Assembly: GCA_036925085.1 (NCBI GenBank)
Contig: JAUPFP010000047.1
Coordinates: 418,501 to 482,500 of the forward strand
Length of the DNA: 64,000 nt
Reading direction: 5' to 3'
Source: Brachycybe producta
Lineage: Eukaryota > Arthropoda > Diplopoda > Playtdesmida > Andrognathidae
Of this stretch, positions 1-64,000 are shown in pieces. The position numbers and the translations under genes are program-made. Below the pieces are notes generated by a model. The model was not told where the DNA came from, did no database searches, and saw only the letters and a program-made list of their open reading frames with translations. The stretch's first letter is position 1. The number at the start of each line of letters is the position of its first letter.

Positions 1-1584
1 GCGGTTGGCTGGAGGCTCTGACTCTCGTCAGGTACCACTCTGGCAACCTGTCCTTTGGCCGCAGCCTTCGGACAATCCTTCCTCAGGTGACCCATCTGGT
101 TACACCCGAAACAAGGACCTAGTCGCCGGAGTGAATCTCCTGTACGGTCCGTACTTCGAGGCGTTGCCGCCGGCTGACCACCAGAGCCTGCCGTCTTCTT
201 CTTCTTGCCTCCGGTCTTGGCTCCTGCTTTGTCCGACTTGGACGGTGCAGCAGCCTTCGCACCCGTTTGGCTCGAAGATGAAGGCTTGGCAGAGCTCCAA
301 GAGCTAGCCGTGGTTCCGGAGGACAGAGCATTAGCTCTGTCCTGAGGAACCCCTCTTGTACGGTTAGGTAATTTACCTACTAAAAGCAAATCGGCCTCAA
401 CTAGCCGTGCCTTTCGGGCATATGCTTCTACCGTACCGGCCTTGCAACCGATCAATTGATCAGTGATGGCCGTCAGGAGTTTTCGTTTGAAGCGAATGAG
501 CCTACAGCTCTCGTCTTCGCCCGGAGACACTCGGTCCGACAGTTCCAAGAACCGCCAGTAGAATGCCTGCACAGACTCGGTAGCCCCCTGTTTCATGGAC
601 TCAAATTTGCCGAAACAGAGGCGAGCCTGGTTGCTGGTGCTGAAGCGGCTACGCATAGCATCCTTCAGCTCCAACCAGGTCAGGTCTGGAAGAGTTTCCA
701 CCAACGTGGCGTTATACTCTTCCGCCGGACCATCCAGCAGAAACGTAAAGAAACTGCATCGGGACTCGTCCGTCCAGCGCTGAGCTCGGGCTTTCGCTTC
801 GAACTTGCAGAGAAAAGGCGTCAAGTCCTCTCTGCCGTCGTAACGAGCAAAAGAGTGGACTGGGTTAAAGAACCCGAACGGCTGAACCTCTGCTGGAGCG
901 GGCGTCCAAGCAGTGGCGCTAACCCTGCGAGGCTGCCTGCTCCGGTTCCCCGAAACGTCAGACACAGACTCAGCTTCCGAGGGTATCCTCATCTGAACCC
1001 TCGGCTGCTGTCCGGGTGCAGGAGGAACTCCCCGGCCAATCCCCCTAGGAGATGGCCTGGGTGCTTCCCGCGGAGGTACCAACCGGGGAAGTGCCGGTGG
1101 TTCCTCTCCCCGTGCGCCTTCACGCACGGGCAACAGTGAAAACCGAGGTGCCACTCTCGGCTCAACCGTTGACCGGGACAGTCGGCCTTCCAAGCGAAAT
1201 ACGTCTATCCCGTAGGCAATCTCAATGAGTTGCTGCTCGGTTAGCCCGGCCAAAAAGGCCCGGCCCTCACGTGCAGTCTCATCCGGGATTTCCACCATGT
1301 CCCTACGGGGCTGATCGCCGCGTCCAACCGGACGGGCGACGGTGGAAACTTGGACAATCGGCCGTGGCCGATCGTTCCCCCCGGTGAGATCACCGTCGGA
1401 CCCATTGTCTTCTAACGGGTACTCTCCCGGACAGATGTCACGGCGGCGTTTCCGCACCTCTGTTTCCAGAGGATCCCCGCCTTCCGCCCCGAAGGGGATG
1501 GTCGACTACGCGGCCGCGTAACTCCAAACCCGCATCTGCACCAAGTTCCCGACCTCCCGTCGGTACTTTTGGGGCTGTCTCCAT
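1..1584 (-). pseudogene. gag: Ty3/Gypsy element A: broken gag, truncated by the window edge
   Basis: Reading right to left, this stretch matches the intact gag of element C (25,277-27,058) almost throughout: the same ATG context at 1582-1584, the capsid core with the FYWRF motif near 550-600 and a CCHC zinc knuckle near 80-110. Position 1 corresponds to about 25,413 in C, so the end of gag and all of pol lie left of the window. Compared with C, a short stretch near 1,450-1,480 is missing. The frame opened by the ATG then runs into a TGA near 1,440, while the rest of gag stays mostly open in another frame. It would bind and package element RNA in a virus-like particle, but this copy is very probably not functional. 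Confidence 0.8.
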
Positions 1585-2185
1585 TTTTCACCGTAAACGA
1601 ACGGTAAAACCTGGACAAAGCCTCCAGATATCGGGTTTCCACCGTCGAAAACGGTAAACTCACGGACAAAAGTTTGCAAATTACCATTACGAACGGATGG
1701 AACCGCGGGTTCACGGACAAAAGTCCGTGTCCCACGGTAAAGAACGGTCAGAGTTTAACTTCACCGGTTTCTACCGCGGTATAACAGACAAGAGTCCGTT
1801 TCCCACGGTGTACTTCGCGGTAAAAGACCTTTTACCACTTTCTACCGCGGATCAACGGACGAAAGTCCGTACACAACAGTGTACTTGCGGTAAAATACCG
1901 TACACCACCGAAAACCACGGTACCACGGACCGTAGTCCGTGCCCCACGGTAATTCGACGGTAAATTTACCGTTAACCACGGTGCAACGGACCGGAGTCCG
2001 TTCCCCATGGTCAATCAACGGTAAAACAACAGTGAAACGGTGATTTCCACCGCTGTCCCACGGACCAAAGTCCGCGCCCAGTGGCATACTCGCACCGCAC
2101 GGTGATTCGACCGACTAAATGGTCGAATACACGGTAAATCACCGTGCGAGAGGTACTGGGATCGTTACCCAGCACCTCCACCAAT
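1585..2185 (-). promoter_or_regulatory. Element A 5' leader with periodic hairpins and PBS
   Basis: Non-coding leader between the 5' LTR and gag of A. About seven imperfect palindromes of the form CACGGAC, four bases, GTCCGTG recur near 1656, 1712, 1783, 1855, 1925, 1989 and 2060, about 70 bp apart. The first is decayed. The primer-binding site candidate TGGTGGAGG (minus strand) sits two bases inside the LTR near 2175-2183. The layout matches the leaders of B and C. Confidence 0.65.
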
Positions 2186-2968
2186 TGTAACGTCCTGCCG
2201 GACCGTTACAATAACCCGGTAAATTGATTGCAAAATCGACGCAAAAACTTACCGTCAACCAGCTCCTCTCGGGGACGGGACCGTACCCATAGCCGCCTCC
2301 ACACGGTGTTCCCCTTGGGATGTGCCGGCTCCAGGAGCCACCCACGACGAAATACCACGCCGCCACGCCGAGAATATCGCGGTAGAACACCGGCTCTACC
2401 GCAAGCCGACACGAGTACCGGCCGAAAAAGGACGGTAGCAGGACGATGTAGATCCCAACCGGAAATCCCACCCCCCTCGCGGTACTCCCCAAAGAAATGG
2501 ACACGACACAAAGCAAGTGATGATAAAATAAAGTGTTTTATTACACTTACGTTGTAAACGACGGATAATGATGGCAGTATTAATATTTACACATTGGCTG
2601 GACCTCTTGTCCAGCCAACACCCATAAATATACAAACAAAGGCCTAATGGCCAAGGTACAGATGAAAAGAAAGATGCTGGACAGTGGAGGTCCTCTTGAC
2701 CTCCACCCACAGGTCTAGTCCGTTCCAGAGCCTACAACCAACTGCCCAGATCCTGTGGTTGACTAGGCCACAGGAAACCTCCAGGCAACGCCACCTGGAG
2801 GGGACAGAGGTCACATCTGACCTCTCACCCATAGACTTCATGGTGAGAGGTCTGCTGGCACCAAAATGGCATCCGTCCCAACAGCCTACTGTAGCTGTCA
2901 GGCAGACCACCTTAGGGAAATTCGTCTGCTCCAACAAAATTAAAATTCAAGCAGACCAGGTTGCCACA
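2186..2968 (-). repeat. LTR of element A (783 bp)
   Basis: On the plus strand it begins TGTAACG and ends GCCACA, and aligns end to end with the two LTRs of element C. The right half carries serial perfect hairpins: arms TTGGCTGGAC/GTCCAGCCAA with loop CTCTT (2594-2618), GTGGAGGTC/GACCTCCAC with loop CTCTT (2684-2706), CCTCCAGG/CCTGGAGG, GACCTCTCACC/GGTGAGAGGTC, and GTCTGCT/AGCAGAC next to the end. Since A is transcribed leftwards this is its 5' LTR, and its partner is outside the window. It directly abuts protease sequence of element B at 2969, which suggests that A inserted into B. Confidence 0.85.
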
Positions 2969-4519
2969 ATAGTGCGGCATGAAGAGCATCTGGATGTGCA
3001 TTCCAGATGTCTTCCCGGAAATAAACTTTCCGGCTCACGATGTCCAACATGGGAAGCCAGGAAGGCCCCCGGGAGCCCCCCAAACCGGGAAGCCAGGTCA
3101 ACGCCTATTACGGCTTCCCCTTCCCCCTCGATGAGGAGAAGATGGGTATGTATGGACCGTCCGTGGATTGACATGTCCACGTACATGACTCCTTCTATCT
3201 TGATGGAGTACCCGCTCATGCCACTCAGGAATGAAGGGAGGCTAACCTGCACCAGTAACTCCATCTCCCGTGCCACCGACATGCTCAGTTTCTTCTTGTA
3301 TCGGAGGCATCGACAAGACTCATCCTCACCAGGAGAAACTTGTCCCGCCACCTCAACAAAGCGCCAGTAGAATGCCTGGAGTGATTCCGCAGGCCCTTGC
3401 TTCATGGCCTCGAAACGGTCGAAACAGGCCTGAGCCTGATTCTTCGTCCCAAAGCGGTGAAGCATAGCCTGCCTCAACTCCGGCCAGGTCAGGTTCGGCT
3501 TGAACTCCAACAAACCGGCGTAATGTTCCTCAGCCGGACCATCGAGCAGGTACGTAAAGAAACTGCACCTGGCCTCATCCGTCCAGTGCTTTGGCTTCGA
3601 ACTGCTCTAGAAAAGGTGTAATGTCCTCTCGTCCATCATACCGGATGAACGAGTGAACCGGGTTGAAAAGCCCAAATTCCTGGATCTCTGACGGGACAGC
3701 CGGTGCAGGCGTCCACGGCACGGTGCTTACCCGCCATGCTGCCCTGCTCCGGTTCCCCAAAGTCTCAGCATCAGGATCAGCATCCATGGGATCCACCAGG
3801 TGGACCCGCGGTCGCTGAACGGGTGGAGGATCTCCCCGACCACCTCCCGCAGGAGTGGGTTGAGTTCCCCTCCTGGAGGCATCTGCCTGGCCGGAGCTGG
3901 CGGCGCCTCCCTCCATGCACCTCCCCGGTGCACGGGCGACAGTGTGAACCGAGGATGCTCCCCATGGAGCCTCTGGATTCCTGGGGAAAGATGACCCTGC
4001 CACCAGTTCATCAATCCCCCTGGCAACCTCACGGAGCTGCTCCTCGGTCATCGATGCCAACCATGATGCCGTGTCCACCGAGGATGGCTCGGGGTCCCTT
4101 CCACCTCTCCCGGTAAGGGATTACCTCCACGTCCAACCAACGTGAGGCGGTGGAGGTTAACAGGCCGGCCGTAGGCCGTCCGCCTGTCCCAGTCGGGGTC
4201 GGTAACCCTCCATCACCACCATCAACCGGTGCTCTGCCGGAGACAGTGCCACCACGGTGCGACCGCACCGTCACAAAGTCTCCAGCTGGAGGTCGGTCCG
4301 TAGGGACACCCCCTACAGCACCTTCCTCCGTGGAATCACCGGGTACGTTCCCGCCAACAGCACCCCCAACTGGGTGCTGCCCCTCCGGCCGCCTACCACG
4401 GCCGACGGTGCGGGAACACAACTCCAAACCTTCCAACAAACTGCTTCCCCGACCAGACATCGGGGGAAAACAGGGTCTTGGCCGATTTCGTCCATGCGAA
4501 CACGGGCAAAACTGGCCAC
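2969..4519 (-). pseudogene. Element B: deleted gag fused to a protease remnant
   Basis: Read leftwards, the N-terminal half of a gag occupies about 3,575-4,500 and ends in a frameshift near 3,580-3,590. The capsid core (FYWRF motif near 3,350-3,370) continues in another frame and then passes directly into the second half of a retropepsin domain at about 3,270-2,970. That part resembles the glycine-rich flap and ILGVN-type region of the protease in element C. The gag C-terminus with its zinc knuckle and the first half of the protease, including the DTG active site, are missing. This is an internal deletion product and cannot be active. The protease part is cut off at 2969 by the LTR of A. Confidence 0.75.
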
Positions 4520-5239
4520 CTCTTGTCAGAAGGAACCCTACCGTAAAATACAGTGAATTTACAGACAAAAGTCCGCAAAACACCGACAATTAACGGTAGA
4601 ACCGCAAACTACCGCAGTCCCACGGACAAAAGTCCGTGTGTCCCGCGGTCAGATTTATGGTGGAGTTCCTTTTCACCGTTTCTGACCGGTGATATACGGA
4701 CAACCGTTCGTTATTCACCGTCTAATTGCGGTAAAAAGCTCTTTCACCGTACAACGGTCCGTAATCTACCGTCCACCAACGGTGAAACCACCTTACGGTA
4801 AAACTTGACCGTAACCCGGTTTTACCGCGGTATCACAGACAAAAGTCTGTGTCCCACGGTATATCACCGGTAAACCTGGCCGTAGATGGGTTTCCACCGT
4901 AGTTCCACAGACAAAAGTCCGTGCCCTACGGTGTACTACCTGTCCACCGGACAAGCTACGGTAAAGTTTCCTTTTTACCGGGTTCTACCGGTCCTGCACG
5001 GTAAATCACCGTGCCCACCGTAATACTTACAGATAACCTAGGGCTTTCCCCGGTGACCACCGCGGTATCACGGACAACCATCCATGTCCCATGGTCCTTC
5101 ACCGGACTACTACGCCCTAAGCTGCGTTCGGCCGTAGTTCCGTGGACAAATGTCCATGCCCTACCGGCACACACACGACTCCGGTCTTACGGACCGCACA
5201 AGAGAATCTGGTGGTAGCGTACCTGGTGCCTCCACCAAT
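4520..5239 (-). promoter_or_regulatory. Element B 5' leader with periodic hairpins and PBS
   Basis: Same layout as the leaders of A and C. Palindromes lie near 4558, 4620, 4694, 4832, 4907, 5069 and 5143. Some keep pairing with changed bases: CACAGAC pairs with GTCTGTG near 4832, where other units have CACGGAC and GTCCGTG, and TGGAC pairs with GTCCA near 5143. The minus-strand sequence TGGTGGAGG just inside the LTR (about 5229-5237) is the PBS candidate. Confidence 0.65.
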
Positions 5240-6019
5240 TGTAACGACCCGACTGGGTGCTACAATGACCCTGGCAAGTTTTGACCAACTTACCGCCGTT
5301 GAACCTCCTTGGGACGGGACCCAAGCGCAGGCCAGCCCTCCTCTTGTACCCGTCCGTGTCCACGGGAAGTGCCAGTCGAAGGTTGACTCCCACGCCGCAC
5401 GTCGACGGACGAAAGACCGCCGAACAGGACGAGGAATCCACGGTAGACTGCCGATGAATCCTACCGTGGAAAAACCGCGCACGAAGCACCGGCCGACAAG
5501 ACGAATAACATGCCGGACCAGGACGGTGAAGTACCGGTGACACCCCACCGGTAAACCCCCACCCTCCCCGCGGTAACTTCCCCAGTAATTTATAAATAGT
5601 AACACGGACACAGTGGTGTGAGTGAAAATAAATTAGATAATTTATTAAATAATAAATTATGAAAACACTCACAAATCAGTGAAGACAATAGATGAAATAA
5701 TCTCCTGGTTACTTCAACCAGGAGATCCGGTGCAACACACCCACTAAGCACCAAAGCAAAAGATGAATGGTGGCAATCTTGGCCACCTGATGAATGAGCA
5801 CCAAAAACACCATGCACACAGCATGAAGGGTCTAATTCCACTGTCCAGATAATAATGGCTGCCACCATTATATATCACCCCCAGGCTGCTCCACCTTTGA
5901 GAGGACAGTGACCCTTGCTGGCCATTTTGTCGTCTGCCTGGCAACCAATTTACAGGTGCCTAGCAGACGACAATGGAAATTTAGTTTTGCTCCAAAAGGA
6001 GCAAAACTGGGTCGTCACA
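5240..6019 (-). repeat. LTR of element B (780 bp)
   Basis: Starts TGTAACGACC and ends CGTCACA on the plus strand. The first half aligns with the LTRs of A and C. The second half is divergent in sequence but again a row of hairpins: ATCTCCTGGTT/AACCAGGAGAT with loop ACTTC (5700-5726), ATAATGG/CCATTAT near 5850-5870, TTGTCGTCTGC/GCAGACGACAA (5927-5973), and AGTTTTGCTCC/GGAGCAAAACT (5983-6008). AATAAA-type signals lie on the minus strand near 5,640-5,660. It is the 5' LTR of B. Confidence 0.8.
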
Positions 6020-6735
6020 CAAGTCAATTATTGGAAGAATGTACTTAGAAGAATTGTTGCAGTAGTGAAGTTTTTGGCTTCAAGAGGACTTGCTTTTTTG
6101 GTGATAATGTAATATTGGGGGTCTCAAAGGAACGAATGATGCTCCCAATCGGCAGAGGTCCATTCTCTGTTGTCATCTTGGCCTTTCCCCCAGTTTCGGG
6201 GCTCAGACCCTCCGGGAGCAAACTCCGGGCTTGATGGATCAGTAGAATTCAGTTGTCCAGTGCCGATGAATCCAGGCAGGATCTTTTTTGTCATTTGGAG
6301 ATTGGGTTGGATACAATCTCATAAGTCCAGAGCCCATCAGCTACTTCCTTTTCCAGGGGGACGGCGGCGGTCTCGAAAATCATTTTGACCCTCCCTCTAT
6401 AGGCACAATAGAACATGGCTCTGTTCTAGCCCTTTTGAAGCCTTTCTCCTTGTGGCCACAACCTGACAAGGCGGGTCCACGGACACCGTGACCCCCACCC
6501 TGCCTGGTAGTGGCCACTTCATCATAGAGATTCTCTAATGGTGACTTCATCATTCAACTTCTATTGGAAACAAAAGACAAAGAAAAAGGGTTTGTATTTC
6601 GGAGCCCGAAATTCTTTTTCTGGCTCTTGCTTACCCCTTTCGATCCATTTCTTGGGCTTTTCTTGATCTTCTTGATGGTTGATGACCCGTAATACAATTT
6701 TCGCAACACAAAAATAAAACTTCCGATGATTTTGA
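6020..6735. other. Unassigned 717-bp segment between element B and element D
   Basis: No convincing gene. The middle (6,170-6,510) is more GC-rich than the rest. By position it could be the 3' end or LTR of element D, interrupted by B, but no TG...CA boundary or second LTR copy is visible to prove it. Confidence 0.3.
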
Positions 6736-9334
6736 CTATTTGCCGGATTTAAAGTTTTCCATTATATGGCCGAAGATGATAACGAAACTTTCCAAATGGT
6801 AAAGATGCCACAAAATAGTGCCGGTACATGTGCACAGCACATGGGCAAAGTTGTCAGTTGTGAAGGAGATAAACAATAGGACCCGGATCCAGAATAGTGC
6901 GAGGTTAGTGGTCATCTCACTTAATGTATCCCTCCGCCCACGTGTTTCTGCCATGCACATCAGCATCATTGACCGCTCCTTGTTTATTTCTTCAATTGGG
7001 ACGTCATTTTCTTTCGTGGCGTCACTAGTATCAATATTATCATTCATTTTCGTTGTTTCATCGATAATTTGCGCGTCTTTTGTCTCAATTTGAAATTCCA
7101 TTGTTGATTTTTTTTGCTTTTTCAGCGTTTTCTATCGTTTTTTTTCAGGAATTTTGCCGATTTCTTTAATAAATTCAATGGTTTCCATGGTGAAATTCGG
7201 CTTGTCACCGTATTCTCGGGTGAATTTCATCGCATCCTCTCCAGGTAAGTATGAGAATCCCTGTTATTTATCATCTGCTGCCATTTTCCTTCTAATTTCG
7301 ACGGTATGGTCGGAATGCTTCTGGATTTCTCTTTTGAATATTTCAATTTCCTCTTCATCCTCAGATGATTCGATCCAGGCATTTTGGCATATGCAGTGTC
7401 CATAACATCTCTTCTTATGGGAAGGTAAGTTCTTCTTGACAAACGCTGTCATTTCTTTTTCTTTTTCAGGTTCCGATTTGGATTCTTCGAGGGATGAGTT
7501 ACCCATGGACTCCAGGGTGTCTCCAGTCGTTGGAACATTGAGTCATTCTTGTTGGTAAGCCTCATATAGTGGTCTCATGTTTACGATATTTACAGAGTCC
7601 TCCACTAATCTTCCCACTTGATTTTCGTACTAGATGGTATACGTCCGATACCTTCACGACAATTGTATATATCCCTTTCTCCATTTCGTGAAGAATTTTT
7701 TTTTCTGGCCAGGCCTGATTCGCATGTCTTGTACTAATACTTTCTGACCAACTTTGTACTCATAAGGCGTTTTATGCCTTTAGTCATAGTACTTATTTCT
7801 TCGATCATGTGCGGCTTTCAGGTTCGCTCTGTCTGCTCTTAGTTCTTCTTGGCATTCCTACACCTGTTGTCGAACATCTACGAGGTTTCCTGCCTCGTTA
7901 TCCATGATTGTTGGTCGTTCTGGAACTAAGGTGTCAACTTTGGTTCTAGGCTCCCATCCAAACATGAGTTTATGCGGTGTAAAATTTGTAGATGAGTGTA
8001 CAGATGAATTGTACGCTTCTAATACTTCATCCAGTTTTGTAGCCCAATCAGTTTGGTTCTTTGCAGGAGTTAGATACTTCTTCATAGTCTGAATAATGCT
8101 CTTATTCATTCGTTCGGCGAGACCATTACTTTGAGGATGATACGCTGTTATGGTGTCATGCTCAATCTCACTTCTTTCAAGAATTCTTGAGTGTTTCCAG
8201 CAACAAATGGCGTTCCTCTATCCGAAATGAGTTTCTTGGGTCTCCCAAAAATTCTTCTTACATCTTTCATTAGGAAGTGGATGACAATTAGTGCGGTTGT
8301 GCTTTTGACTGCTTTAGCAACACAATATCTGGTGGCATAGTTGACCGCCAACAAGATGTGCTTAGTTCCTCCAACCGATGGTACTAATGGTCCAATAAAA
8401 TTCATTCCCTGGGCATTTCTTGAAGGAACCCTTCAGGTTTCTCCGTACCTAACTTGTGTAGCTGACAAATCTCACATGACCTGACATATTCGAAAATGTC
8501 GTGCTTCATGTTGTTCCAATAAAATCTCTGCCTGGCTCGATCCCAGGTCTTTGTCCTTCATGACCAGCATCCGGCTCGTCATGGCATAATCGCATTACTT
8601 CTGGGATAAGGTGTGTTGGAACCACGTTCATGAATGTGGGCACGAAACTTCCATGGAACACAAGCAAACAAAATATTGTCATAATCGCAAAACAACTTAT
8701 GAAGAGGTGATTCTGGCTGTTTATGTAGCTCTTCACGAATCTTCATGATCTCTTGGTCCAATTTTTGCTCGACCCTCCAATCACGCTGTCATCTAGGTCC
8801 TCAGCTTTGAGAATTTCCTTCAAGTTGACAGGCACTCCTGCTGGATATCGCGAGAGGCAATCAGCTTTGACATGAAGTTTCCCCTCCTTGTAGATGATCT
8901 TGTAGTCATACTCTTGCATTAGAAGCTGCCAGCATCCAAGCCTTTCTTCGAGACATGCTGCACTGCTGCAGTCGTCATGTAACATAATGCATGATGATCG
9001 GTCACAGTTGTAAAGGGTTTCTGGAACAGGTACGGCCGGAACTTGGTAACTCCATAGATCACTGCTAGGCATTCTTTATCCGTTGTACTGTAATTCTTCT
9101 CAGCATCCTTTAGAACTTTGGAGACACTTCCGATGATCTCCTTTCTTTGTTTATCCTCTGACTTCTGATACATCATGGCTCCAATTCCACATCCATAGGC
9201 ATCAGTGTGCATAAATATTGCAGCCTTGGGATCATAAACGGCGACTAATGGAGCTTTTGACAACATACTCTTCAAAGTGCGGAATGCATTCTTGCAGACA
9301 ACTGTTCATTCAAACAGTACATCCTTGCCCTTAA
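6736..9334 (-). pseudogene. pol: Element D: decayed Gypsy pol, RNase H to integrase and C-terminus
   Basis: Read leftwards from the transposon junction: RNase H domain (about 9,330-8,920; motifs HTDAYG and TDHHAL), an intervening linker (9,070-8,580), integrase core (8,405-8,150; FIGPL and SDRGTPF motifs), integrase end (8,109-7,858; HKLMFG), then a charged tail (7,506-7,264). The last open stretch (7,101-6,736) has a central hydrophobic segment and no recognised homologue. The pieces lie in at least two frames, and a TGA replaces a conserved tryptophan near 9,307, so the gene is dead. It is a Gypsy lineage clearly different from A, B and C. The matching reverse transcriptase end lies at 38,160-38,425, on the other side of the giant transposon. 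Confidence 0.8.
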
Positions 9335-9351
9335 GAGGGTATTTGGTAAAA
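9331..9351 (+). repeat. TTAA target duplication and left TIR of the giant transposon
   Basis: TTAA (9331-9334) is followed by GAGGGTATTTGGTAAAA, which is repeated in inverted orientation at 38,143-38,159 and followed there by TTAA again. A few tens of bases further in, both ends share a TTGGGGG(C/T)GC block. Confidence 0.85.
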
Positions 9352-9835
9352 ATACAAGAAGAAGAACAAGAATTGGGGGCGCTGCTGGTAGTAAGTAATA
9401 GATCAACCTGATTGGTTGCACAATTTTCTAAAGGGTCCTCCTCTAAGATGAGCCGTTATATACAAGCGGAACGACATAGAAGAAACTCTTATGAGATTCA
9501 CTAAGATTCACATGTATTAAACTAAATTCACAGTAAAGTTTTGCATAGCTAGCCATTTAAGTTTCTATTTGCGTTTTACTGGACACCCAGAATAGAATAT
9601 AATCTTCAAAATCAAGAAAACATGGATAAAAATGAATAAGGCTTGCCATAATGCTCGTGATTTACCACCCAGTGTCGTTCCCTTAGTTATAACGGTCTAA
9701 GAGACGTTTTTTCTATGTCTAGACGATGTCAGTTGTCACATTTTGGTTTCTGTTTTATTTATGACTTGTGTAAGGTTCGCCCATTATAAAGTAAAAAAGG
9801 TGGTGTAAGGTTCTTTTTATTATTTTAATATTCCT
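9352..9835. other. Left subterminal region, no gene seen
   Basis: AT-rich sequence after the left TIR. No coding region or repeat was recognised. Confidence 0.5.
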
Positions 9836-10312
9836 GTTGTTTTCGACATTTTGTTCTGAATGTTGCTGTAAAACTGAAACTTTTAACATGGAAACCAATG
9901 AAGATTTCGTTATGGCGGTAAGTTCTTTTCCTTATTTCTTGCAAATTACTTTCTCAATTATCGCGAAATTTTCTAGAAATAAAGATAAAAGTACGTAGTT
10001 TCACGCCCAGGCATTGTTTTTGTAATGTCACTGGTTGGTTGTTTTTAGTGTTTTATTCTGAAACCTACTTTGAATATTTGGAGTGAATTTTTTGAATAAC
10101 ACATTAAAAACATACAGGAAGAATATTTAATTAAACAATGGTTGATTATAAAACTACCTATTTTTATCTGTATTTCTTAAAAATTTCACGAAAATTTCAT
10201 CATGAAATGTTCAAGAAATAAGCAAAAGAACTAGCCAACATATCAAAATCTCCATTGGCTTCCATGTTAAAAGTTTCGGTTTTACACTAACGTTCATAAC
10301 AAAACACCGAAA
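9836..10312. repeat. Long foldback carrying two divergent copies of a first-exon-like sequence
   Basis: 9,836-10,000 is matched in inverted orientation by 10,140-10,312. The left arm (plus strand) contains an ATG at about 9,889 starting METNEDF, followed by a GTAAGT donor-like site. The right arm (minus strand) contains METNEDF-like MEANGDF from about 10,264. The sequence just upstream of both ATGs is also conserved. The arms differ by substitutions, so the palindrome is not recent. Whether it is transcribed cannot be told. Confidence 0.6.
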
Positions 10313-10404
10313 ACAAAAAAAAACGATGAGGCATATTAAAAAACGGGTCAGACTAAAACACAAAGGCTACTATAAGCGTTACAAGGCACTGAAAATACGT
10401 GTAG

Positions 10405-10563
10405 ACACACGGAAAAGCACGGAAAAAAACCAAGAAAGTGGAGAAGTCACCAAAGAAGGCAGAGAGGTCATCAAAGAAGTCATCGCCTGTCAAGAAAGTG
10501 AAGAGTCCGAAGCCAAAGAAAGTAGCAGCGGCAAAGAAGAGCAAGGCGACTACGAAGAAGTAA
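10405..10563 (+). pseudogene. Captured histone H1-like C-terminal tail
   Basis: The frame open from just after a TAG at 10,402 to a TAA at 10,561-10,563 encodes about 52 residues that are nearly all Lys, Ser, Pro, Ala and Val, with repeated SPKK-type motifs (EKSPKKAERS, VKSPKPKK) ending ATTKK. This is typical of the DNA-binding tail of linker histones or protamine-like H1 proteins. The globular winged-helix domain is absent upstream, so only the 3' end of a histone gene was captured. A perfect histone mRNA stem-loop follows 45 bp downstream. The source gene was presumably a host histone gene. Expression is unlikely without a start. Confidence 0.75.
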
Positions 10564-10608
10564 AAGACAAGACTTCCTTCCATCCAAGAAAAATCCAATC
10601 GAAACAAC

Positions 10609-10624
10609 GGCCCTTTTAAGGGCC
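10609..10624 (+). terminator. Histone mRNA 3' stem-loop
   Basis: GGCCCTTTTAAGGGCC fits the animal histone 3' processing consensus GGCYCTTYTNAGRGCC at every position. It is followed by a purine-rich stretch (about 10,633-10,648) where the histone downstream element would be. Together with the H1-like tail just upstream this identifies the captured fragment. Confidence 0.8.
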
Positions 10625-11100
10625 AAACACAAAATGAGAGAAAAATAACTTATGTACGCAATGCATTAATATTTTAATTTTTTTTAAATCATTTCTTCTT
10701 TCATGGAAAAACGCGGAAAATACAAACACACAGAAAACACAAACACAAGTTTCCGTGTTTGTAAGCATTTTCCGTGTTTGCACCAATTTTCTGTCTTTTT
10801 CCGTGTTTGTAAGCATTTCCGTGTGTTTGTAAGTTTTCTGTGCTTTTTTGTGTGTTTGTAGGTGTTATCCGCGTTTTTCCGTGTTTGTGTTTTCTGTGCT
10901 TTCCCATGTGTCTACACGTATTTTCCGTGCCTTGTAACGCTTATAGTAGCCTAATATTTTTCCGCACGTTTCCGTCAGTTTCCGTGTTTTAGCATGTGTT
11001 TATTAGAGGTGCTTATTGGACATAAGATCAATTAGTTTGAAACTGGCCAATTTTTTTTTTATCTAAATTAAAATTACTCAGCAATGAGAAACGTTTCCTT

Positions 11101-11244
11101 AGGCCTTGTTTCCATTGCACCAAAAATTTGAACTTCATGAAAATTTGAACTGGTGAAAAATAGAACAAACGTTCTATGTTCTAAACGAACATATGTTCTG
11201 TTTTTCACCAGTTCAAATTTTCGCCCCAGTTTAAAAAGGCCTTA
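11101..11244. mobile_element. Foldback MITE, about 145 bp
   Basis: A near-perfect hairpin with arms of about 28 bp (AAAATTTGAACTGGTG and its complement, about 11,139-11,222) is nested in outer ends AAGGCCTT/AAGGCCTT. No clear target duplication was fixed. Confidence 0.5.
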
Positions 11245-11305
11245 CCATTGAAAGATTTAGGCAATATTCATTATATGTAAAACGTGTTGTAAAGAAAGAT
11301 GATGC

Positions 11306-11450
11306 TCTCGTTACCTTCAGGTAGCTATTACATAAAAGTGACGTCAACATGACATCACTATGACATAATACATTGCATTGTGCTACAAGGCCCCTGCTGT
11401 GACGTCATTTTGATGTGAATGTCACTATAGGAAGATAACGAGAGCCTTAC
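11306..11450. mobile_element. Small MITE-like element
   Basis: Inverted ends GCTCTCGTTACCTTC and GAAGATAACGAGAGC flank about 115 bp containing two TGACGTCA-like boxes. There is no coding capacity. Confidence 0.4.
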
Positions 11451-12122
11451 ACTATCTAGTTACTCCTAATTAGTTTCAGATTTCATTCTATCACCTAAAA
11501 AGCTTTTGTTTCTATAGGATTTTCTATGGTAAGGAAACTTTTCATTCCTAATTAGTTTTAAACTGGTGGAATTTTGTTCATATGTTTTAAATTAATTTTA
11601 AATTTACTATAATTACTTAAAAAAGTTTTCTTACCATTGAACATCTTATAAAAACAGTAGCTTTTAGTGTTGTATTTGATTATCACATGTTTAATTTTTA
11701 ATTTCTGTAGCATTAGATGAGTTTTCCATAGACTACCAAATAGGGTTTCCATTACCGGTCACCTTACAACATTACCGGGTTTTCGGTAATGTTTGTGTGA
11801 CAATTTTTGATCCAATGGGATTTAACATGGGGTTTAAAAATCGAACGATTTTGAACCTTGTTTAAAAATAGGACCTTTTCAAAAATTATATAAATCGAGC
11901 ACATAAAGAACAATACTTTTTATTGCATTTTGCGCTTTACTGTATTATAATTGAGCGATTGTGATGCGATTTCTTGCAGTTTTAGTAACATTATATAACA
12001 CTCATTTGTCTCGTCGCCTGCTCAAAACAAGACGGACGTGTATTTAGGCTCTTAAATGCATTTAAATTATCAGGTGTGCACTAGGTATTACTCTTACTAT
12101 TTAAGAAATTTATTCACAATTC
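11451..12122. other. No gene seen
   Basis: AT-rich intergenic sequence inside the giant transposon, with short duplicated bits such as TTTTCTATGGTAAGGAAAC-like words near 11,520. No supported feature. Confidence 0.5.
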
Positions 12123-12124
12123 TT

Positions 12125-12197
12125 GAGTACCACTTTGTTTGGGCAAGATACCCTTTAAGCTCTGCCACCACGTCAAGGTGGATACTCATTGGCAGAG
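12125..12197. repeat. Structured direct repeat, copy 1 (left of the SGNH gene)
   Basis: A 73-bp block shared with 13,520-13,593. It contains CACTTTGTTTGGG and the stem CTCTGCCA/TGGCAGAG around an ACGTCAAGGTG core. The two copies bracket the SGNH hydrolase gene in the same orientation. Confidence 0.7.
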
Positions 12198-12199
12198 AA

Positions 12200-12370
12200 G
12201 GTAGGGTTGGGTGATTTGGGCTGGATTAGGTAGGGTTGTGTGTTATTGGGTCAGGTTGGATTGGGTTGGGTTAGGCTGAATTGGTTCCAATTGGGCTAGG
12301 TGTGGTGGGGTTGGGTTAGGCTGAATTGGGTCTAATTGGGCTAGGTGTGGTGGGGTTAGGATGGGATGAT
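12200..12370 (+). repeat. Degenerate GGGTTGGGTTAGG minisatellite
   Basis: Irregular repeats of GGTTGGGTTAGGCTGAATTGG-type units. They resemble telomeric TTAGGG words only loosely. Confidence 0.6.
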
Positions 12371-12444
12371 ATTAGTGTCTGCATACCTTGCAACGGTTTC
12401 GAATACATGTAGTTAATGGACTGAAAAAATATTACAGAAGTACA

Positions 12445-13273
12445 TTAAAACATACCAGTCAGAACATGTACCAAATGTCTTGCAAACCTTATGTAATTCA
12501 AGCATTCATTGTTATTGTGACCATGACAATGACACAATTTGCAGCAACACTGCATTGACAATTTGGTTGCATCCACAGTCCTAGGACCTACTTCTGGAAT
12601 ACAACCTGGGAACATCTTCCTCAGTACCCTTCGAATGGTACTAGTGAAAGCAGTTACACCAGAATAAAAAGACAAGTGCAGCCCATCTTTGCCCAGGAGG
12701 TGATGTTTACATTCACCATTTTTTAGGCGGAAAGCAATCTGAAAAAATACCATAATACACTTTAATTTTACAAACCAATGATGTCCTGTGAAAACAATCT
12801 ATACTTCATAATTCAACAGTGAAAAAGTATCTTTTTGGTGCTTTTTTAACCCTCTGTTTATAAGGACACCTTTTCTGTTGAATTCAATGCTGTCATTTCT
12901 TGGAAGAATTGTTCCAATGTAAACAGCATTGACATGCTTCTTCAGATGATGGGCTAGGTTGATTAGGTCTCCCAACACTTGCTTTTCAGGTTTGCAGAGG
13001 TCATTAGTTCCAACCTTAATTGACCAGCAAATTTTTGAAAATGTTTTACAATAATTTGTTTTTAAAATGGATGTTACTTACATGTATCACAATAAAATCT
13101 AGCAAATCCAGTGCTAAACATTGTTTGCTGATTATTTGCAATATGTCTGCTATTGTTGCTCCTGGCAAGCAAAATGTGCAGATGCTTATGTTAGCATCAA
13201 AACCAACGATCCTATTGCGTGTCACATGACGGAGAATTGAATCTCCAATCAATAATCCTTTTACTTCAGTCAT
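12445..13273 (-). CDS. SGNH/GDSL hydrolase-like gene, three exons
   Basis: Exon 1 (13,273-13,082) starts at ATG after an AG acceptor and contains the block I motif LLIGDSILRH. A GTAAGT donor at 13,081 and an AG acceptor at 13,016-13,015 join phase 0, giving IVIHVGTNDL across the junction, the block III motif. Exon 2 runs from 13,014 to about 12,855 (YIGTILPRND). Exon 3 begins near 12,738 after TTTTTTCAG and holds GKDGLHLS, the Asp-x-x-His block V, then a Cys/His-rich end. The exon 2/3 donor is not resolved. SGNH enzymes hydrolyse ester bonds using Ser, Gly, Asn and His, and all four are present. Such domains are common passengers in animal transposons, and the substrate is unknown. Confidence 0.7.
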
Positions 13274-13519
13274 CTGTTTTAAAAATGTAACTTGCATCAA
13301 TAAATGTGAATACCCAATCCACATAGATACATATTCATTCATTATTCATTCCATATATTACTCATTGTGATAGTCTTGAGTTATCTGAGATATCCAGACA
13401 TGCAGACTAGAAATAAAAGTTGAACATTCATTGAATGAAGTAACAGCTTTATTATGAATAACTACTTGCATGGATGACATATGGCATGGCATATGCACAT
13501 GGCATTCACACAATAATCA

Positions 13520-13593
13520 GAGTATCACTTTGTTTGGGTAAAAAATACCCTTAAGCTCTGCCACCACGTCAAGGTGAATACTCTATGGCAGAG
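13520..13593. repeat. Structured direct repeat, copy 2 (right of the SGNH gene)
   Basis: Second copy of the block at 12,125-12,197, with the same CTCTGCCA/TGGCAGAG stem and a few substitutions. Confidence 0.7.
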
Positions 13594-13659
13594 TTTTTTT
13601 GGGGGGGGCAAAAAAAGCCTTGGAATTCTCACATATGGAGAACACCAAGGTAAAAAATC

Positions 13660-14880
13660 CCATGGATATGTGGTTAAAAATCTTTTAATACTTAATTTTC
13701 CTAATGTTTTCTAAATCTAATAGCATGAGAAAAACAAATGTCTAAATACCTAACAATAGCTAACCTAACCTATAACAGAACATGAAAACTAATTGGAACA
13801 CCATAAAAATTCAAACAGGTATTTTTATGCAATCCATAAATTTCACCAGAAGGCAAATTTATTCACTTCATTAGCCTGCAATTATGGCACTGAGCCTTCA
13901 GCATACAATTTGGCATGAAGAGAAAATGCATTTTTTCAGATGTTTTGGAAATCCAATAACATGAGAAAAACCAATGGGTGGACAAACCCTGTGGGATAAC
14001 CTGAAAACTAATTGGAGAATGTCCTAGAAATTCAGACAGGTATTTTTATGGAATCCATAAAAATCTCACTGGAAGGCAAATTCACTTCATTAGCCTGCAA
14101 TTATGGCACTGAGCCTTCAGCATACAATTTGGCATGAAGAGAAAATGCATTTTTTCAGATATTTTGGAAATCCAATAACATGAGAAAAACCAATAGGTGG
14201 ACAAACCCTATGAGATAACCTGAAAACTAATTGGAATGTCCTAGAAATTCAAACAGGTATTTTTATGGAATTCATAAAAATTTCACTTGAAGGCAAATTC
14301 ACTTCATTAGCCTGCAATTATGGCACTGAGCCTTCAGCATACAATTTGGCATGAAGAGAAAATGCATTTTTTCAGATGTTTTGGAAATCCAATAACATGA
14401 GAAAAACCAATGGGTGGACAAACCTTATGGGATAACCTGAAAACTAATTGGAGAATGTCCTAGAAATTCAAACAGGTATTTTTATGGAATCCATAAAAAT
14501 CTCACTGGAAGGCAAATTCACTTCATTAGCCTGCTATTATGGCACTGAGCCTTCAGCATACAATTTGGCATGAAGAGAAAATGCATTTTTTCAGATATTT
14601 GGAAATCCAATAACATGAGAAAAACCAATAGGTGGACAAACCCTATGAGATAACCTGAAAACTAATTGGAATGTCCTAGAAATTCAAACAGGTATTTTTA
14701 TTGAATCCATAAAAATCTCACTGGAAGGCAAATTCACTTCATTAGCCTGCAATTATGGCACTGAGCCTTCAGCATACAATTTGGCATAAAGAAAAAATGC
14801 ATTTTTCAGATGTTTTGGAAATCCATTAACATCAAAAAACCAATGGATGACTGAACCTTATAAAATAACTGGAAAGAAAA
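13660..14880. repeat. 218-bp tandem array, about 5.5 copies
   Basis: The word GGCACTGAGCC recurs at about 13,886, 14,105, 14,322, 14,541 and 14,757, spacing 216-219 bp. The first and last units are divergent. Neighbouring units alternate between GGGTGGAC and AGGTGGAC variants. No coding content. Confidence 0.85.
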
Positions 14881-15204
14881 AACTGCACGTGAACTACTTT
14901 GTGAAGAGAGAACCTGTTTTTCCTGGCTACACTTATGTGGACAAGATTAACCATATTTTATGCTGCACACTGACAACCCAATTTTTTAAACATTTCTGTT
15001 CTCCAACCAGATCGTACAGTTACTTAGCAACTTGCCAAGAGACCATTCAGAGCAGATATTTGGTATTTGTACATTGGAATAATCACTGTTAAGTGCCTAA
15101 AGGGACAATTTAGTCCAAAAGCAGCATAGAAATGCATTGTCAATATAAACATTTATTCCCAGCCAATCCCTCATTTGAATATAAGTTCAATTGCAGCATG
15201 ATTA
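14881..15204. other. No gene seen
   Basis: Sequence between the 218-bp array and a MITE. A short plus-strand open frame (14,847-15,092) partly overlaps the last repeat and has no recognisable features. Confidence 0.5.
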
Positions 15205-15206
15205 TA

Positions 15207-15213
15207 CAGTGCA

Positions 15214-15260
<47 letters not shown>

Positions 15261-15633
15261 TATATATATTAGTTATAACTGAGGTTGCACTTGATAAATC
15301 CACCTAAAATTTTCAACATATAGACAGCATGTTATATTATAAATGTCCTGCTAGACAGAAATTTGGTTCTTAAAAAGGTAAAAAACTCACAAACTAAAAA
15401 TGACTATTTCATAATTACAGATTAAACAATTCACTTATAAGTTATTCTGATTATGAAAGTCATTTAAGTTTTTACGTTTTTTAGTTTTAACCTTTTTAAG
15501 AGACTATTTTCTGCCTAGCAGAAAGTTTATAATATAACATGCTCTCCTTATGTTGAACATTTCAGGCAGATACAGTAGGTGTAACTTGAGTTATAACTAA
15601 TTTCTGTGGTGCATCTATATATGAAATGCACTG
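15207..15633. mobile_element. Palindromic MITE with TA target duplication (427 bp)
   Basis: Ends CAGTGCATTT and AAATGCACTG are flanked by TA on both sides (15,205-15,206; 15,634-15,635). The two halves are long inverted arms, for example GCATGTTATATTATAAA on the left against TTTATAATATAACATGC on the right. An expanded AT tract lies in the left arm (15,218-15,270). TA duplication fits a Tc1/mariner-type non-autonomous element. Confidence 0.7.
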
Positions 15634-15705
15634 TATATGCATTGTTTAATAGTACCCCTAAGAGTTCCCCAAATGATATTTTTCTGGAAGCAAATTCCAT
15701 TGTCA

Positions 15706-15888
15706 AATTCAGTACCTGAAATAAGAAAATTGCGCAGTATCTGAAATAAGAAAATTGCGCAGTACCTGAAATAAGAAAATTGTGCAGTACCTGAAATAAG
15801 AAAATTGCGCAGTACCTGAAATAAGAAAATTGCGCAGTACCTGAAATAAGAAAATTGCGCAGTACCTGAAATAAGAAAATTGCGCCTG
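15706..15888. repeat. 25-bp tandem repeat, about 7 copies
   Basis: Units of the type GCGCAGTACCTGAAATAAGA followed by AAATT, nearly identical. The open frame through it is a by-product. Confidence 0.85.
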
Positions 15889-16142
15889 GCTGTTACGACG
15901 ACTGATTTGTGGATGGAGACTGTTCTGGATGCACTTTGGTGGAATACATAACTGTAGACACCTGTGAGAACATTAGAAAACCTGAAATAATTATGCACAA
16001 GCGCCCATCAAATACTAACAGGAGATGGTTTTTAGATGTTTCAGAAAGAAGGACACAAAGAGGCAATGATATGAAAAAACCAGTAAAGATGTAGGCTATA
16101 TTATGGAACTAAATAAACAATCACAGAGATAGATAACATTAC

Positions 16143-17354
16143 CTATGCAGTTGCTGAGCTAGTGCTTGGTTTTGCCTGAATCTTCCAATCTGGATTCCTG
16201 ATTGGGAGATTTCTCTTAGCCCTAGGGTCAGCAAGTTCAGGCAAAACACAAGTCAGGTAATATTTTTCTAGTTGTGGGCCCATGTTTTTCTTCCAAAAGT
16301 CATCATCCCTTTCAATCCTTTCTCTGTGGATGTCTTTAGGTGTCCATACAACAAAATCACAATACTTCCTGTTTGTGATGTGTAATTGCCCTTGGATTTG
16401 ATAGTAGTATTTGTGAATTCTACTAAGAAAGAAGTTCTCATCTGACTTTTTCTTTAGGTAGAAATTCTTCAGTGAATTTACTGCTTCAGCAATAGTCATA
16501 TGTTTTGCTGACTGTGGACATTTAACTTCTATCAATCCATCTTCACCAATAACACCATCTGGTGTTGCAGCCAAATATGGTTGTTCAAGGTCCACAAACA
16601 AACCACATTTTTTAACAACTGCACTGAATTTGTTTTCATAGCACTTTATTGCCTGTTCCTCATTCATGATTCCCCATTCTATATCCTTATTTCCAAGTAG
16701 GGTTTTTGGATACAGAAGCTTTGAGACCATTTTGTCACAAGGAGTTTGTGCTTTTTGTCTACAGACATCACCAAAATTAGATGCTGTGATTCTTCTTTTT
16801 CTTTCCTCAAACCATTTCTCTCTGTCATTTTGAGTAGCTTCCTCTAAAGCATTTCATTGAACCAAAGAAAGCTTAATCTCTGAAAGAATTTCTGCCATTC
16901 TTTCTTCGAGAGTTTCTTTGTTCATATCCGCTTGCTGGCTGGTCTCACCATAATCTTGTGCAGATTCCTTGGTTTTATTTCTTTCTGCAACTCTGTGCAA
17001 TTTCTGAAGGTACCCTTCTTTGGTTTTTATTTTTTTCCGGTGACTTTGATTAAGCTTCAGTTGTATCCTTCGCTTCCTTGCTTGTTTTTTTAAAACACTG
17101 GATGGTGTTTCTCCAGGATACATTTTTCTTGTCACCTCTACCTGCCACCCAGGCCCATGAACTTTGCTACAACCAGCAGCATATACACGAAGGGCATATG
17201 CACCACCTTGGCAGAAGTTCACACGTTTCCCACCAATCATCTTGCTGATGAGGCTCATAAACTGTTCTGCAACATTTGTGGTTACATGGTGCACAAGGCT
17301 GTTTGCATGTTGAACTAACCTTGCACCAGCAGCTGTAATACCAGACCACAATTG
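16143..17354 (-). pseudogene. Transposase-nuclease gene, 3' half: end of the Mutator-like domain plus YqaJ nuclease
   Basis: Reading left from the Gypsy C insertion point (17,354), the frame continues the Mutator-like transposase with the conserved NVAEQFMSLISK and GGKRVNF motifs, then a basic linker. A single in-frame TGA (16,854-16,856) interrupts it. The same frame goes on through EKWFEERKRRITASNFGDV, the usual start of YqaJ-type nucleases, and the PD-(D/E)xK site in TPDGVIGEDGLIEVKCP (about 16,520-16,565), ending at a stop at 16,143-16,145. YqaJ/lambda-exonuclease-like enzymes resect DNA ends. Fusion to a transposase suggests help with excision or repair, which is inference. The insertion plus the TGA make this copy inactive. 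Confidence 0.8.
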
Positions 17355-18132
17355 TGTAACGACCCGACTGGTCCGTCACAATACCTCGGGCAGATTTAGT
17401 ACGGTCCAAAAGAACCTAATCCAAAACTTACCCGGCACCAGACTCCAACGGGGACGGGATCGCACCCGTAGCCGCCTCTGCACGGTGATGTTGAGAAACG
17501 TCGGCTCCACTGGAGTCTCCCTCGTCGGACACGACGGTCGATCCGCCGCCACAACGAGAATATCGCGGTGGAATCCCTTCCACCGCGAGCCGACGTAAGT
17601 ACCGGCCGACAATAGGCCGGGAAGAGATGGTGGAATCCCGTTGAATCCCCACCCTCTCCGCGGTACTCCCCAATAAATCACACAACACCAGAAGTAGTAA
17701 AATAAAAGAGATGTTTATTAACACTTACTGTTAATTATGCAAATAAAAAGGCAGTGGTATATTATGATCCACACAACTTGGCTGGTGCAATCCACCAGCC
17801 AAGCCTCCATGAAAAACAACCAACCAAGGAACAAAAGAAGAACCAAACAATGGAGGCCTCCCTGGCCTCCAGCAAAGATGTTGGCTAGTCAATTACCTAC
17901 AACACACTGCCCAGATTCAATGGCTGACCAAGCCAAAGAAACCTCCAGGCAACTCCACCTGGAGGGGACAGTGGTCACTTCTGACCTCTCACCCATTGAC
18001 TTCAATGGTGAGAGGTCTGCTGGCACCAAAATGGCGTCCGACCCAACAGCCTACTATATGCTGCCAGGCAGATCACCATAGGGAGTTGGTCTGCTCAATA
18101 ACAAATTTGATTGAGCAGACCAGGTTGCCACA
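17355..18132 (-). repeat. 3' LTR of element C
   Basis: Begins TGTAACGACC and ends TTGCCACA on the plus strand. Carries the same features as the 5' copy: minus-strand AATAAA at 17,714-17,719, the octamer-like ATGCAAAT at 17,737-17,744 and the serial hairpins to its right. Confidence 0.95.
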
Positions 18133-18152
18133 ATCCTCTCAACTTCCCTGTT
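18133..18152 (-). other. Polypurine tract of element C
   Basis: The minus strand reads CAGGGAAGTTGAGAGGAT directly before the 3' LTR. A purine-rich tract at this place primes plus-strand synthesis in LTR elements. Confidence 0.6.
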
Positions 18153-18209
18153 CCGCCCCGGGAACAGGTAGGTCGAGCCAGCACGGATTGCTCCCTCAAA
18201 CCTGACCAC

Positions 18210-21200
18210 TTAGGGTCCAGACGGCTTCCCTGGTGGTGGAGCGCGAGTGGAGCCCATCCACTCCGCTGCCCACCGGTGTGCCCACCACGAGCACACCTGG
18301 GTGTTATGCCACCCAAGTCCAGGATCGAAGACCGACCCCCTAAGACGGTTTTCCTCCAAGATTCGCAATTCCTCGAAAGGAATCTCTTGGAGCTGCGGGC
18401 GCCTTCTCAGCACCCGGCTCGTTAGAAGGTCTACCAGGGCGATCGCGGGCACGATCGTAGCCCCTGGTAGTGGCTGAGAAACCATCTGACCAGCCATACC
18501 TTCTAGGTCGCATCCCAACAAGCGTCGGATCAATGGGGCTGCACGCCGAGATAAACATCCCATCTCGGCATCTAGTCCCATCACATCCACAAAACTATAC
18601 GCTTGTTGGACCGGGTTCACGACCACTACTACCGGTATACCCTCACAACTGAACGCCACCACATGGTTCATGTTGTACGGTGGTAGCTTCACCACCCACG
18701 GCTCTGGCAGTGGCTCTGCCAGACGATAATAGCCATGGTATTGGTAACCACCCATTCCCGGCTGGTCCTGCCACAGACACAGTCGGTTATTCAGATACAC
18801 CTCTGCATCTGAATACGGGGGCATCGCACCAATACACCGTTCCTTAGGCACAAGCCCAGGAGAGGTTGATGTTTTCGGTCCTAGGGTATCAGATACCCCA
18901 CCGCTGCGGCCCGGAAAGAAGGGTGTACCCCCACTGGGGGTCACGGGATCACGTTTTGGCGGAACAATAACTCCATCCAACATGGTTCCTTCGCCCATCG
19001 GTAAGGGCGTAGTCACCTGATGGAGGGTTCCAACCGATCGAACTCGCAAGCTCGATACCGCATCCACCTTCGGGGAGGATGGAGGCATGCGGACCACAAT
19101 GTCACGCATAATCCTACCATCCATCCGCGCCGCCTCTACAGGACGGGTATGGATCGGCTGATTCCCGGCCGGCATGCTCGACTTAGCATGCCGGGACTCC
19201 TCCTTCTCCGCCACAACGCTTCCATTTTGAGCTCCCTGGCGCTTACTCATGGAAGGTGTCAGACACCCCTTCCTCTCACACTTGGAGGGAGGTTTACCGT
19301 GCATTGAGCCAGACTTAACCGCACTCAACGACTTACCGGGCCGGTCAGGCTTAGGCGGGTGGTTAGCCCCCTTCGCCTTCTCGGACTTCTTCTCCGAAGG
19401 TTTTCCGGCCGGAGCCGTACTTCGCTTCGGTGAAACACCCTTTGCCGACTTGGCGGCCGAGAACGGCAGTCCACAGACAAACCATTCCCGCCCGTCCCGA
19501 AGGAGAACAGTTCCCTTCGGTGTAAGAGTCGGCAGACTCTTACCACCAGCAGTTTTGTCCACCGCACCATGGGCTGGTGCCCTGGTGGACTGCATTGCCA
19601 CCCTCCTGGCAATTTGCTGCTGGCCTGCCTGGAGGATTCGAACTCGATCCTCCTGGCTTTTCGGTTTGCAAGGCGGGAAGGCCTGTCCCCGCTCGTAGGG
19701 CCGGGCCTTCTTCCCTCTTAAGTGATCGGCCACTGGTGGGGTGTGAGGGCGGGACAACTTCTGTCCCTTACCACCACCACCACTTGTAGATTTACCCATT
19801 TTACCGGGAGCGGATACTGGAGGCTGCTTCGCCTTCTTCTCCACTCGCCGGTCCCTTCCATCAGGGTGGGCGAGAGCTACAGCTGGAAGACCCACCGCCG
19901 GAGTAAGTATACTCATAGCAGTCATACGGGCTTTCAGCTGGGCCTCCCTCTCTACAAGAGCCTTCAATTTGGCAGCCATCCGTGCAGCTCCGGACTTTCT
20001 CTTGCGCTTCATGGCACAGTCCTTCCTCGCTCGCACGGCCGGAATCTCCTGCAGGAGAACACCATGGGTTCCCGCCACTGACGGTCTACCCACGGCGGTC
20101 GCACCATGCCCGTCAGACTCCAAAGAATCCTCTGTAGCATGGTGACGACTCCACCACTGCTGTCTTTTTCCACTACGACCGTTGAAAATCGGACAATCAT
20201 GGTCATCACCATGATCCACGGCTTTCAAACGGAAGCAACCGCTCTTTTTCGGGTTCCTGCCGTCCAAATTCCGCTGACCTTGGGCATCCCCAAGCGCCAC
20301 GGTACTCGGACGGTTCGAACCCGTCGGAAGAGCGCCTTCCGATCCAGCAGAACCCCCATGGCAACATCCATGACGGTTCCACCACTCCCACCATGTGTCC
20401 ATACGGTCCAAGACAGAATGGCACATAGCGGCACAGGCATCTACAGTAGCCGGTCGATTCTTCTCCACTGTAGGAGCGGTCTTCGACCGTGGTTGGGTGG
20501 CTGACTCTTCTTCAGCCGCCACCACCCCGGTCAACTCCGACGTCTCACCATTGTCCGCCTTTTTAGGGGTAGACACACTGTGAGTCGACGAAAGAATTGA
20601 CTGGCCTGGAGGAGCCTTCACATTAATACTAACGTGAACAGAGACGGAGGTCTTCCCGGACGTTTCCGTCCGGTTAGGGGCCGACTTCTTTGGGCCCTCA
20701 GTCAGACAACCTACGGTGGGTCGCCCACGGGTTTCCTCTTCGGAAACCGGGCGGTCCCAACACGCAGGCAAGTCTGGCTGCCTCCTCTCCCAGCCATCCG
20801 CCCAAACTAGCGGACGACCGGCTCTCTCCCACCAGGGCAGGGGCTCATTGAGCGTACCCTGGACTGTTTCATGCCCAATTCTGGCAGAAAACCCACTCAC
20901 CTCAAACACCCTCGGTCTCCGCGGACGGAGATTATACCGAGGTTGAGGGGGGTCCTCCGCCTCCGAGTCAGTAGACTTCGAAGAAACGGACGGTGGTTTT
21001 GGCGTTGGAGTACCATTGCTCCCCGTCGAAACCTCCGGGTTAGCATCCGTATCATCGCTGCCTGCATCGGAGGAGGTTTCAGAGACTCCAAGTCCATCTT
21101 CCTCCCTCACGGTGCAGGTGGGTACGTACGGTTTCAAGTTATCCACATGAAACCGGTCTCGCACTTTCCGACCATACCCATCTACGAATTCTACCTCGTA

Positions 21201-24200
21201 GACTAGGTCGGAGTATTGCGAGACGACCGTACCACGTTCAGCCTTGTATGCTAAACTCCATTTCTTCGCCTGGCCGAGCTTCCCAGCTTGGTCCCTAATC
21301 CACACCTGCGCTCCAGGCGGGTATAGGGGCGGCTGCACTCGGCCGGAGTCATAGTGCTCCTTTTGCCTCCTTTGAGCAGCGGTCAATCTCTGACGCGCCT
21401 GCTCCTCCACGGCTTGCTGGTCAGGCAAGTCGCGGATCGGACCATCCGGAATGAGGTTATCAACACCCATCCGAGGCTCACGGCCAAACAGCAACTGATA
21501 CGGAGAGACCTGCGTACTCTCCTGCACAGCTGTGTTATAAGCCCACACGGCGGGCCGTAATTTATCCCACCAATCACGCTGTTCCTTGAGCGGATCAAGG
21601 TACCGCTTGATGGTTTCCATTACGGTCTTATTCGTACGCTCCGTAAGCCCATTAGCTTGCGGATGGTACGCCGTCGTGAAGTGATGCGCTATGTTATAGC
21701 GCTCCCGGAACTTCAGCAGGACTTTGCTGGAGAACTGGGACCCACGATCCGAAACAAGAGCTTTCGGTGTACCATACGCCAAAAGGATCTCGTCCTTCAG
21801 GAACTTCACAACACAAGCGGCCGTGGCCCTTCGCACCGCTCTCGCCACACCGTACCGGGTGAAATAGTCAACCATAATTAATACATAGGTGACTCCACCC
21901 ACGGAGGCAGGAAACGGCCCAACGAAGTCCATTCCCCAGGTGTGAACTGGGTACTTCGGCACAATCGGTTGTAGAAATCCCTGACTTCTTGCGAACTGTC
22001 GCGCTCGTTGACACACCAAACACGACTTAATGTATTCGGCAGTGTCACGCTTCATACCAATCCAGTAGAAGCGTGAGCGCAGTCGCTGGTAGGTCTTAAA
22101 CATCCCGAAGTGACCAGCTTCGGGAGTGTCATGCAGCTTCCTCAGACAGAAAGCCCGGCATGACGCAGGCACTACCAGTACGGTTCGCAACCGATCCTGG
22201 ATGGATCTGATGGCATACAACATGTCGTCTGCCATCACGAACTTGGCCCGGAGGGCCGAGTTGGGGTCAGTGGTGATTTCCTTCACCACCTTGGAGCACC
22301 AGCCATCGGCTGCCTGCTCCTCGACCCAATCCACCTCCGAGCGGACTCGGTAAATCACCTCACCTACGTCCGACTCGACGTATTCCGGTAAAGAAAGGTC
22401 CTCAACATCACGCACCGGATACCGACTCAGACAGTCAGCATCCACGTGGAGTGTTCCCTTCTTAAACTGAACCTTGAACCGGTACTCTTGCAATTGCATC
22501 TGCCAACGCCCCAACCTGCCTTGCAAGTTCTTGGCAGTCAGCAGAGCACAAAGAGCATGGTGATCTGTTACGATCACAAACTCCCGGTTGAAGAGGTAAG
22601 GACGGAATTTACCCACGGCAAACACAATCGCCAAGCACTCCTGCTCGGTGACAGAATACCGTGTTTCCGCTCCTTTCATGAGCCGGCTTGCGTAGGCCAG
22701 AACACGGGGGAACTTGTCCTCCGGCAACTTCTGGTAGACTACGACACCCAAGCCGTACCCACTAGCGTCAGTATGGATCATTACCTCACCACGTGGATCA
22801 TACATGGTGAGTACCGGCGCTTCGGTTAAAAATGCCTTTAACCGAGCAAACGCTAGTTTGCACTGTTCTGACCACTCGAAGGACGCATCCTTCTTGGTCA
22901 GTTCATGCAACGGTCTTGCCACTTTGGCGAAGTCCTTGATGAACCGCCGATAGTAACCGGCCAGTCCGAGAAAACTACGGACGCCTGTCGCCGTCGTCGG
23001 AACATCGAACTCCTGGACTGCTCTTACGAGATCCGGGTCCGGAGCAACTCCCTCGGCACTCACGATGTGACCGAGATAACGCACTTTGTTAAAGCCAAAG
23101 AAACATTTCTTCGGCTGGAGTTTCAGCTCCGCCCCTCGCAACAGTCCCAGGACAGTGGCCAGTCTCCCAAGAAACTGCTCGAATGTGTTCCCGAAGACGA
23201 TAATATCGTCCAGGTACACCAGACAAGTCTCCCACTTATGTCCTGCCAGCAAGAGATCTAGTGCTCTCTGCATCGTGGCTGGAGCATTACAGAGTCCGAA
23301 AGGCATTTTTCGGAACTCAAACAGACCTTGAGAGCAAATAAATGCTGTCTTCTCAACGTCTGGCTCAGCCATCCGAACCTGCCAGTAACCACTAGCCAGG
23401 TCCAAGGTTGCGAAGAACTTCGCACCGGCCAACGAATCGAGCGCATCATCGATGCGAGGCAACGGATACTGATCCAGCTTAGTCTGGGCATTCAGTCTCC
23501 GGTAGTCCACGCAAAAACGAAAGCCACCATCCTTCTTGCGAACAAGCAAGATAGGGCTCGCGTAAGGACTACGCGAAGGTTGGATGACACCTGCATCCAA
23601 CATCTTCGCCACCTCTTCTTTCTCGATCGCACGGGCCGCTGGAGCGGTTCGACGCAATCCTTCTCGCACTGGAGGTTGCCCACCGGTATCAATCGTATGT
23701 TCCACCAAGGAGGTTTCACCCAACTCGGTGTAATCAAACGCAAAATGATCCCGGCGCTCTAGCAGGAACTCTCGAAGTTGCCTCGCCTCCTCAGGCTTCA
23801 GATTGGGACCAATCTTAAGACAGTCTTCGAGGGTAGGAGCCGTCGTCACGTTGAGGACCTGGCGTCCGCGTCCGGACGCCCCTCTCAACTTTGACTTTGA
23901 CTCCCCTGGTCGAACCATCGCATGAGTGGGGCCTCCCCCTCTCAACTCAGACGGCTCTTCCAGCCCTACCACTAGAGCAGCCTCCACAGCTTGAGCCGTG
24001 GCCACACCCTCCCCTGTCTCCAGGGCTATGGGTGCCTCTCCCACGTTCTCGAGCCAGATATCGTACTCGCCCAACCTGTTGGCCTCGGCAATTCCCGCCA
24101 CAGCCAACACACCACGTCCACCCAAGGCTTTACGGTGGGGCTCCACGAGAAGCAGCTGGCCAGGGCCGGCATGCTCTACCAATCCCACCGATACGACACG

Positions 24201-25259
24201 TCGTACGTGGGGTGGTAGCCAGACATTTTCCCTCAGTCGCAGGGAACACACTTCCCCGCTCCCGATAGGAACACTGGTCTCGCACAGCTCCGGTGAAACA
24301 AGGTTCACCCACCCGTCAACCTTCTCAAGCGCCCGTGGGATGTCTGGGAGTTGCCGTCCCTGAGGCCGAGCCTCTGGTATTGGCGGTGGAACAACTTCCA
24401 CCTCCACAGGTTTCCCAAGCGCTCGATCAGTGTAAGCGGCTTGCAGGGCGTCTGGATGTGCGGTCCAGACATCCTCCCGGAAATACACTTTCCGGTGCAC
24501 GATATCTACCATCAGGCCGAAGCGTGCGGCGATATTAACGCCCAAAATTGCTTCGCTCCTCCCCTTCACAAGGAGAAGAGATGCCTTGACGGTCTTATGG
24601 TAGATGGTCAAGTCTACCAGTGCAACACCTTCTACTACGATGGTGTGCCCACCCATGCCGAAAAGGCATGACGGTACCTCCAGTACCTCAATGGGTAACC
24701 CCATCGCTCGTGCCGCCTTCATGCTCAGAACCGAGACTTCGGCTCCCGTGTCCACAATCATCTCCACCAGGAGGTGATTCCCAATGGACACGTACACCCT
24801 TGGTGCAACCCGAGAATATGCCCGGCTCTGCAATTCAGGAATGGGAACCCGTGGGTTCCCACCATCGAACTTCTGCCTCCCGTCCACATCACCATCCACA
24901 CGGGACGGTAACACCAGACGAGCAGAAGTCGGGGGTCCAGTCTCACTAACTAGAGACTCCCCCGGCCCGGCAGTAGGTATGGGCACACCAACACCTCTCG
25001 CCTGCTCGATGAGCGCACGATCTAGCACCTCACCACTAGGCATGTAGGGTGAGGGGGCAAACCAGCTATCCAACTGGGATACCACGGCCTCCAATGTGGA
25101 GCATGGCGTCGGAAAAACCCACTTGGTTACTTCCGGGTCCGCAGACCTAGCCAGAGGCACACCTGCTCCTCGCAGGACATCCACATATCTGGAGACCGCC
25201 CGAAGGTACGTCCCTTCATCACAGTGCCGACGAGGTCGGACACCTGAGTTTTTAAGCAT
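18210..25259 (-). CDS. pol: Element C Pol polyprotein with long C-terminal extension (2,349 aa)
   Basis: Order of domains: N-terminal spacer; retropepsin with DTGA at about residue 170; reverse transcriptase with the FCVDYRRLN block and YLDD at about 682; RNase H (HTDASGYGLG, about 824; TDHHAL); integrase with the HHCC zinc site (about 1043-1090), the first catalytic Asp in WGMDF (about 1111) and HPQANGLTER; integrase C-terminal module ending HVDNLKPY near 1380. That order (RT-RNase H-IN) is Ty3/Gypsy. About 970 further residues follow in the same frame: an acidic/Ser-Thr-rich stretch, basic Lys/Arg/Pro-rich segments, and a compact last ~205 residues (DAEVYLNNRLCLWQDQ, VVKLPPYNMNH). The extension shows no envelope features. 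The frame is -1 relative to gag. Confidence 0.93.
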   Translation of the reverse strand: MLKNSGVRPRRHCDEGTYLRAVSRYVDVLRGAGVPLARSADPEVTKWVFPTPCSTLEAVVSQLDSWFAPSPYMPSGEVLDRALIEQARGVGVPIPTAGPGESLVSETGPPTSARLVLPSRVDGDVDGRQKFDGGNPRVPIPELQSRAYSRVAPRVYVSIGNHLLVEMIVDTGAEVSVLSMKAARAMGLPIEVLEVPSCLFGMGGHTIVVEGVALVDLTIYHKTVKASLLLVKGRSEAILGVNIAARFGLMVDIVHRKVYFREDVWTAHPDALQAAYTDRALGKPVEVEVVPPPIPEARPQGRQLPDIPRALEKVDGWVNLVSPELCETSVPIGSGEVCSLRLRENVWLPPHVRRVVSVGLVEHAGPGQLLLVEPHRKALGGRGVLAVAGIAEANRLGEYDIWLENVGEAPIALETGEGVATAQAVEAALVVGLEEPSELRGGGPTHAMVRPGESKSKLRGASGRGRQVLNVTTAPTLEDCLKIGPNLKPEEARQLREFLLERRDHFAFDYTELGETSLVEHTIDTGGQPPVREGLRRTAPAARAIEKEEVAKMLDAGVIQPSRSPYASPILLVRKKDGGFRFCVDYRRLNAQTKLDQYPLPRIDDALDSLAGAKFFATLDLASGYWQVRMAEPDVEKTAFICSQGLFEFRKMPFGLCNAPATMQRALDLLLAGHKWETCLVYLDDIIVFGNTFEQFLGRLATVLGLLRGAELKLQPKKCFFGFNKVRYLGHIVSAEGVAPDPDLVRAVQEFDVPTTATGVRSFLGLAGYYRRFIKDFAKVARPLHELTKKDASFEWSEQCKLAFARLKAFLTEAPVLTMYDPRGEVMIHTDASGYGLGVVVYQKLPEDKFPRVLAYASRLMKGAETRYSVTEQECLAIVFAVGKFRPYLFNREFVIVTDHHALCALLTAKNLQGRLGRWQMQLQEYRFKVQFKKGTLHVDADCLSRYPVRDVEDLSLPEYVESDVGEVIYRVRSEVDWVEEQAADGWCSKVVKEITTDPNSALRAKFVMADDMLYAIRSIQDRLRTVLVVPASCRAFCLRKLHDTPEAGHFGMFKTYQRLRSRFYWIGMKRDTAEYIKSCLVCQRARQFARSQGFLQPIVPKYPVHTWGMDFVGPFPASVGGVTYVLIMVDYFTRYGVARAVRRATAACVVKFLKDEILLAYGTPKALVSDRGSQFSSKVLLKFRERYNIAHHFTTAYHPQANGLTERTNKTVMETIKRYLDPLKEQRDWWDKLRPAVWAYNTAVQESTQVSPYQLLFGREPRMGVDNLIPDGPIRDLPDQQAVEEQARQRLTAAQRRQKEHYDSGRVQPPLYPPGAQVWIRDQAGKLGQAKKWSLAYKAERGTVVSQYSDLVYEVEFVDGYGRKVRDRFHVDNLKPYVPTCTVREEDGLGVSETSSDAGSDDTDANPEVSTGSNGTPTPKPPSVSSKSTDSEAEDPPQPRYNLRPRRPRVFEVSGFSARIGHETVQGTLNEPLPWWERAGRPLVWADGWERRQPDLPACWDRPVSEEETRGRPTVGCLTEGPKKSAPNRTETSGKTSVSVHVSINVKAPPGQSILSSTHSVSTPKKADNGETSELTGVVAAEEESATQPRSKTAPTVEKNRPATVDACAAMCHSVLDRMDTWWEWWNRHGCCHGGSAGSEGALPTGSNRPSTVALGDAQGQRNLDGRNPKKSGCFRLKAVDHGDDHDCPIFNGRSGKRQQWWSRHHATEDSLESDGHGATAVGRPSVAGTHGVLLQEIPAVRARKDCAMKRKRKSGAARMAAKLKALVEREAQLKARMTAMSILTPAVGLPAVALAHPDGRDRRVEKKAKQPPVSAPGKMGKSTSGGGGKGQKLSRPHTPPVADHLRGKKARPYERGQAFPPCKPKSQEDRVRILQAGQQQIARRVAMQSTRAPAHGAVDKTAGGKSLPTLTPKGTVLLRDGREWFVCGLPFSAAKSAKGVSPKRSTAPAGKPSEKKSEKAKGANHPPKPDRPGKSLSAVKSGSMHGKPPSKCERKGCLTPSMSKRQGAQNGSVVAEKEESRHAKSSMPAGNQPIHTRPVEAARMDGRIMRDIVVRMPPSSPKVDAVSSLRVRSVGTLHQVTTPLPMGEGTMLDGVIVPPKRDPVTPSGGTPFFPGRSGGVSDTLGPKTSTSPGLVPKERCIGAMPPYSDAEVYLNNRLCLWQDQPGMGGYQYHGYYRLAEPLPEPWVVKLPPYNMNHVVAFSCEGIPVVVVVNPVQQAYSFVDVMGLDAEMGCLSRRAAPLIRRLLGCDLEGMAGQMVSQPLPGATIVPAIALVDLLTSRVLRRRPQLQEIPFEELRILEENRLRGSVFDPGLGWHNTQVCSWWAHRWAAEWMGSTRAPPPGKPSGP

Positions 25260-25276
25260 TTTCGGTCGCTCACCAC

Positions 25277-27058
25277 TCAGTACGGTGGCGACCGGCGGCG
25301 GTTTAACGAAGATGTCTCTTCGTTATCCTCCACGAGTCTATAGTAGAACTGGCCATCAATTACGGTGGCCAGGTACTTTTGACCCTCCAGCCACACCGGC
25401 ACTAAGCCTGGAGTTGGCTGGAGCTTCTGGCTCGCGCCAGGCTTCACTACGGCAACATGTCCCTTTGCCGCAGCCTCAGGACAGTCCCGTCTCAGGTGCC
25501 CCATTTGGTTGCACCCAAAACACGGGCCAACTCGCCGGAGTGAACCTCCTGATCCACGGTCCGTACCATGAGGCGTGGCCGCCGGCTGACCTCCACCAGA
25601 GCCTGCCGTCTTCTTCTTCTTGCCTCCGGTCTTGGCCCCTGCTTTGTCCGACTTGGACGGTGCAGCAGCCTTCACACCCGTTTGGCTCGAATAGGAAGAC
25701 TTGGCAGAGCTCTCAGAGCTAGCCGTGGTTCCAGAGGACGGAGCGCTAGCCCTGTCCTGAGGAGCCCCTCTGGTACGGTTAGGTAATTTACCTGTGAGAA
25801 GCAAATCGGCTTCCACCAGCCGTGCCTTTCTGGCATATGCTTCCACCGTACCGGCCTTACAACCGATCAACTGATCAGTGATGGCCGTCAGGAGTTTCCG
25901 TTTGAAACGAATGAGCCGACAGCTCTCGTCTTCGCCCGGAGACACTCGGTCGGACAGTTCCAAGAACCGCCAGTAGAATGCCTGCACAGACTCGATAGCC
26001 CCCTGTTTCATTGACTCGAATTCGCCGAAACAGAGGCGAGCCTGGTTACTGGTGCTGAAGCGGCTACGCATAGCATCCTTCAGCTCAGTCCAGGTCAGGT
26101 CAGGAAGAGTTTCCACCAAAGTGGCGTAATATTCTTCCGCCGGACCGTCCAGCAGAAACGTGAAGAAACTGCATCGGGACTCGTCCGTCCAGCGCTGAGC
26201 TCGGGCTTTCGCTTCGAACTTGCGGAGAAAAGGCGTCAAGTCCTCTCTGCCGTCGTAACGAGCAAAAGAGTGGACCGGGTTAAAGAACCCGAACGCCTGA
26301 ACCTCCGCTGGAACCGCTGGAGCGGGCGTCCAAGCAGCGGCGCTAACCCTGCGAGGTTGCCTGCTCCGGTTCCCCGAAACGTCAGACACCGACTCAGCTT
26401 CCGAGGGAATCATCATCTGAACCCTCGGCTGCTGTCCGGGTACAGCGGGAGCTCCCCGGCCAAGTCCCCGAGGAGTTGGCCTGGGTGCTACCCGCGGAGG
26501 TACCAACCGGGGAAGTACCGGTGGTTCCTCTCCCCGTGCGCCCTCACGCACGGGCGACAGTGAAAACCGAGGTGCTACCCTCGGCTCAACCGATGACCGG
26601 GACAGTCGTCCTTCCAACCGAAGGACATCTATCCCGTAAGCAATCTCAACGAGTTGCTGCTCGGATAGCCCGGCCAAAAAGGCCCGGCCCTCACGTGCAG
26701 TCTCGTCCGGGATTTCCACCATGTCCCTACGGGGCTGATCGCCACGTCCAACCGGACGGGCGACGGTGGAAACTTGGACAAGCGGCCGTGGCTGCTCGTC
26801 CTCCCCGGTGAGATCACCGTCGGACCCACTGTCTTCTACCAGGTATTCTCCCGGACGGACGTCACGGCGGCGTTTCCGCACCGTGACCCAGTCCTCCGGG
26901 AAATCCCCGTCCACGCTACCGCCTTGTCCGCCTGTCACCAGGGGGACTCCGCCTTCCGCCCCCCCAAGGGGACGGTCGACTACGCGGCCGCGTAACTCCA
27001 AACCCGCATCTGCACCAAGTTCCCGACCTCCCGTCGGTACTTTTGGGGCTGGCTCCAT
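25277..27058 (-). CDS. gag: Element C Gag polyprotein (593 aa)
   Basis: Starts at the ATG 27,058-27,056, the first in frame after the 710-bp leader. Pro/Arg-rich N-terminal part, then a retrotransposon capsid core (about residues 270-400; WTELKDAMRSRF and FYWRFLELSD), a Lys/Ser/Ala-rich spacer and one CCHC knuckle CFGCNQMGHLRRDC at about 513-526. It forms the virus-like particle and binds element RNA. The stop at 25,277-25,279 lies 18 bp before the pol ATG. Full length and undamaged, unlike the copies in A and B. Confidence 0.92.
   Translation of the reverse strand: MEPAPKVPTGGRELGADAGLELRGRVVDRPLGGAEGGVPLVTGGQGGSVDGDFPEDWVTVRKRRRDVRPGEYLVEDSGSDGDLTGEDEQPRPLVQVSTVARPVGRGDQPRRDMVEIPDETAREGRAFLAGLSEQQLVEIAYGIDVLRLEGRLSRSSVEPRVAPRFSLSPVREGARGEEPPVLPRLVPPRVAPRPTPRGLGRGAPAVPGQQPRVQMMIPSEAESVSDVSGNRSRQPRRVSAAAWTPAPAVPAEVQAFGFFNPVHSFARYDGREDLTPFLRKFEAKARAQRWTDESRCSFFTFLLDGPAEEYYATLVETLPDLTWTELKDAMRSRFSTSNQARLCFGEFESMKQGAIESVQAFYWRFLELSDRVSPGEDESCRLIRFKRKLLTAITDQLIGCKAGTVEAYARKARLVEADLLLTGKLPNRTRGAPQDRASAPSSGTTASSESSAKSSYSSQTGVKAAAPSKSDKAGAKTGGKKKKTAGSGGGQPAATPHGTDRGSGGSLRRVGPCFGCNQMGHLRRDCPEAAAKGHVAVVKPGASQKLQPTPGLVPVWLEGQKYLATVIDGQFYYRLVEDNEETSSLNRRRSPPY
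25301..25307 (-). other. Candidate -1 frameshift site GTTAAAC at the gag-pol overlap
   Basis: On the minus strand the heptamer G TTA AAC is in the gag frame, 21 bases before the gag stop. The pol frame is open from just upstream of it (a TAA in that frame lies near 25,320-25,325) through the pol ATG. A -1 slip here would give Gag-Pol. GTTAAAC is a known slippery heptamer in nidoviruses. A GC-rich stretch follows. Internal initiation at the pol ATG is the alternative. Confidence 0.45.
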
Positions 27059-27768
27059 TTTTCACCGTAAATGAACGGTAAAATCTGGACAAAGCCACCA
27101 GATAGCGGATTACCACCGTCGAAAACGGTAAATTCACGGACAAAAGTCCGTAAAATACCGTAACGAATGGATGGTACCGTGCGAAACCGCGGTATCACGG
27201 ACAAAAGTCCGTGTCCCACGGTAAAGAACGGTCAGAGTTCTCACCTACCGGTTTCTACCGCGGTCCCACGGACAAATGTCCGTGCCCCACAGTGTACTTC
27301 ACGGTACAACGACTTTTACCACTCTCTACCGTGGTTCCACGGACCAAAGTCCGCACCCCACGGTGTAATTGCGGTAAAAACCTCTCCAACCACTTTCCAC
27401 CACGGCACAACGGACAACCGTCCGAAACCCACGGTGTAATCGCGGTCAAAAACCGTAAAACCGCGTTCCACCACGGTACAACGGACCAAAGTCCGAAACC
27501 CACGGTGTAATTACGGATAATTACGGTTACAAACCTTCGTAACCGCGTTCCACCACGGTACAACGGACAAAAGTCCGAAACCCACGGTGAAATTACGGTT
27601 AGCAAGGTTTGCGAGGCTAACCAACGGTTTCTGCCGCCGTCCCACGGACCAAAATCCGTGCCCAGCAGCGTACTACCGTCGCCAAGTGATTTGACCGTCG
27701 AAACGGACAAATCCACGGTCTAAAACCGTGCAAGAGGCTGGGTACGAGTACCCGGCGCCTCCACCAAT
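27059..27768 (-). promoter_or_regulatory. Element C 5' leader with eight regularly spaced hairpins
   Basis: Palindromes of the form CGGAC, 4 bases, GTCCG lie near 27,136, 27,197, 27,268, 27,339, 27,408, 27,480, 27,562 and 27,643, i.e. every 61-82 bp. The best is CACGGACAAAAGTCCGTG (27,196-27,213). Most are followed by a CCCACGG(T) block. In RNA each would be a 5- to 7-bp stem with a 4-base loop. Function unknown; packaging, dimerisation or internal ribosome entry are possibilities. Confidence 0.75.
27749..27766 (-). other. Primer-binding site of element C
   Basis: Two bases inside the 5' LTR the minus strand reads TGGTGGAGGCGCCGGG, which resembles the complement of an animal tRNA-Ala 3' end (TGGTGGAG start, GCCGGG end). 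A and B share TGGTGGAGG and then diverge. The tRNA assignment is from memory and tentative. Confidence 0.5.
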
Positions 27769-28546
27769 TGTAACGACCCGACTGGTCCGTCACAATACCT
27801 CGGGCAGATTTAGTACGGTCCAAAAGAACCTAATCCAAAACTTACCCGGCACCAGACTCCAACGGGGACGGGATCGCACCCGTAGCCGCCTCTGCACGGT
27901 GATGTTGAGAAACGTCGGCTCCACCGGAGTCTCCCTCGTCGGACACGACGGTCGATCCGCCGCCACAACGAGAATATCGCGGTGGAATCCCTTCCACCGC
28001 GAGCCGACGTAAGTACCGGCCGACAATAGGCCGGGAAGAGATGGTGGAATCCCGTTGAATCCCCACCCTCTCCGCGGTACTCCCCAATAAATCACACAAC
28101 ACCAGAAGTAGTAAAATAAAAGAGATGTTTATTAACACTTACTGTTAATTATGCAAATAAAAAGGCAGTGGTATATTATGATCCACACAACTTGGCTGGT
28201 GCAATCCACCAGCCAAGCCTCCATGAAAAACAACCAACCAAGGAACAAAAGAAGAACCAAACAATGGAGGCCTCCCTGGCCTCCAGCAAAGATGTTGGCT
28301 AGTCAATTACCTACAACACACTGCCCAGATTCAATGGCTGACCAAGCCAAAGAAACCTCCAGGCAACTCCACCTGGAGGGGACAGTGGTCACTTCTGACC
28401 TCTCACCCATTGACTTCAATGGTGAGAGGTCTGCTGGCACCAAAATGGCGTCCGACCCAACAGCCTACTATATGCTGCCAGGCAGATCACCATAGGGAGT
28501 TGGTCTGCTCAATAACAAATTTGATTGAGCAGACCAGGTTGCCACA
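27769..28546 (-). repeat. 5' LTR of element C
   Basis: 778 bp. In transcription sense (leftwards) the U3 half is packed with hairpins: TGGTCTGCTCAAT/ATTGAGCAGACCA (28,501-28,536), GACCTCTCACC/GGTGAGAGGTC, CCTCCAGG/CCTGGAGG, TGGAGGCC/GGCCTCCA with loop TCCCT (28,265-28,285) and CTTGGCTGGTG/CACCAGCCAAG with loop CAATC (28,191-28,217). Then come the octamer-like ATTTGCAT (28,151-28,158) and AATAAA (28,128-28,133). Confidence 0.95.
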
Positions 28547-30962
28547 ATTGTCCCTTTTCAAGTTGCAGAACATGGTTTTCCTCATTCTTATCTTTTTTGC
28601 AAAAGTAAGACTTGCAGTTTGAATGATTGCCAAATACATGATGTGGGCAATTTTTTATGTCTGCCTGGAGTTGTTTTACTTTTTCTTCAAAGTTCATTTC
28701 TGCAGGCAAATAATGCCGAAGTGCAGAAAGAATGCCAGCTGTAAGCCCAGTCATACGTTTTGGAGTCAGAAGTTTGCGATGCACAAGTGGAATTTGTGTA
28801 TTATTTTGCAAACTAGTGAGCTTTGCACGATAATTTCGCATGAGATGATTCGTGCATTCAAGCTTAATAACTGTGTATGGGACTGTTTTTGAAATTTTAT
28901 GGAATACACTAGAATCACCATCTCCAACAACGTATTTATACCTAAGTCCATGATTTTTTTCGCTGTTAACAAAAGCAGACACAATTATGTCTGCCTCCAT
29001 TGCTCCTGATGATCCGTCCCAGTTTTTGTAGCATTGGTGCTCTGGTATTTCTTCAGAAACCTCATACCTGCTGCAAGTTGCACAGTACTTGTTCCTTATT
29101 CCAATATCTAACAGCTCCCCTGACTCAGCTTCAAATATGGCAGCCATACCAGAAAGTGAATCATAGCTGTGATGGTATGAGCGCTTAGGCCAGGACCCAT
29201 CAACAACAACCATTATCCAAGGAACATCTCCATCAAATTGTTTTTTTTCTATAGCCCTTTGTTTTGCACGCATTCCTGCCTCTTTCATTGATGCTTTTAG
29301 TGCCGGTATAAGTCGTTTCTCAATGTCTTCAGATGTTTGATGAAATTTTTCATAACTCATACAGGGGATTCCTACCACAGACAGAAATTCTGACAACTGA
29401 GCATAACCAATCCCAATACTAATGGAACCAAGTACAGCTGCAAGGTTGATGTCCTGTTTAAGGGCAGGGTCCTCACTGTACATTTGCATCTGGAAATCAC
29501 AACTTCTGCACTTTAGGTTGAAGTTTGATTTCAGCCCATTTTTCACCTCTTTCACAAATTTCAATTCTGAAAATGTGCACCTCTTTGCATGTTTTTCAGC
29601 TTTCTTTATTCCAATGTCGAGAGTTTTCAACCCGACAATGCGGCGGTTGCTAAGCTTTAGCTCATCTTTGTCTTTTTCTTTTTCTCCATAGACATATGTC
29701 AATTGGTGATCATCAATTGACTGACTATCGCTCTTTCCAAAATCTAAGCATCGAGCTGAAGCAGGAGTGACATGTTCACCACTATTATGCCTGTGCTCAG
29801 AACTATCTAAATGTCTTTTGGCTGAGCTTGTTGTATAAAAACTCTCATTGCACACATGGCATGTTATCATGTGTGATGGTTCTAAAGAAAGTGCAGGTGA
29901 AGGTGCAGAAGATGCAAATGACACATCAGAAGGCACAGGAGATTGTGCAAACGACAAGTCTGATGGCACTGGAGATGCCACAAATGACACTTCAGAAGGT
30001 GCATGTGATTTTGCCACTGACAAGTCTGATGGCACTGGAGATGCCACAAATGACACTTCTGAAGGCACTGGAGATTGTGGGCATGATGCATAAGACACTG
30101 GAGATGCTGCAGTAGACAAAGAAGAAAGAGGCATACTAGATGAAAACACAACAGATGTTGACATCATTGATGGAGATGCAGCAGTCAGAGACACAGTAGC
30201 AGGAATAACAGGAGGCACACACACAGGAGACACAGCAGATGGAGTCACGGCAGCTGGAATGACATCAGCTGAAATCACAGTAGTGTGAGATACGGATTCT
30301 GTAATCACATCAGGAGACATGGCAGCTGGAATCACAGTAGCCACAGTCTGAGCAGTGGGCAACATTCCCACTGCTGGAATCACAACAGTAGGATGTAGGA
30401 CTGTGGAAGAAACAGCAGGTGGAGGTGGCACATAGAACACAGCAGATGGAGCAACAGATGAGGGTCCAGGAGCTGTAACAAAAAACAAGGTAGATGGAGA
30501 TATGAACAATGGCCTTGGAGGTGCCACACAAAACACATTAGGTGGAGACACAGCCAAACTAGAAACAGCAGCTGGAAAAACAGCAGCTGGAAAAACAGTT
30601 GCTGGAGAAACAGCAGCTGGAAAAACAACCGCTGGAGAAACAGCAGCTGGAAAAACAACCGCCGGAGAAACAGCCGCCGGAAAAACAGCCGCCGGAGAAA
30701 CAGCCGCCGGAGAAACAGCCGCCGGAGAAACAGCCGCCGGAGAAACAGCCGCCGGAGAAACAGCCAGTGGAAACTCATTAGTTGATGTAGATGGTGCATC
30801 AACTGGTGTAGATGATTCTTCTTTTTCCTTTCGTAGTTTCCTTATAAAATTATATAGCATAACATGAGACAAATGAAGTAAAGTGGTTACTTTCTCAGAA
30901 TAAACTTACCAAGTTAATCTTACAGCTTTTGACTTTTTCGATCTTTTCCTTGAATGTCCCAT
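28547..30962 (-). pseudogene. Transposase-nuclease gene, 5' half: zinc finger and Mutator-like DDE transposase
   Basis: Probable exon 1 is 30,962-30,910 (ATG, MGHSRKRSKKSK) ending at a GTAAGT donor. An AG acceptor at 30,842-30,841 joins in phase to exon 2. Exon 2 encodes a low-complexity region (PAAVS-type 5-residue repeats, 30,540-30,770; then Ser/Pro-rich longer repeats), a C2H2 finger CHVCNESFYTTSSAKRHLDS (about 29,795-29,860), and a Mutator-like transposase domain with Asp motifs VVVDGSWPKRS and VVGDGDSS and the downstream ECTNHL block. It would cut and join transposon ends in the nucleus. The frame is open up to the ATTG at 28,547-28,550, where Gypsy C is inserted, and resumes at 17,354. 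Confidence 0.8.
30540..30775. repeat. 15-bp coding minisatellite
   Basis: Units of CCGGAGAAACAGCCG and related 15-mers encode the PAAVS/PAAVF repeats of the transposase N-terminus. Recent expansion is likely, since the last units are identical. Confidence 0.8.
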
Positions 30963-31010
30963 ATTTGTAATTCTTGTCCTATAATGCAGTTATGATAAAC
31001 GTGTTAAAAA

Positions 31011-31017
<7 letters not shown>

Positions 31018-31041
<24 letters not shown>
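31018..31041. repeat. TA microsatellite
   Basis: An uninterrupted TA run upstream of the transposase gene. Confidence 0.9.
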
Positions 31042-31044
<3 letters not shown>

Positions 31045-31207
31045 CAGTAGGGAAGTAATATCTAGGATTCTAACATCTAAAGAGTGAGTGCTTTGATATG
31101 CTATTTTAAAGTAAATGAATTAATTCACATTATTAATTTACCATACGTTTATATTTATTTTTTAAGCTTACTTTGATTATGATGTGTATATACATATATA
31201 CACAAAA

Positions 31208-34200
31208 AAAGTCCATTCCAGTCTGCCCTGGAGAGAGATGGCTTTCTTGCAGAAATTGAAGGTGCGGCCCAGCCCAAAACACGTTGGTTGCCATGCACTT
31301 GTGCTTGGCTATCAGGAAATGCCTTCGGATAGATTTTCCTACCATCTATTAAAAAGTCCATTTCAGCCTGCCCTGGAGAGAGATGGCTTTCCTGCAGAAA
31401 TTGAAGGTGCGGCCCAGCCCAAAACACGTTGGTTGCCATGCACTTGCGCTTGGCTATCAGGAAATGCCTTCGGATAGATTTTCCTACCATCTATTAAAAA
31501 GTCCATTTCAGCCTGCCCTGGAGAGAGATGGCTTTCCTGCAGAAATTGAAGGTGCATCCCAGCCCAAAACACGTTGGTTGCCATGCACTTGCGCTTGGCT
31601 ATCAGGAAATGGCATCGGATAGATTTTCCTACCATCTATTAAAAAGTCCATTTCAGCCTGCCCTGGAGAGAGATGGCTTTCCTGCAGAAATTGAAGGTGC
31701 GGCCCAGCCCAAAACACGTTGGTTGCCATGCACTTGCGCTTGGCTATCAGGAAATGCCTTCGGATAGATTTTCCTACCATCTATTAAAAAGTCCATTTCA
31801 GCCTGCCCTGGAGAGAGATGGCTTTCCTGCAGAAATTGAAGGTGCATCCCAGCCCAAAACACGTTGGTTGCCATGCACTTGCGCTTGGCTATCAGGAAAT
31901 GGCATCGGATAGATTTTCCTACCATCTATTAAAAAGTCCATTTCAGCCTGCCCTGGAGAGAGATGGCTTTCCTGCAGAAATTGAAGGTGCGGCCCAGCCC
32001 AAAACACGTTGGTTGCCATGCACTTGCGCTTGGCTATCAGGAAATGCCTTCGGATAGATTTTCCTACCATCTATTAAAAAGTCCATTTCAGCCTGCCCTG
32101 GAGAGAGATGGCTTTCCTGCAGAAATTGAAGGTGCATCCCAGCCCAAAACACGTTGGTTGCCATGCACTTGCGCTTGGCTATCAGGAAATGGCATCGGAT
32201 AGATTTTCCTACCATCTATTAAAAAGTCCATTTCAGCCTGCCCTGGAGAGAGATGGCTTTCCTGCAGAAATTGAAGGTGCGGCCCAGCCCAAAACACGTT
32301 GGTTGCCATGCACTTGCGCTTGGCTATCAGGAAATGCCTTCGGATAGATTTTCCTACCATCTATTAAAAAGTCCATTTCAGCCTGCCCTGGAGAGAGATG
32401 GCTTTCCTGCAGAAATTGAAGGTGCGGCCCAGCCCAAAACACGTTGGTTGCCATGCACTTGCGCTTGGCTATCAGGAAATGCCTTCGGATAGATTTTCCT
32501 ACCATCTATTAAAAAGTCCATTTCAGCCTGCCCTGGAGAGAGATGGCTTTCCTGCAGAAATTGAAGGTGCAGCCCAGCCCAAAACACGTTGGTTGCCATG
32601 CACTTGCGCTTGGCTATCAGGAAATGCCTTCGGATAGATTTTCCTACCATCTATTAAAAAGTCCATTTCAGCCTGCCCTGGAGAGAGATGGCTTTCCTGC
32701 AGAAATTGAAGGTGCGGCCCAGCCCAAAACACGTTGGTTGCCATGCACTTGCGCTTGGCTATCAGGAAATGCCTTCGGATAGATTTTCCTACCATCTATT
32801 AAAAAGTCCATTTCAGCCTGCCCTGGAGAGAGATGGCTTTCCTGCAGAAATTGAAGGTGCAGCCCAGCCCAAAACACGTTGGTTGCCATGCACTTGCGCT
32901 TGGCTATCAGGAAATGCCTTCGGATAGATTTTCCTACCATCTATTAAAAAGTCCATTTCAGCCTGCCCTGGAGAGAGATGGCTTTCCTGCAGAAATTGAA
33001 GGTGCGGCCCAGCCCAAAACACGTTGGTTGCCATGCACTTGCGCTTGGCTATCAGGAAATGCCTTCGGATAGATTTTCCTACCATCTATTAAAAAGTCCA
33101 TTTCAGCCTGCCCTGGAGAGAGATGGCTTTCCTGCAGAAATTGAAGGTGCAGCCCAGCCCAAAACACGTTGGTTGCCATGCACTTGCGCTTGGCTATCAG
33201 GAAATGCCTTCGGATAGATTTTCCTACCATCTATTAAAAAGTCCATTTCAGCCTGCCCTGGAGAGAGATGGCTTTCCTGCAGAAATTGAAGGTGCGGCCC
33301 AGCCCAAAACACGTTGGTTGCCATGCACTTGCGCTTGGCTATCAGGAAATGCCTTCGGATAGATTTTCCTACCATCTATTAAAAAGTCCATTTCAGCCTG
33401 CCCTGGAGAGAGATGGCTTTCCTGCAGAAATTGAAGGTGCAGCCCAGCCCAAAACACGTTGGTTGCCATGCACTTGCGCTTGGCTATCAGGAAATGCCTT
33501 CGGATAGATTTTCCTACCATCTATTAAAAAGTCCATTTCAGCCTGCCCTGGAGAGAGATGGCTTTCCTGCAGAAATTGAAGGTGCAGCCCAGCCCAAAAC
33601 ACGTTGGTTGCCATGCACTTGCGCTTGGCTATCAGGAAATGCCTTCGGATAGATTTTCCTACCATCTATTAAAAAGTCCATTTCAGCCTGCCCTGGAGAG
33701 AGATGGCTTTCCTGCAGAAATTGAAGGTGCGGCCCAGCCCAAAACACGTTGGTTGCCATGCACTTGCGCTTGGCTATCAGGAAATGCCTTCGGATAGATT
33801 TTCCTACCATCTATTAAAAAGTCCATTTCAGCCTGCCCTGGAGAGAGATGGCTTTCCTGCAGAAATTGAAGGTGCAGCCCAGCCCAAAACACGTTGGTTG
33901 CCATGCACTTGCGCTTGGCTATCAGGAAATGCCTTCGGATAGATTTTCCTACCATCTATTAAAAAGTCCATTTCAGCCTGCCCTGGAGAGAGATGGCTTT
34001 CCTGCAGAAATTGAAGGTGCGGCCCAGCCCAAAACACGTTGGTTGCCATGCACTTGCGCTTGGCTATCAGGAAATGCCTTCGGATAGATTTTCCTACCAT
34101 CTATTAAAAAGTCCATTTCAGCCTGCCCTGGAGAGAGATGGCTTTCCTGCAGAAATTGAAGGTGCAGCCCAGCCCAAAACACGTTGGTTGCCATGCACTT

Positions 34201-34805
34201 GCGCTTGGCTATCAGGAAATGCCTTCGGATAGATTTTCCTACCATCTATTAAAAAGTCCATTTCAGCCTGCCCTGGAGAGAGATGGCTTTCCTGCAGAAA
34301 TTGAAGGTGCGGCCCAGCCCAAAACACGTTGGTTGCCATGCACTTGCGCTTGGCTATCAGGAAATGCCTTCGGATAGATTTTCCTACCATCTATTAAAAA
34401 GTCCATTTCAGCCTGCCCTGGAGAGAGATGGCTTTCCTGCAGAAATTGAAGGTGCAGCCCAGCCCAAAACACGTTGGTTGCCATGCACTTGCGCTTGGCT
34501 ATCAGGAAATGCCTTCGGATAGATTTTCCTACCATCTATTAAAAAGTCCATTTCAGCCTGCCCTGGAGAGAGATGGCTTTCCTGCAGAAATTGAAGGTGC
34601 GGCCCAGCCCAAAACACGTTGGTTGCCATGCACTTGCGCTTGGCTATCAGGAAATGCCTTCGGATAGATTTTCCTACCATCTATTAAAAAGTCCATTTCA
34701 GCCTGCCCTGGAGAGAGATGGCTTTCCTGCAGAAATTGAAGGTGCGGCCCAGCCCAAAACACATTGGTTACCATGTACTTTTGCTTGGCTATCAATAAAT
34801 GCCTT
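31208..34805. repeat. 145-bp satellite array, about 24.8 copies, dimeric organisation
   Basis: CTGCCCTGGAGAGAGATGGC recurs every 145 bp from 31,223 to 34,703. Units are about 98-99% alike, except for diverged edges. A diagnostic site reads GGTGCGGCCC, GGTGCATCCC or GGTGCAGCCC, and the forms alternate, so the real unit of amplification is a 290-bp dimer. Because 145 is not a multiple of three, the 79- and 90-residue open frames inside are not genes. Confidence 0.97.
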
Positions 34806-35660
34806 ATGTTTGATTTGTATTTTTATTTTCAAGATTATAATGGTAGTAGACTAGAATGGTAGTTTTATCACCTAGTTATTTTCATGTTAGCAATACAATA
34901 TTAAAATTTTTTTTTAAATAATTCAAATTTTTAATGTTGGCACCTGAAATACAGAATCAAAGTTCAGTAATCAGCTTTTTATATAACTAATTTGTGAAAA
35001 ACTTCCACTTATATTTTATAAACAGAAGATGAGAAAGTGGGAAATCATTTTAGAGAGGTGTGATGCTAATCACTGAAATAGACCAAAAAAAATATTTATG
35101 CCCTAAAATGCATAAATTTCAAACATACTTCTAAATTTTTTTAAAATAATGTGTTTTAAGTATATTTTATTATCATTCTTGACAAAAACCAATAGACAAA
35201 ATTGAATGTTTTTGTTAAAATTTAAATAATTAAAAAATAATATTTATATATTCACTTACTGTTTTTGTTGACAAATTGGTGTTTTCCTATTGAATGACTT
35301 TGTATGTTTTCATAATATGCTATATGCCCCTATGATATAACCTTTGCTTGCACCTGTTCCACTGAAATGAACTAACCCAATCACTATTTTTAAATCTTGC
35401 TATTTCATTACTAATGAATTTGTACACAAATATAAAAAAGATACGCATAAAGACAATTTAGATGTTTTATATAAATTTATTACATGTATGCAATTGAATT
35501 GAATTTAGAAATATTTTATATTAGAATATATGGACATGTAATTTGCCCCTTGAGTAAATATCCCTGCAATAGAACTATACTGTGAGTAATGTGTAACCCT
35601 GTTTTATTGAATATAGCTAAAATAAAACATAAATAACGAATTATATAATAAAAAACATAT
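34806..35660. other. AT-rich spacer, no gene seen
   Basis: Very AT-rich sequence between two satellite arrays. No open frame of note and no repeat recognised. Confidence 0.6.
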
Positions 35661-37425
35661 ACTTACCCTAATTTTATGCTGTAATTAACTCTAGAACGAG
35701 TTTGATGTCGTTCTTTGGCTTAAAAACACAAAGAAACGACGTCAAACTCGTTCGAGAACGATGAGTGACCGTGCGTTGTTTTTCACGTTTTTAGACGTCA
35801 TTTTTGAGCCTAAAATAACAAATTAAAGTGATAAAAACACGTACTTACCCTAATTTTATGCTGTAATTAACTCTAGAACGAGTTTGATGTCGTTCTTTGG
35901 CTTAAAAACACAAAGAAACGACGTCAAACTCGTTCGAGAACGATGAGTGACCGTGCGTTGTTTTTCACGTTTTTAGACGTCATTTTTGAGCCTAAAATAA
36001 CAAATTAAAGTGATAAAAACACGTACTTACCCTAATTTTATGCTGTAATTAACTCTAGAACGAGTTTGATGTCGTTCTTTGGCTTAAAAACACAAAGAAA
36101 CGACGTCAAACTCGTTCGAGAACGATGAGTGACCGTGCGTTGTTTTTCACGTTTTTAGACGTCATTTTTCAGCCTAAAATAACAAATTAAAGTGATAAAA
36201 ACACGTACTTACCCTAATTTTATGCTGTAATTAACTCTAGAACGAGTTTGATGTCGTTCTTTGGCTTAAAAACACAAAGAAACGACGTCAAACTCGTTCG
36301 AGAACGATGAGTGACCGTGCGTTGTTTTTCACGTTTTTAGACGTCATTTTTGAGCCTAAAATAACAAATTAAAGTGATAAAAACACGTACTTACCCTAAT
36401 TTTATGCTGTAATTAACTCTAGAACGAGTTTGATGTCGTTCTTTGGCTTAAAAACACAAAGAAACGACGTCAAACTCGTTCGAGAACGATGAGTGACCGT
36501 GCGTTGTTTTTCACGTTTTTAGACGTCATTTTTGAGCCTAAAATAACAAATTAAAGTGATAAAAACACGTACTTACCCTAATTTTATGCTGTAATTAACT
36601 CTAGAACGAGTTTGATGTCGTTCTTTGGCTTAAAAACACAAAGAAACGACGTCAAACTCGTTCGAGAACGATGAGTGACCGTGCGTTGTTTTTCACGTTT
36701 TTAGACGTCATTTTTGAGCCTAAAATAACAAATTAAAGTGATAAAAACACGTACTTACCCTAATTTTATGCTGTAATTAACTCTAGAACGAGTTTGATGT
36801 CGTTCTTTGGCTTAAAAACACAAAGAAACGACGTCAAACTCGTTCGAGAACGATGAGTGACCGTGCGTTGTTTTTCACGTTTTTAGACGTCATTTTTGAG
36901 CCTAAAATAACAAATTAAAGTGATAAAAACACGTACTTACCCTAATTTTATGCTGTAATTAACTCTAGAACGAGTTTGATGTCGTTCTTTGGCTTAAAAA
37001 CACAAAGAAACGACGTCAAACTCGTTCGAGAACGATGAGTGACCGTGCGTTGTTTTTCACGTTTTTAGACGTCATTTTTGAGCCTAAAATAACAATTTAA
37101 AGTGATAAAAACACGTACTTACCCTAATTTTATGCTGTAATTAACTCTAGAACGAGTTTGATGTCGTTCTTTGGCTTAAAAACACAAAGAAACGACGTCA
37201 AACTCGTTCGAGAACGATGAGTGACCGTGCGTTGTTTTTCACGTTTTTAGACGTCATTTTTGAGCCTAAAATAACAAATTAAAGTGATAAAAACACGTAC
37301 TTACCCTAATTTTATGCTGTAATTAACTCTAGAACGAGTTTGATGTCGTTCTTTGGCTTAAAAACACAAAGAAACGACGTCAAAGTCGTTCGAGAACGAT
37401 GAGCGACCGTGCGTTGTTTTAGAAA
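35661..37425. repeat. 182-bp satellite array with a hairpin in every unit, about 9.7 copies
   Basis: ACTTACCCTAATTTTATGCT recurs at 35,661, 35,843, 36,025 and so on every 182 bp to 37,299. Units are almost identical (isolated changes near 36,169, 37,095 and 37,385). Each contains AACGAGTTTGATGTCGTT and, 20 bp on, AACGACGTCAAACTCGTT, giving a stem of about 24 bp with one mismatch and one bulge. Each also has a GGTAAGTA splice-donor-like word on the minus strand. Confidence 0.97.
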
Positions 37426-37570
37426 ATTGTCGAGGCAGTTTTTCACTCTAAAATTAAAAATAATAGGAATTAGTTATAAAAAAACATTACTTACCTACAT
37501 TTAAAGGTCGCAGTTAACACTATAAGAAGTTTGACGCCGTTATTTTGCTTAAAAACGCCAAAATTGTACA
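37426..37570. repeat. Diverged 182-bp-like unit
   Basis: The same order of landmarks as the array (ACTTACCTACATTT, GTTAACACTATAAGAAGTTTGACG, GCTTAAAAACG) with many changes, apparently an old founder-type copy at the array edge. Confidence 0.65.
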
Positions 37571-38142
37571 AAATGTAATACCACTGCAAATTGCAAATGG
37601 CGCCTGGTTTGAGAGAAATTAGATGCAACTATTGATGACGTCATGGACAGCTGACTTCAAAGAAGGCGTCAACATTTGACCATTATATGCCTTTACAAAC
37701 AGTGTCCACTTACAATGAAACTGACCCCATATGGTAATAAAGATTAATTTATATTGAATTGGATACAGTTAAGATTGAAGTGAAATTTTACTAATAGCAT
37801 AAAACCACATAAAACAGACAGGATATGTTTATAAAGAATCCCCTATGGCATTTAACATGGGGTAAAACACCAAAATTTGTAATTGAATATAAAAAAAACC
37901 TATTTATTTTTGTAACATGTAACTACTTTGTTAAGATGTTAATATATTTAACTAATGATAAATACTTTAATTATGTAAAAATACCTTACAGTAGTTATGT
38001 GGTGGATTTTGGCGTAAAACAAAAACTTATTTAAAACAACCAATCAAAAATTAACTTAGTTTAAAATTACCAATCATATTTGAAAAGTACACTGCACCCC
38101 CAAGTGAGAGTTTTTTGAACTAATGTCACCTGTTAAGCCTAA
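37571..38142. other. Right subterminal region, no gene seen
   Basis: AT-rich, without supported coding sequence. A TTGGGGG(T)GC block near 38,094-38,103 mirrors one near the left end. Confidence 0.5.
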
Positions 38143-38163
38143 TTTTACCAAATACCCTCTTAA
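38143..38163 (-). repeat. Right TIR and TTAA target duplication of the giant transposon
   Basis: TTTTACCAAATACCCTC (38,143-38,159) is the exact inverse of the left terminus and is followed by TTAA (38,160-38,163). Confidence 0.85.
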
Positions 38164-38425
38164 GGTCTGACATTGGTTTAGCTATGTTGGCAAATCCAGG
38201 TACATGCTTTTGATAACCCGTCAATCCTAAGAAACTCCGGATTGCGGTTATGTTGTCAGGAACTGGGAAGTTCTTAATTGCAACAACCTTATCTGGATCT
38301 GGCCGAATTCCGTCAGGCGAGATCATGTGTCCCAAATACTTCACTTCTTGGAAACCAAAGAAGCATTTTACTGGATGCAACTTTAGGTTAGCTGTTCGTA
38401 GCAAGTCAGAACCAGAACCTTAAAT
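38160..38425 (-). pseudogene. pol: Element D: reverse transcriptase C-terminal fragment
   Basis: Read leftwards, this is the end of a Gypsy reverse transcriptase and its connection: CFFGFQEVKYLGHMIS, then IRSFLGLTGY, followed by the lead-in to RNase H. It stops at the TTAA of the giant transposon and is continued at 9,330. Its upstream end near 38,425 runs into unrelated sequence, so the element is also truncated there. Confidence 0.85.
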
Positions 38426-38739
38426 TAATTACATGAAAATATATAACAAACATCTATAAGATGTATTTAAATCGAAACAATTAAGAACGATATTCGTTAA
38501 TCCTTCTTCTAAAACTTTCTAAGGATTCTTACTGACCAAGAGTTCTGCATCGTCGATCTCAATAGGATATATCCTATTAAAACTGCCAATGCAGATCTTT
38601 TGGTTATTCTTCTCATCTTGGTGGGCAGGGAAGCATCCTCTCGATGGCCTCCGAGCCACCCCCAAGCATGAGGTGAGAACTTTACGATCAAACATCCTTT
38701 ATTTTACAGGGTGATTCAAAATGCTATTTATCAAATTCG
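38426..38739. other. Unassigned, possible remnant of element D
   Basis: A minus-strand open stretch (38,691-38,509) has no recognised domain. It might be leftover Gypsy sequence, but this is not supported by any motif. Confidence 0.25.
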
Positions 38740-39830
38740 TTACATTATAATGGCAGGATATATTTCTTTCAAACCCTGAGGTACTCCAGACTGTTTCCCT
38801 ACCATAACACTTGCACCATCACTAGTAAATGCAATCAGATTCTTTTGCAAGTATTCATGATGAAAACCATATTTAGCAAGGCACTGCAGCAAAGCATCAA
38901 TAATAGTTTGGGCTTGTTGGTCCAGGAGTTCAATGAGGTCTAGAAAAATGAAAATTGGCTCACTATTTTTTTCAATTACACATTTAATGTAAATTATCAG
39001 GGTAGATTTGTTGCTAAGGGTAGTTGATTAATCAATTAAAATAGACAGTTTGCCATCTATGTCCTGAACATGTTTACAAGTGTTCAACCGCATTTCTGTT
39101 GCAATATGATCAATTGCTTCTGTTGAACTGTACCGGGAACGTAGTCCAATTCCAATCTTAACAGCGTTTAGTTCTTGCAACATGAGTAAGTCAGGATGGT
39201 CTGAATATGGACGATCATGCTTTGCAAAATAATAGGCAGTACGGAAGGTATTACATGTTGATTCTTGGTCGGACTCATTTCTTTTATCGACATATGCAGC
39301 CAACTTATCTTTTTTTATCCTTCAAAATTTCTATAGCAAATTTGTGTGCATCACTGTTTACATGTCCTGACATTTTTTTACGGAAAGTCTTCAGTTTTGC
39401 CATTCTTGTATTCCCATATTGAGAGACAGTATTATCTTTCCAATTCACAAAAAGGGCCACACCATGTTGTTATAGAATCCCAATGTATCTAACACACAAC
39501 TACAGGTTTCACAGCCTAGTTTTCCATCACAGCAGCCAATCCATGGATATAAGGCCTTCTTTGAATTCCAAATTTCAGCATCCCAAACATCTGGCCATGG
39601 ACAATGAGAACTGGATGCAGCAGAACTTACACTTACAGAAGGTGCTGTATCTGCTGATTCTCGAATGGTTGGATCTACGTGATCAGTTGAATAAATTAGA
39701 TTTTGCAGGGTTTTTCGAAGAATTTTCATTTACATCAAAAGGTGGTATTTGTGTAGATGGTGCATCAGATTCAGAAGAACAATCGATCTTGGCTTTCTTT
39801 CTTCATCATCTTATCACAAACCAATAAATC
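38740..39830 (-). pseudogene. Dead hAT-like transposase (KIAA1586/TTF zinc finger type)
   Basis: Read leftwards: N-terminal region, then a TTF-type zinc finger (PDVWDAEIWNSKKALYPWIG and LGCETC, about 39,600-39,500), then TFRTAYYFAKHDRPYSDHPD (about 39,260-39,200), a conserved STTLSNKSTL block and a SDGASVM catalytic block near 38,830-38,860. A TAA replaces the residue before STT (near 39,028), and other pieces are in different frames. Proteins with this order are described as KIAA1586-like SUMO-ligase homologues derived from hAT transposases. This copy is broken. Confidence 0.7.
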
Positions 39831-40094
39831 AAATTAGACTTGATGATATAAGAAAGGTAAAGCCTGACTTAATTATAACATAAAATGGAAAGATTAAATA
39901 TATATAGAAAACTTTGACTTTTAAGTTGTAATACAAACACTACTTTTTCAGAAAAAAAGACTTAAAAGAGGGATCTAGAACTGAGTCCTGACTGCTGAAG
40001 AGTAAAAAAATAAAAGCAGAAATAAAATAAAATATAAAACTGACCAAAGAAACTGATCAGAAATCTATAGCAGTCGCCAACAGGATGTGATGAG

Positions 40095-41820
40095 CGTTAC
40101 TTAAGGAACCCAAGGAGGATGCCATGTAATATCCCGCCTTTGCCGTCATTGTAACTATTTATTTCTGAGAAAAAACGAATAATACAATTTCTCACAGATT
40201 CTTTCTTATAAAAACATAAAATGGACGGTTTTGTTAACTGTCACCCATATTTTAGCATAGTAGATACAAAACTCAATTAAAAAAGTATAGAAACCGCCAT
40301 CTTGAATTGGTGAAGTTGTTTTCATTTAAGTGAAAATTAGATGATTAGAAACCCTTCCACTACTGCAGTTACATCAACGGTTAAGTTTAGAAACTTGCGG
40401 AAAACATATACCCTCTCCGAGGACACGCCAGCACGCACGTGCATGTATGATGCCATAGACGCAATGTTAACAAAGTGGAAGTTAAGTAGTAATTACTTAC
40501 AGAAATTTCTGAAGATGAGAATTTTTGGTAAATTATTATTGTCAAGAAAAAAGCAAATGGGTGCAAATATAATGAGGTTAATATTGTTGCAATTAGGTTT
40601 TTATCGAAAATATATGAACGATTTTGGGTCTTTTATAATCAGTGTTACTTGCTAACAAGTGTTTTCTATCAAAATAGGACGTGGACTTGACATTGTGCCA
40701 CTTCGCATTCCACGTGTATTGAAAGATGGTATCATCAATGTCATCATAAAGGATAGCATCTGATTGGGCGATAATAATCTGGTTCCAATCTTGCATAAAT
40801 CGAAAATCATTTGAATTTCGCTGACAGCTAAGGGAGAAAAAACATAGTCTTCCATGGCCTTGGGCAGGACGTTTTTGTATGAACTTTTCGCATGTTGAAA
40901 GGATAGAGAGAATTAATTAATCAATTCCTGACATCAGTGCGCACATCCTGTCATGTAGGCGTTGTGGGAGCTGCTAAAAGACAGTGGATCCAAGATGACT
41001 TAGCAGTTTATCCCAGGAATGTCATGTTTCACAATGAGAGTTTTGGTCAAAGTCACGTGGCAAGTACCTGTATCATGTTGGTCACAAGCTTAATTGCAGG
41101 TGCTCCGTCTATCCCTATTCATGGTCTAATGTTGTGGCAGTTACCAGCCGTACCAATCAGTATATTTCCAATTTATTCTCTACATGAGTGATTTTTTTCA
41201 GATTTTTACTTGATACATTTTTAATTTTGCTTGCCTCAAACTAAGTGGTAAATCAAGAATATGTCCGAATGGCCATACTGGGAATTTTGAGGACACTGAG
41301 GTATGTGTCTGTGGGTAGGAGAACAAGGCATAAGGTTTGGAATCTAAGATCATAAAGGGAATCTGGTTCACTGCTCTAGAAGACTAGAAACCCCAAGTAT
41401 GTACATTTATACCAAAGTTACATAATCAGTTTTTTTAAGGGTGCGTTCAGACTACTCATACTTAGGCTCGGATTTGTGCCCTTGTTGACTTGTCCGGCTC
41501 GGGCTCTTGTCAACTGAGGGTTGGCAGTCCATTTACTCGAGAGGCTTTGACTCGTGACGAAGTTTTGATATTTTATAAAATGAAGCGTCAAATCGTTTGT
41601 CCACTCCATCTTGACGCCACGAGTACAGCGAGACAACTAAACAGTGCTTGTCTATGACCAATGACATGCACTTCTTGATCAGCACCTCTTTCATGTACCG
41701 ACATCAAGCAGAGTCGGACGAGCCTCTAACATGGGAGTCCATTCGCATTACTCGGGCTTGTCGACGAGCCACCTCACCGAGCACGAGTAGTCTGGAGTAC
41801 ATGTACATTTCTACATATAA
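40095..41820. repeat. Repeat R1, copy 1
   Basis: Starts with ACTTAAGGAACCCAAGGAGG and runs through GACATCAGTGCGCACATCCT (about 40,930), then a TCGGATTTGTGCCCTTGTTGAC-like part (41,440-41,800). All of it recurs in order at 49,195-50,400. Against copy 2 it has an extra ~150 bp after 40,970. No gene was recognised in it. Confidence 0.8.
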
Positions 41821-42640
41821 GTAGACTCGTGAGTCTGTAAACTTAAGCCTGCAACATAACTTTTACAACAACAACTTATAATACATTTTCAAAAATGTTG
41901 TATAAGCAAATAAAATTTTTTTAGGCTCATGTTGTTGCATCTACATGTACACTAAAAAAGAAAAATATTTATGTTGCTTCATAAACAAAGTGCAGAAATG
42001 GTAAAAGAAGTCAGTGCATGCATATTTTTCTTATCTATAATTATGAATGTACATTGTGTGTATGTTTGTCAGCTATGCATCCTCTACATGCACCTTTTGG
42101 CTTATTGGGAGCTAATTTGGCAGGGTTGCTTCCTATGACCATAGAAGTGAAGTAGGGTACCTGGGAACCCCGACAATTTGTCAATCACCCTGCACATGTA
42201 AGATAGGGGGATATATAACATGTCATCATAGCTTCTATATGTATTTTCATGTAATTTTATATATAATGTGTGTATTTGCTACATGTGTATATGTGAACTG
42301 TGTGTTCTTGGCTTTTAATCTATTTCCGTTTTTGAGTTGCTCTGTTTATAAGGTTTTGGATTTATCCATCACGTGGTCCCTTTTTTGCCATTCCGTTTGA
42401 CTCGTCTAGTTCTATAGAGCAACAATTAGTTTCAAAAGCGGGTATTGGCACCTGTTTGTTTGTTTATTAAATTGCTTAAGTTCCCATCAACATGGAGGTC
42501 ATATCAGGGACATGTAGACAAATCAATACAAAGGCAATGAGCAATACAAAATCAAGAAGCAATACAAGTCAAATCGACATAAGGCAAATTTTTAAAATAC
42601 AAATGATCAACAAGTCATTTGGACCAGCGGTTATGTCACT
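41821..42640. other. No gene seen
   Basis: Intergenic, rich in ACATGTA words. No supported feature. Confidence 0.5.
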
Positions 42641-42649
42641 AAATAGTAT

Positions 42650-42970
42650 CTGTTCTGATTGTGAATATTAAACCTTTTACTCTCATTACTACTGCGTCGT
42701 CATAGTCTGATTTATTGAGGGGTTCCTGGGAGGGAAGTTTCAGGGAAGAAACATTGTTGCCGCATCCTGCTGTACTTTCAACTCGCGTTGGTCTCCAGTG
42801 GACCCGTCTTGTTTTGCCGGCCATCTCGACTCGTCACCGCTTTTCAGGCGTCGCTTTCGATGTGGGACTCCGTGCATCAGACCGTCGCGGACCCCAGAGG
42901 TTCACAGAAGGCTCACCACATTTGTTCCCGCCTCCAAAGCAGGGTCCGGGATGGTGAGTTGACCGTCATT
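42650..42970. other. GC-rich, CpG-containing island with exon-like stretches
   Basis: It stands out from its AT-rich surroundings. On the plus strand a TTTTCAG acceptor-like site near 42,845 opens a frame (MWDSVHQTVADPRGSQKAHH) that closes at a GGTGAGTT donor-like site near 42,952. On the minus strand a 61-residue frame (42,824-42,639) is also open. Neither product was recognised. It could be one exon or a promoter region. Confidence 0.3.
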
Positions 42971-43236
42971 TTGTTTGGCTGTTATTACGATGTACCCCAA
43001 GGTGATTGGGACAAACGGTTTTGTAAATGGGACAACATCTACTGGCAATGGACAACTTGGGACGACAATTTAAATTTTTTGGACAGCTCTTATTTTTGAG
43101 AAAAATTGCATATAAAAATTGGGGTACACCTTATTGCCATGCCCCAAAGTGTTTGGGACAACTAAAACAACAACTGAAATAGAATATATAGCCAATGGAC
43201 TGATTGGGACAACTGAAATTTTTTTTTGGACAGTTA

Positions 43237-43372
43237 CCATTTGCCCTAAAGGGACATTTGACCTAAAGGGACATTTGCCCTAAAGGGACATTTGCCCTAG
43301 AGACATTTGCCCTAAAGAGACATTGCCCTAAAGAGATATTGTTCTAAAGAGACATTTGCCCTAAAGGGATTT
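43237..43372. repeat. CCCTAAAGGGACATTTG minisatellite
   Basis: About seven 17- to 20-bp units. The inverse complement is the core of the larger minisatellite at 46,066-47,015. Confidence 0.8.
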
Positions 43373-43384
43373 AATACTTTACTT

Positions 43385-43840
43385 TATTAACCAAACACCA
43401 TTTAACGAAATCGGGATAACCAAGAAACAAACATTCACAATAATCAAAATTTTCAATATTTTCGGCATCTTTAGTAATTTGACAACATCAGTGACTATTT
43501 TAAAAGCCAGTACTAGCGAAAACACGTTACAATTTTAAATTGCCATAAGGGTAGATTTTTTACATTAAAATCCGGCTTAATATCGTTTACATTTTTAGAT
43601 TATAACATTTTAAATTTATTTTTAATGGTGATTCTAAAAAAACTTAAACAAGAAAGTGCGATTTATTTTTTCTATGATTCATTAAAAACTGTGTTTTCGA
43701 ATTTTACATGAAAGAACTTTATTGTTCCTCTTAATGAAGAGTTCAATTTTGGAAAAAAAAATACATTAAGTTAAAATTAAAATGTGTAGTTGTAATGAGT
43801 CTTACAAGTTAGTGAATAAACTTAGGGCCGTTAGAGAACT
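43385..43840. repeat. Duplicated spacer next to gene alpha
   Basis: Matches 52,245-52,620 (landmarks ACATCTTTAGTCATT-like, GAAAACACGTTACAATTT, CATGAAAGAGCTTCATTGTT-like). It precedes gene alpha as its partner precedes gene beta. Confidence 0.7.
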
Positions 43841-44330
43841 TTAGCTGTCATAATTCGGGAAATCAAGGTTATTAGGATTTCCAGTTCTACAGTATTTACA
43901 AGTTTGGACTGTGCCACATAGTAAACAACAACCAATTGAACCAAATATTCCAGCGAATAGCCAAAATATATATTTCACTATGAGATATGGACCCATATAC
44001 AAACGCTTCCATATGGGGTGTGCATTAGGATCGTTTGGTTCTTCTTGTCTCCGGGCATTTGAGCGTCTCCTGTTACTTGTGTGTGTACGGTGCTTTTTTG
44101 TGGGACTGCCTGCACGTTCCATGATTTCTTTAATCTGATACCCAAGAGTTTCTCCGTCATTGATGCCATACGTTGCTGCATCTGTTAGCAATATTCATAT
44201 ATTAATTGTTTGCTGACATTTAGTTCGCAAAACTATTTGAGTAACTTTGAGCATGACAAATTCATTCGACTCATGGTAGGTACAACACAGTGCAAAAGAA
44301 GCACAGTTCTGGGTTTCATATTTTCACAAC
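43841..44330 (-). CDS. Gene alpha, 3' exons: small membrane protein paralogous to gene beta
   Basis: The last exon (about 44,182-43,841) follows an ACAG acceptor and encodes YGINDGETLGYQIKEIMERA, an Arg/Ser-rich linker, one hydrophobic segment (LIVKYIFWLFAGIFGSIGCC) and a Cys-rich end with NLDFP. Gene beta shares YGINDGE, QI(K/E)E(I/M)MERAGSP, the hydrophobic segment and the C-TG...NLDFP ending. 44,200-44,330 matches the preceding exon of beta but carries a stop in that frame. Homology breaks off at about 44,330 and resumes at 47,820, so the 5' exon is separated by the Helitron region. A single-pass membrane protein of unknown function; possibly already dead. Confidence 0.5.
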
Positions 44331-44599
44331 GTTTCTCTCTCTCTCTTCCTCCCATTACACTTTCCAACCTTTTCCCCTTTCCAATTTAATATCATGGGGT
44401 TCTTGGATGGGGAGTGTGCAACATATATATAGTTGACCTGAGAGAAAAAGCGGTTCATATATTCATTTAAATTTATATAAATTCCGACGTGTTTTGTCCT
44501 TGTTTGTACGGCATTAATCACACACACAGACCTGGTTTAATGTATTTATATATCTGTATATATAAAAATGGATGTTTGTATATGTGTATATATAAAAAT

Positions 44600-44612
44600 G
44601 GATGTTTGTATA

Positions 44613-44677
<65 letters not shown>

Positions 44678-44682
44678 CAAGA
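44600..44682. repeat. TA microsatellite
   Basis: TATATA run near the Helitron 5' end, resumed at 45,878 after the LTR-like insertion. Confidence 0.9.
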
Positions 44683-45877
44683 TACCTTCTCCTCCGGGTC
44701 TCCTGTATACACTGCTGAATTTGGAAATCGTCTGCTATTTAGCAGACGAATTGCTCGTTTCTCACACACTCGTTAACGAAAGAGGCAGGTCTTGACCAAA
44801 ACAGCTGATGCCTCTTGCATCACTTCTTGGGGGAAGGGATCTTTTTCGGGGACTCAGCCCAAGAATCAAAGAAGACACCCACGTGGTATTTATCACGAAA
44901 AACAACACGACTTTATTTCTAGTGTACATGTACAAATAGATAGGCTGTCTCCTTTTAAAGGTAAGAGGTGCCTTGCACGACACACCTCTATTTATGGTTA
45001 CACAGTTAAGTTAAAAGATAATGTTCTGGATGGGCACTAGCATAGTGTCCCACCACGACAGGTACAACAGGAACGACCAAGAGCTTGCTGGTGCTTGGCT
45101 TTAAATATGATTTCACTTTGAAATCATGTGACAGTAAGCCACCAATAAGCTTTTGGCTTACAATTCAAATTTTAATGAGATGCAAAAGTAAAACAGAAAA
45201 ATCTCAACATTGGGTCTATGGGGGACCACATGGGGGTCAAAAACCCATTTCGTTTTGTATAGACCCAATGTTAAATTTGAAACAATTAATCACGCCAATG
45301 CAACTCTATGGAGGATCCAAAAAGGTCATTTAAGCCTATCCATAGAGGTGCATTGGAAGAATTTTCAAGTGACAGTTTGGAGAACAAAATTATTTGAAGT
45401 CGATGAAAAGTTCTCCAAATGATAAAACCATATGTTAATGTTAACCAGTGAATGTTTACAAAAATATAATTTTCGTTCGTGACATTATTGGTAATTTATT
45501 GGGTGATGGAATTTTAGGATGGACGATGGTCAATGGAGATCTATTGTGAGAAAATCAGCAGGGGTTATGCAGTGAAGTTTCTTTCATTTGAAGTGTTGAC
45601 AGATTTAATAGCTGCAGGCTAAGAGAAGAGGAGGGGAAGGATCGGTTTACCGCCACCCCTTCCTCATACGATAGAGAAAAGAGAAGGGATGACATCACGT
45701 TGTCATGGTGACGACCATGCTTTAGGGTGAATTGATCTAAGGGGGTGAGGAGGAACATTCGCGATGCCTACTCACAACCCTTTTTATAACTGTGAAAAGA
45801 AGAAGAAAGAACGAGCAGACGATGCGTTGCTATAGTAACGCCATGCTGTCGGTTCTAAAAATTGGGGTTCGTTACAA
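44683..45877. mobile_element. Putative solo LTR-like element in the TA tract
   Basis: It begins TGCAAGATACC, ends TTCGTTACA (TG...CA) and both flanks are TA repeats. The interior holds several strong hairpins (CATTGGGTCTA/TAGACCCAATG about 45,206-45,270; CTCTATGGA/TCCATAGAG about 45,305-45,350; TTGGAGAAC/GTTCTCCAA), minus-strand AATAAA near 44,920 and TATAAAAAGG near 45,780. There is no coding region. Boundaries are inferred from the termini only. Confidence 0.4.
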
Positions 45878-46065
45878 TATATATATATACAAACATCCAT
45901 TTTTATATATACACATATATGTAATCGCTAAACTCCAAAACCGCTTGACCGATCACCATGAAAATTACCACGTATATGTATTTTTTCATGGAGAAGGTTT
46001 TTATGCTATCCCCTTTGTTGTAGGTCGCCACCAGATGGCGCTGCAGTATATCAACTTCTATACCT

Positions 46066-47015
46066 ATTAGGGCGAATGTACCTTTACGGCACATTGTTTT
46101 AGTTTCAAACATCCTTTTAGGGCAAATGGTTTTAGTTTCAAACCATCTTTTAGGGCAAATGTACCTTTAGGCCAAATAGTTTTAATTTCAAACAGCCTTA
46201 TATTGCAAATGGTTTTAGGGCAAATGTACCTTTAGGGCAAACAGTTTTAGTTTCAAACATTCTTTTAGGGCAACTGTACCTTTAGGGCAAGTGTTTTTAT
46301 GGCAAATGTCTCTAGGACATGGTTTTCGGGTAAATGTCCCTTTACGGCAAATGATTTTAGTTTCAAACATCCTTTTAGGCAAATAGTTTGTTTCAAACAT
46401 CCTTTTAGGCCAAATGTACCACTAGGGCAAATGGTTTCAGTTTCAAAGAACTTTTAAGACAAGTGTTTTAAGGGCAAATGTCCCTTTAGGGCAAATGTCC
46501 CTTGAAAACAAATGGTTTGTTTCAAACATTCTTTTAGGGCAAATGGTTTAGGGTGAATGTACCTTTAGCTCAAATGGTTTTAGGGCAAATGTCCACTTAC
46601 AGTAAATGGTTTTAGTTTCAAACATCCTTTTAGGGCATATGGTTTTAGTTTCAAACATCCTTTTAGGGCATATGGTTTTACTGCAAATGGTTTTTGTTTC
46701 AAACATTCTTTTACGGCAAATGGTTTGTTTCAAACATTCTTTTACGGCAAATGGTTTTAGTTTCAAACATTCTTTTATAGCAAATGGTTTTAGTTTCAAA
46801 CATTCTTTTACAGGAAATGTACCTTTAGGTCAAGTATTTTTAGAGCAAATGTACTTTTAGGACAATTGGTTTAAGGGCAAGTGTTTTTAAGACAAATGTC
46901 TCTAGGGCAAACAGTTTTAGGACAAATTTCTCTTTATTGCAAATGGCTGTGGGGCAAGTGGATTTAGGGCAAGTGTCCATTTAGAGCAAATGTTTCTTTA
47001 GGGCAAATAGTTTCA
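46066..47015. repeat. TTTTAGGGCAAATG minisatellite
   Basis: About 30 degenerate units mixing TTTAGGGCAAATGTCCC and AGTTTCAAACATCC words, filling most of the Helitron 3' half. Open frames through it are by-products. Confidence 0.85.
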
Positions 47016-47183
47016 AGGCTTAGGACTTATGTCTATATACTGGATGTGACATGTTTTCATATCTATTATCTAGGTATTCATACAAATAAAAGCTGTATAC
47101 ATAATTCATATTCAAGCAAGAAGAACGGGGTGGCAGGGGTATCTTCATATTCTGCCCCGGGCAACGCCGGGTAACTCAGCTAG

Positions 47184-47815
47184 TATATATATAATTTTTG
47201 ACCTCCATTGCTCTTTAGAGCAATTTTTAAAGAGCAGTGGAGGAATATAGGATCATGCAAGAAAAGGGGCAAAAAATAATGTCTGTATGTTCATATGTCC
47301 GGATCCCCGAGTTTGTGGGTCGAGCAACTCAAGAATGGAATGAGATAAAGACATGGAGTGTTTTTATTTGATTGACAAAAAAGCAGAAATTTTTATCCAG
47401 GGGTTATTTTTTATGAATATTTTAGAAACAATTTTTTGTGCGTCGAACAACTCGAAAACTGGGTCACCTACAACAAAATGTCATCAGATCTAAAATGATG
47501 TACACATTCTGGCGATGAAACTGGAATTTTTTTTAGAGTAATCTGATTTCTAGTTGTAGCATTCGAAAGTTGGACTATTCCTATTATTTAGGAGTGGTGT
47601 TCCTTTCTATGTTATGTTATGTTATTATTTTTGTATATTAAAATACATGTGACGTATTTTCATTTTAAACTGTATTATTACAAATGAATGACGCATGCAC
47701 ATCACATGTAACTATGTCATGTACGTGACTACATACATGTGTGTTTATCTACATACACGCGCGCGAGTGTGTACATGTGCATACACATGGAGGTCTAGGG
47801 GGTTTCTTGAATCCC
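47184..47815. other. No gene seen
   Basis: Sequence between the Helitron end and the alpha 5' exon. Together with 44,331-44,552 it has no counterpart in the beta locus, so it may be older inserted DNA. Confidence 0.4.
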
Positions 47816-47819
47816 TTGT

Positions 47820-47960
47820 TTGTTTCATGTTCGTGGTGACATATGGTTTTTAGCGATCTTTTGCGACGTTTTATTAAAAATGGAGGGAATCATAATTTGG
47901 TTATGCAACTGTATTAGTGGGTTGTACATTATACATAAGTGCTTAATGAGAATCATGGAG
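47820..47960 (-). pseudogene. Gene alpha, separated 5' exon
   Basis: The minus strand encodes the words LHNQIMIPSIFNK and ends near KNHMSPRT. Gene beta has LHNQVKIPSIFNK at the same place (55,060-55,020) and continues with the rest of its first exon. Here about 100 bp of that exon is missing and the remainder lies 3.5 kb away at 44,330. Confidence 0.55.
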
Positions 47961-49190
47961 AAACATGTTGCTGTCATAATTTGTGCAGTCTCTAGTTTAA
48001 CCTTGTCTAGGCTAACAAACCTGGTGTCCATTTAGGGTTGGAAAAAAAGCGACTTTTGAAAGAAAATTCATTGGAAGGACAGCCGTGCGACTTCGTGTTT
48101 TTGAGAAATGTTTCAAAAGAAGTATCGAGTGTTCCAACCTTCAACGACCATAAACATGTGTTCATTGGCGAAAAAGCAAACACTTAACAAAACTCAACAA
48201 GACAACACATATAAGCCATCCACACAATAGAAACAGCCAGTAATATTCTCCACATGTATCCACTTACTGCCATTTTCCTTTGAATCTCCCCACTTCAAAA
48301 GGAAATATACAACAAAATGAACCATGAGGAGGCTAGTAACAGTAGGCTAATAATCGGGAGACATGTATCAAGTAATGATAACTTTGATGCAGAAACTTGT
48401 TTAAGATGGAATTGTCTCCACTGTTTGCATCTGTGTGGACAGCTCTTTAGACATTCATTTTATGTTGCACAGACAAAAAACATGTTACTTCGAGCATTGT
48501 TCTTCTTGTTTGAGAATACATTTTTTTTACCTGTAATGTTCACGTGTTGAAAATGGATCATTAATGCATGTGTTGTTTCATTAGTCATCTTTGGGTGAGG
48601 TCTTTGGAAGAGTTGCAACTGTCGAGTTTCATGGTTCTTTTTAACAGTGTTTGTTAATAAATTCGTATTTGTTAATTACAGGATTATGATATAGTTATAC
48701 TTCAAGTTTTACTAAAACTTAATTGAGACTTTTAATTTGATGTAGGTTTTAATTTATTCTAATATGTTACCTAAAATAAGACAAACCACAACGTTTCTAA
48801 ACTTCAAAATCTAACTGCTTTAGCAGATGTTGATGTTATTGTTGATGCCATATGCAGCTCTTTAGAAACTCCGCCACTAACGTTTGTGCTAATTTCTAAC
48901 TTATATCCGGGCCGGCCCCTTGTACAAAGGGCAGGCGCCACTGCCTGGATCAGAGGCGTTCTTGCAATAGGGTACCTCGGGCAAAATGCCAGAAGGGCCG
49001 GTAGTCATTTGGGTCGATATTCAATTTGGTCGGTGGTTCTTTTTTCAAAAAATGTTGTCAGTCCAGTATAAAATGCTAGGCCTAAATTATTTTCCCAGCA
49101 CGCCTTTGTTGGGGATGTTAAGTAACTGCTCTTTAGAAACTTTCCACTAACATTTATGCTAATTTCTAACCTCTATCCCCCATTTAAGAT
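47955..49190. repeat. Repeat R0, copy 1
   Basis: Recurs at 57,735-58,650 (landmarks CTGGTGTCCATTTAGGGTTGG, CAACGACCATAAACATGTG, CACTTCAAAAGGAAATA). Within it a GC-rich ~215-bp insert (48,908-49,120) is bracketed by a 55-bp direct repeat (48,854-48,907; 49,127-49,182) and is absent from copy 2. Confidence 0.8.
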
Positions 49191-49194
49191 GGCT

Positions 49195-50400
49195 GCGTTA
49201 CTTAAGGAACCCAAGGAGGATGCCTGTAATATCTCGCCATTGCCGTCATTGTAACAGTTTATTTCCAAGAAAAGCGAATAATACATTTTCTCGCAGATGG
49301 TTTTTTATAGAAACATAAAATGGACGGTTTTGTTAACTGTCACCCTTATTCTAGCATAGCAGATACAAAATTCAATGCAAAAACTGAAGAATCCATTTAA
49401 GTATAGAAACCGCCATCTTGAATTGGGGAAGATGTTTTCATTTAAGAAACTTGCGGAAAACATATACCCCCCTCCCATGACACGCCAGCACGCACATGCA
49501 TGCGTGATGCCATGGACGCAATGTTAAGTGGAAGTAGTAATTACAGAAATTTCTGAAGATGCTAATTTTTGGTAGATTATTGTCAAGAAAAAAGTAACTT
49601 TCTGCAAATATGAGGTTAACATTGTTGCAATCAGGTTTTTTTTTATGGAAAACACGTTAACTAACAATTTTTGTTCTTTTATAGTCAGCTGCAAGTGTTT
49701 TCTAGTGAAAATGGGACGTGGTCTTAGCAACAAGACATTTGTCATTGTGCCACTTCATAATCCGATTCCAATGTTGTGTACATTTAAAATCAGTTGAATT
49801 TCTCTGACAGCTGGAGGGAGAAAAAAGTTTTATATGGCCTTATGCAGGATTCTTTTTGTATGAATTTTTCGCATTTTGAATAGGTTGAGAGAATTAATTA
49901 ATCAATTCCTGACATCAGTGCGCACATCCTGTTATGTTAAGCGTTATGGCAGTTACCATCAATACCAATCAGTATCTTTCCAATTTATTCTCTAAATTTC
50001 TGAATGACCATACTAGGAATATTGAAGACACAGGGATGTTACATGTGTCTGTGTGTAGGAGGTTCATGGCTCACTGTTTCACTGCTCTAGAATCAGTTGC
50101 TTTTTAAAAGATGCGTTCACACTACTCGTTTACTTAGGCTCGGGTTTGTGTCCTTGTTGACTTGTTGGGCTCCTGCTCTTTGTCAACTGAGGGTTGAGAG
50201 TTCAGTTACTCGAGAGGCTTTGACTCGTGCAGATTCGATGAGCGATAACGAAGTTTTGTTATTTTATAAAATGAAGCGTCAAATCGTTTGGCCATTCCAG
50301 CTAGACGCCACGAATACAGCTAATCAACTAAACTGTGCTTGAATCCGTCCAATGACTTGCACGTCTTGATCAGCACCTCTTTGATGTACCAATACCAAAG
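49195..50400. repeat. Repeat R1, copy 2
   Basis: Same order of landmarks as copy 1, from CTTAAGGAACCCAAGGAGGA to the GACTTGTTGGGCTC part at about 50,160. Confidence 0.8.
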
Positions 50401-50612
50401 AGACCGCCCGAAAGAGCAAACTGAAACCAGGGCCGAATTAGCCATTGGGCTAAAATGGCTGAAGCCCAGGGCCCCCAATTCGTGGTGAGTATTTTTCGGA
50501 TTATTTGGGTATCAACTATAGGCCGGCAGTAGACGGAATGCTATGTTATCGTTTTTTCAACACTACATTTTTACGCAATAAGATTAGGGTTTACATCATT
50601 TATGGATGGGGC

Positions 50613-51270
50613 CAGGGGCGTAGCTAGGCAACCGCAAGAATAACAACTGCGGGGGGGGGGGGCGCAAGAGGTTTGGGGGCGCAAAAAACGAAATGAAAGT
50701 CGATGCATTTTCAAAAATAATTGAATAAATTAAGCGAGTTATTCCGAATCATTTGCTGAATTTTTTCAGTTATTTTCGAAAATACATCGACTTTCATTTA
50801 ATATTTACTTTTAAAAACTACATACTTGCACCAGTAAATTTTCATAGACATCAATGGGTACAGCGACACGGACACCTCACACATGAATTCACGCATCGCC
50901 CTCTAATGGCAACATTTGTAATTAATTCTAATAGAAATCTATTAGTCACACCGTGACACCGTAAGCAATTATTATTGTATAATGTTCATAAAAAATTTTT
51001 TGGGGGTGCTATGTTGATGAATGGCGGAACGGTCGGAACAACGGTAGGGATAGTCGGAAGGTTAGGTTTAGTTAAATTAAGCTTGTTGCACCCCCTGCAA
51101 CAAGCAGCTGGGGGCGCAGCCTCCAGTTTTTAAAGAATTATTAAATCTAATTAGTCCATTGTTCAACTGTTCCGTAATTTGATTAACGGGAGGAACAGTC
51201 AGAACAATGGACAAATTTCTTTTAATAATTCTTTAAAAACTGGGGGGCTCAGCCCTCCCCCCCAGACTTT
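50613..51270. mobile_element. hAT-type MITE copy with internal palindrome
   Basis: Starts CAGGGGCGTAGCTAGGCAAC, as does the element at 58,931, and shares GAAATGAAAGT, TACTTTTAAAAACTACAT and GGTTAGGTTTAGTTAAATTA. The right end is not the normal terminus: 51,123-51,241 is an inverted duplication (TTTAAAGAATTATTAA and its complement). Confidence 0.6.
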
Positions 51271-51840
51271 TTATAAGCTTACGACGTACAATTATTTTTC
51301 TATTAATTTTTATGTGACATACCTGGACAAAAACCTTTCTAAAACAATTTTCATACCAAAAGCTCTTAAAATTGCAAGAGTGCTTTTGAATTGTTTTGTA
51401 GTCCCTGAGCATAACATGAGTTTCACTGAGTTATCTAGGATGAGAATACACTCAAATTCAGTCAACTGTGTTACATAGGATCTTGTGAAAGCATTTTTTT
51501 TTTATAAATTTTGGCAAGCAATGCGTGTCATAAAAAGGGGAGTAAGCACCCTTTTACCAGTATTTGACCACGTATGAATCCCGAAAATCTGGTCAATGAT
51601 TTAGAGTTTTTTGCATATTAAAAGGGATATGCACGTATCTTACCATCTCAAAGAAATTTTGGAAATCGAAATCTTTATTTTATTTTGTGTTATAAAAAGC
51701 AATTTAGGTAGATTTGTATTATTGGGAATAAAATGTTCATTTATGTTAACAACCAAATATTCGCTAGTTATTCGTTTTAGTTTTGGAGGAATTTGAACAT
51801 ATGAAGAAACTAATCCCAAGGCCCCGGACATGACTGAACA
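51271..51840. other. No gene seen
   Basis: AT-rich, with short open frames without features. Confidence 0.5.
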
Positions 51841-51842
51841 TA

Positions 51843-52131
51843 AAAGCCGGTCCAAACACAACGTTTTGTACTACGTTTTGACTGCGCAGTCAAAACTGTG
51901 TAAAATAAAACTTTGCTTTTCAATTTTTTCCACTCAGTTGTCTGGAATCCTTCAAAATCCTACTCTGTGAACAAAGAAAAACAATGCAGTTCGCGGATAA
52001 AAGAGCTCTGGGCCTCAATTTTTTGTCTCCGTGTTCCGTCTCTGCGCAGTTCACAAAATTACAGTTTACACAACGGCTTGCCTGCAGCGTCTGGAACTGC
52101 ACAGTCGAAACGTTTTGTGTGGACTGGCTTT
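51843..52131. mobile_element. MITE with AAAGCC(G/A)GTCC termini
   Basis: Inverted ends AAAGCCGGTCCAAACACAA and its counterpart TTTTGTGTGGACTGGCTTT bound about 290 bp, with a second inner inverted part (TTTGACTGCGCAGT against ACTGCACAGTCGAAA). The target duplication is not certain. Confidence 0.6.
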
Positions 52132-52244
52132 AATTTTAATATTATTTCATTTCCACTTTGATGACCCTGTAAATATTCACAACTATTATCTGAGAAGCAT
52201 ATTTCACCGTTTTTCCAACAAATATTTTTATTAATTTACTTTAA

Positions 52245-52620
52245 TAACCAACACCACTGACGGGAATCATTATAACAAAAAAAATACACAATACACAGTA
52301 TTTTTCAATATCTTCGACATCTTTAGTCATTGAATACATCAATGATTACTTTAAAAGAAAGTTCAAGTGAAAACACGTTACAATTTCAAAATGCCATATT
52401 GATTTTTTTACATTAAGAACTGATTATATCTTTTACGTTTCTAGATTATCACATGTTCAATTTATTTTTAATGGTGATTCTAAAAAACTTGAACAAGAAA
52501 GTTCGATTTATTTTTTCTATGATTCATAAACCATGTTCCCAAATTTCACATGAAAGAGCTTCATTGTTCCTCTTAATGAAGGGTTCAATTTTAAAAAAAA
52601 TACAATAAATTAAAATTGAA
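52245..52620. repeat. Duplicated spacer next to gene beta
   Basis: Partner of 43,385-43,840, same order and orientation. Confidence 0.7.
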
Positions 52621-53469
52621 ATGTGAAATATGACTCTGGCTCACCTGCTGTTAGGCTTTAGGCCACCCATGCCCACCAAACCATTATCCATCAACTGGGC
52701 AACCCCACAGCCAAAAAAATAACCTGGCTGGCACCCAGTTTGTCTCTACAGAAGTGTTTCCAAATAAGTCACATGTTAGTATGAATGTCAGGTCCCAGTT
52801 GAACAATAGGATGCTATGACACCCATTTCTCAACTAATGTTCACAATGGTTGATGTAGGACATCTACAGTAGTGTCCTCTACACTGCATGTTACAAACTA
52901 GTATACACTGTGTTCAATTCTAGTCTCAGTGGGCCACCGTACAATGTTCAAACAAGTTCAGTTTATAAAGTACAACAAAGTACAAAGGGGTATTTACCCC
53001 GATGGGCCACCATACAAAATGCAAGTTAGTTTATAAGGTTCGAAAACCATACACAGACATATTTACCCCAATGAGCTACTATAAAATAGTGTAATAAGTT
53101 TAACTAAACTAGTCAGCTTAAAAGGTGCAAGACAGGCCACTGTAAAATGTTCATATAGACTGACACCAGGATGTATGAAAGGGATGAAGCAGAGGGTGGC
53201 CTCTGCCTCGCTGTGGAATGTGTAATCTGATCCGATATGGCTGCACCCACATCACCTTCCCCACCTCTTCCTGCAGTCAAGTTCAAAATTGTATAGACAA
53301 AATATTCCAAAACTTCAATAAACAGCCAATTTCCAAATTTTCACCATCACACTTACTGGCATCAATAAATCACCAATCTGTTGAACTGCAACTTATGATC
53401 AGTCTTTTCTTTACAAAAATCACTATACAAATGTCAATAATCCAGACCACAGCAATAATACATTTAATC
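52621..53469. other. No gene seen
   Basis: Contains a loose repeat of TATTTACCCC(G/A)ATG and TACAAAGT words near 52,970-53,080. No supported gene. Confidence 0.5.
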
Positions 53470-53470
53470 T

Positions 53471-53513
<43 letters not shown>

Positions 53514-53870
53514 CTCTCTCTCTCTCGCTCTCTCTCTCTCGCTCTCTCTCTCTCGCTCGCTCTCTCTATCTCTCTCTCGCTCTCTCTCTCTCTCTCGCTC
53601 TCTCTCTCTTTCTCTTTCTCACTCTCTCGCTCGCTTGCTTTCTCTTTCTCACTCTCTCGCTCGCTTGCTCTCACTTTCTCTCTCTCTCGCTTTCTCTTTC
53701 TCTTTCTCGCTAGCTCTCACTTTCTCTCTCGCTCTCTCTCTCGCTAGCTCTCACTTTCTCTCTCGCTTTCTCTCCCTCTCTCGCTCTCTCTCCCTCTCTC
53801 GCTCTCTCTCCCTCGCTCTCTCTCTCTCGCTCTTTCTCTCTCGCTCTCTCTCTCTCTCACTCTATCTGTG
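53470..53870. repeat. CT/CGCTCTCT microsatellite
   Basis: About 400 bp of CTCTCT with CGCT, CACT and CCCT interruptions. The open frames on both strands are by-products. Confidence 0.95.
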
Positions 53871-53901
53871 CGTCTTTTTGTGTAGTTGTAATGAGTTTTA
53901 G

Positions 53902-54317
53902 CTTAGACCACAACACAAGGGACTAGCAACTCACAAATTTAACTGTCTCCAACCTTCGGTGACGACCATCAACGCCACTGCTCTTAAGCGGCATAATTTT
54001 GAAGTACGTATGGAAGCAAGATGACGTCATCGAGGAGTTTATTTTTCAAATGTATAGGGAAGATAGTCTCATAAATTATTACCGTTAAAATTTTAGATTG
54101 TGTTGTGGTCTAAAATCAAATTCAATTATTTTTCATAATTAGTGTATTTCAGTGAAATGGCGTAACTTGATGCCATTTGCAGTTCATTATGAACTCCATA
54201 GATGGCGCTGCGAAAAATATTTTGATTTCCCGCCGTTTTTTATTCACCATCCTGGCTGATGTTTTTTTTTCCATTGACGCCATTGCAAGTTGCTAGTCCC
54301 TTGTGTTGTGGTCTAAG
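53902..54317. mobile_element. MITE with 7-bp target duplication, copy 1
   Basis: Perfect inverted ends of about 29 bp starting CTTAGACCACAACACAAGGG. The 7-bp GTTTTAG flanks both sides (53,895-53,901; 54,318-54,324). Length 416 bp, no coding capacity. Confidence 0.8.
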
Positions 54318-54358
54318 GTTTTAGTAAATTTACTTGGGCATTTTGGGACCATTATTAA

Positions 54359-55110
54359 TCATAAGGACGGGAAGTCAAGGTTTTTACGATCTCCAGTTGA
54401 GATGTACGTACAAAGTGAAGCTGGGCAACATACTAAAAAAAGAGCACACGAAGTAAATAGTAGACTTACCAAATAAAATAGCCATAACCCTATGCCATAA
54501 ATAGCCACAAATGGACGCATCCATTTAGGGTCTTTTTTTTCAGTACCGGTATGTTTCTGGGCACTTGAGCGTCCACGGTTATTTTGGTCACTGTCTGCAC
54601 CGGAAAGGAATGCTAATGGACGCTTCCACATGGGGTCTTTATTAGGATCTTCTCGTCCAGTATGTCTCCCGGTACTTGCGCGTGAACGGTGCTTTTCGGG
54701 ACTGCCTGCACGTTCCATCATTTCTTCAATCTGATACTCAAGATTTTCTCCATCATTTATGCCGTACATCGCTGTATCTGTTAATATTCATATATTGAGT
54801 TGGCTGACATTTGACTGGCAAAGCTATTTGACGAACTTTGCGCTGGACAAATTCAATGGCAGGTACAACATAGTGCCAAAGAAACACAGCTCTTGGCTCC
54901 ATGTTTTCACAACACGTTAAGAATTTTTTGTTTGATGTTTCTGGTGAAATAATACGGTTTTTAACGATCTTTTGTTCATCTATTGAAATTAGCATATCCA
55001 TATGTAGGCCATTTTCGAACATTTTATTAAAAATGGAGGGGATCTTAACTTGGTTATGCAACAGTATTCGTGGATTGTACAGTATATTTGAGCACTTAAT
55101 GCGTTTTAAA
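54359..55110 (-). CDS. Gene beta: small membrane protein, at least two exons
   Basis: The last exon (about 54,772-54,359, after an ACAG acceptor) encodes YGINDGENLEYQIEEMMERA, two copies of a short basic repeat ending in DPMWKRP/DPKWMRPF, a hydrophobic segment (about 54,500-54,420; FVAIYGIGLWLFYLVSLLF), a Cys-rich stretch and a NLDFP ending. The upstream exon (55,110 to about 54,800) encodes LHNQVKIPSIFNKMFENGLH, CCENMEPRAVFLWHYVVPAI and KVRQIALP. The donor between them was not resolved, and the protein start lies further right or at a non-ATG-proximal site. It looks like a single-pass membrane protein with a soluble N-terminal part. No family was recognised. It is the more intact paralogue of alpha. 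Confidence 0.55.
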
Positions 55111-55688
55111 CTGTTTCAAAAATAATTATGTGTAAAATAAGATACTGTAAACGAAAACCGAAGACACCATGTGAAACGGCTATACCAGGTATTGCATCAT
55201 ATTTTTCTCAGTTATACGGATAGGATATTAAGGTGGTTTTAATAGAATAAGCGCCTTCCAAACTCTGATTATGTACAGGGTTGGCAAAGTTTTTCCCAGG
55301 GATGGTATTTGCCGGATATTACCACTGTATTTACCGTCTGGGAATAATAGCATTTTCCCATTTTTAGACAATTTTAAGTTTTTAAGCCAGTTTTTTCTTC
55401 TCATACAGTCTGCTTTTGCACTTAGACTATCTTTCCATACAGTTAATTTTCTACGTATGTTTTTCAAAGTGATCATAAATAGGATCTATTGGTCTTCCAC
55501 TCCTGTTCATTTTTGTGATTTAAGTAAAAATAGCTGTACATAAAATACACAAACTTCAAAAATTAAAAACTAGTGACCAGAATCCAGGTAGCCATATATA
55601 ACTGAAATTGTCATTTGACTCATGTGTCATTTTTGTTACACTTTAGAAGGGGTTATTCACTTGCAAGGTAACCAAAATCAAAAGGTTG
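55111..55688. other. No gene seen
   Basis: Upstream of gene beta. Could contain its promoter or earlier exons, but nothing is supported. Confidence 0.4.
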
Positions 55689-56310
55689 GGGGTCACTACA
55701 GCTACCAAGGCTCACAAGCGCTACTAAGGGGAGAACAGCTACTTGGGTCACTACAGCTACCAAAAAAATTAATAGACCTTTTGTTCATCAAAAGGGTCAC
55801 TACAGCTACCAAAAAATAGGGGGACAAAATATAGACCCTTTTTTTATCACTTTTTCGTCACTACAGCTAAAAAAATAACCCTTTCTCTCTAAAATAACGG
55901 AACCTTACCTAATAAAACCTTACCGAACCTTACCTAACCGAACCTTAACGATCCTAACCAAAAAGTACCGATACTAACCGAACCTAACCGATCCTAACCA
56001 AACCTAACCGATCCTAACCAAACCTAAATGAACCTAACCGATCCTAACCAAACCTAACCGATCCTAACCGAACCTTACCGAACCTTACTGAACATAATGA
56101 AACCTAACTGAACCGAATGTAATCTAAACTAAACATATTGATAAATAAAAAGGCCTATATTTTTGGTAGCTGTAGTGACCCTCGGTAGCTGTAGTGACCC
56201 TTTTGATGAAATAAAGGTCTATATTTTCTTTTTGGTAGCTGTAGTGACCCTAGTAGCTGTAGTGAGCCTAGTAGCTGTAGTGACCCAGTTAGCTGTAGTG
56301 AGCCAGTCCC
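55689..56310. mobile_element. Foldback element with GGTCACTACAGCTACC arms
   Basis: The left part (55,689-55,870) has four copies of TCACTACAGCTA(CC). The right part (56,160-56,310) has at least five of its complement GGTAGCTGTAGTGA. AAAATATAGACC on the left is mirrored by GGTCTATATTTT on the right. The middle is a CCTAACC-rich minisatellite. Confidence 0.7.
55895..56130. repeat. Degenerate AACCTAACCGATCCTAACCA minisatellite
   Basis: 10- and 20-bp units of AACCTAACCG with variants, inside the foldback. Confidence 0.85.
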
Positions 56311-56745
56311 AATCAAAAGTATGGGGGATATAAGAGCTTTCTAGTGTCTATTGCATTCAATTCTATGCTTTCTATACTTTTAGTTTTCTTCACATTACAG
56401 TATATGATTACAAATTAAAATTGGCAATGACATGAATTTTACTTTTTAATAGGATAATATTAACATTCGCTTATAGTACTAGATGAAAAGAGCATAGTAC
56501 TAGTTTTCCCGATTTTAGCAGCTAAAAACTGGTTGTAACCGGTATTTACCAGTACCCTATCTTTTACCGGTTTTGTGCGGGATTTTGCCAACAGTGGATA
56601 TGTAATGTGAGTTTTTATATTTTAATGTTTCATATTTATGGAAAAAACTGGGGATGCGTACAACATAAATGTTTCCTCATGTTTCATTCGATGTGGACAC
56701 AGCTGAACACCTATTTCTTGTCTGGGTGCGTATTGGGTATGCGTC
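56311..56745. other. No gene seen
   Basis: No supported feature. Confidence 0.4.
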
Positions 56746-56752
56746 GTTAAGC

Positions 56753-57282
56753 CTTAGACTATTACTTTACTGGACTGGCAACTCCCAAAATTTTGTGTTG
56801 GACAGTTTTGCATCGTCGTGACGTCGTTTTCGAAGTGGCGCCTCTAGCGAGACTATGGTATATGAACATGATTAGTAAAAGTGAAGTTTTGGACGAGTTC
56901 ATTTTGTAGCTATGTAGGGTGTATTTTATATATTAGTATAAAAAGTATGGCCGATGAAGAACTACGCAGGCATAGCCTCCTATTATCCTATAGATACTAT
57001 CTATAGGAGGCTGTGACACAGGCAATTAGAAATCGGGAGGGACGAACAGAAGTTGGCTCAGCCCTTTTTATGACGAACGCAACTTCTAATTGGTTGGTTA
57101 TGTACCTGACGTCACATCAATCAACGTCGAACCACACAAAAAAAAACAGACTTTCACTCGCGATTTTCTTTAAAAATAATGCCACTAGACGGAGCTGCGT
57201 CACTTTTGCCTACGAACATGCATTTAACGCTTTAACATTTAGAAGATAGGAAGTGGCCAGTCCAATAAAGTAATAGTCTATG
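56753..57282. mobile_element. MITE with 7-bp target duplication, copy 2
   Basis: Ends CTTAGACTATTACTTTACTG and, inverted, CATAGACTATTACTTTATTG. GTTAAGC flanks both sides (56,746-56,752; 57,283-57,289). 530 bp. Shares the CTTAGAC start and a GGACT(G/A)GCAACTC inner block with the element at 53,902. Confidence 0.75.
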
Positions 57283-57289
57283 GTTAAGC

Positions 57290-57734
57290 TATGCCTACAC
57301 ATATGGAAGAAATGCAAACATTTATGTTGACTTATGTCGAAATAGCTTCACATCACATGTAGCCATAAGATGATAAATCGTGCCTACAGAGGAGAAACAT
57401 GTTGCTGTCACAAAACAACGAGTGACCAGTTGCTCAATGGCTCTCACACCTAGTGTAAGTATCCACACAGGGTCAACAAGGATATCTAGTGAAGACCATG
57501 CACACTAGTGAAATGCCTCTTGACAGTTCTCACAGATTGACACGTGTTGCCATTTTTTAAGTTTACCACTAATAGTGGAAACAAACAACCTAGGGGTGGG
57601 GTGAACATTGTGAAACTATCAAATGAAACATTTAGAGACATCTAGGGACATGTACAAATTAGTTGAAGCTTTTTTTGTAAATCTGTTGGAAGGTCACAGT
57701 TGTCTTCACATGTTGCATCTTTGTGGACGCTAGT
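57290..57734. other. No gene seen
   Basis: Begins with a short R0-like bit (GAGAAACATGTTGCTGTCA at 57,387), then about 320 bp absent from R0 copy 1. No gene. Confidence 0.4.
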
Positions 57735-58650
57735 TGAAGTGTGTCTAGGCTAACGAACCTGGTGTCCATTTAGGGTTGGAAGAAACAGGAGACTTTTGAA
57801 AAAAAAATTCATTTGAACAGCCGTGCGACTTCTTGCTTTTGAAAAGTGTTTCAAAAGAAGCCTCGAGTGTTCCAACCTTCAACGACCATAAACATGTGTT
57901 CATTGGCGAAAAAGCAAACACCTAACGAAACAGTCAACAAGACGGCACGTGGAGACCATCCACACAATAGCAACAGCCAGTAATATTCTCCACATGTATC
58001 CACTTATTGCCATTTTTCTTTGAAGTTTACCACTTCGAAAGGAAATACACAACAAAATGAGACATGAGGAGGCTAGTAACAGTAGGCTAATAATCTGGAG
58101 ACATGCATCAAGTAATGGAATTTAAGATGGAATTGTCTCCACTGATTGCATCTGTGTGGACAGCTCTTTAGACATTCATTTTATGTTGCACAGACAAAAA
58201 ACATGTTACTTTGAGCATTGTTCTTGTTTGAGAATACATTTTTTTTTTACCTGTAGTGTTCACGTGTTGAAAATGGATCATTAATGCATTTGTTGTTTCA
58301 TTAGTCATCTTTGGGTCAGATCTTCGGAAGAGTTGCAACTGTCGAGTTTCATGGTTCTTTTCAACAGTGTTTGTTAAATAAAATTAGATTAAGAAATTCG
58401 TATTTGTTAATTACAGGATTACGATATAGTTATACTTCAAGTTTTACTAAAACTTAATTGAGACTTTTAATTTGATGTAGCTTTTAATTTATTCTAAAAT
58501 GTTACATAAAATAAGACAAACCGCAAAGTTTCTAAACTTCGAAATCTAACTGCGCTGGCGGACGTTGATGTTATTGGTGATGTCAAGCTACTGCTCTTTA
58601 GAAACTCTTCCATTAAAATTTATGCTATCCCCTATTTAAAATGGCTGCAT
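57735..58650. repeat. Repeat R0, copy 2
   Basis: Same landmarks and orientation as 47,955-49,190, without its GC-rich insert. Confidence 0.8.
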
Positions 58651-58654
58651 TACT

Positions 58655-60105
58655 CAAGGAACAATAAGTAAGATGCCATATAATATCCCACAATTGCCGT
58701 CATTGTAACAGTTTATTTCCGAGAAAACGAATAATACATTTTCTCACAGATTTTTTCTTATCAAAATATAAAATGGACGGTTTTGATTACTGTCACCCTT
58801 AATCTTGCATAACAGATACGTAATTCAATTCAAAAACTGAAGAATCGATTTAAGTATGGAAACCGCCATCTTGAATTGGTGAAGATGTTTTCATTTAAGT
58901 GAAAATTAGATGATTAGAAACCCTTCCACTCAGGGGCGTAGCTAGACAACTGCAAGACGCAAGCGGGGGGGGGGGGGGGGGGGCGCAGGAGATTTGGGGT
59001 GCAAAAAAACGAAATGAAAGTTACGTATTTTCAAAAATAATTGATTAAAATAAGTCAGTGATTCTGAATCGCTCACTTAATTTATTTAGTTAATTTCGAA
59101 AATAAATCGACTTTCATTTAATATTTACTTTTAAAAACTACATACTTGCACCAGTAAATGTTCATAGAGATCAATGGGCATGGCGGAGGAACGGTCGGAA
59201 CAACGGTAGGAATAGTCGGAAAAATAGTAGGAACAGTCGGAAGGTTAGGTTTAGTTAAATTAAGCTTGTTGCAGGGTGGTTGGGGCGCAGCCTCCAGTTT
59301 TTAAAGAATTATTAAATCAAATTAGTCTATTGTTGTTTCCATTTCCCCCTGCAACAAGCTTAATTTTCTAACCTTTCCTAACTTTCCGACTGTTCCAACT
59401 GTTGTTCAGGCCTGTTCCGCCGTTCATCAAAATAGTACCCCCACCCAGTATGAGGGCTATGTATAGAGGGAGGTAAGGGGGCGCAAAGTTTTAAGTGGCG
59501 GGGGGGGTGCAACCAAGTCATAGCTACACCATTGCTTCCACTAATGCGGTTAGATGAACAGTTAAGTTTAAAAACTTGTTAGAAAACATATATATCCCCC
59601 TCCCATGACACGCTAGCACGCACGTGTATGCATGATTTCATAGACGTAATGTTAAGTTAATGTTAATTACTTACAGAAATTTCTGAAGATGACAATTTTT
59701 GGTGGATTATTGTCAAGAAAAAAGTAACTTTCTGAAAATATAACGAGGTTAACATTGTTGCAATCAGTTTTTTATGGAAAATTCGTTAACGATTTTGGGT
59801 CTTTTATAGTCAGTTTTACTTGCTAACAAGTGTTTTCTTCGCAAAAATGGGACGTGGCTAAATAAATTGATGGCCTTAGCAACAAGACACTTCATAATCC
59901 GATTCCACTCTTGCATACATTGATAATCAGTTGAATTTCGCGGACAGCTGGAGGGAGACAAAAATAGTTTTTTTTTATTATCGTGGAAGGATCCTTTTTG
60001 TATGAATTTTTTGCACGTTGAAAAGGTTGAGAGAATTAATTAATCAATTCCTGACATCAGTGCGCACATCCTATTATCTAGGCGTTATGGCTGTTACTAA
60101 GTGTA
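58655..60105. repeat. Repeat R1, copy 3
   Basis: Follows R0 directly as in the other unit. Interrupted by the hAT MITE at 58,931-59,534 and ends at the CATCAGTGCGCACATCCTAT landmark. Confidence 0.8.
58931..59534. mobile_element. hAT-type MITE with perfect 8-bp target duplication
   Basis: Starts CAGGGGCGTAGCTAGACAAC and ends GTCATAGCTACACCATTG (imperfect inverted ends). CTTCCACT flanks both sides (58,923-58,930; 59,535-59,542). Other R1 copies have the uninterrupted site (CCCTTCCACTACTGC at about 40,350). Confidence 0.9.
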
Positions 60106-60121
60106 CCTATACTTAATGTCG

Positions 60122-60189
60122 CTGAAAGCTGGAGGGAGAAAAAAATTGTTTTTATAAAAAAACAATTTTTTTCTCCCTCCAGCTTTCAG
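60122..60189. repeat. Near-perfect 68-bp palindrome
   Basis: Arms of about 32 bp (CTGAAAGCTGGAGGGAGAAA and its complement) with almost no loop, at the junction of R1 copies 3 and 4. The arm sequence is a piece of R1. Confidence 0.9.
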
Positions 60190-60234
60190 AATATGACGTA
60201 ATTTTTCCTTATGTCATCACTAGCGAAAACCTTA

Positions 60235-61075
60235 CCTGAGTGATTAGAAACCCTACCACTAAGGCGATTAGATCAACGTTTAAGTTTAGAAACTTGCGGA
60301 AAACATTTACCCCCCCCCCCCCCACCACCACCCCGTAAATACTGGCCTGGATGATGCTATAGACAAAATGTTAAGTGAAAGTAGTAATTACTTACAGAAA
60401 TTTCTGAAGATGACGATTCCTGGTAGATTATTGTCAAGAAAAAAGTAACTTTCTGCAAATATTCATGAGGTTAACATTTTTTTATTAGGCTTTTTATTAA
60501 AAACACATTAAGGATTTCAAGTCTTTTTATAGTCAGTTTTACGTGCTAACAATTGTTATCTATCAAAAGTAGGGCGTGGCCAAATCATCTCACGACCCCA
60601 GCAACAAGACACTTTTCATGTCATTGTGGCACTTCCTATTCCACACCTGTCCTCAACAAATTGAGTCTCACGATAGATTACTATTTGTAATCTGAAAGGG
60701 CCGTAAGGTAAACTCATCAGTTGGCCACATGGAGTAATCAGGAAAAATGAAAAGTTTTTCGATGGCAGCGATGAGTAAAATATTAAATAACGTTTGCTCA
60801 TCTTAAAACCAATCTGATAGATAATGAATGTGATTATTTGACCGTTTAGAAAATCGAAGAGAGTCGAGGAAAGTGCGGATTGTAATAAGGATGTTAGACA
60901 TATTCTGGAGGCAATCATGTGGACTTTGAAGATAGTTCATTTTAAGTTTGGCTGGCAGCTGAAGGAAGGAAAAATATATTATCTGCATGTTTAAAAAAAA
61001 GTTGAGAAAATTATTTAATTATCCCTTGACATCAGTGCGCACATCCTGTCATGTAGGCTTTGTGGCAGTTTTCAG
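60235..61075. repeat. Repeat R1, copy 4
   Basis: Shows GAAACCCTACCACTAAGGCG to GACATCAGTGCGCACATCCT in R1 order, more divergent after about 60,640. Confidence 0.7.
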
Positions 61076-61935
61076 AATTTTACTTGCTACGTGTTTATTT
61101 TTTCCTACAAATTTTGAATAAAATCTCGTGGATATTTTGTTTATTAAGAGCCTACAGTGAGAAAAAAACTTACAAAAATCTTCGCATGTAGGCGCTTCTG
61201 TAGCTGTGACGTCAACATGTGGCCAAAAAAATCAATTTTGATACTTTTGTCCGCCATATTTTCTCTTATCGATGGATAGAAGTGGCTATATTTTAATAAC
61301 GGCTGTTTTTTTCGATAAATATGCACTACTGAAAAAAGGAAGAGCAACTTTTGAACTACAATCGTGCGTAATTTGAGTCGTATGCAATTAGTGGTCAAAT
61401 TTTAGGGTATTATGAAACTTATTGTTAGTGCGAAATTTAGATCCTATAAAATGTATAAACGGGAAGAGCTTTTGTGGCCTATGGGATTTAATATGAACTA
61501 AAAAAAAATACGATATTTTAAAATAAAATTAAAAATAGAAAAAGTAATTATAAATTTGTACCAACTTATCACTAGATGAGCAATACTGTTATGTACATAT
61601 TGCAATTTGAGTTTTGAAAATAAATTAACTTTAGCCTGCTACATTAGGGTGGTCCTTTGATATATATGGTAATTTTTAAATTCAAATATTTCATGTTCTG
61701 ACCCCCCAGAATTGTTCTCCCAACCAAAAAAAATAGTCTACATAAAAGTTTATAAATTTTAATTGATATTTAGAGGTAGCTCAATGAATTCAAAGTTTTC
61801 GTAATAGCGTAATCATTACGTATTCTCCTAAAATTATATACCATTGTTTATCTAGTGTCACTAATATTGAAATAATTAGAATGAACTATTTTGTATACAT
61901 AAGTTACAATTAAAACACAACAATGTAATTTATGC
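61076..61935. other. No gene seen
   Basis: AT-rich 3' flank of the next gene. No supported feature. Confidence 0.5.
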
Positions 61936-61939
61936 ACAT

Positions 61940-61945
61940 TTTATT
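61940..61945 (-). terminator. Poly(A) signal AATAAA
   Basis: Lies 25 bp after the stop codon of the minus-strand gene that ends at 61,970. Confidence 0.6.
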
Positions 61946-61969
61946 AACATTGGACCAAACAAGTAATGA

Positions 61970-64000
61970 CTACAAAGTAGCTAATGTAGTCTTTTTGCAA
62001 TCTGGATAACGACTAGAATGTTCTTTCACAACTTGAAGCAAATACTGTTTCTGATCTTCATTTTTTGTTAATATTGGATTGTACTCTTTCATCAATGCCA
62101 CACCTCTTTCAGCATTGTCATTCACAACTTGTAAATGTTTTATGATATCCTTAGCTTGCTTGTAGTCTTCTCGCAGATGCCATATCTTTGGATCATGTTC
62201 TAAGAACCTTTTGGAAATGCCAAGATGGTCAAATAAGTGTATTGAGTTCTTCGATACAAAGTCTTCTATTCTCATATTAACGGAGCCACTGGCACTCATT
62301 TGGATTCTCTTCAGAGGCTGATCTGCAACTTCCTTTTCATAAAGATATTTTAGCATTGCCTGTTTTGATTTGATTGGCACACTGTCATCAAAAAATGCCA
62401 ATCCAACTAGTTCCTCACTTAAGTACCAAAGATGTCCCTCAAATTTCTTGCAAGTAACATTGGATATTGAAGGATTGATTTTTTTATAATCTCTAAGCTT
62501 TTGCAGAAGCTGTAGATCATTGAAAGCTGCAGTAATGGGAAGTGGGGCAGTGAACCAAGCCTTGATGTAGACATAAACAAGAAAGACACATATGTTGCAT
62601 AGTCCTTTTTCTTCTCTTGCAGCGAGAGTAAACTGGTTACGAAACAGCCACATTTTTAGTGAGTATATTGCTTTGGACATCCATCTTGCATGATGTACAG
62701 CCCCAGGGGCTAAAAATCGCACACCTCGTGGTGGTGTACCTCCCAGAAAGATAATAGCTAATTCTAAACATTCTCTGTAATCATCTCTGATTTTAGTGTC
62801 AGTTTGTTGAAGCTGGTTAGTACAGAATTCAATGACATTGTCTTTTTCATCTTTCATCACAAGCTGTACCGTTTCACTGCTGTCTAAAGACATGTAAGAT
62901 GACTGATCTATTTTAACCCAGAACTGCTTGAATCGCTTGAATATGGTTACATCAGGGCCAGACGAGGTACAACCCATGGCTTCATTAAATGCACTAGCAA
63001 GAACAAGTTCTAAGATATGGTGACGACATGCCAAGTACAGAAGATCCTTCTGCAATTTCTGCTCTAACAGAATACAAGTTCCATTTCTGTGACCTGTGTT
63101 GCTAGATGTGGTATCGAAGCACATAGCTTTCACTTGATCGACAACATCCCATTCTTTAAGTAAATCTGCAACAGCAGTTGCCTGACACTCCCCAGTGCCT
63201 GCCTGCAACTTAGGCACACCTAGAAGCTGGTTAACACCTAAACCTGAAACAATCACAGGAAGGCGATCCACTTTCTCATTTACTGTTAGATCCAGAAGAA
63301 GTTTGCCATCCCAGTGTACAACGAGTGGTGTAGAAGTGTGGAATTCGTTTTTTAGTCTTAATGCCACTTTTTTACGTATGCTACCTCTCTGTCTTCTTAT
63401 TGATGACCTATTGAGATTAAAATCTTTTATGTTGTGGCCAAGACCCTGAGCTGCTGCTGCCAAGAGAAATGTAGCTTTACGGTCACTCAACTTAGCTCTA
63501 TCCAATGCCGATGCTGCTGATGGCGTGACAATGTTTATATGTGCCCTCTTATTTTGTTTAGTTGGTGATTCTGATGTGGATTGTTTCCTTATTGTGACAT
63601 TCTGATTTGGAACTACATTGTATTTGTTTCCACTACTACTAGCTTGATCATCACTGTCACTGCTGAAATCTAAGACATTTCCCACAAATGCTTTTTGTTG
63701 GTTTTCACACTTCTGCTTAAACTCTTCGAATTTTCTTTTCCGTTTGTCAATCCTCAATTCCTTTCCAGCCAAAACTTTGTCAACTTGACCAAAGCATCCT
63801 CGCCGACCTTTTTCTCTCTGTGCAAGTAGAAAATCCTTGTCTTCTTGAATAGTAATCATTGTGAGGGCATCCTTATGAGCAATGTCAAATAAATTATCGA
63901 GGTCATCTTTAAACTGACTTTCATGACTTTGCTGAACAGCACTTTTCCTATTACAATTTTTTTTCAGTTTGACCCACTTCTCATGAAGCTGTTCTGTCTT
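61970..64000 (-). CDS. Transposase-derived RNase H-like protein, 5' end outside the window
   Basis: The frame is open from the right edge of the window to the stop at 61,970-61,972, at least 676 residues. An ATG at 63,859 is in frame but the frame continues upstream of it, so the true start is probably further right. Visible features: charged N-terminal part, Asp-containing VVHWDGKLLLDLT (about 63,310-63,350), AMCFDTTSSNTGHRNGT (about 63,080-63,130), CRHHILELVL (about 63,010-63,040) and a Leu/Lys-rich end with VVNDNAERGVALMKEYN. HWDGK and FDTTSSNTG with a following CRHH look like the Asp and Cys/His elements of hAT-like RNase H-fold transposases. No nearby inverted ends were found. The frame is undamaged, so it may be a domesticated gene or a young transposon. 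Confidence 0.65.
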   Translation of the reverse strand, partial: KTEQLHEKWVKLKKNCNRKSAVQQSHESQFKDDLDNLFDIAHKDALTMITIQEDKDFLLAQREKGRRGCFGQVDKVLAGKELRIDKRKRKFEEFKQKCENQQKAFVGNVLDFSSDSDDQASSSGNKYNVVPNQNVTIRKQSTSESPTKQNKRAHINIVTPSAASALDRAKLSDRKATFLLAAAAQGLGHNIKDFNLNRSSIRRQRGSIRKKVALRLKNEFHTSTPLVVHWDGKLLLDLTVNEKVDRLPVIVSGLGVNQLLGVPKLQAGTGECQATAVADLLKEWDVVDQVKAMCFDTTSSNTGHRNGTCILLEQKLQKDLLYLACRHHILELVLASAFNEAMGCTSSGPDVTIFKRFKQFWVKIDQSSYMSLDSSETVQLVMKDEKDNVIEFCTNQLQQTDTKIRDDYRECLELAIIFLGGTPPRGVRFLAPGAVHHARWMSKAIYSLKMWLFRNQFTLAAREEKGLCNICVFLVYVYIKAWFTAPLPITAAFNDLQLLQKLRDYKKINPSISNVTCKKFEGHLWYLSEELVGLAFFDDSVPIKSKQAMLKYLYEKEVADQPLKRIQMSASGSVNMRIEDFVSKNSIHLFDHLGISKRFLEHDPKIWHLREDYKQAKDIIKHLQVVNDNAERGVALMKEYNPILTKNEDQKQYLLQVVKEHSSRYPDCKKTTLATL

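Follow-up and report, generated by a model that had tools for sequence, protein, structure and literature searches.

The closest described systems are elements of the Kolobok superfamily, which duplicate a TTAA target of 4 bp and whose termini, according to the rule given in the available part of PMC9587614, read 5′-RR and YY-3′. The same source, in that part, recognises the KolobokE lineage by a CCHC zinc finger following the first catalytic D of the transposase. Full-length Kolobok copies of Xenopus (XKol) range from 6,763 to 13,907 bp in Table 5 of PMC6004289, the accessible portion of which also describes Xmix, a Kolobok-type MITE of Xenopus within which the Xstir repeat has been amplified. 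An even larger element with terminal inverted repeats is Teratorn, for which 41–182 kb are given in the accessible part of PMC6431247.

The window analysed here, a stretch of 64,000 nucleotides, contains a long element (Table 1) whose left border consists of TTAA followed by GAGGGTATTTGGTAAAA and whose right border consists of the exact reverse complement of GAGGGTATTTGGTAAAA followed by TTAA. The identical 17-bp inverted ends and the TTAA on both sides reported in the initial annotation are exact. No further site of the 17-mer with up to 3 mismatches is present in the 64-kb window, and two sites appear at 4 mismatches. The preserved empty site, also part of that annotation, was recovered as well: the two flanks (400 bp each), joined over one TTAA, give a single Gypsy frame running from reverse transcriptase to RNase H through the junction. 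A stop forms the eighth codon past the junction, and three more follow past the end of the pol-like stretch at ca. 38.42 kb. The later Gypsy insertion likewise proved real; it is flanked by the target duplicate ATTG (17351–17354 and 28547–28550), its LTRs are identical at 779 of 780 aligned positions, and it interrupts the transposase at a point after the last zinc-finger region and before the catalytic E. Its insertion site is empty in a copy on contig C3. Without this young Gypsy and one of its duplicates the element measures 17,629 bp from end to end, in agreement with the postulated unit of about 17.6 kb. The window element is a real cut-and-paste transposon of that size, located within an older retrotransposon and later split by a young one; it is now decayed and broken and was probably once autonomous. 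That a single large Kolobok of the KolobokE kind was inserted here, with the whole history proposed below, has in our estimate a probability of roughly 0.87.

Table 1. Features of the element and its insertion site, in positions of the window.
Feature	Position	Strand	Remark
Target Gypsy pol, RNase H half	8743..9330	-	
Whole element with both TTAA duplicates	9331..38163		28,833 bp
Left TTAA target duplicate	9331..9334		
Left terminal inverted repeat	9335..9351	+	17 bp
Nested small element around the histone piece	10364..10952		63-bp inverted arms, 94% alike
3′ end of a histone H1 gene	10440..10704	+	C-terminal tail, stop, 3′ stem-loop and following bases
High-copy short repeat in the left spacer	11788..12056		
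Broken SGNH-like hydrolase pseudogene	12388..13297	-	named from motifs read by eye
219-bp tandem array	13779..14846		ca. 4.9 units
Nested inverted-repeat stretch, probably a small element	15185..15655		
25-bp tandem array	15710..15885		7 units; also present in the C3 copy
YqaJ-type nuclease domain	16146..16853	-	PF09588, E 7e-18
Transposase, C-terminal part, region of the catalytic E	16857..17350	-	NVAEQF
Young Gypsy LTR retrotransposon, in the transposase gene	17355..28546	-	
Transposase, N-terminal part with the greater part of the DDE core	28551..30905	-	PF20700, E 5e-85
145-bp tandem array	31206..34805		about 24.8–24.9 units, 98% alike
182-bp tandem array	35631..37420		about 9.8–10.6 units, inverted repeat within the unit
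Right terminal inverted repeat	38143..38159	-	17 bp, identical to the left
Right TTAA target duplicate	38160..38163		
Target Gypsy pol, reverse transcriptase half	38164..38420	-	

The ends recur throughout the genome. TTAA plus the 17-mer with at most 2 mismatches gave 129 matches in the 295-Mb source genome and 2 for the reversed control pattern. Among the 100 listed of these 129 end places, 32 pairs face each other at distances of up to 60 kb: 29 span 701–775 bp, one 1,330 bp, one 2,223 bp and the last, 28,833 bp long, is that of the window, with no other pair exceeding 2,223 bp. Among the end places listed, short relatives with two ends are thus numerous in the family, and a long copy with both ends occurs once. 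One short relative compared with the big element has only about 22 bp at the ends and a 13-bp match in common with it.

Counted without transposase matches of 65–76%, nuclease matches of 69–81% and matches to spacer repeats, no fewer than 12 other loci hold parts of the element, and contig C1 accounts for 8 of these. The left end is retained at at least six (C11:1145349, C1:6047270, C93:218472, C2:2319316, C3:10963737 and, in worn form, C1:11568158; 40 of 372 candidates scored, setting aside many 69–77% matches to 9456–9700 and one stray inner piece). The right end is retained at five (C1:8449880, 7949853, 11402446, 11114565 and 11239039; all 7 candidates scored, setting aside a 54-bp match on C62), and C1:6264620 carries inner parts only. 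The left flanks at five of the six left-end loci, where shown, and the right flanks at all five right-end loci differ by eye from those of the window; two right-end loci have one flank in common. No left-end place faces a right-end place at a plausible distance among the candidates scored (40 of 372 left, all 7 right), and no second long two-ended copy was found there. The initial annotation took the lack of a second copy with both ends as a refutation, and among the end places listed no second long two-ended copy was indeed found. The claim nevertheless stands, because partial copies at other sites overlap one another and have their main parts arranged in the same order.

Four of the right-end loci (C1:8449880, 7949853, 11402446 and 11239039) retain only the right 0.8–1.3 kb and break within the 182-bp array. 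All lie on C1, their right ends carry at most one mismatch, and their left breaks vary within the array. Sequence was read past the break for ca. 0.7 kb at C1:11402446 and ca. 1.0 kb at C1:11239039, and no further element parts occur in the 10 kb beside C1:8449880 and C1:7949853. The target could be reconstructed at two of them. C1:8449880 sits in a young LINE, the empty sequence of which is preserved in three other LINE copies, and about 15 bp in front of the target TTAA are missing on its left; C1:11402446 sits in a hAT-like gene, and two other copies of that gene reveal a loss of 31 bp on the left. Both right junctions are exact at TTAA, and at neither left junction was a TTAA seen. For C1:7949853, a genome-wide probe with its flank revealed no further copy of the target. 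These two resolved junctions of four suggest one-sided repair after excision: copying back would start from the right side only, the new strand might be released in the 182-bp array, and its end would then be joined to the trimmed left flank. When gap repair stays incomplete and the ends are then joined, loss of flank and extra sequence at the junction are usual.

One-ended integration, in which the transposase would join one true end together with some random position of the 182-bp array, is an improbable but still sizeable alternative for these copies. It would agree with four C1 copies that combine well-preserved right ends with variable breaks in the array, and with target losses that are small and lie on the broken side. 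Against it stand the missing TTAA at the two resolved left junctions and the flank loss together with ca. 30 bp that could not be assigned at one of the junctions, the usual outcome of end joining. Against the preferred one-sided repair it counts that loci with only left parts exist as well (on C93, C2 and C11), so that the loss does not always fall on the left. A further idea, which we consider rather doubtful, is that the 182-bp array, whose unit contains an inverted repeat, serves as a stopping or surrogate-end zone, so that the element repeatedly leaves behind or inserts right-end-only units bordered within the array. If true, an internal tandem repeat would shape both the breakup and the spread of a DNA transposon.

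Three other copies bear on whether the 17.6-kb unit ever moved as a whole. In the C3 copy the sequence from the left end up to 9527 is followed by 15661–17355 and then by 28542–31514, with small gaps, which gives the order left end, 25-bp array, nuclease, transposase and 145-bp array; the stretch with the second catalytic D is absent. As it does not contain the region from 9.5 to 15.6 kb, the left spacer is not part of every copy. C1:6047270, bordered at the left end by its own TTAA, extends with gaps (e.g. 11205–12042) to 15269 and then continues with 34396–36220; its right end was not found in the last 9 kb of the ca. 13 kb beyond the match. The H1 piece, the SGNH-like gene and the 219-bp array are common to this copy and the window. 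Since the spacer is the same and the left flank different, the laden form of the element has most likely moved at least once. C1:11114565, on the minus strand, comprises the right end, the 182-bp array, the 145-bp array, transposase and nuclease, with retroelement-like sequence between them. The main parts follow the same order in all three. Against a fully conserved order, one piece is displaced at C11:1145349, 9802–10033 standing after 11391.

These copies speak against a scenario in which two different TTAA elements were inserted side by side at one duplicated TTAA and fused by a deletion, the unit of 17.6 kb never having moved whole. Side-by-side insertion does occur in this genome, as a 775-bp element ends at C2:2319319 and another left end starts at 2319316, and the full unit was seen once among the end places listed. 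However, C1:6047270 joins the left arm to 34396–36220 at another site, nuclease and transposase are linked to the left end in the C3 copy and to the right end in C1:11114565, and the window contains no internal end with up to 3 mismatches. We therefore regard such a fusion as very unlikely and retain the insertion of one unit.

The transposase and nuclease named in the initial annotation were confirmed as PF20700 and YqaJ (PF09588), and an in-frame stop (16854–16856) separates them. In an alignment with five homologs the motifs VVDG, GDGD, CTNH and NVAEQF were found in the transposase pieces of the window, the catalytic residues being assigned by eye; a CCHC finger (CATC...HQC) follows the first D, as in KolobokE, and CTNH follows the second. 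The pieces line up in order with single proteins from elsewhere, among them P0016, an 822-residue protein recorded by its source as uncharacterized from Halyomorpha halys, to which they are collinear over residues 108–420, 445–595 and 609–818, with the YqaJ nuclease likewise downstream of the transposase. The TTAA duplication, evident from both borders and from the empty Gypsy site, is that of the Kolobok superfamily, and the termini 5′-GA ... TC-3′ agree with the 5′-RR/YY-3′ rule. The element fits the KolobokE kind, a placement based on content, which includes the nuclease, and on motifs rather than on a tree or a match to a named Kolobok. The long terminal direct repeats of KolobokP (ca. 450 or 660 bp) are absent, as a comparison of 7831–11200 and 36301–39663 with the whole window gave no stretch of 60 bp or more common to the two ends; for a His-Me finger nuclease there was no Pfam match among the longer ORFs, to which the scan extended. 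In a search of the open-access literature a Kolobok combined with YqaJ was not found, and KolobokE appeared in one paper. A piggyBac-type element, which the TTAA duplication alone might suggest, has a negligible probability, because the GA/TC ends are as the available text of PMC9587614 gives them for Kolobok and the transposase ORF carries C/DxxH and CCHC motifs and matches PF20700, with no piggyBac domain detected by Pfam in six ORFs scanned.

The proposed history may then be outlined as follows. The transposase, with its DDE core and zinc fingers and the YqaJ-type nuclease downstream, would bind both ends and excise the unit, a catalysis assumed from the family, and the unit would be joined into a TTAA site of the Gypsy pol gene, whereby the TTAA is duplicated. 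Small elements, one with the H1 tail and one with the SGNH-like gene, gathered in the spacer that separates the left end from the nuclease, and the laden unit most likely moved again, as judged from C1:6047270. Tandem arrays inside the element expanded in place, judging from the unit counts. The transposase gene was then split by the young Gypsy, and a stop now stands between transposase and nuclease.

Most passengers of the left spacer are repeats nested there or remnants of broken genes, and the description of the element as cargo-rich is overstated. A captured histone piece had been proposed, and a histone fragment is indeed present; it consists of no more than an H1 gene's 3′ end and is part of a small nested element. 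Its stem-loop (10604–10648) matches Rfam Histone3 with 35 bits at a cut-off of 34, and no Pfam match was obtained for the short piece. A gene at C20:3176301–3177300, with an open frame and with listed homologs carrying the H1 domain, is 84% identical to it over 218 aligned bases (10491–10704) and, in a further segment, 81% over 73 bases (10440–10512); the named sources of the 120 H1 homologs listed are mostly arthropod. Because the piece is enclosed by inverted arms (10364–10426 and 10890–10952) that recur at many sites of the genome, frequently in facing orientation with a few hundred bases between them, it was most likely brought in by this small element. The SGNH hydrolase is recognisable from motifs read by eye (GDSI, GTND and DGLHLS). 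It is broken into three pieces in two frames, without Pfam match, and belongs to a repeat of its own, flanked by a 75-bp direct repeat at ca. 12125 and ca. 13520 and with relatives at 71–73% (C2:66726 and C1:12646630). Functional histone or SGNH cargo is ruled out, as only the H1 3′ end and a broken gene are left.

Of the three satellite arrays originally listed, all are tandem arrays, and the 145- and 182-bp ones are not captured satellites, an origin ruled out by the fact that all genome matches fall within family copies. A 301-bp probe of the 145-bp array hit five loci and a 401-bp probe of the 182-bp array eight (all candidates scored, very common words being skipped by the search), each a copy of the family. 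The 145-bp repeat comprises 2.1, 4.5 and 2.9 units in the three relatives counted (C1:6263996 left out) and the 182-bp repeat 0.7–3.5 units in six (C1:6263800 left out), all unit numbers depending on the assembly. As the probes match family copies exclusively and these have far fewer units, both arrays are most simply explained as the element's own repeats that expanded in place, growth being the presumed direction.

The locus illustrates clearly how a large DNA transposon of an animal most likely took nested elements and a gene tail along to a new TTAA site. It may also serve as a usable case for the development of transposon-borne repeats into satellite-like arrays (2.1–4.5 units in three relatives, ca. 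25 here) and for the way in which large cut-and-paste elements fall apart. It is best classed as a long Kolobok of known kind, laden and by now broken. Set beside the KolobokE lineage, as characterised in the available part of PMC9587614, it stands out by the laden left spacer and the large internal arrays, at a length of 17.6 kb. With the XKol elements it shares the long two-ended form flanked by TTAA; it is longer than these, carries a YqaJ nuclease and is split by a Gypsy, as far as the accessible portion of PMC6004289 permits comparison. The initial annotation called it unusually large, and large it is, yet not far out of line with the longest Xenopus copy in Table 5 of that source. Tandem repeats amplified within a TTAA/Kolobok-type element are common to Xmix/Xstir and the window, but Xmix, as portrayed there, is a MITE with simple repeats, whereas the window holds a long element with units of 145, 182 and 219 bp. 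Pack-MULEs, in the accessible part of PMC6431247, are similar in having gene fragments between inverted ends; unlike in these, the H1 fragment belongs to a small element nested within the Kolobok, so that it may not have been captured by the Kolobok itself.

Copies of the Kolobok-type family are clustered on one contig of the source assembly, C1 (22.2 Mb, ca. 7.5% of the assembly), which holds 8 of the 12 partial copies found outside the window, four of them within 11.11–11.57 Mb. Two right-end loci on this contig, C1:11114565 and C1:11239039, have a common right flank with 93.5% identity over 724 aligned bases. On another contig, a 775-bp element (C2:2318545–2319319) and a left end of the family (C2:2319316 onward) have one TTAA in common, and insertion into a duplicated TTAA therefore occurs.

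Window positions 2186–2968 and 27837–28546, the latter within the inserted Gypsy retrotransposon, match one stretch of a further genome locus (L062) at 83% and 76%, respectively. This common match points to another, older relative of that Gypsy close to the window's left edge. Tandem repeats at 1768 and 27252 also have similar 71-bp units.

The region to the right of the element contains minisatellites and simple arrays (Table). A short repeat at 57018–57143 is also found close to several other TTAA ends (loci L004, L030 and L031).

Minisatellites and simple arrays to the right of the element
Feature	Window positions	Unit or neighbouring arrays	Arrangement
Minisatellites	43238–43369 and 46083–47013	CATTTGCCCTAAA	Opposite strands, ~3 kb apart
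Long TC-rich array and neighbouring arrays	53475–53867 and 55895–56304	ACCTAACCGA and GTAGCTGTAGTGACCC arrays close by
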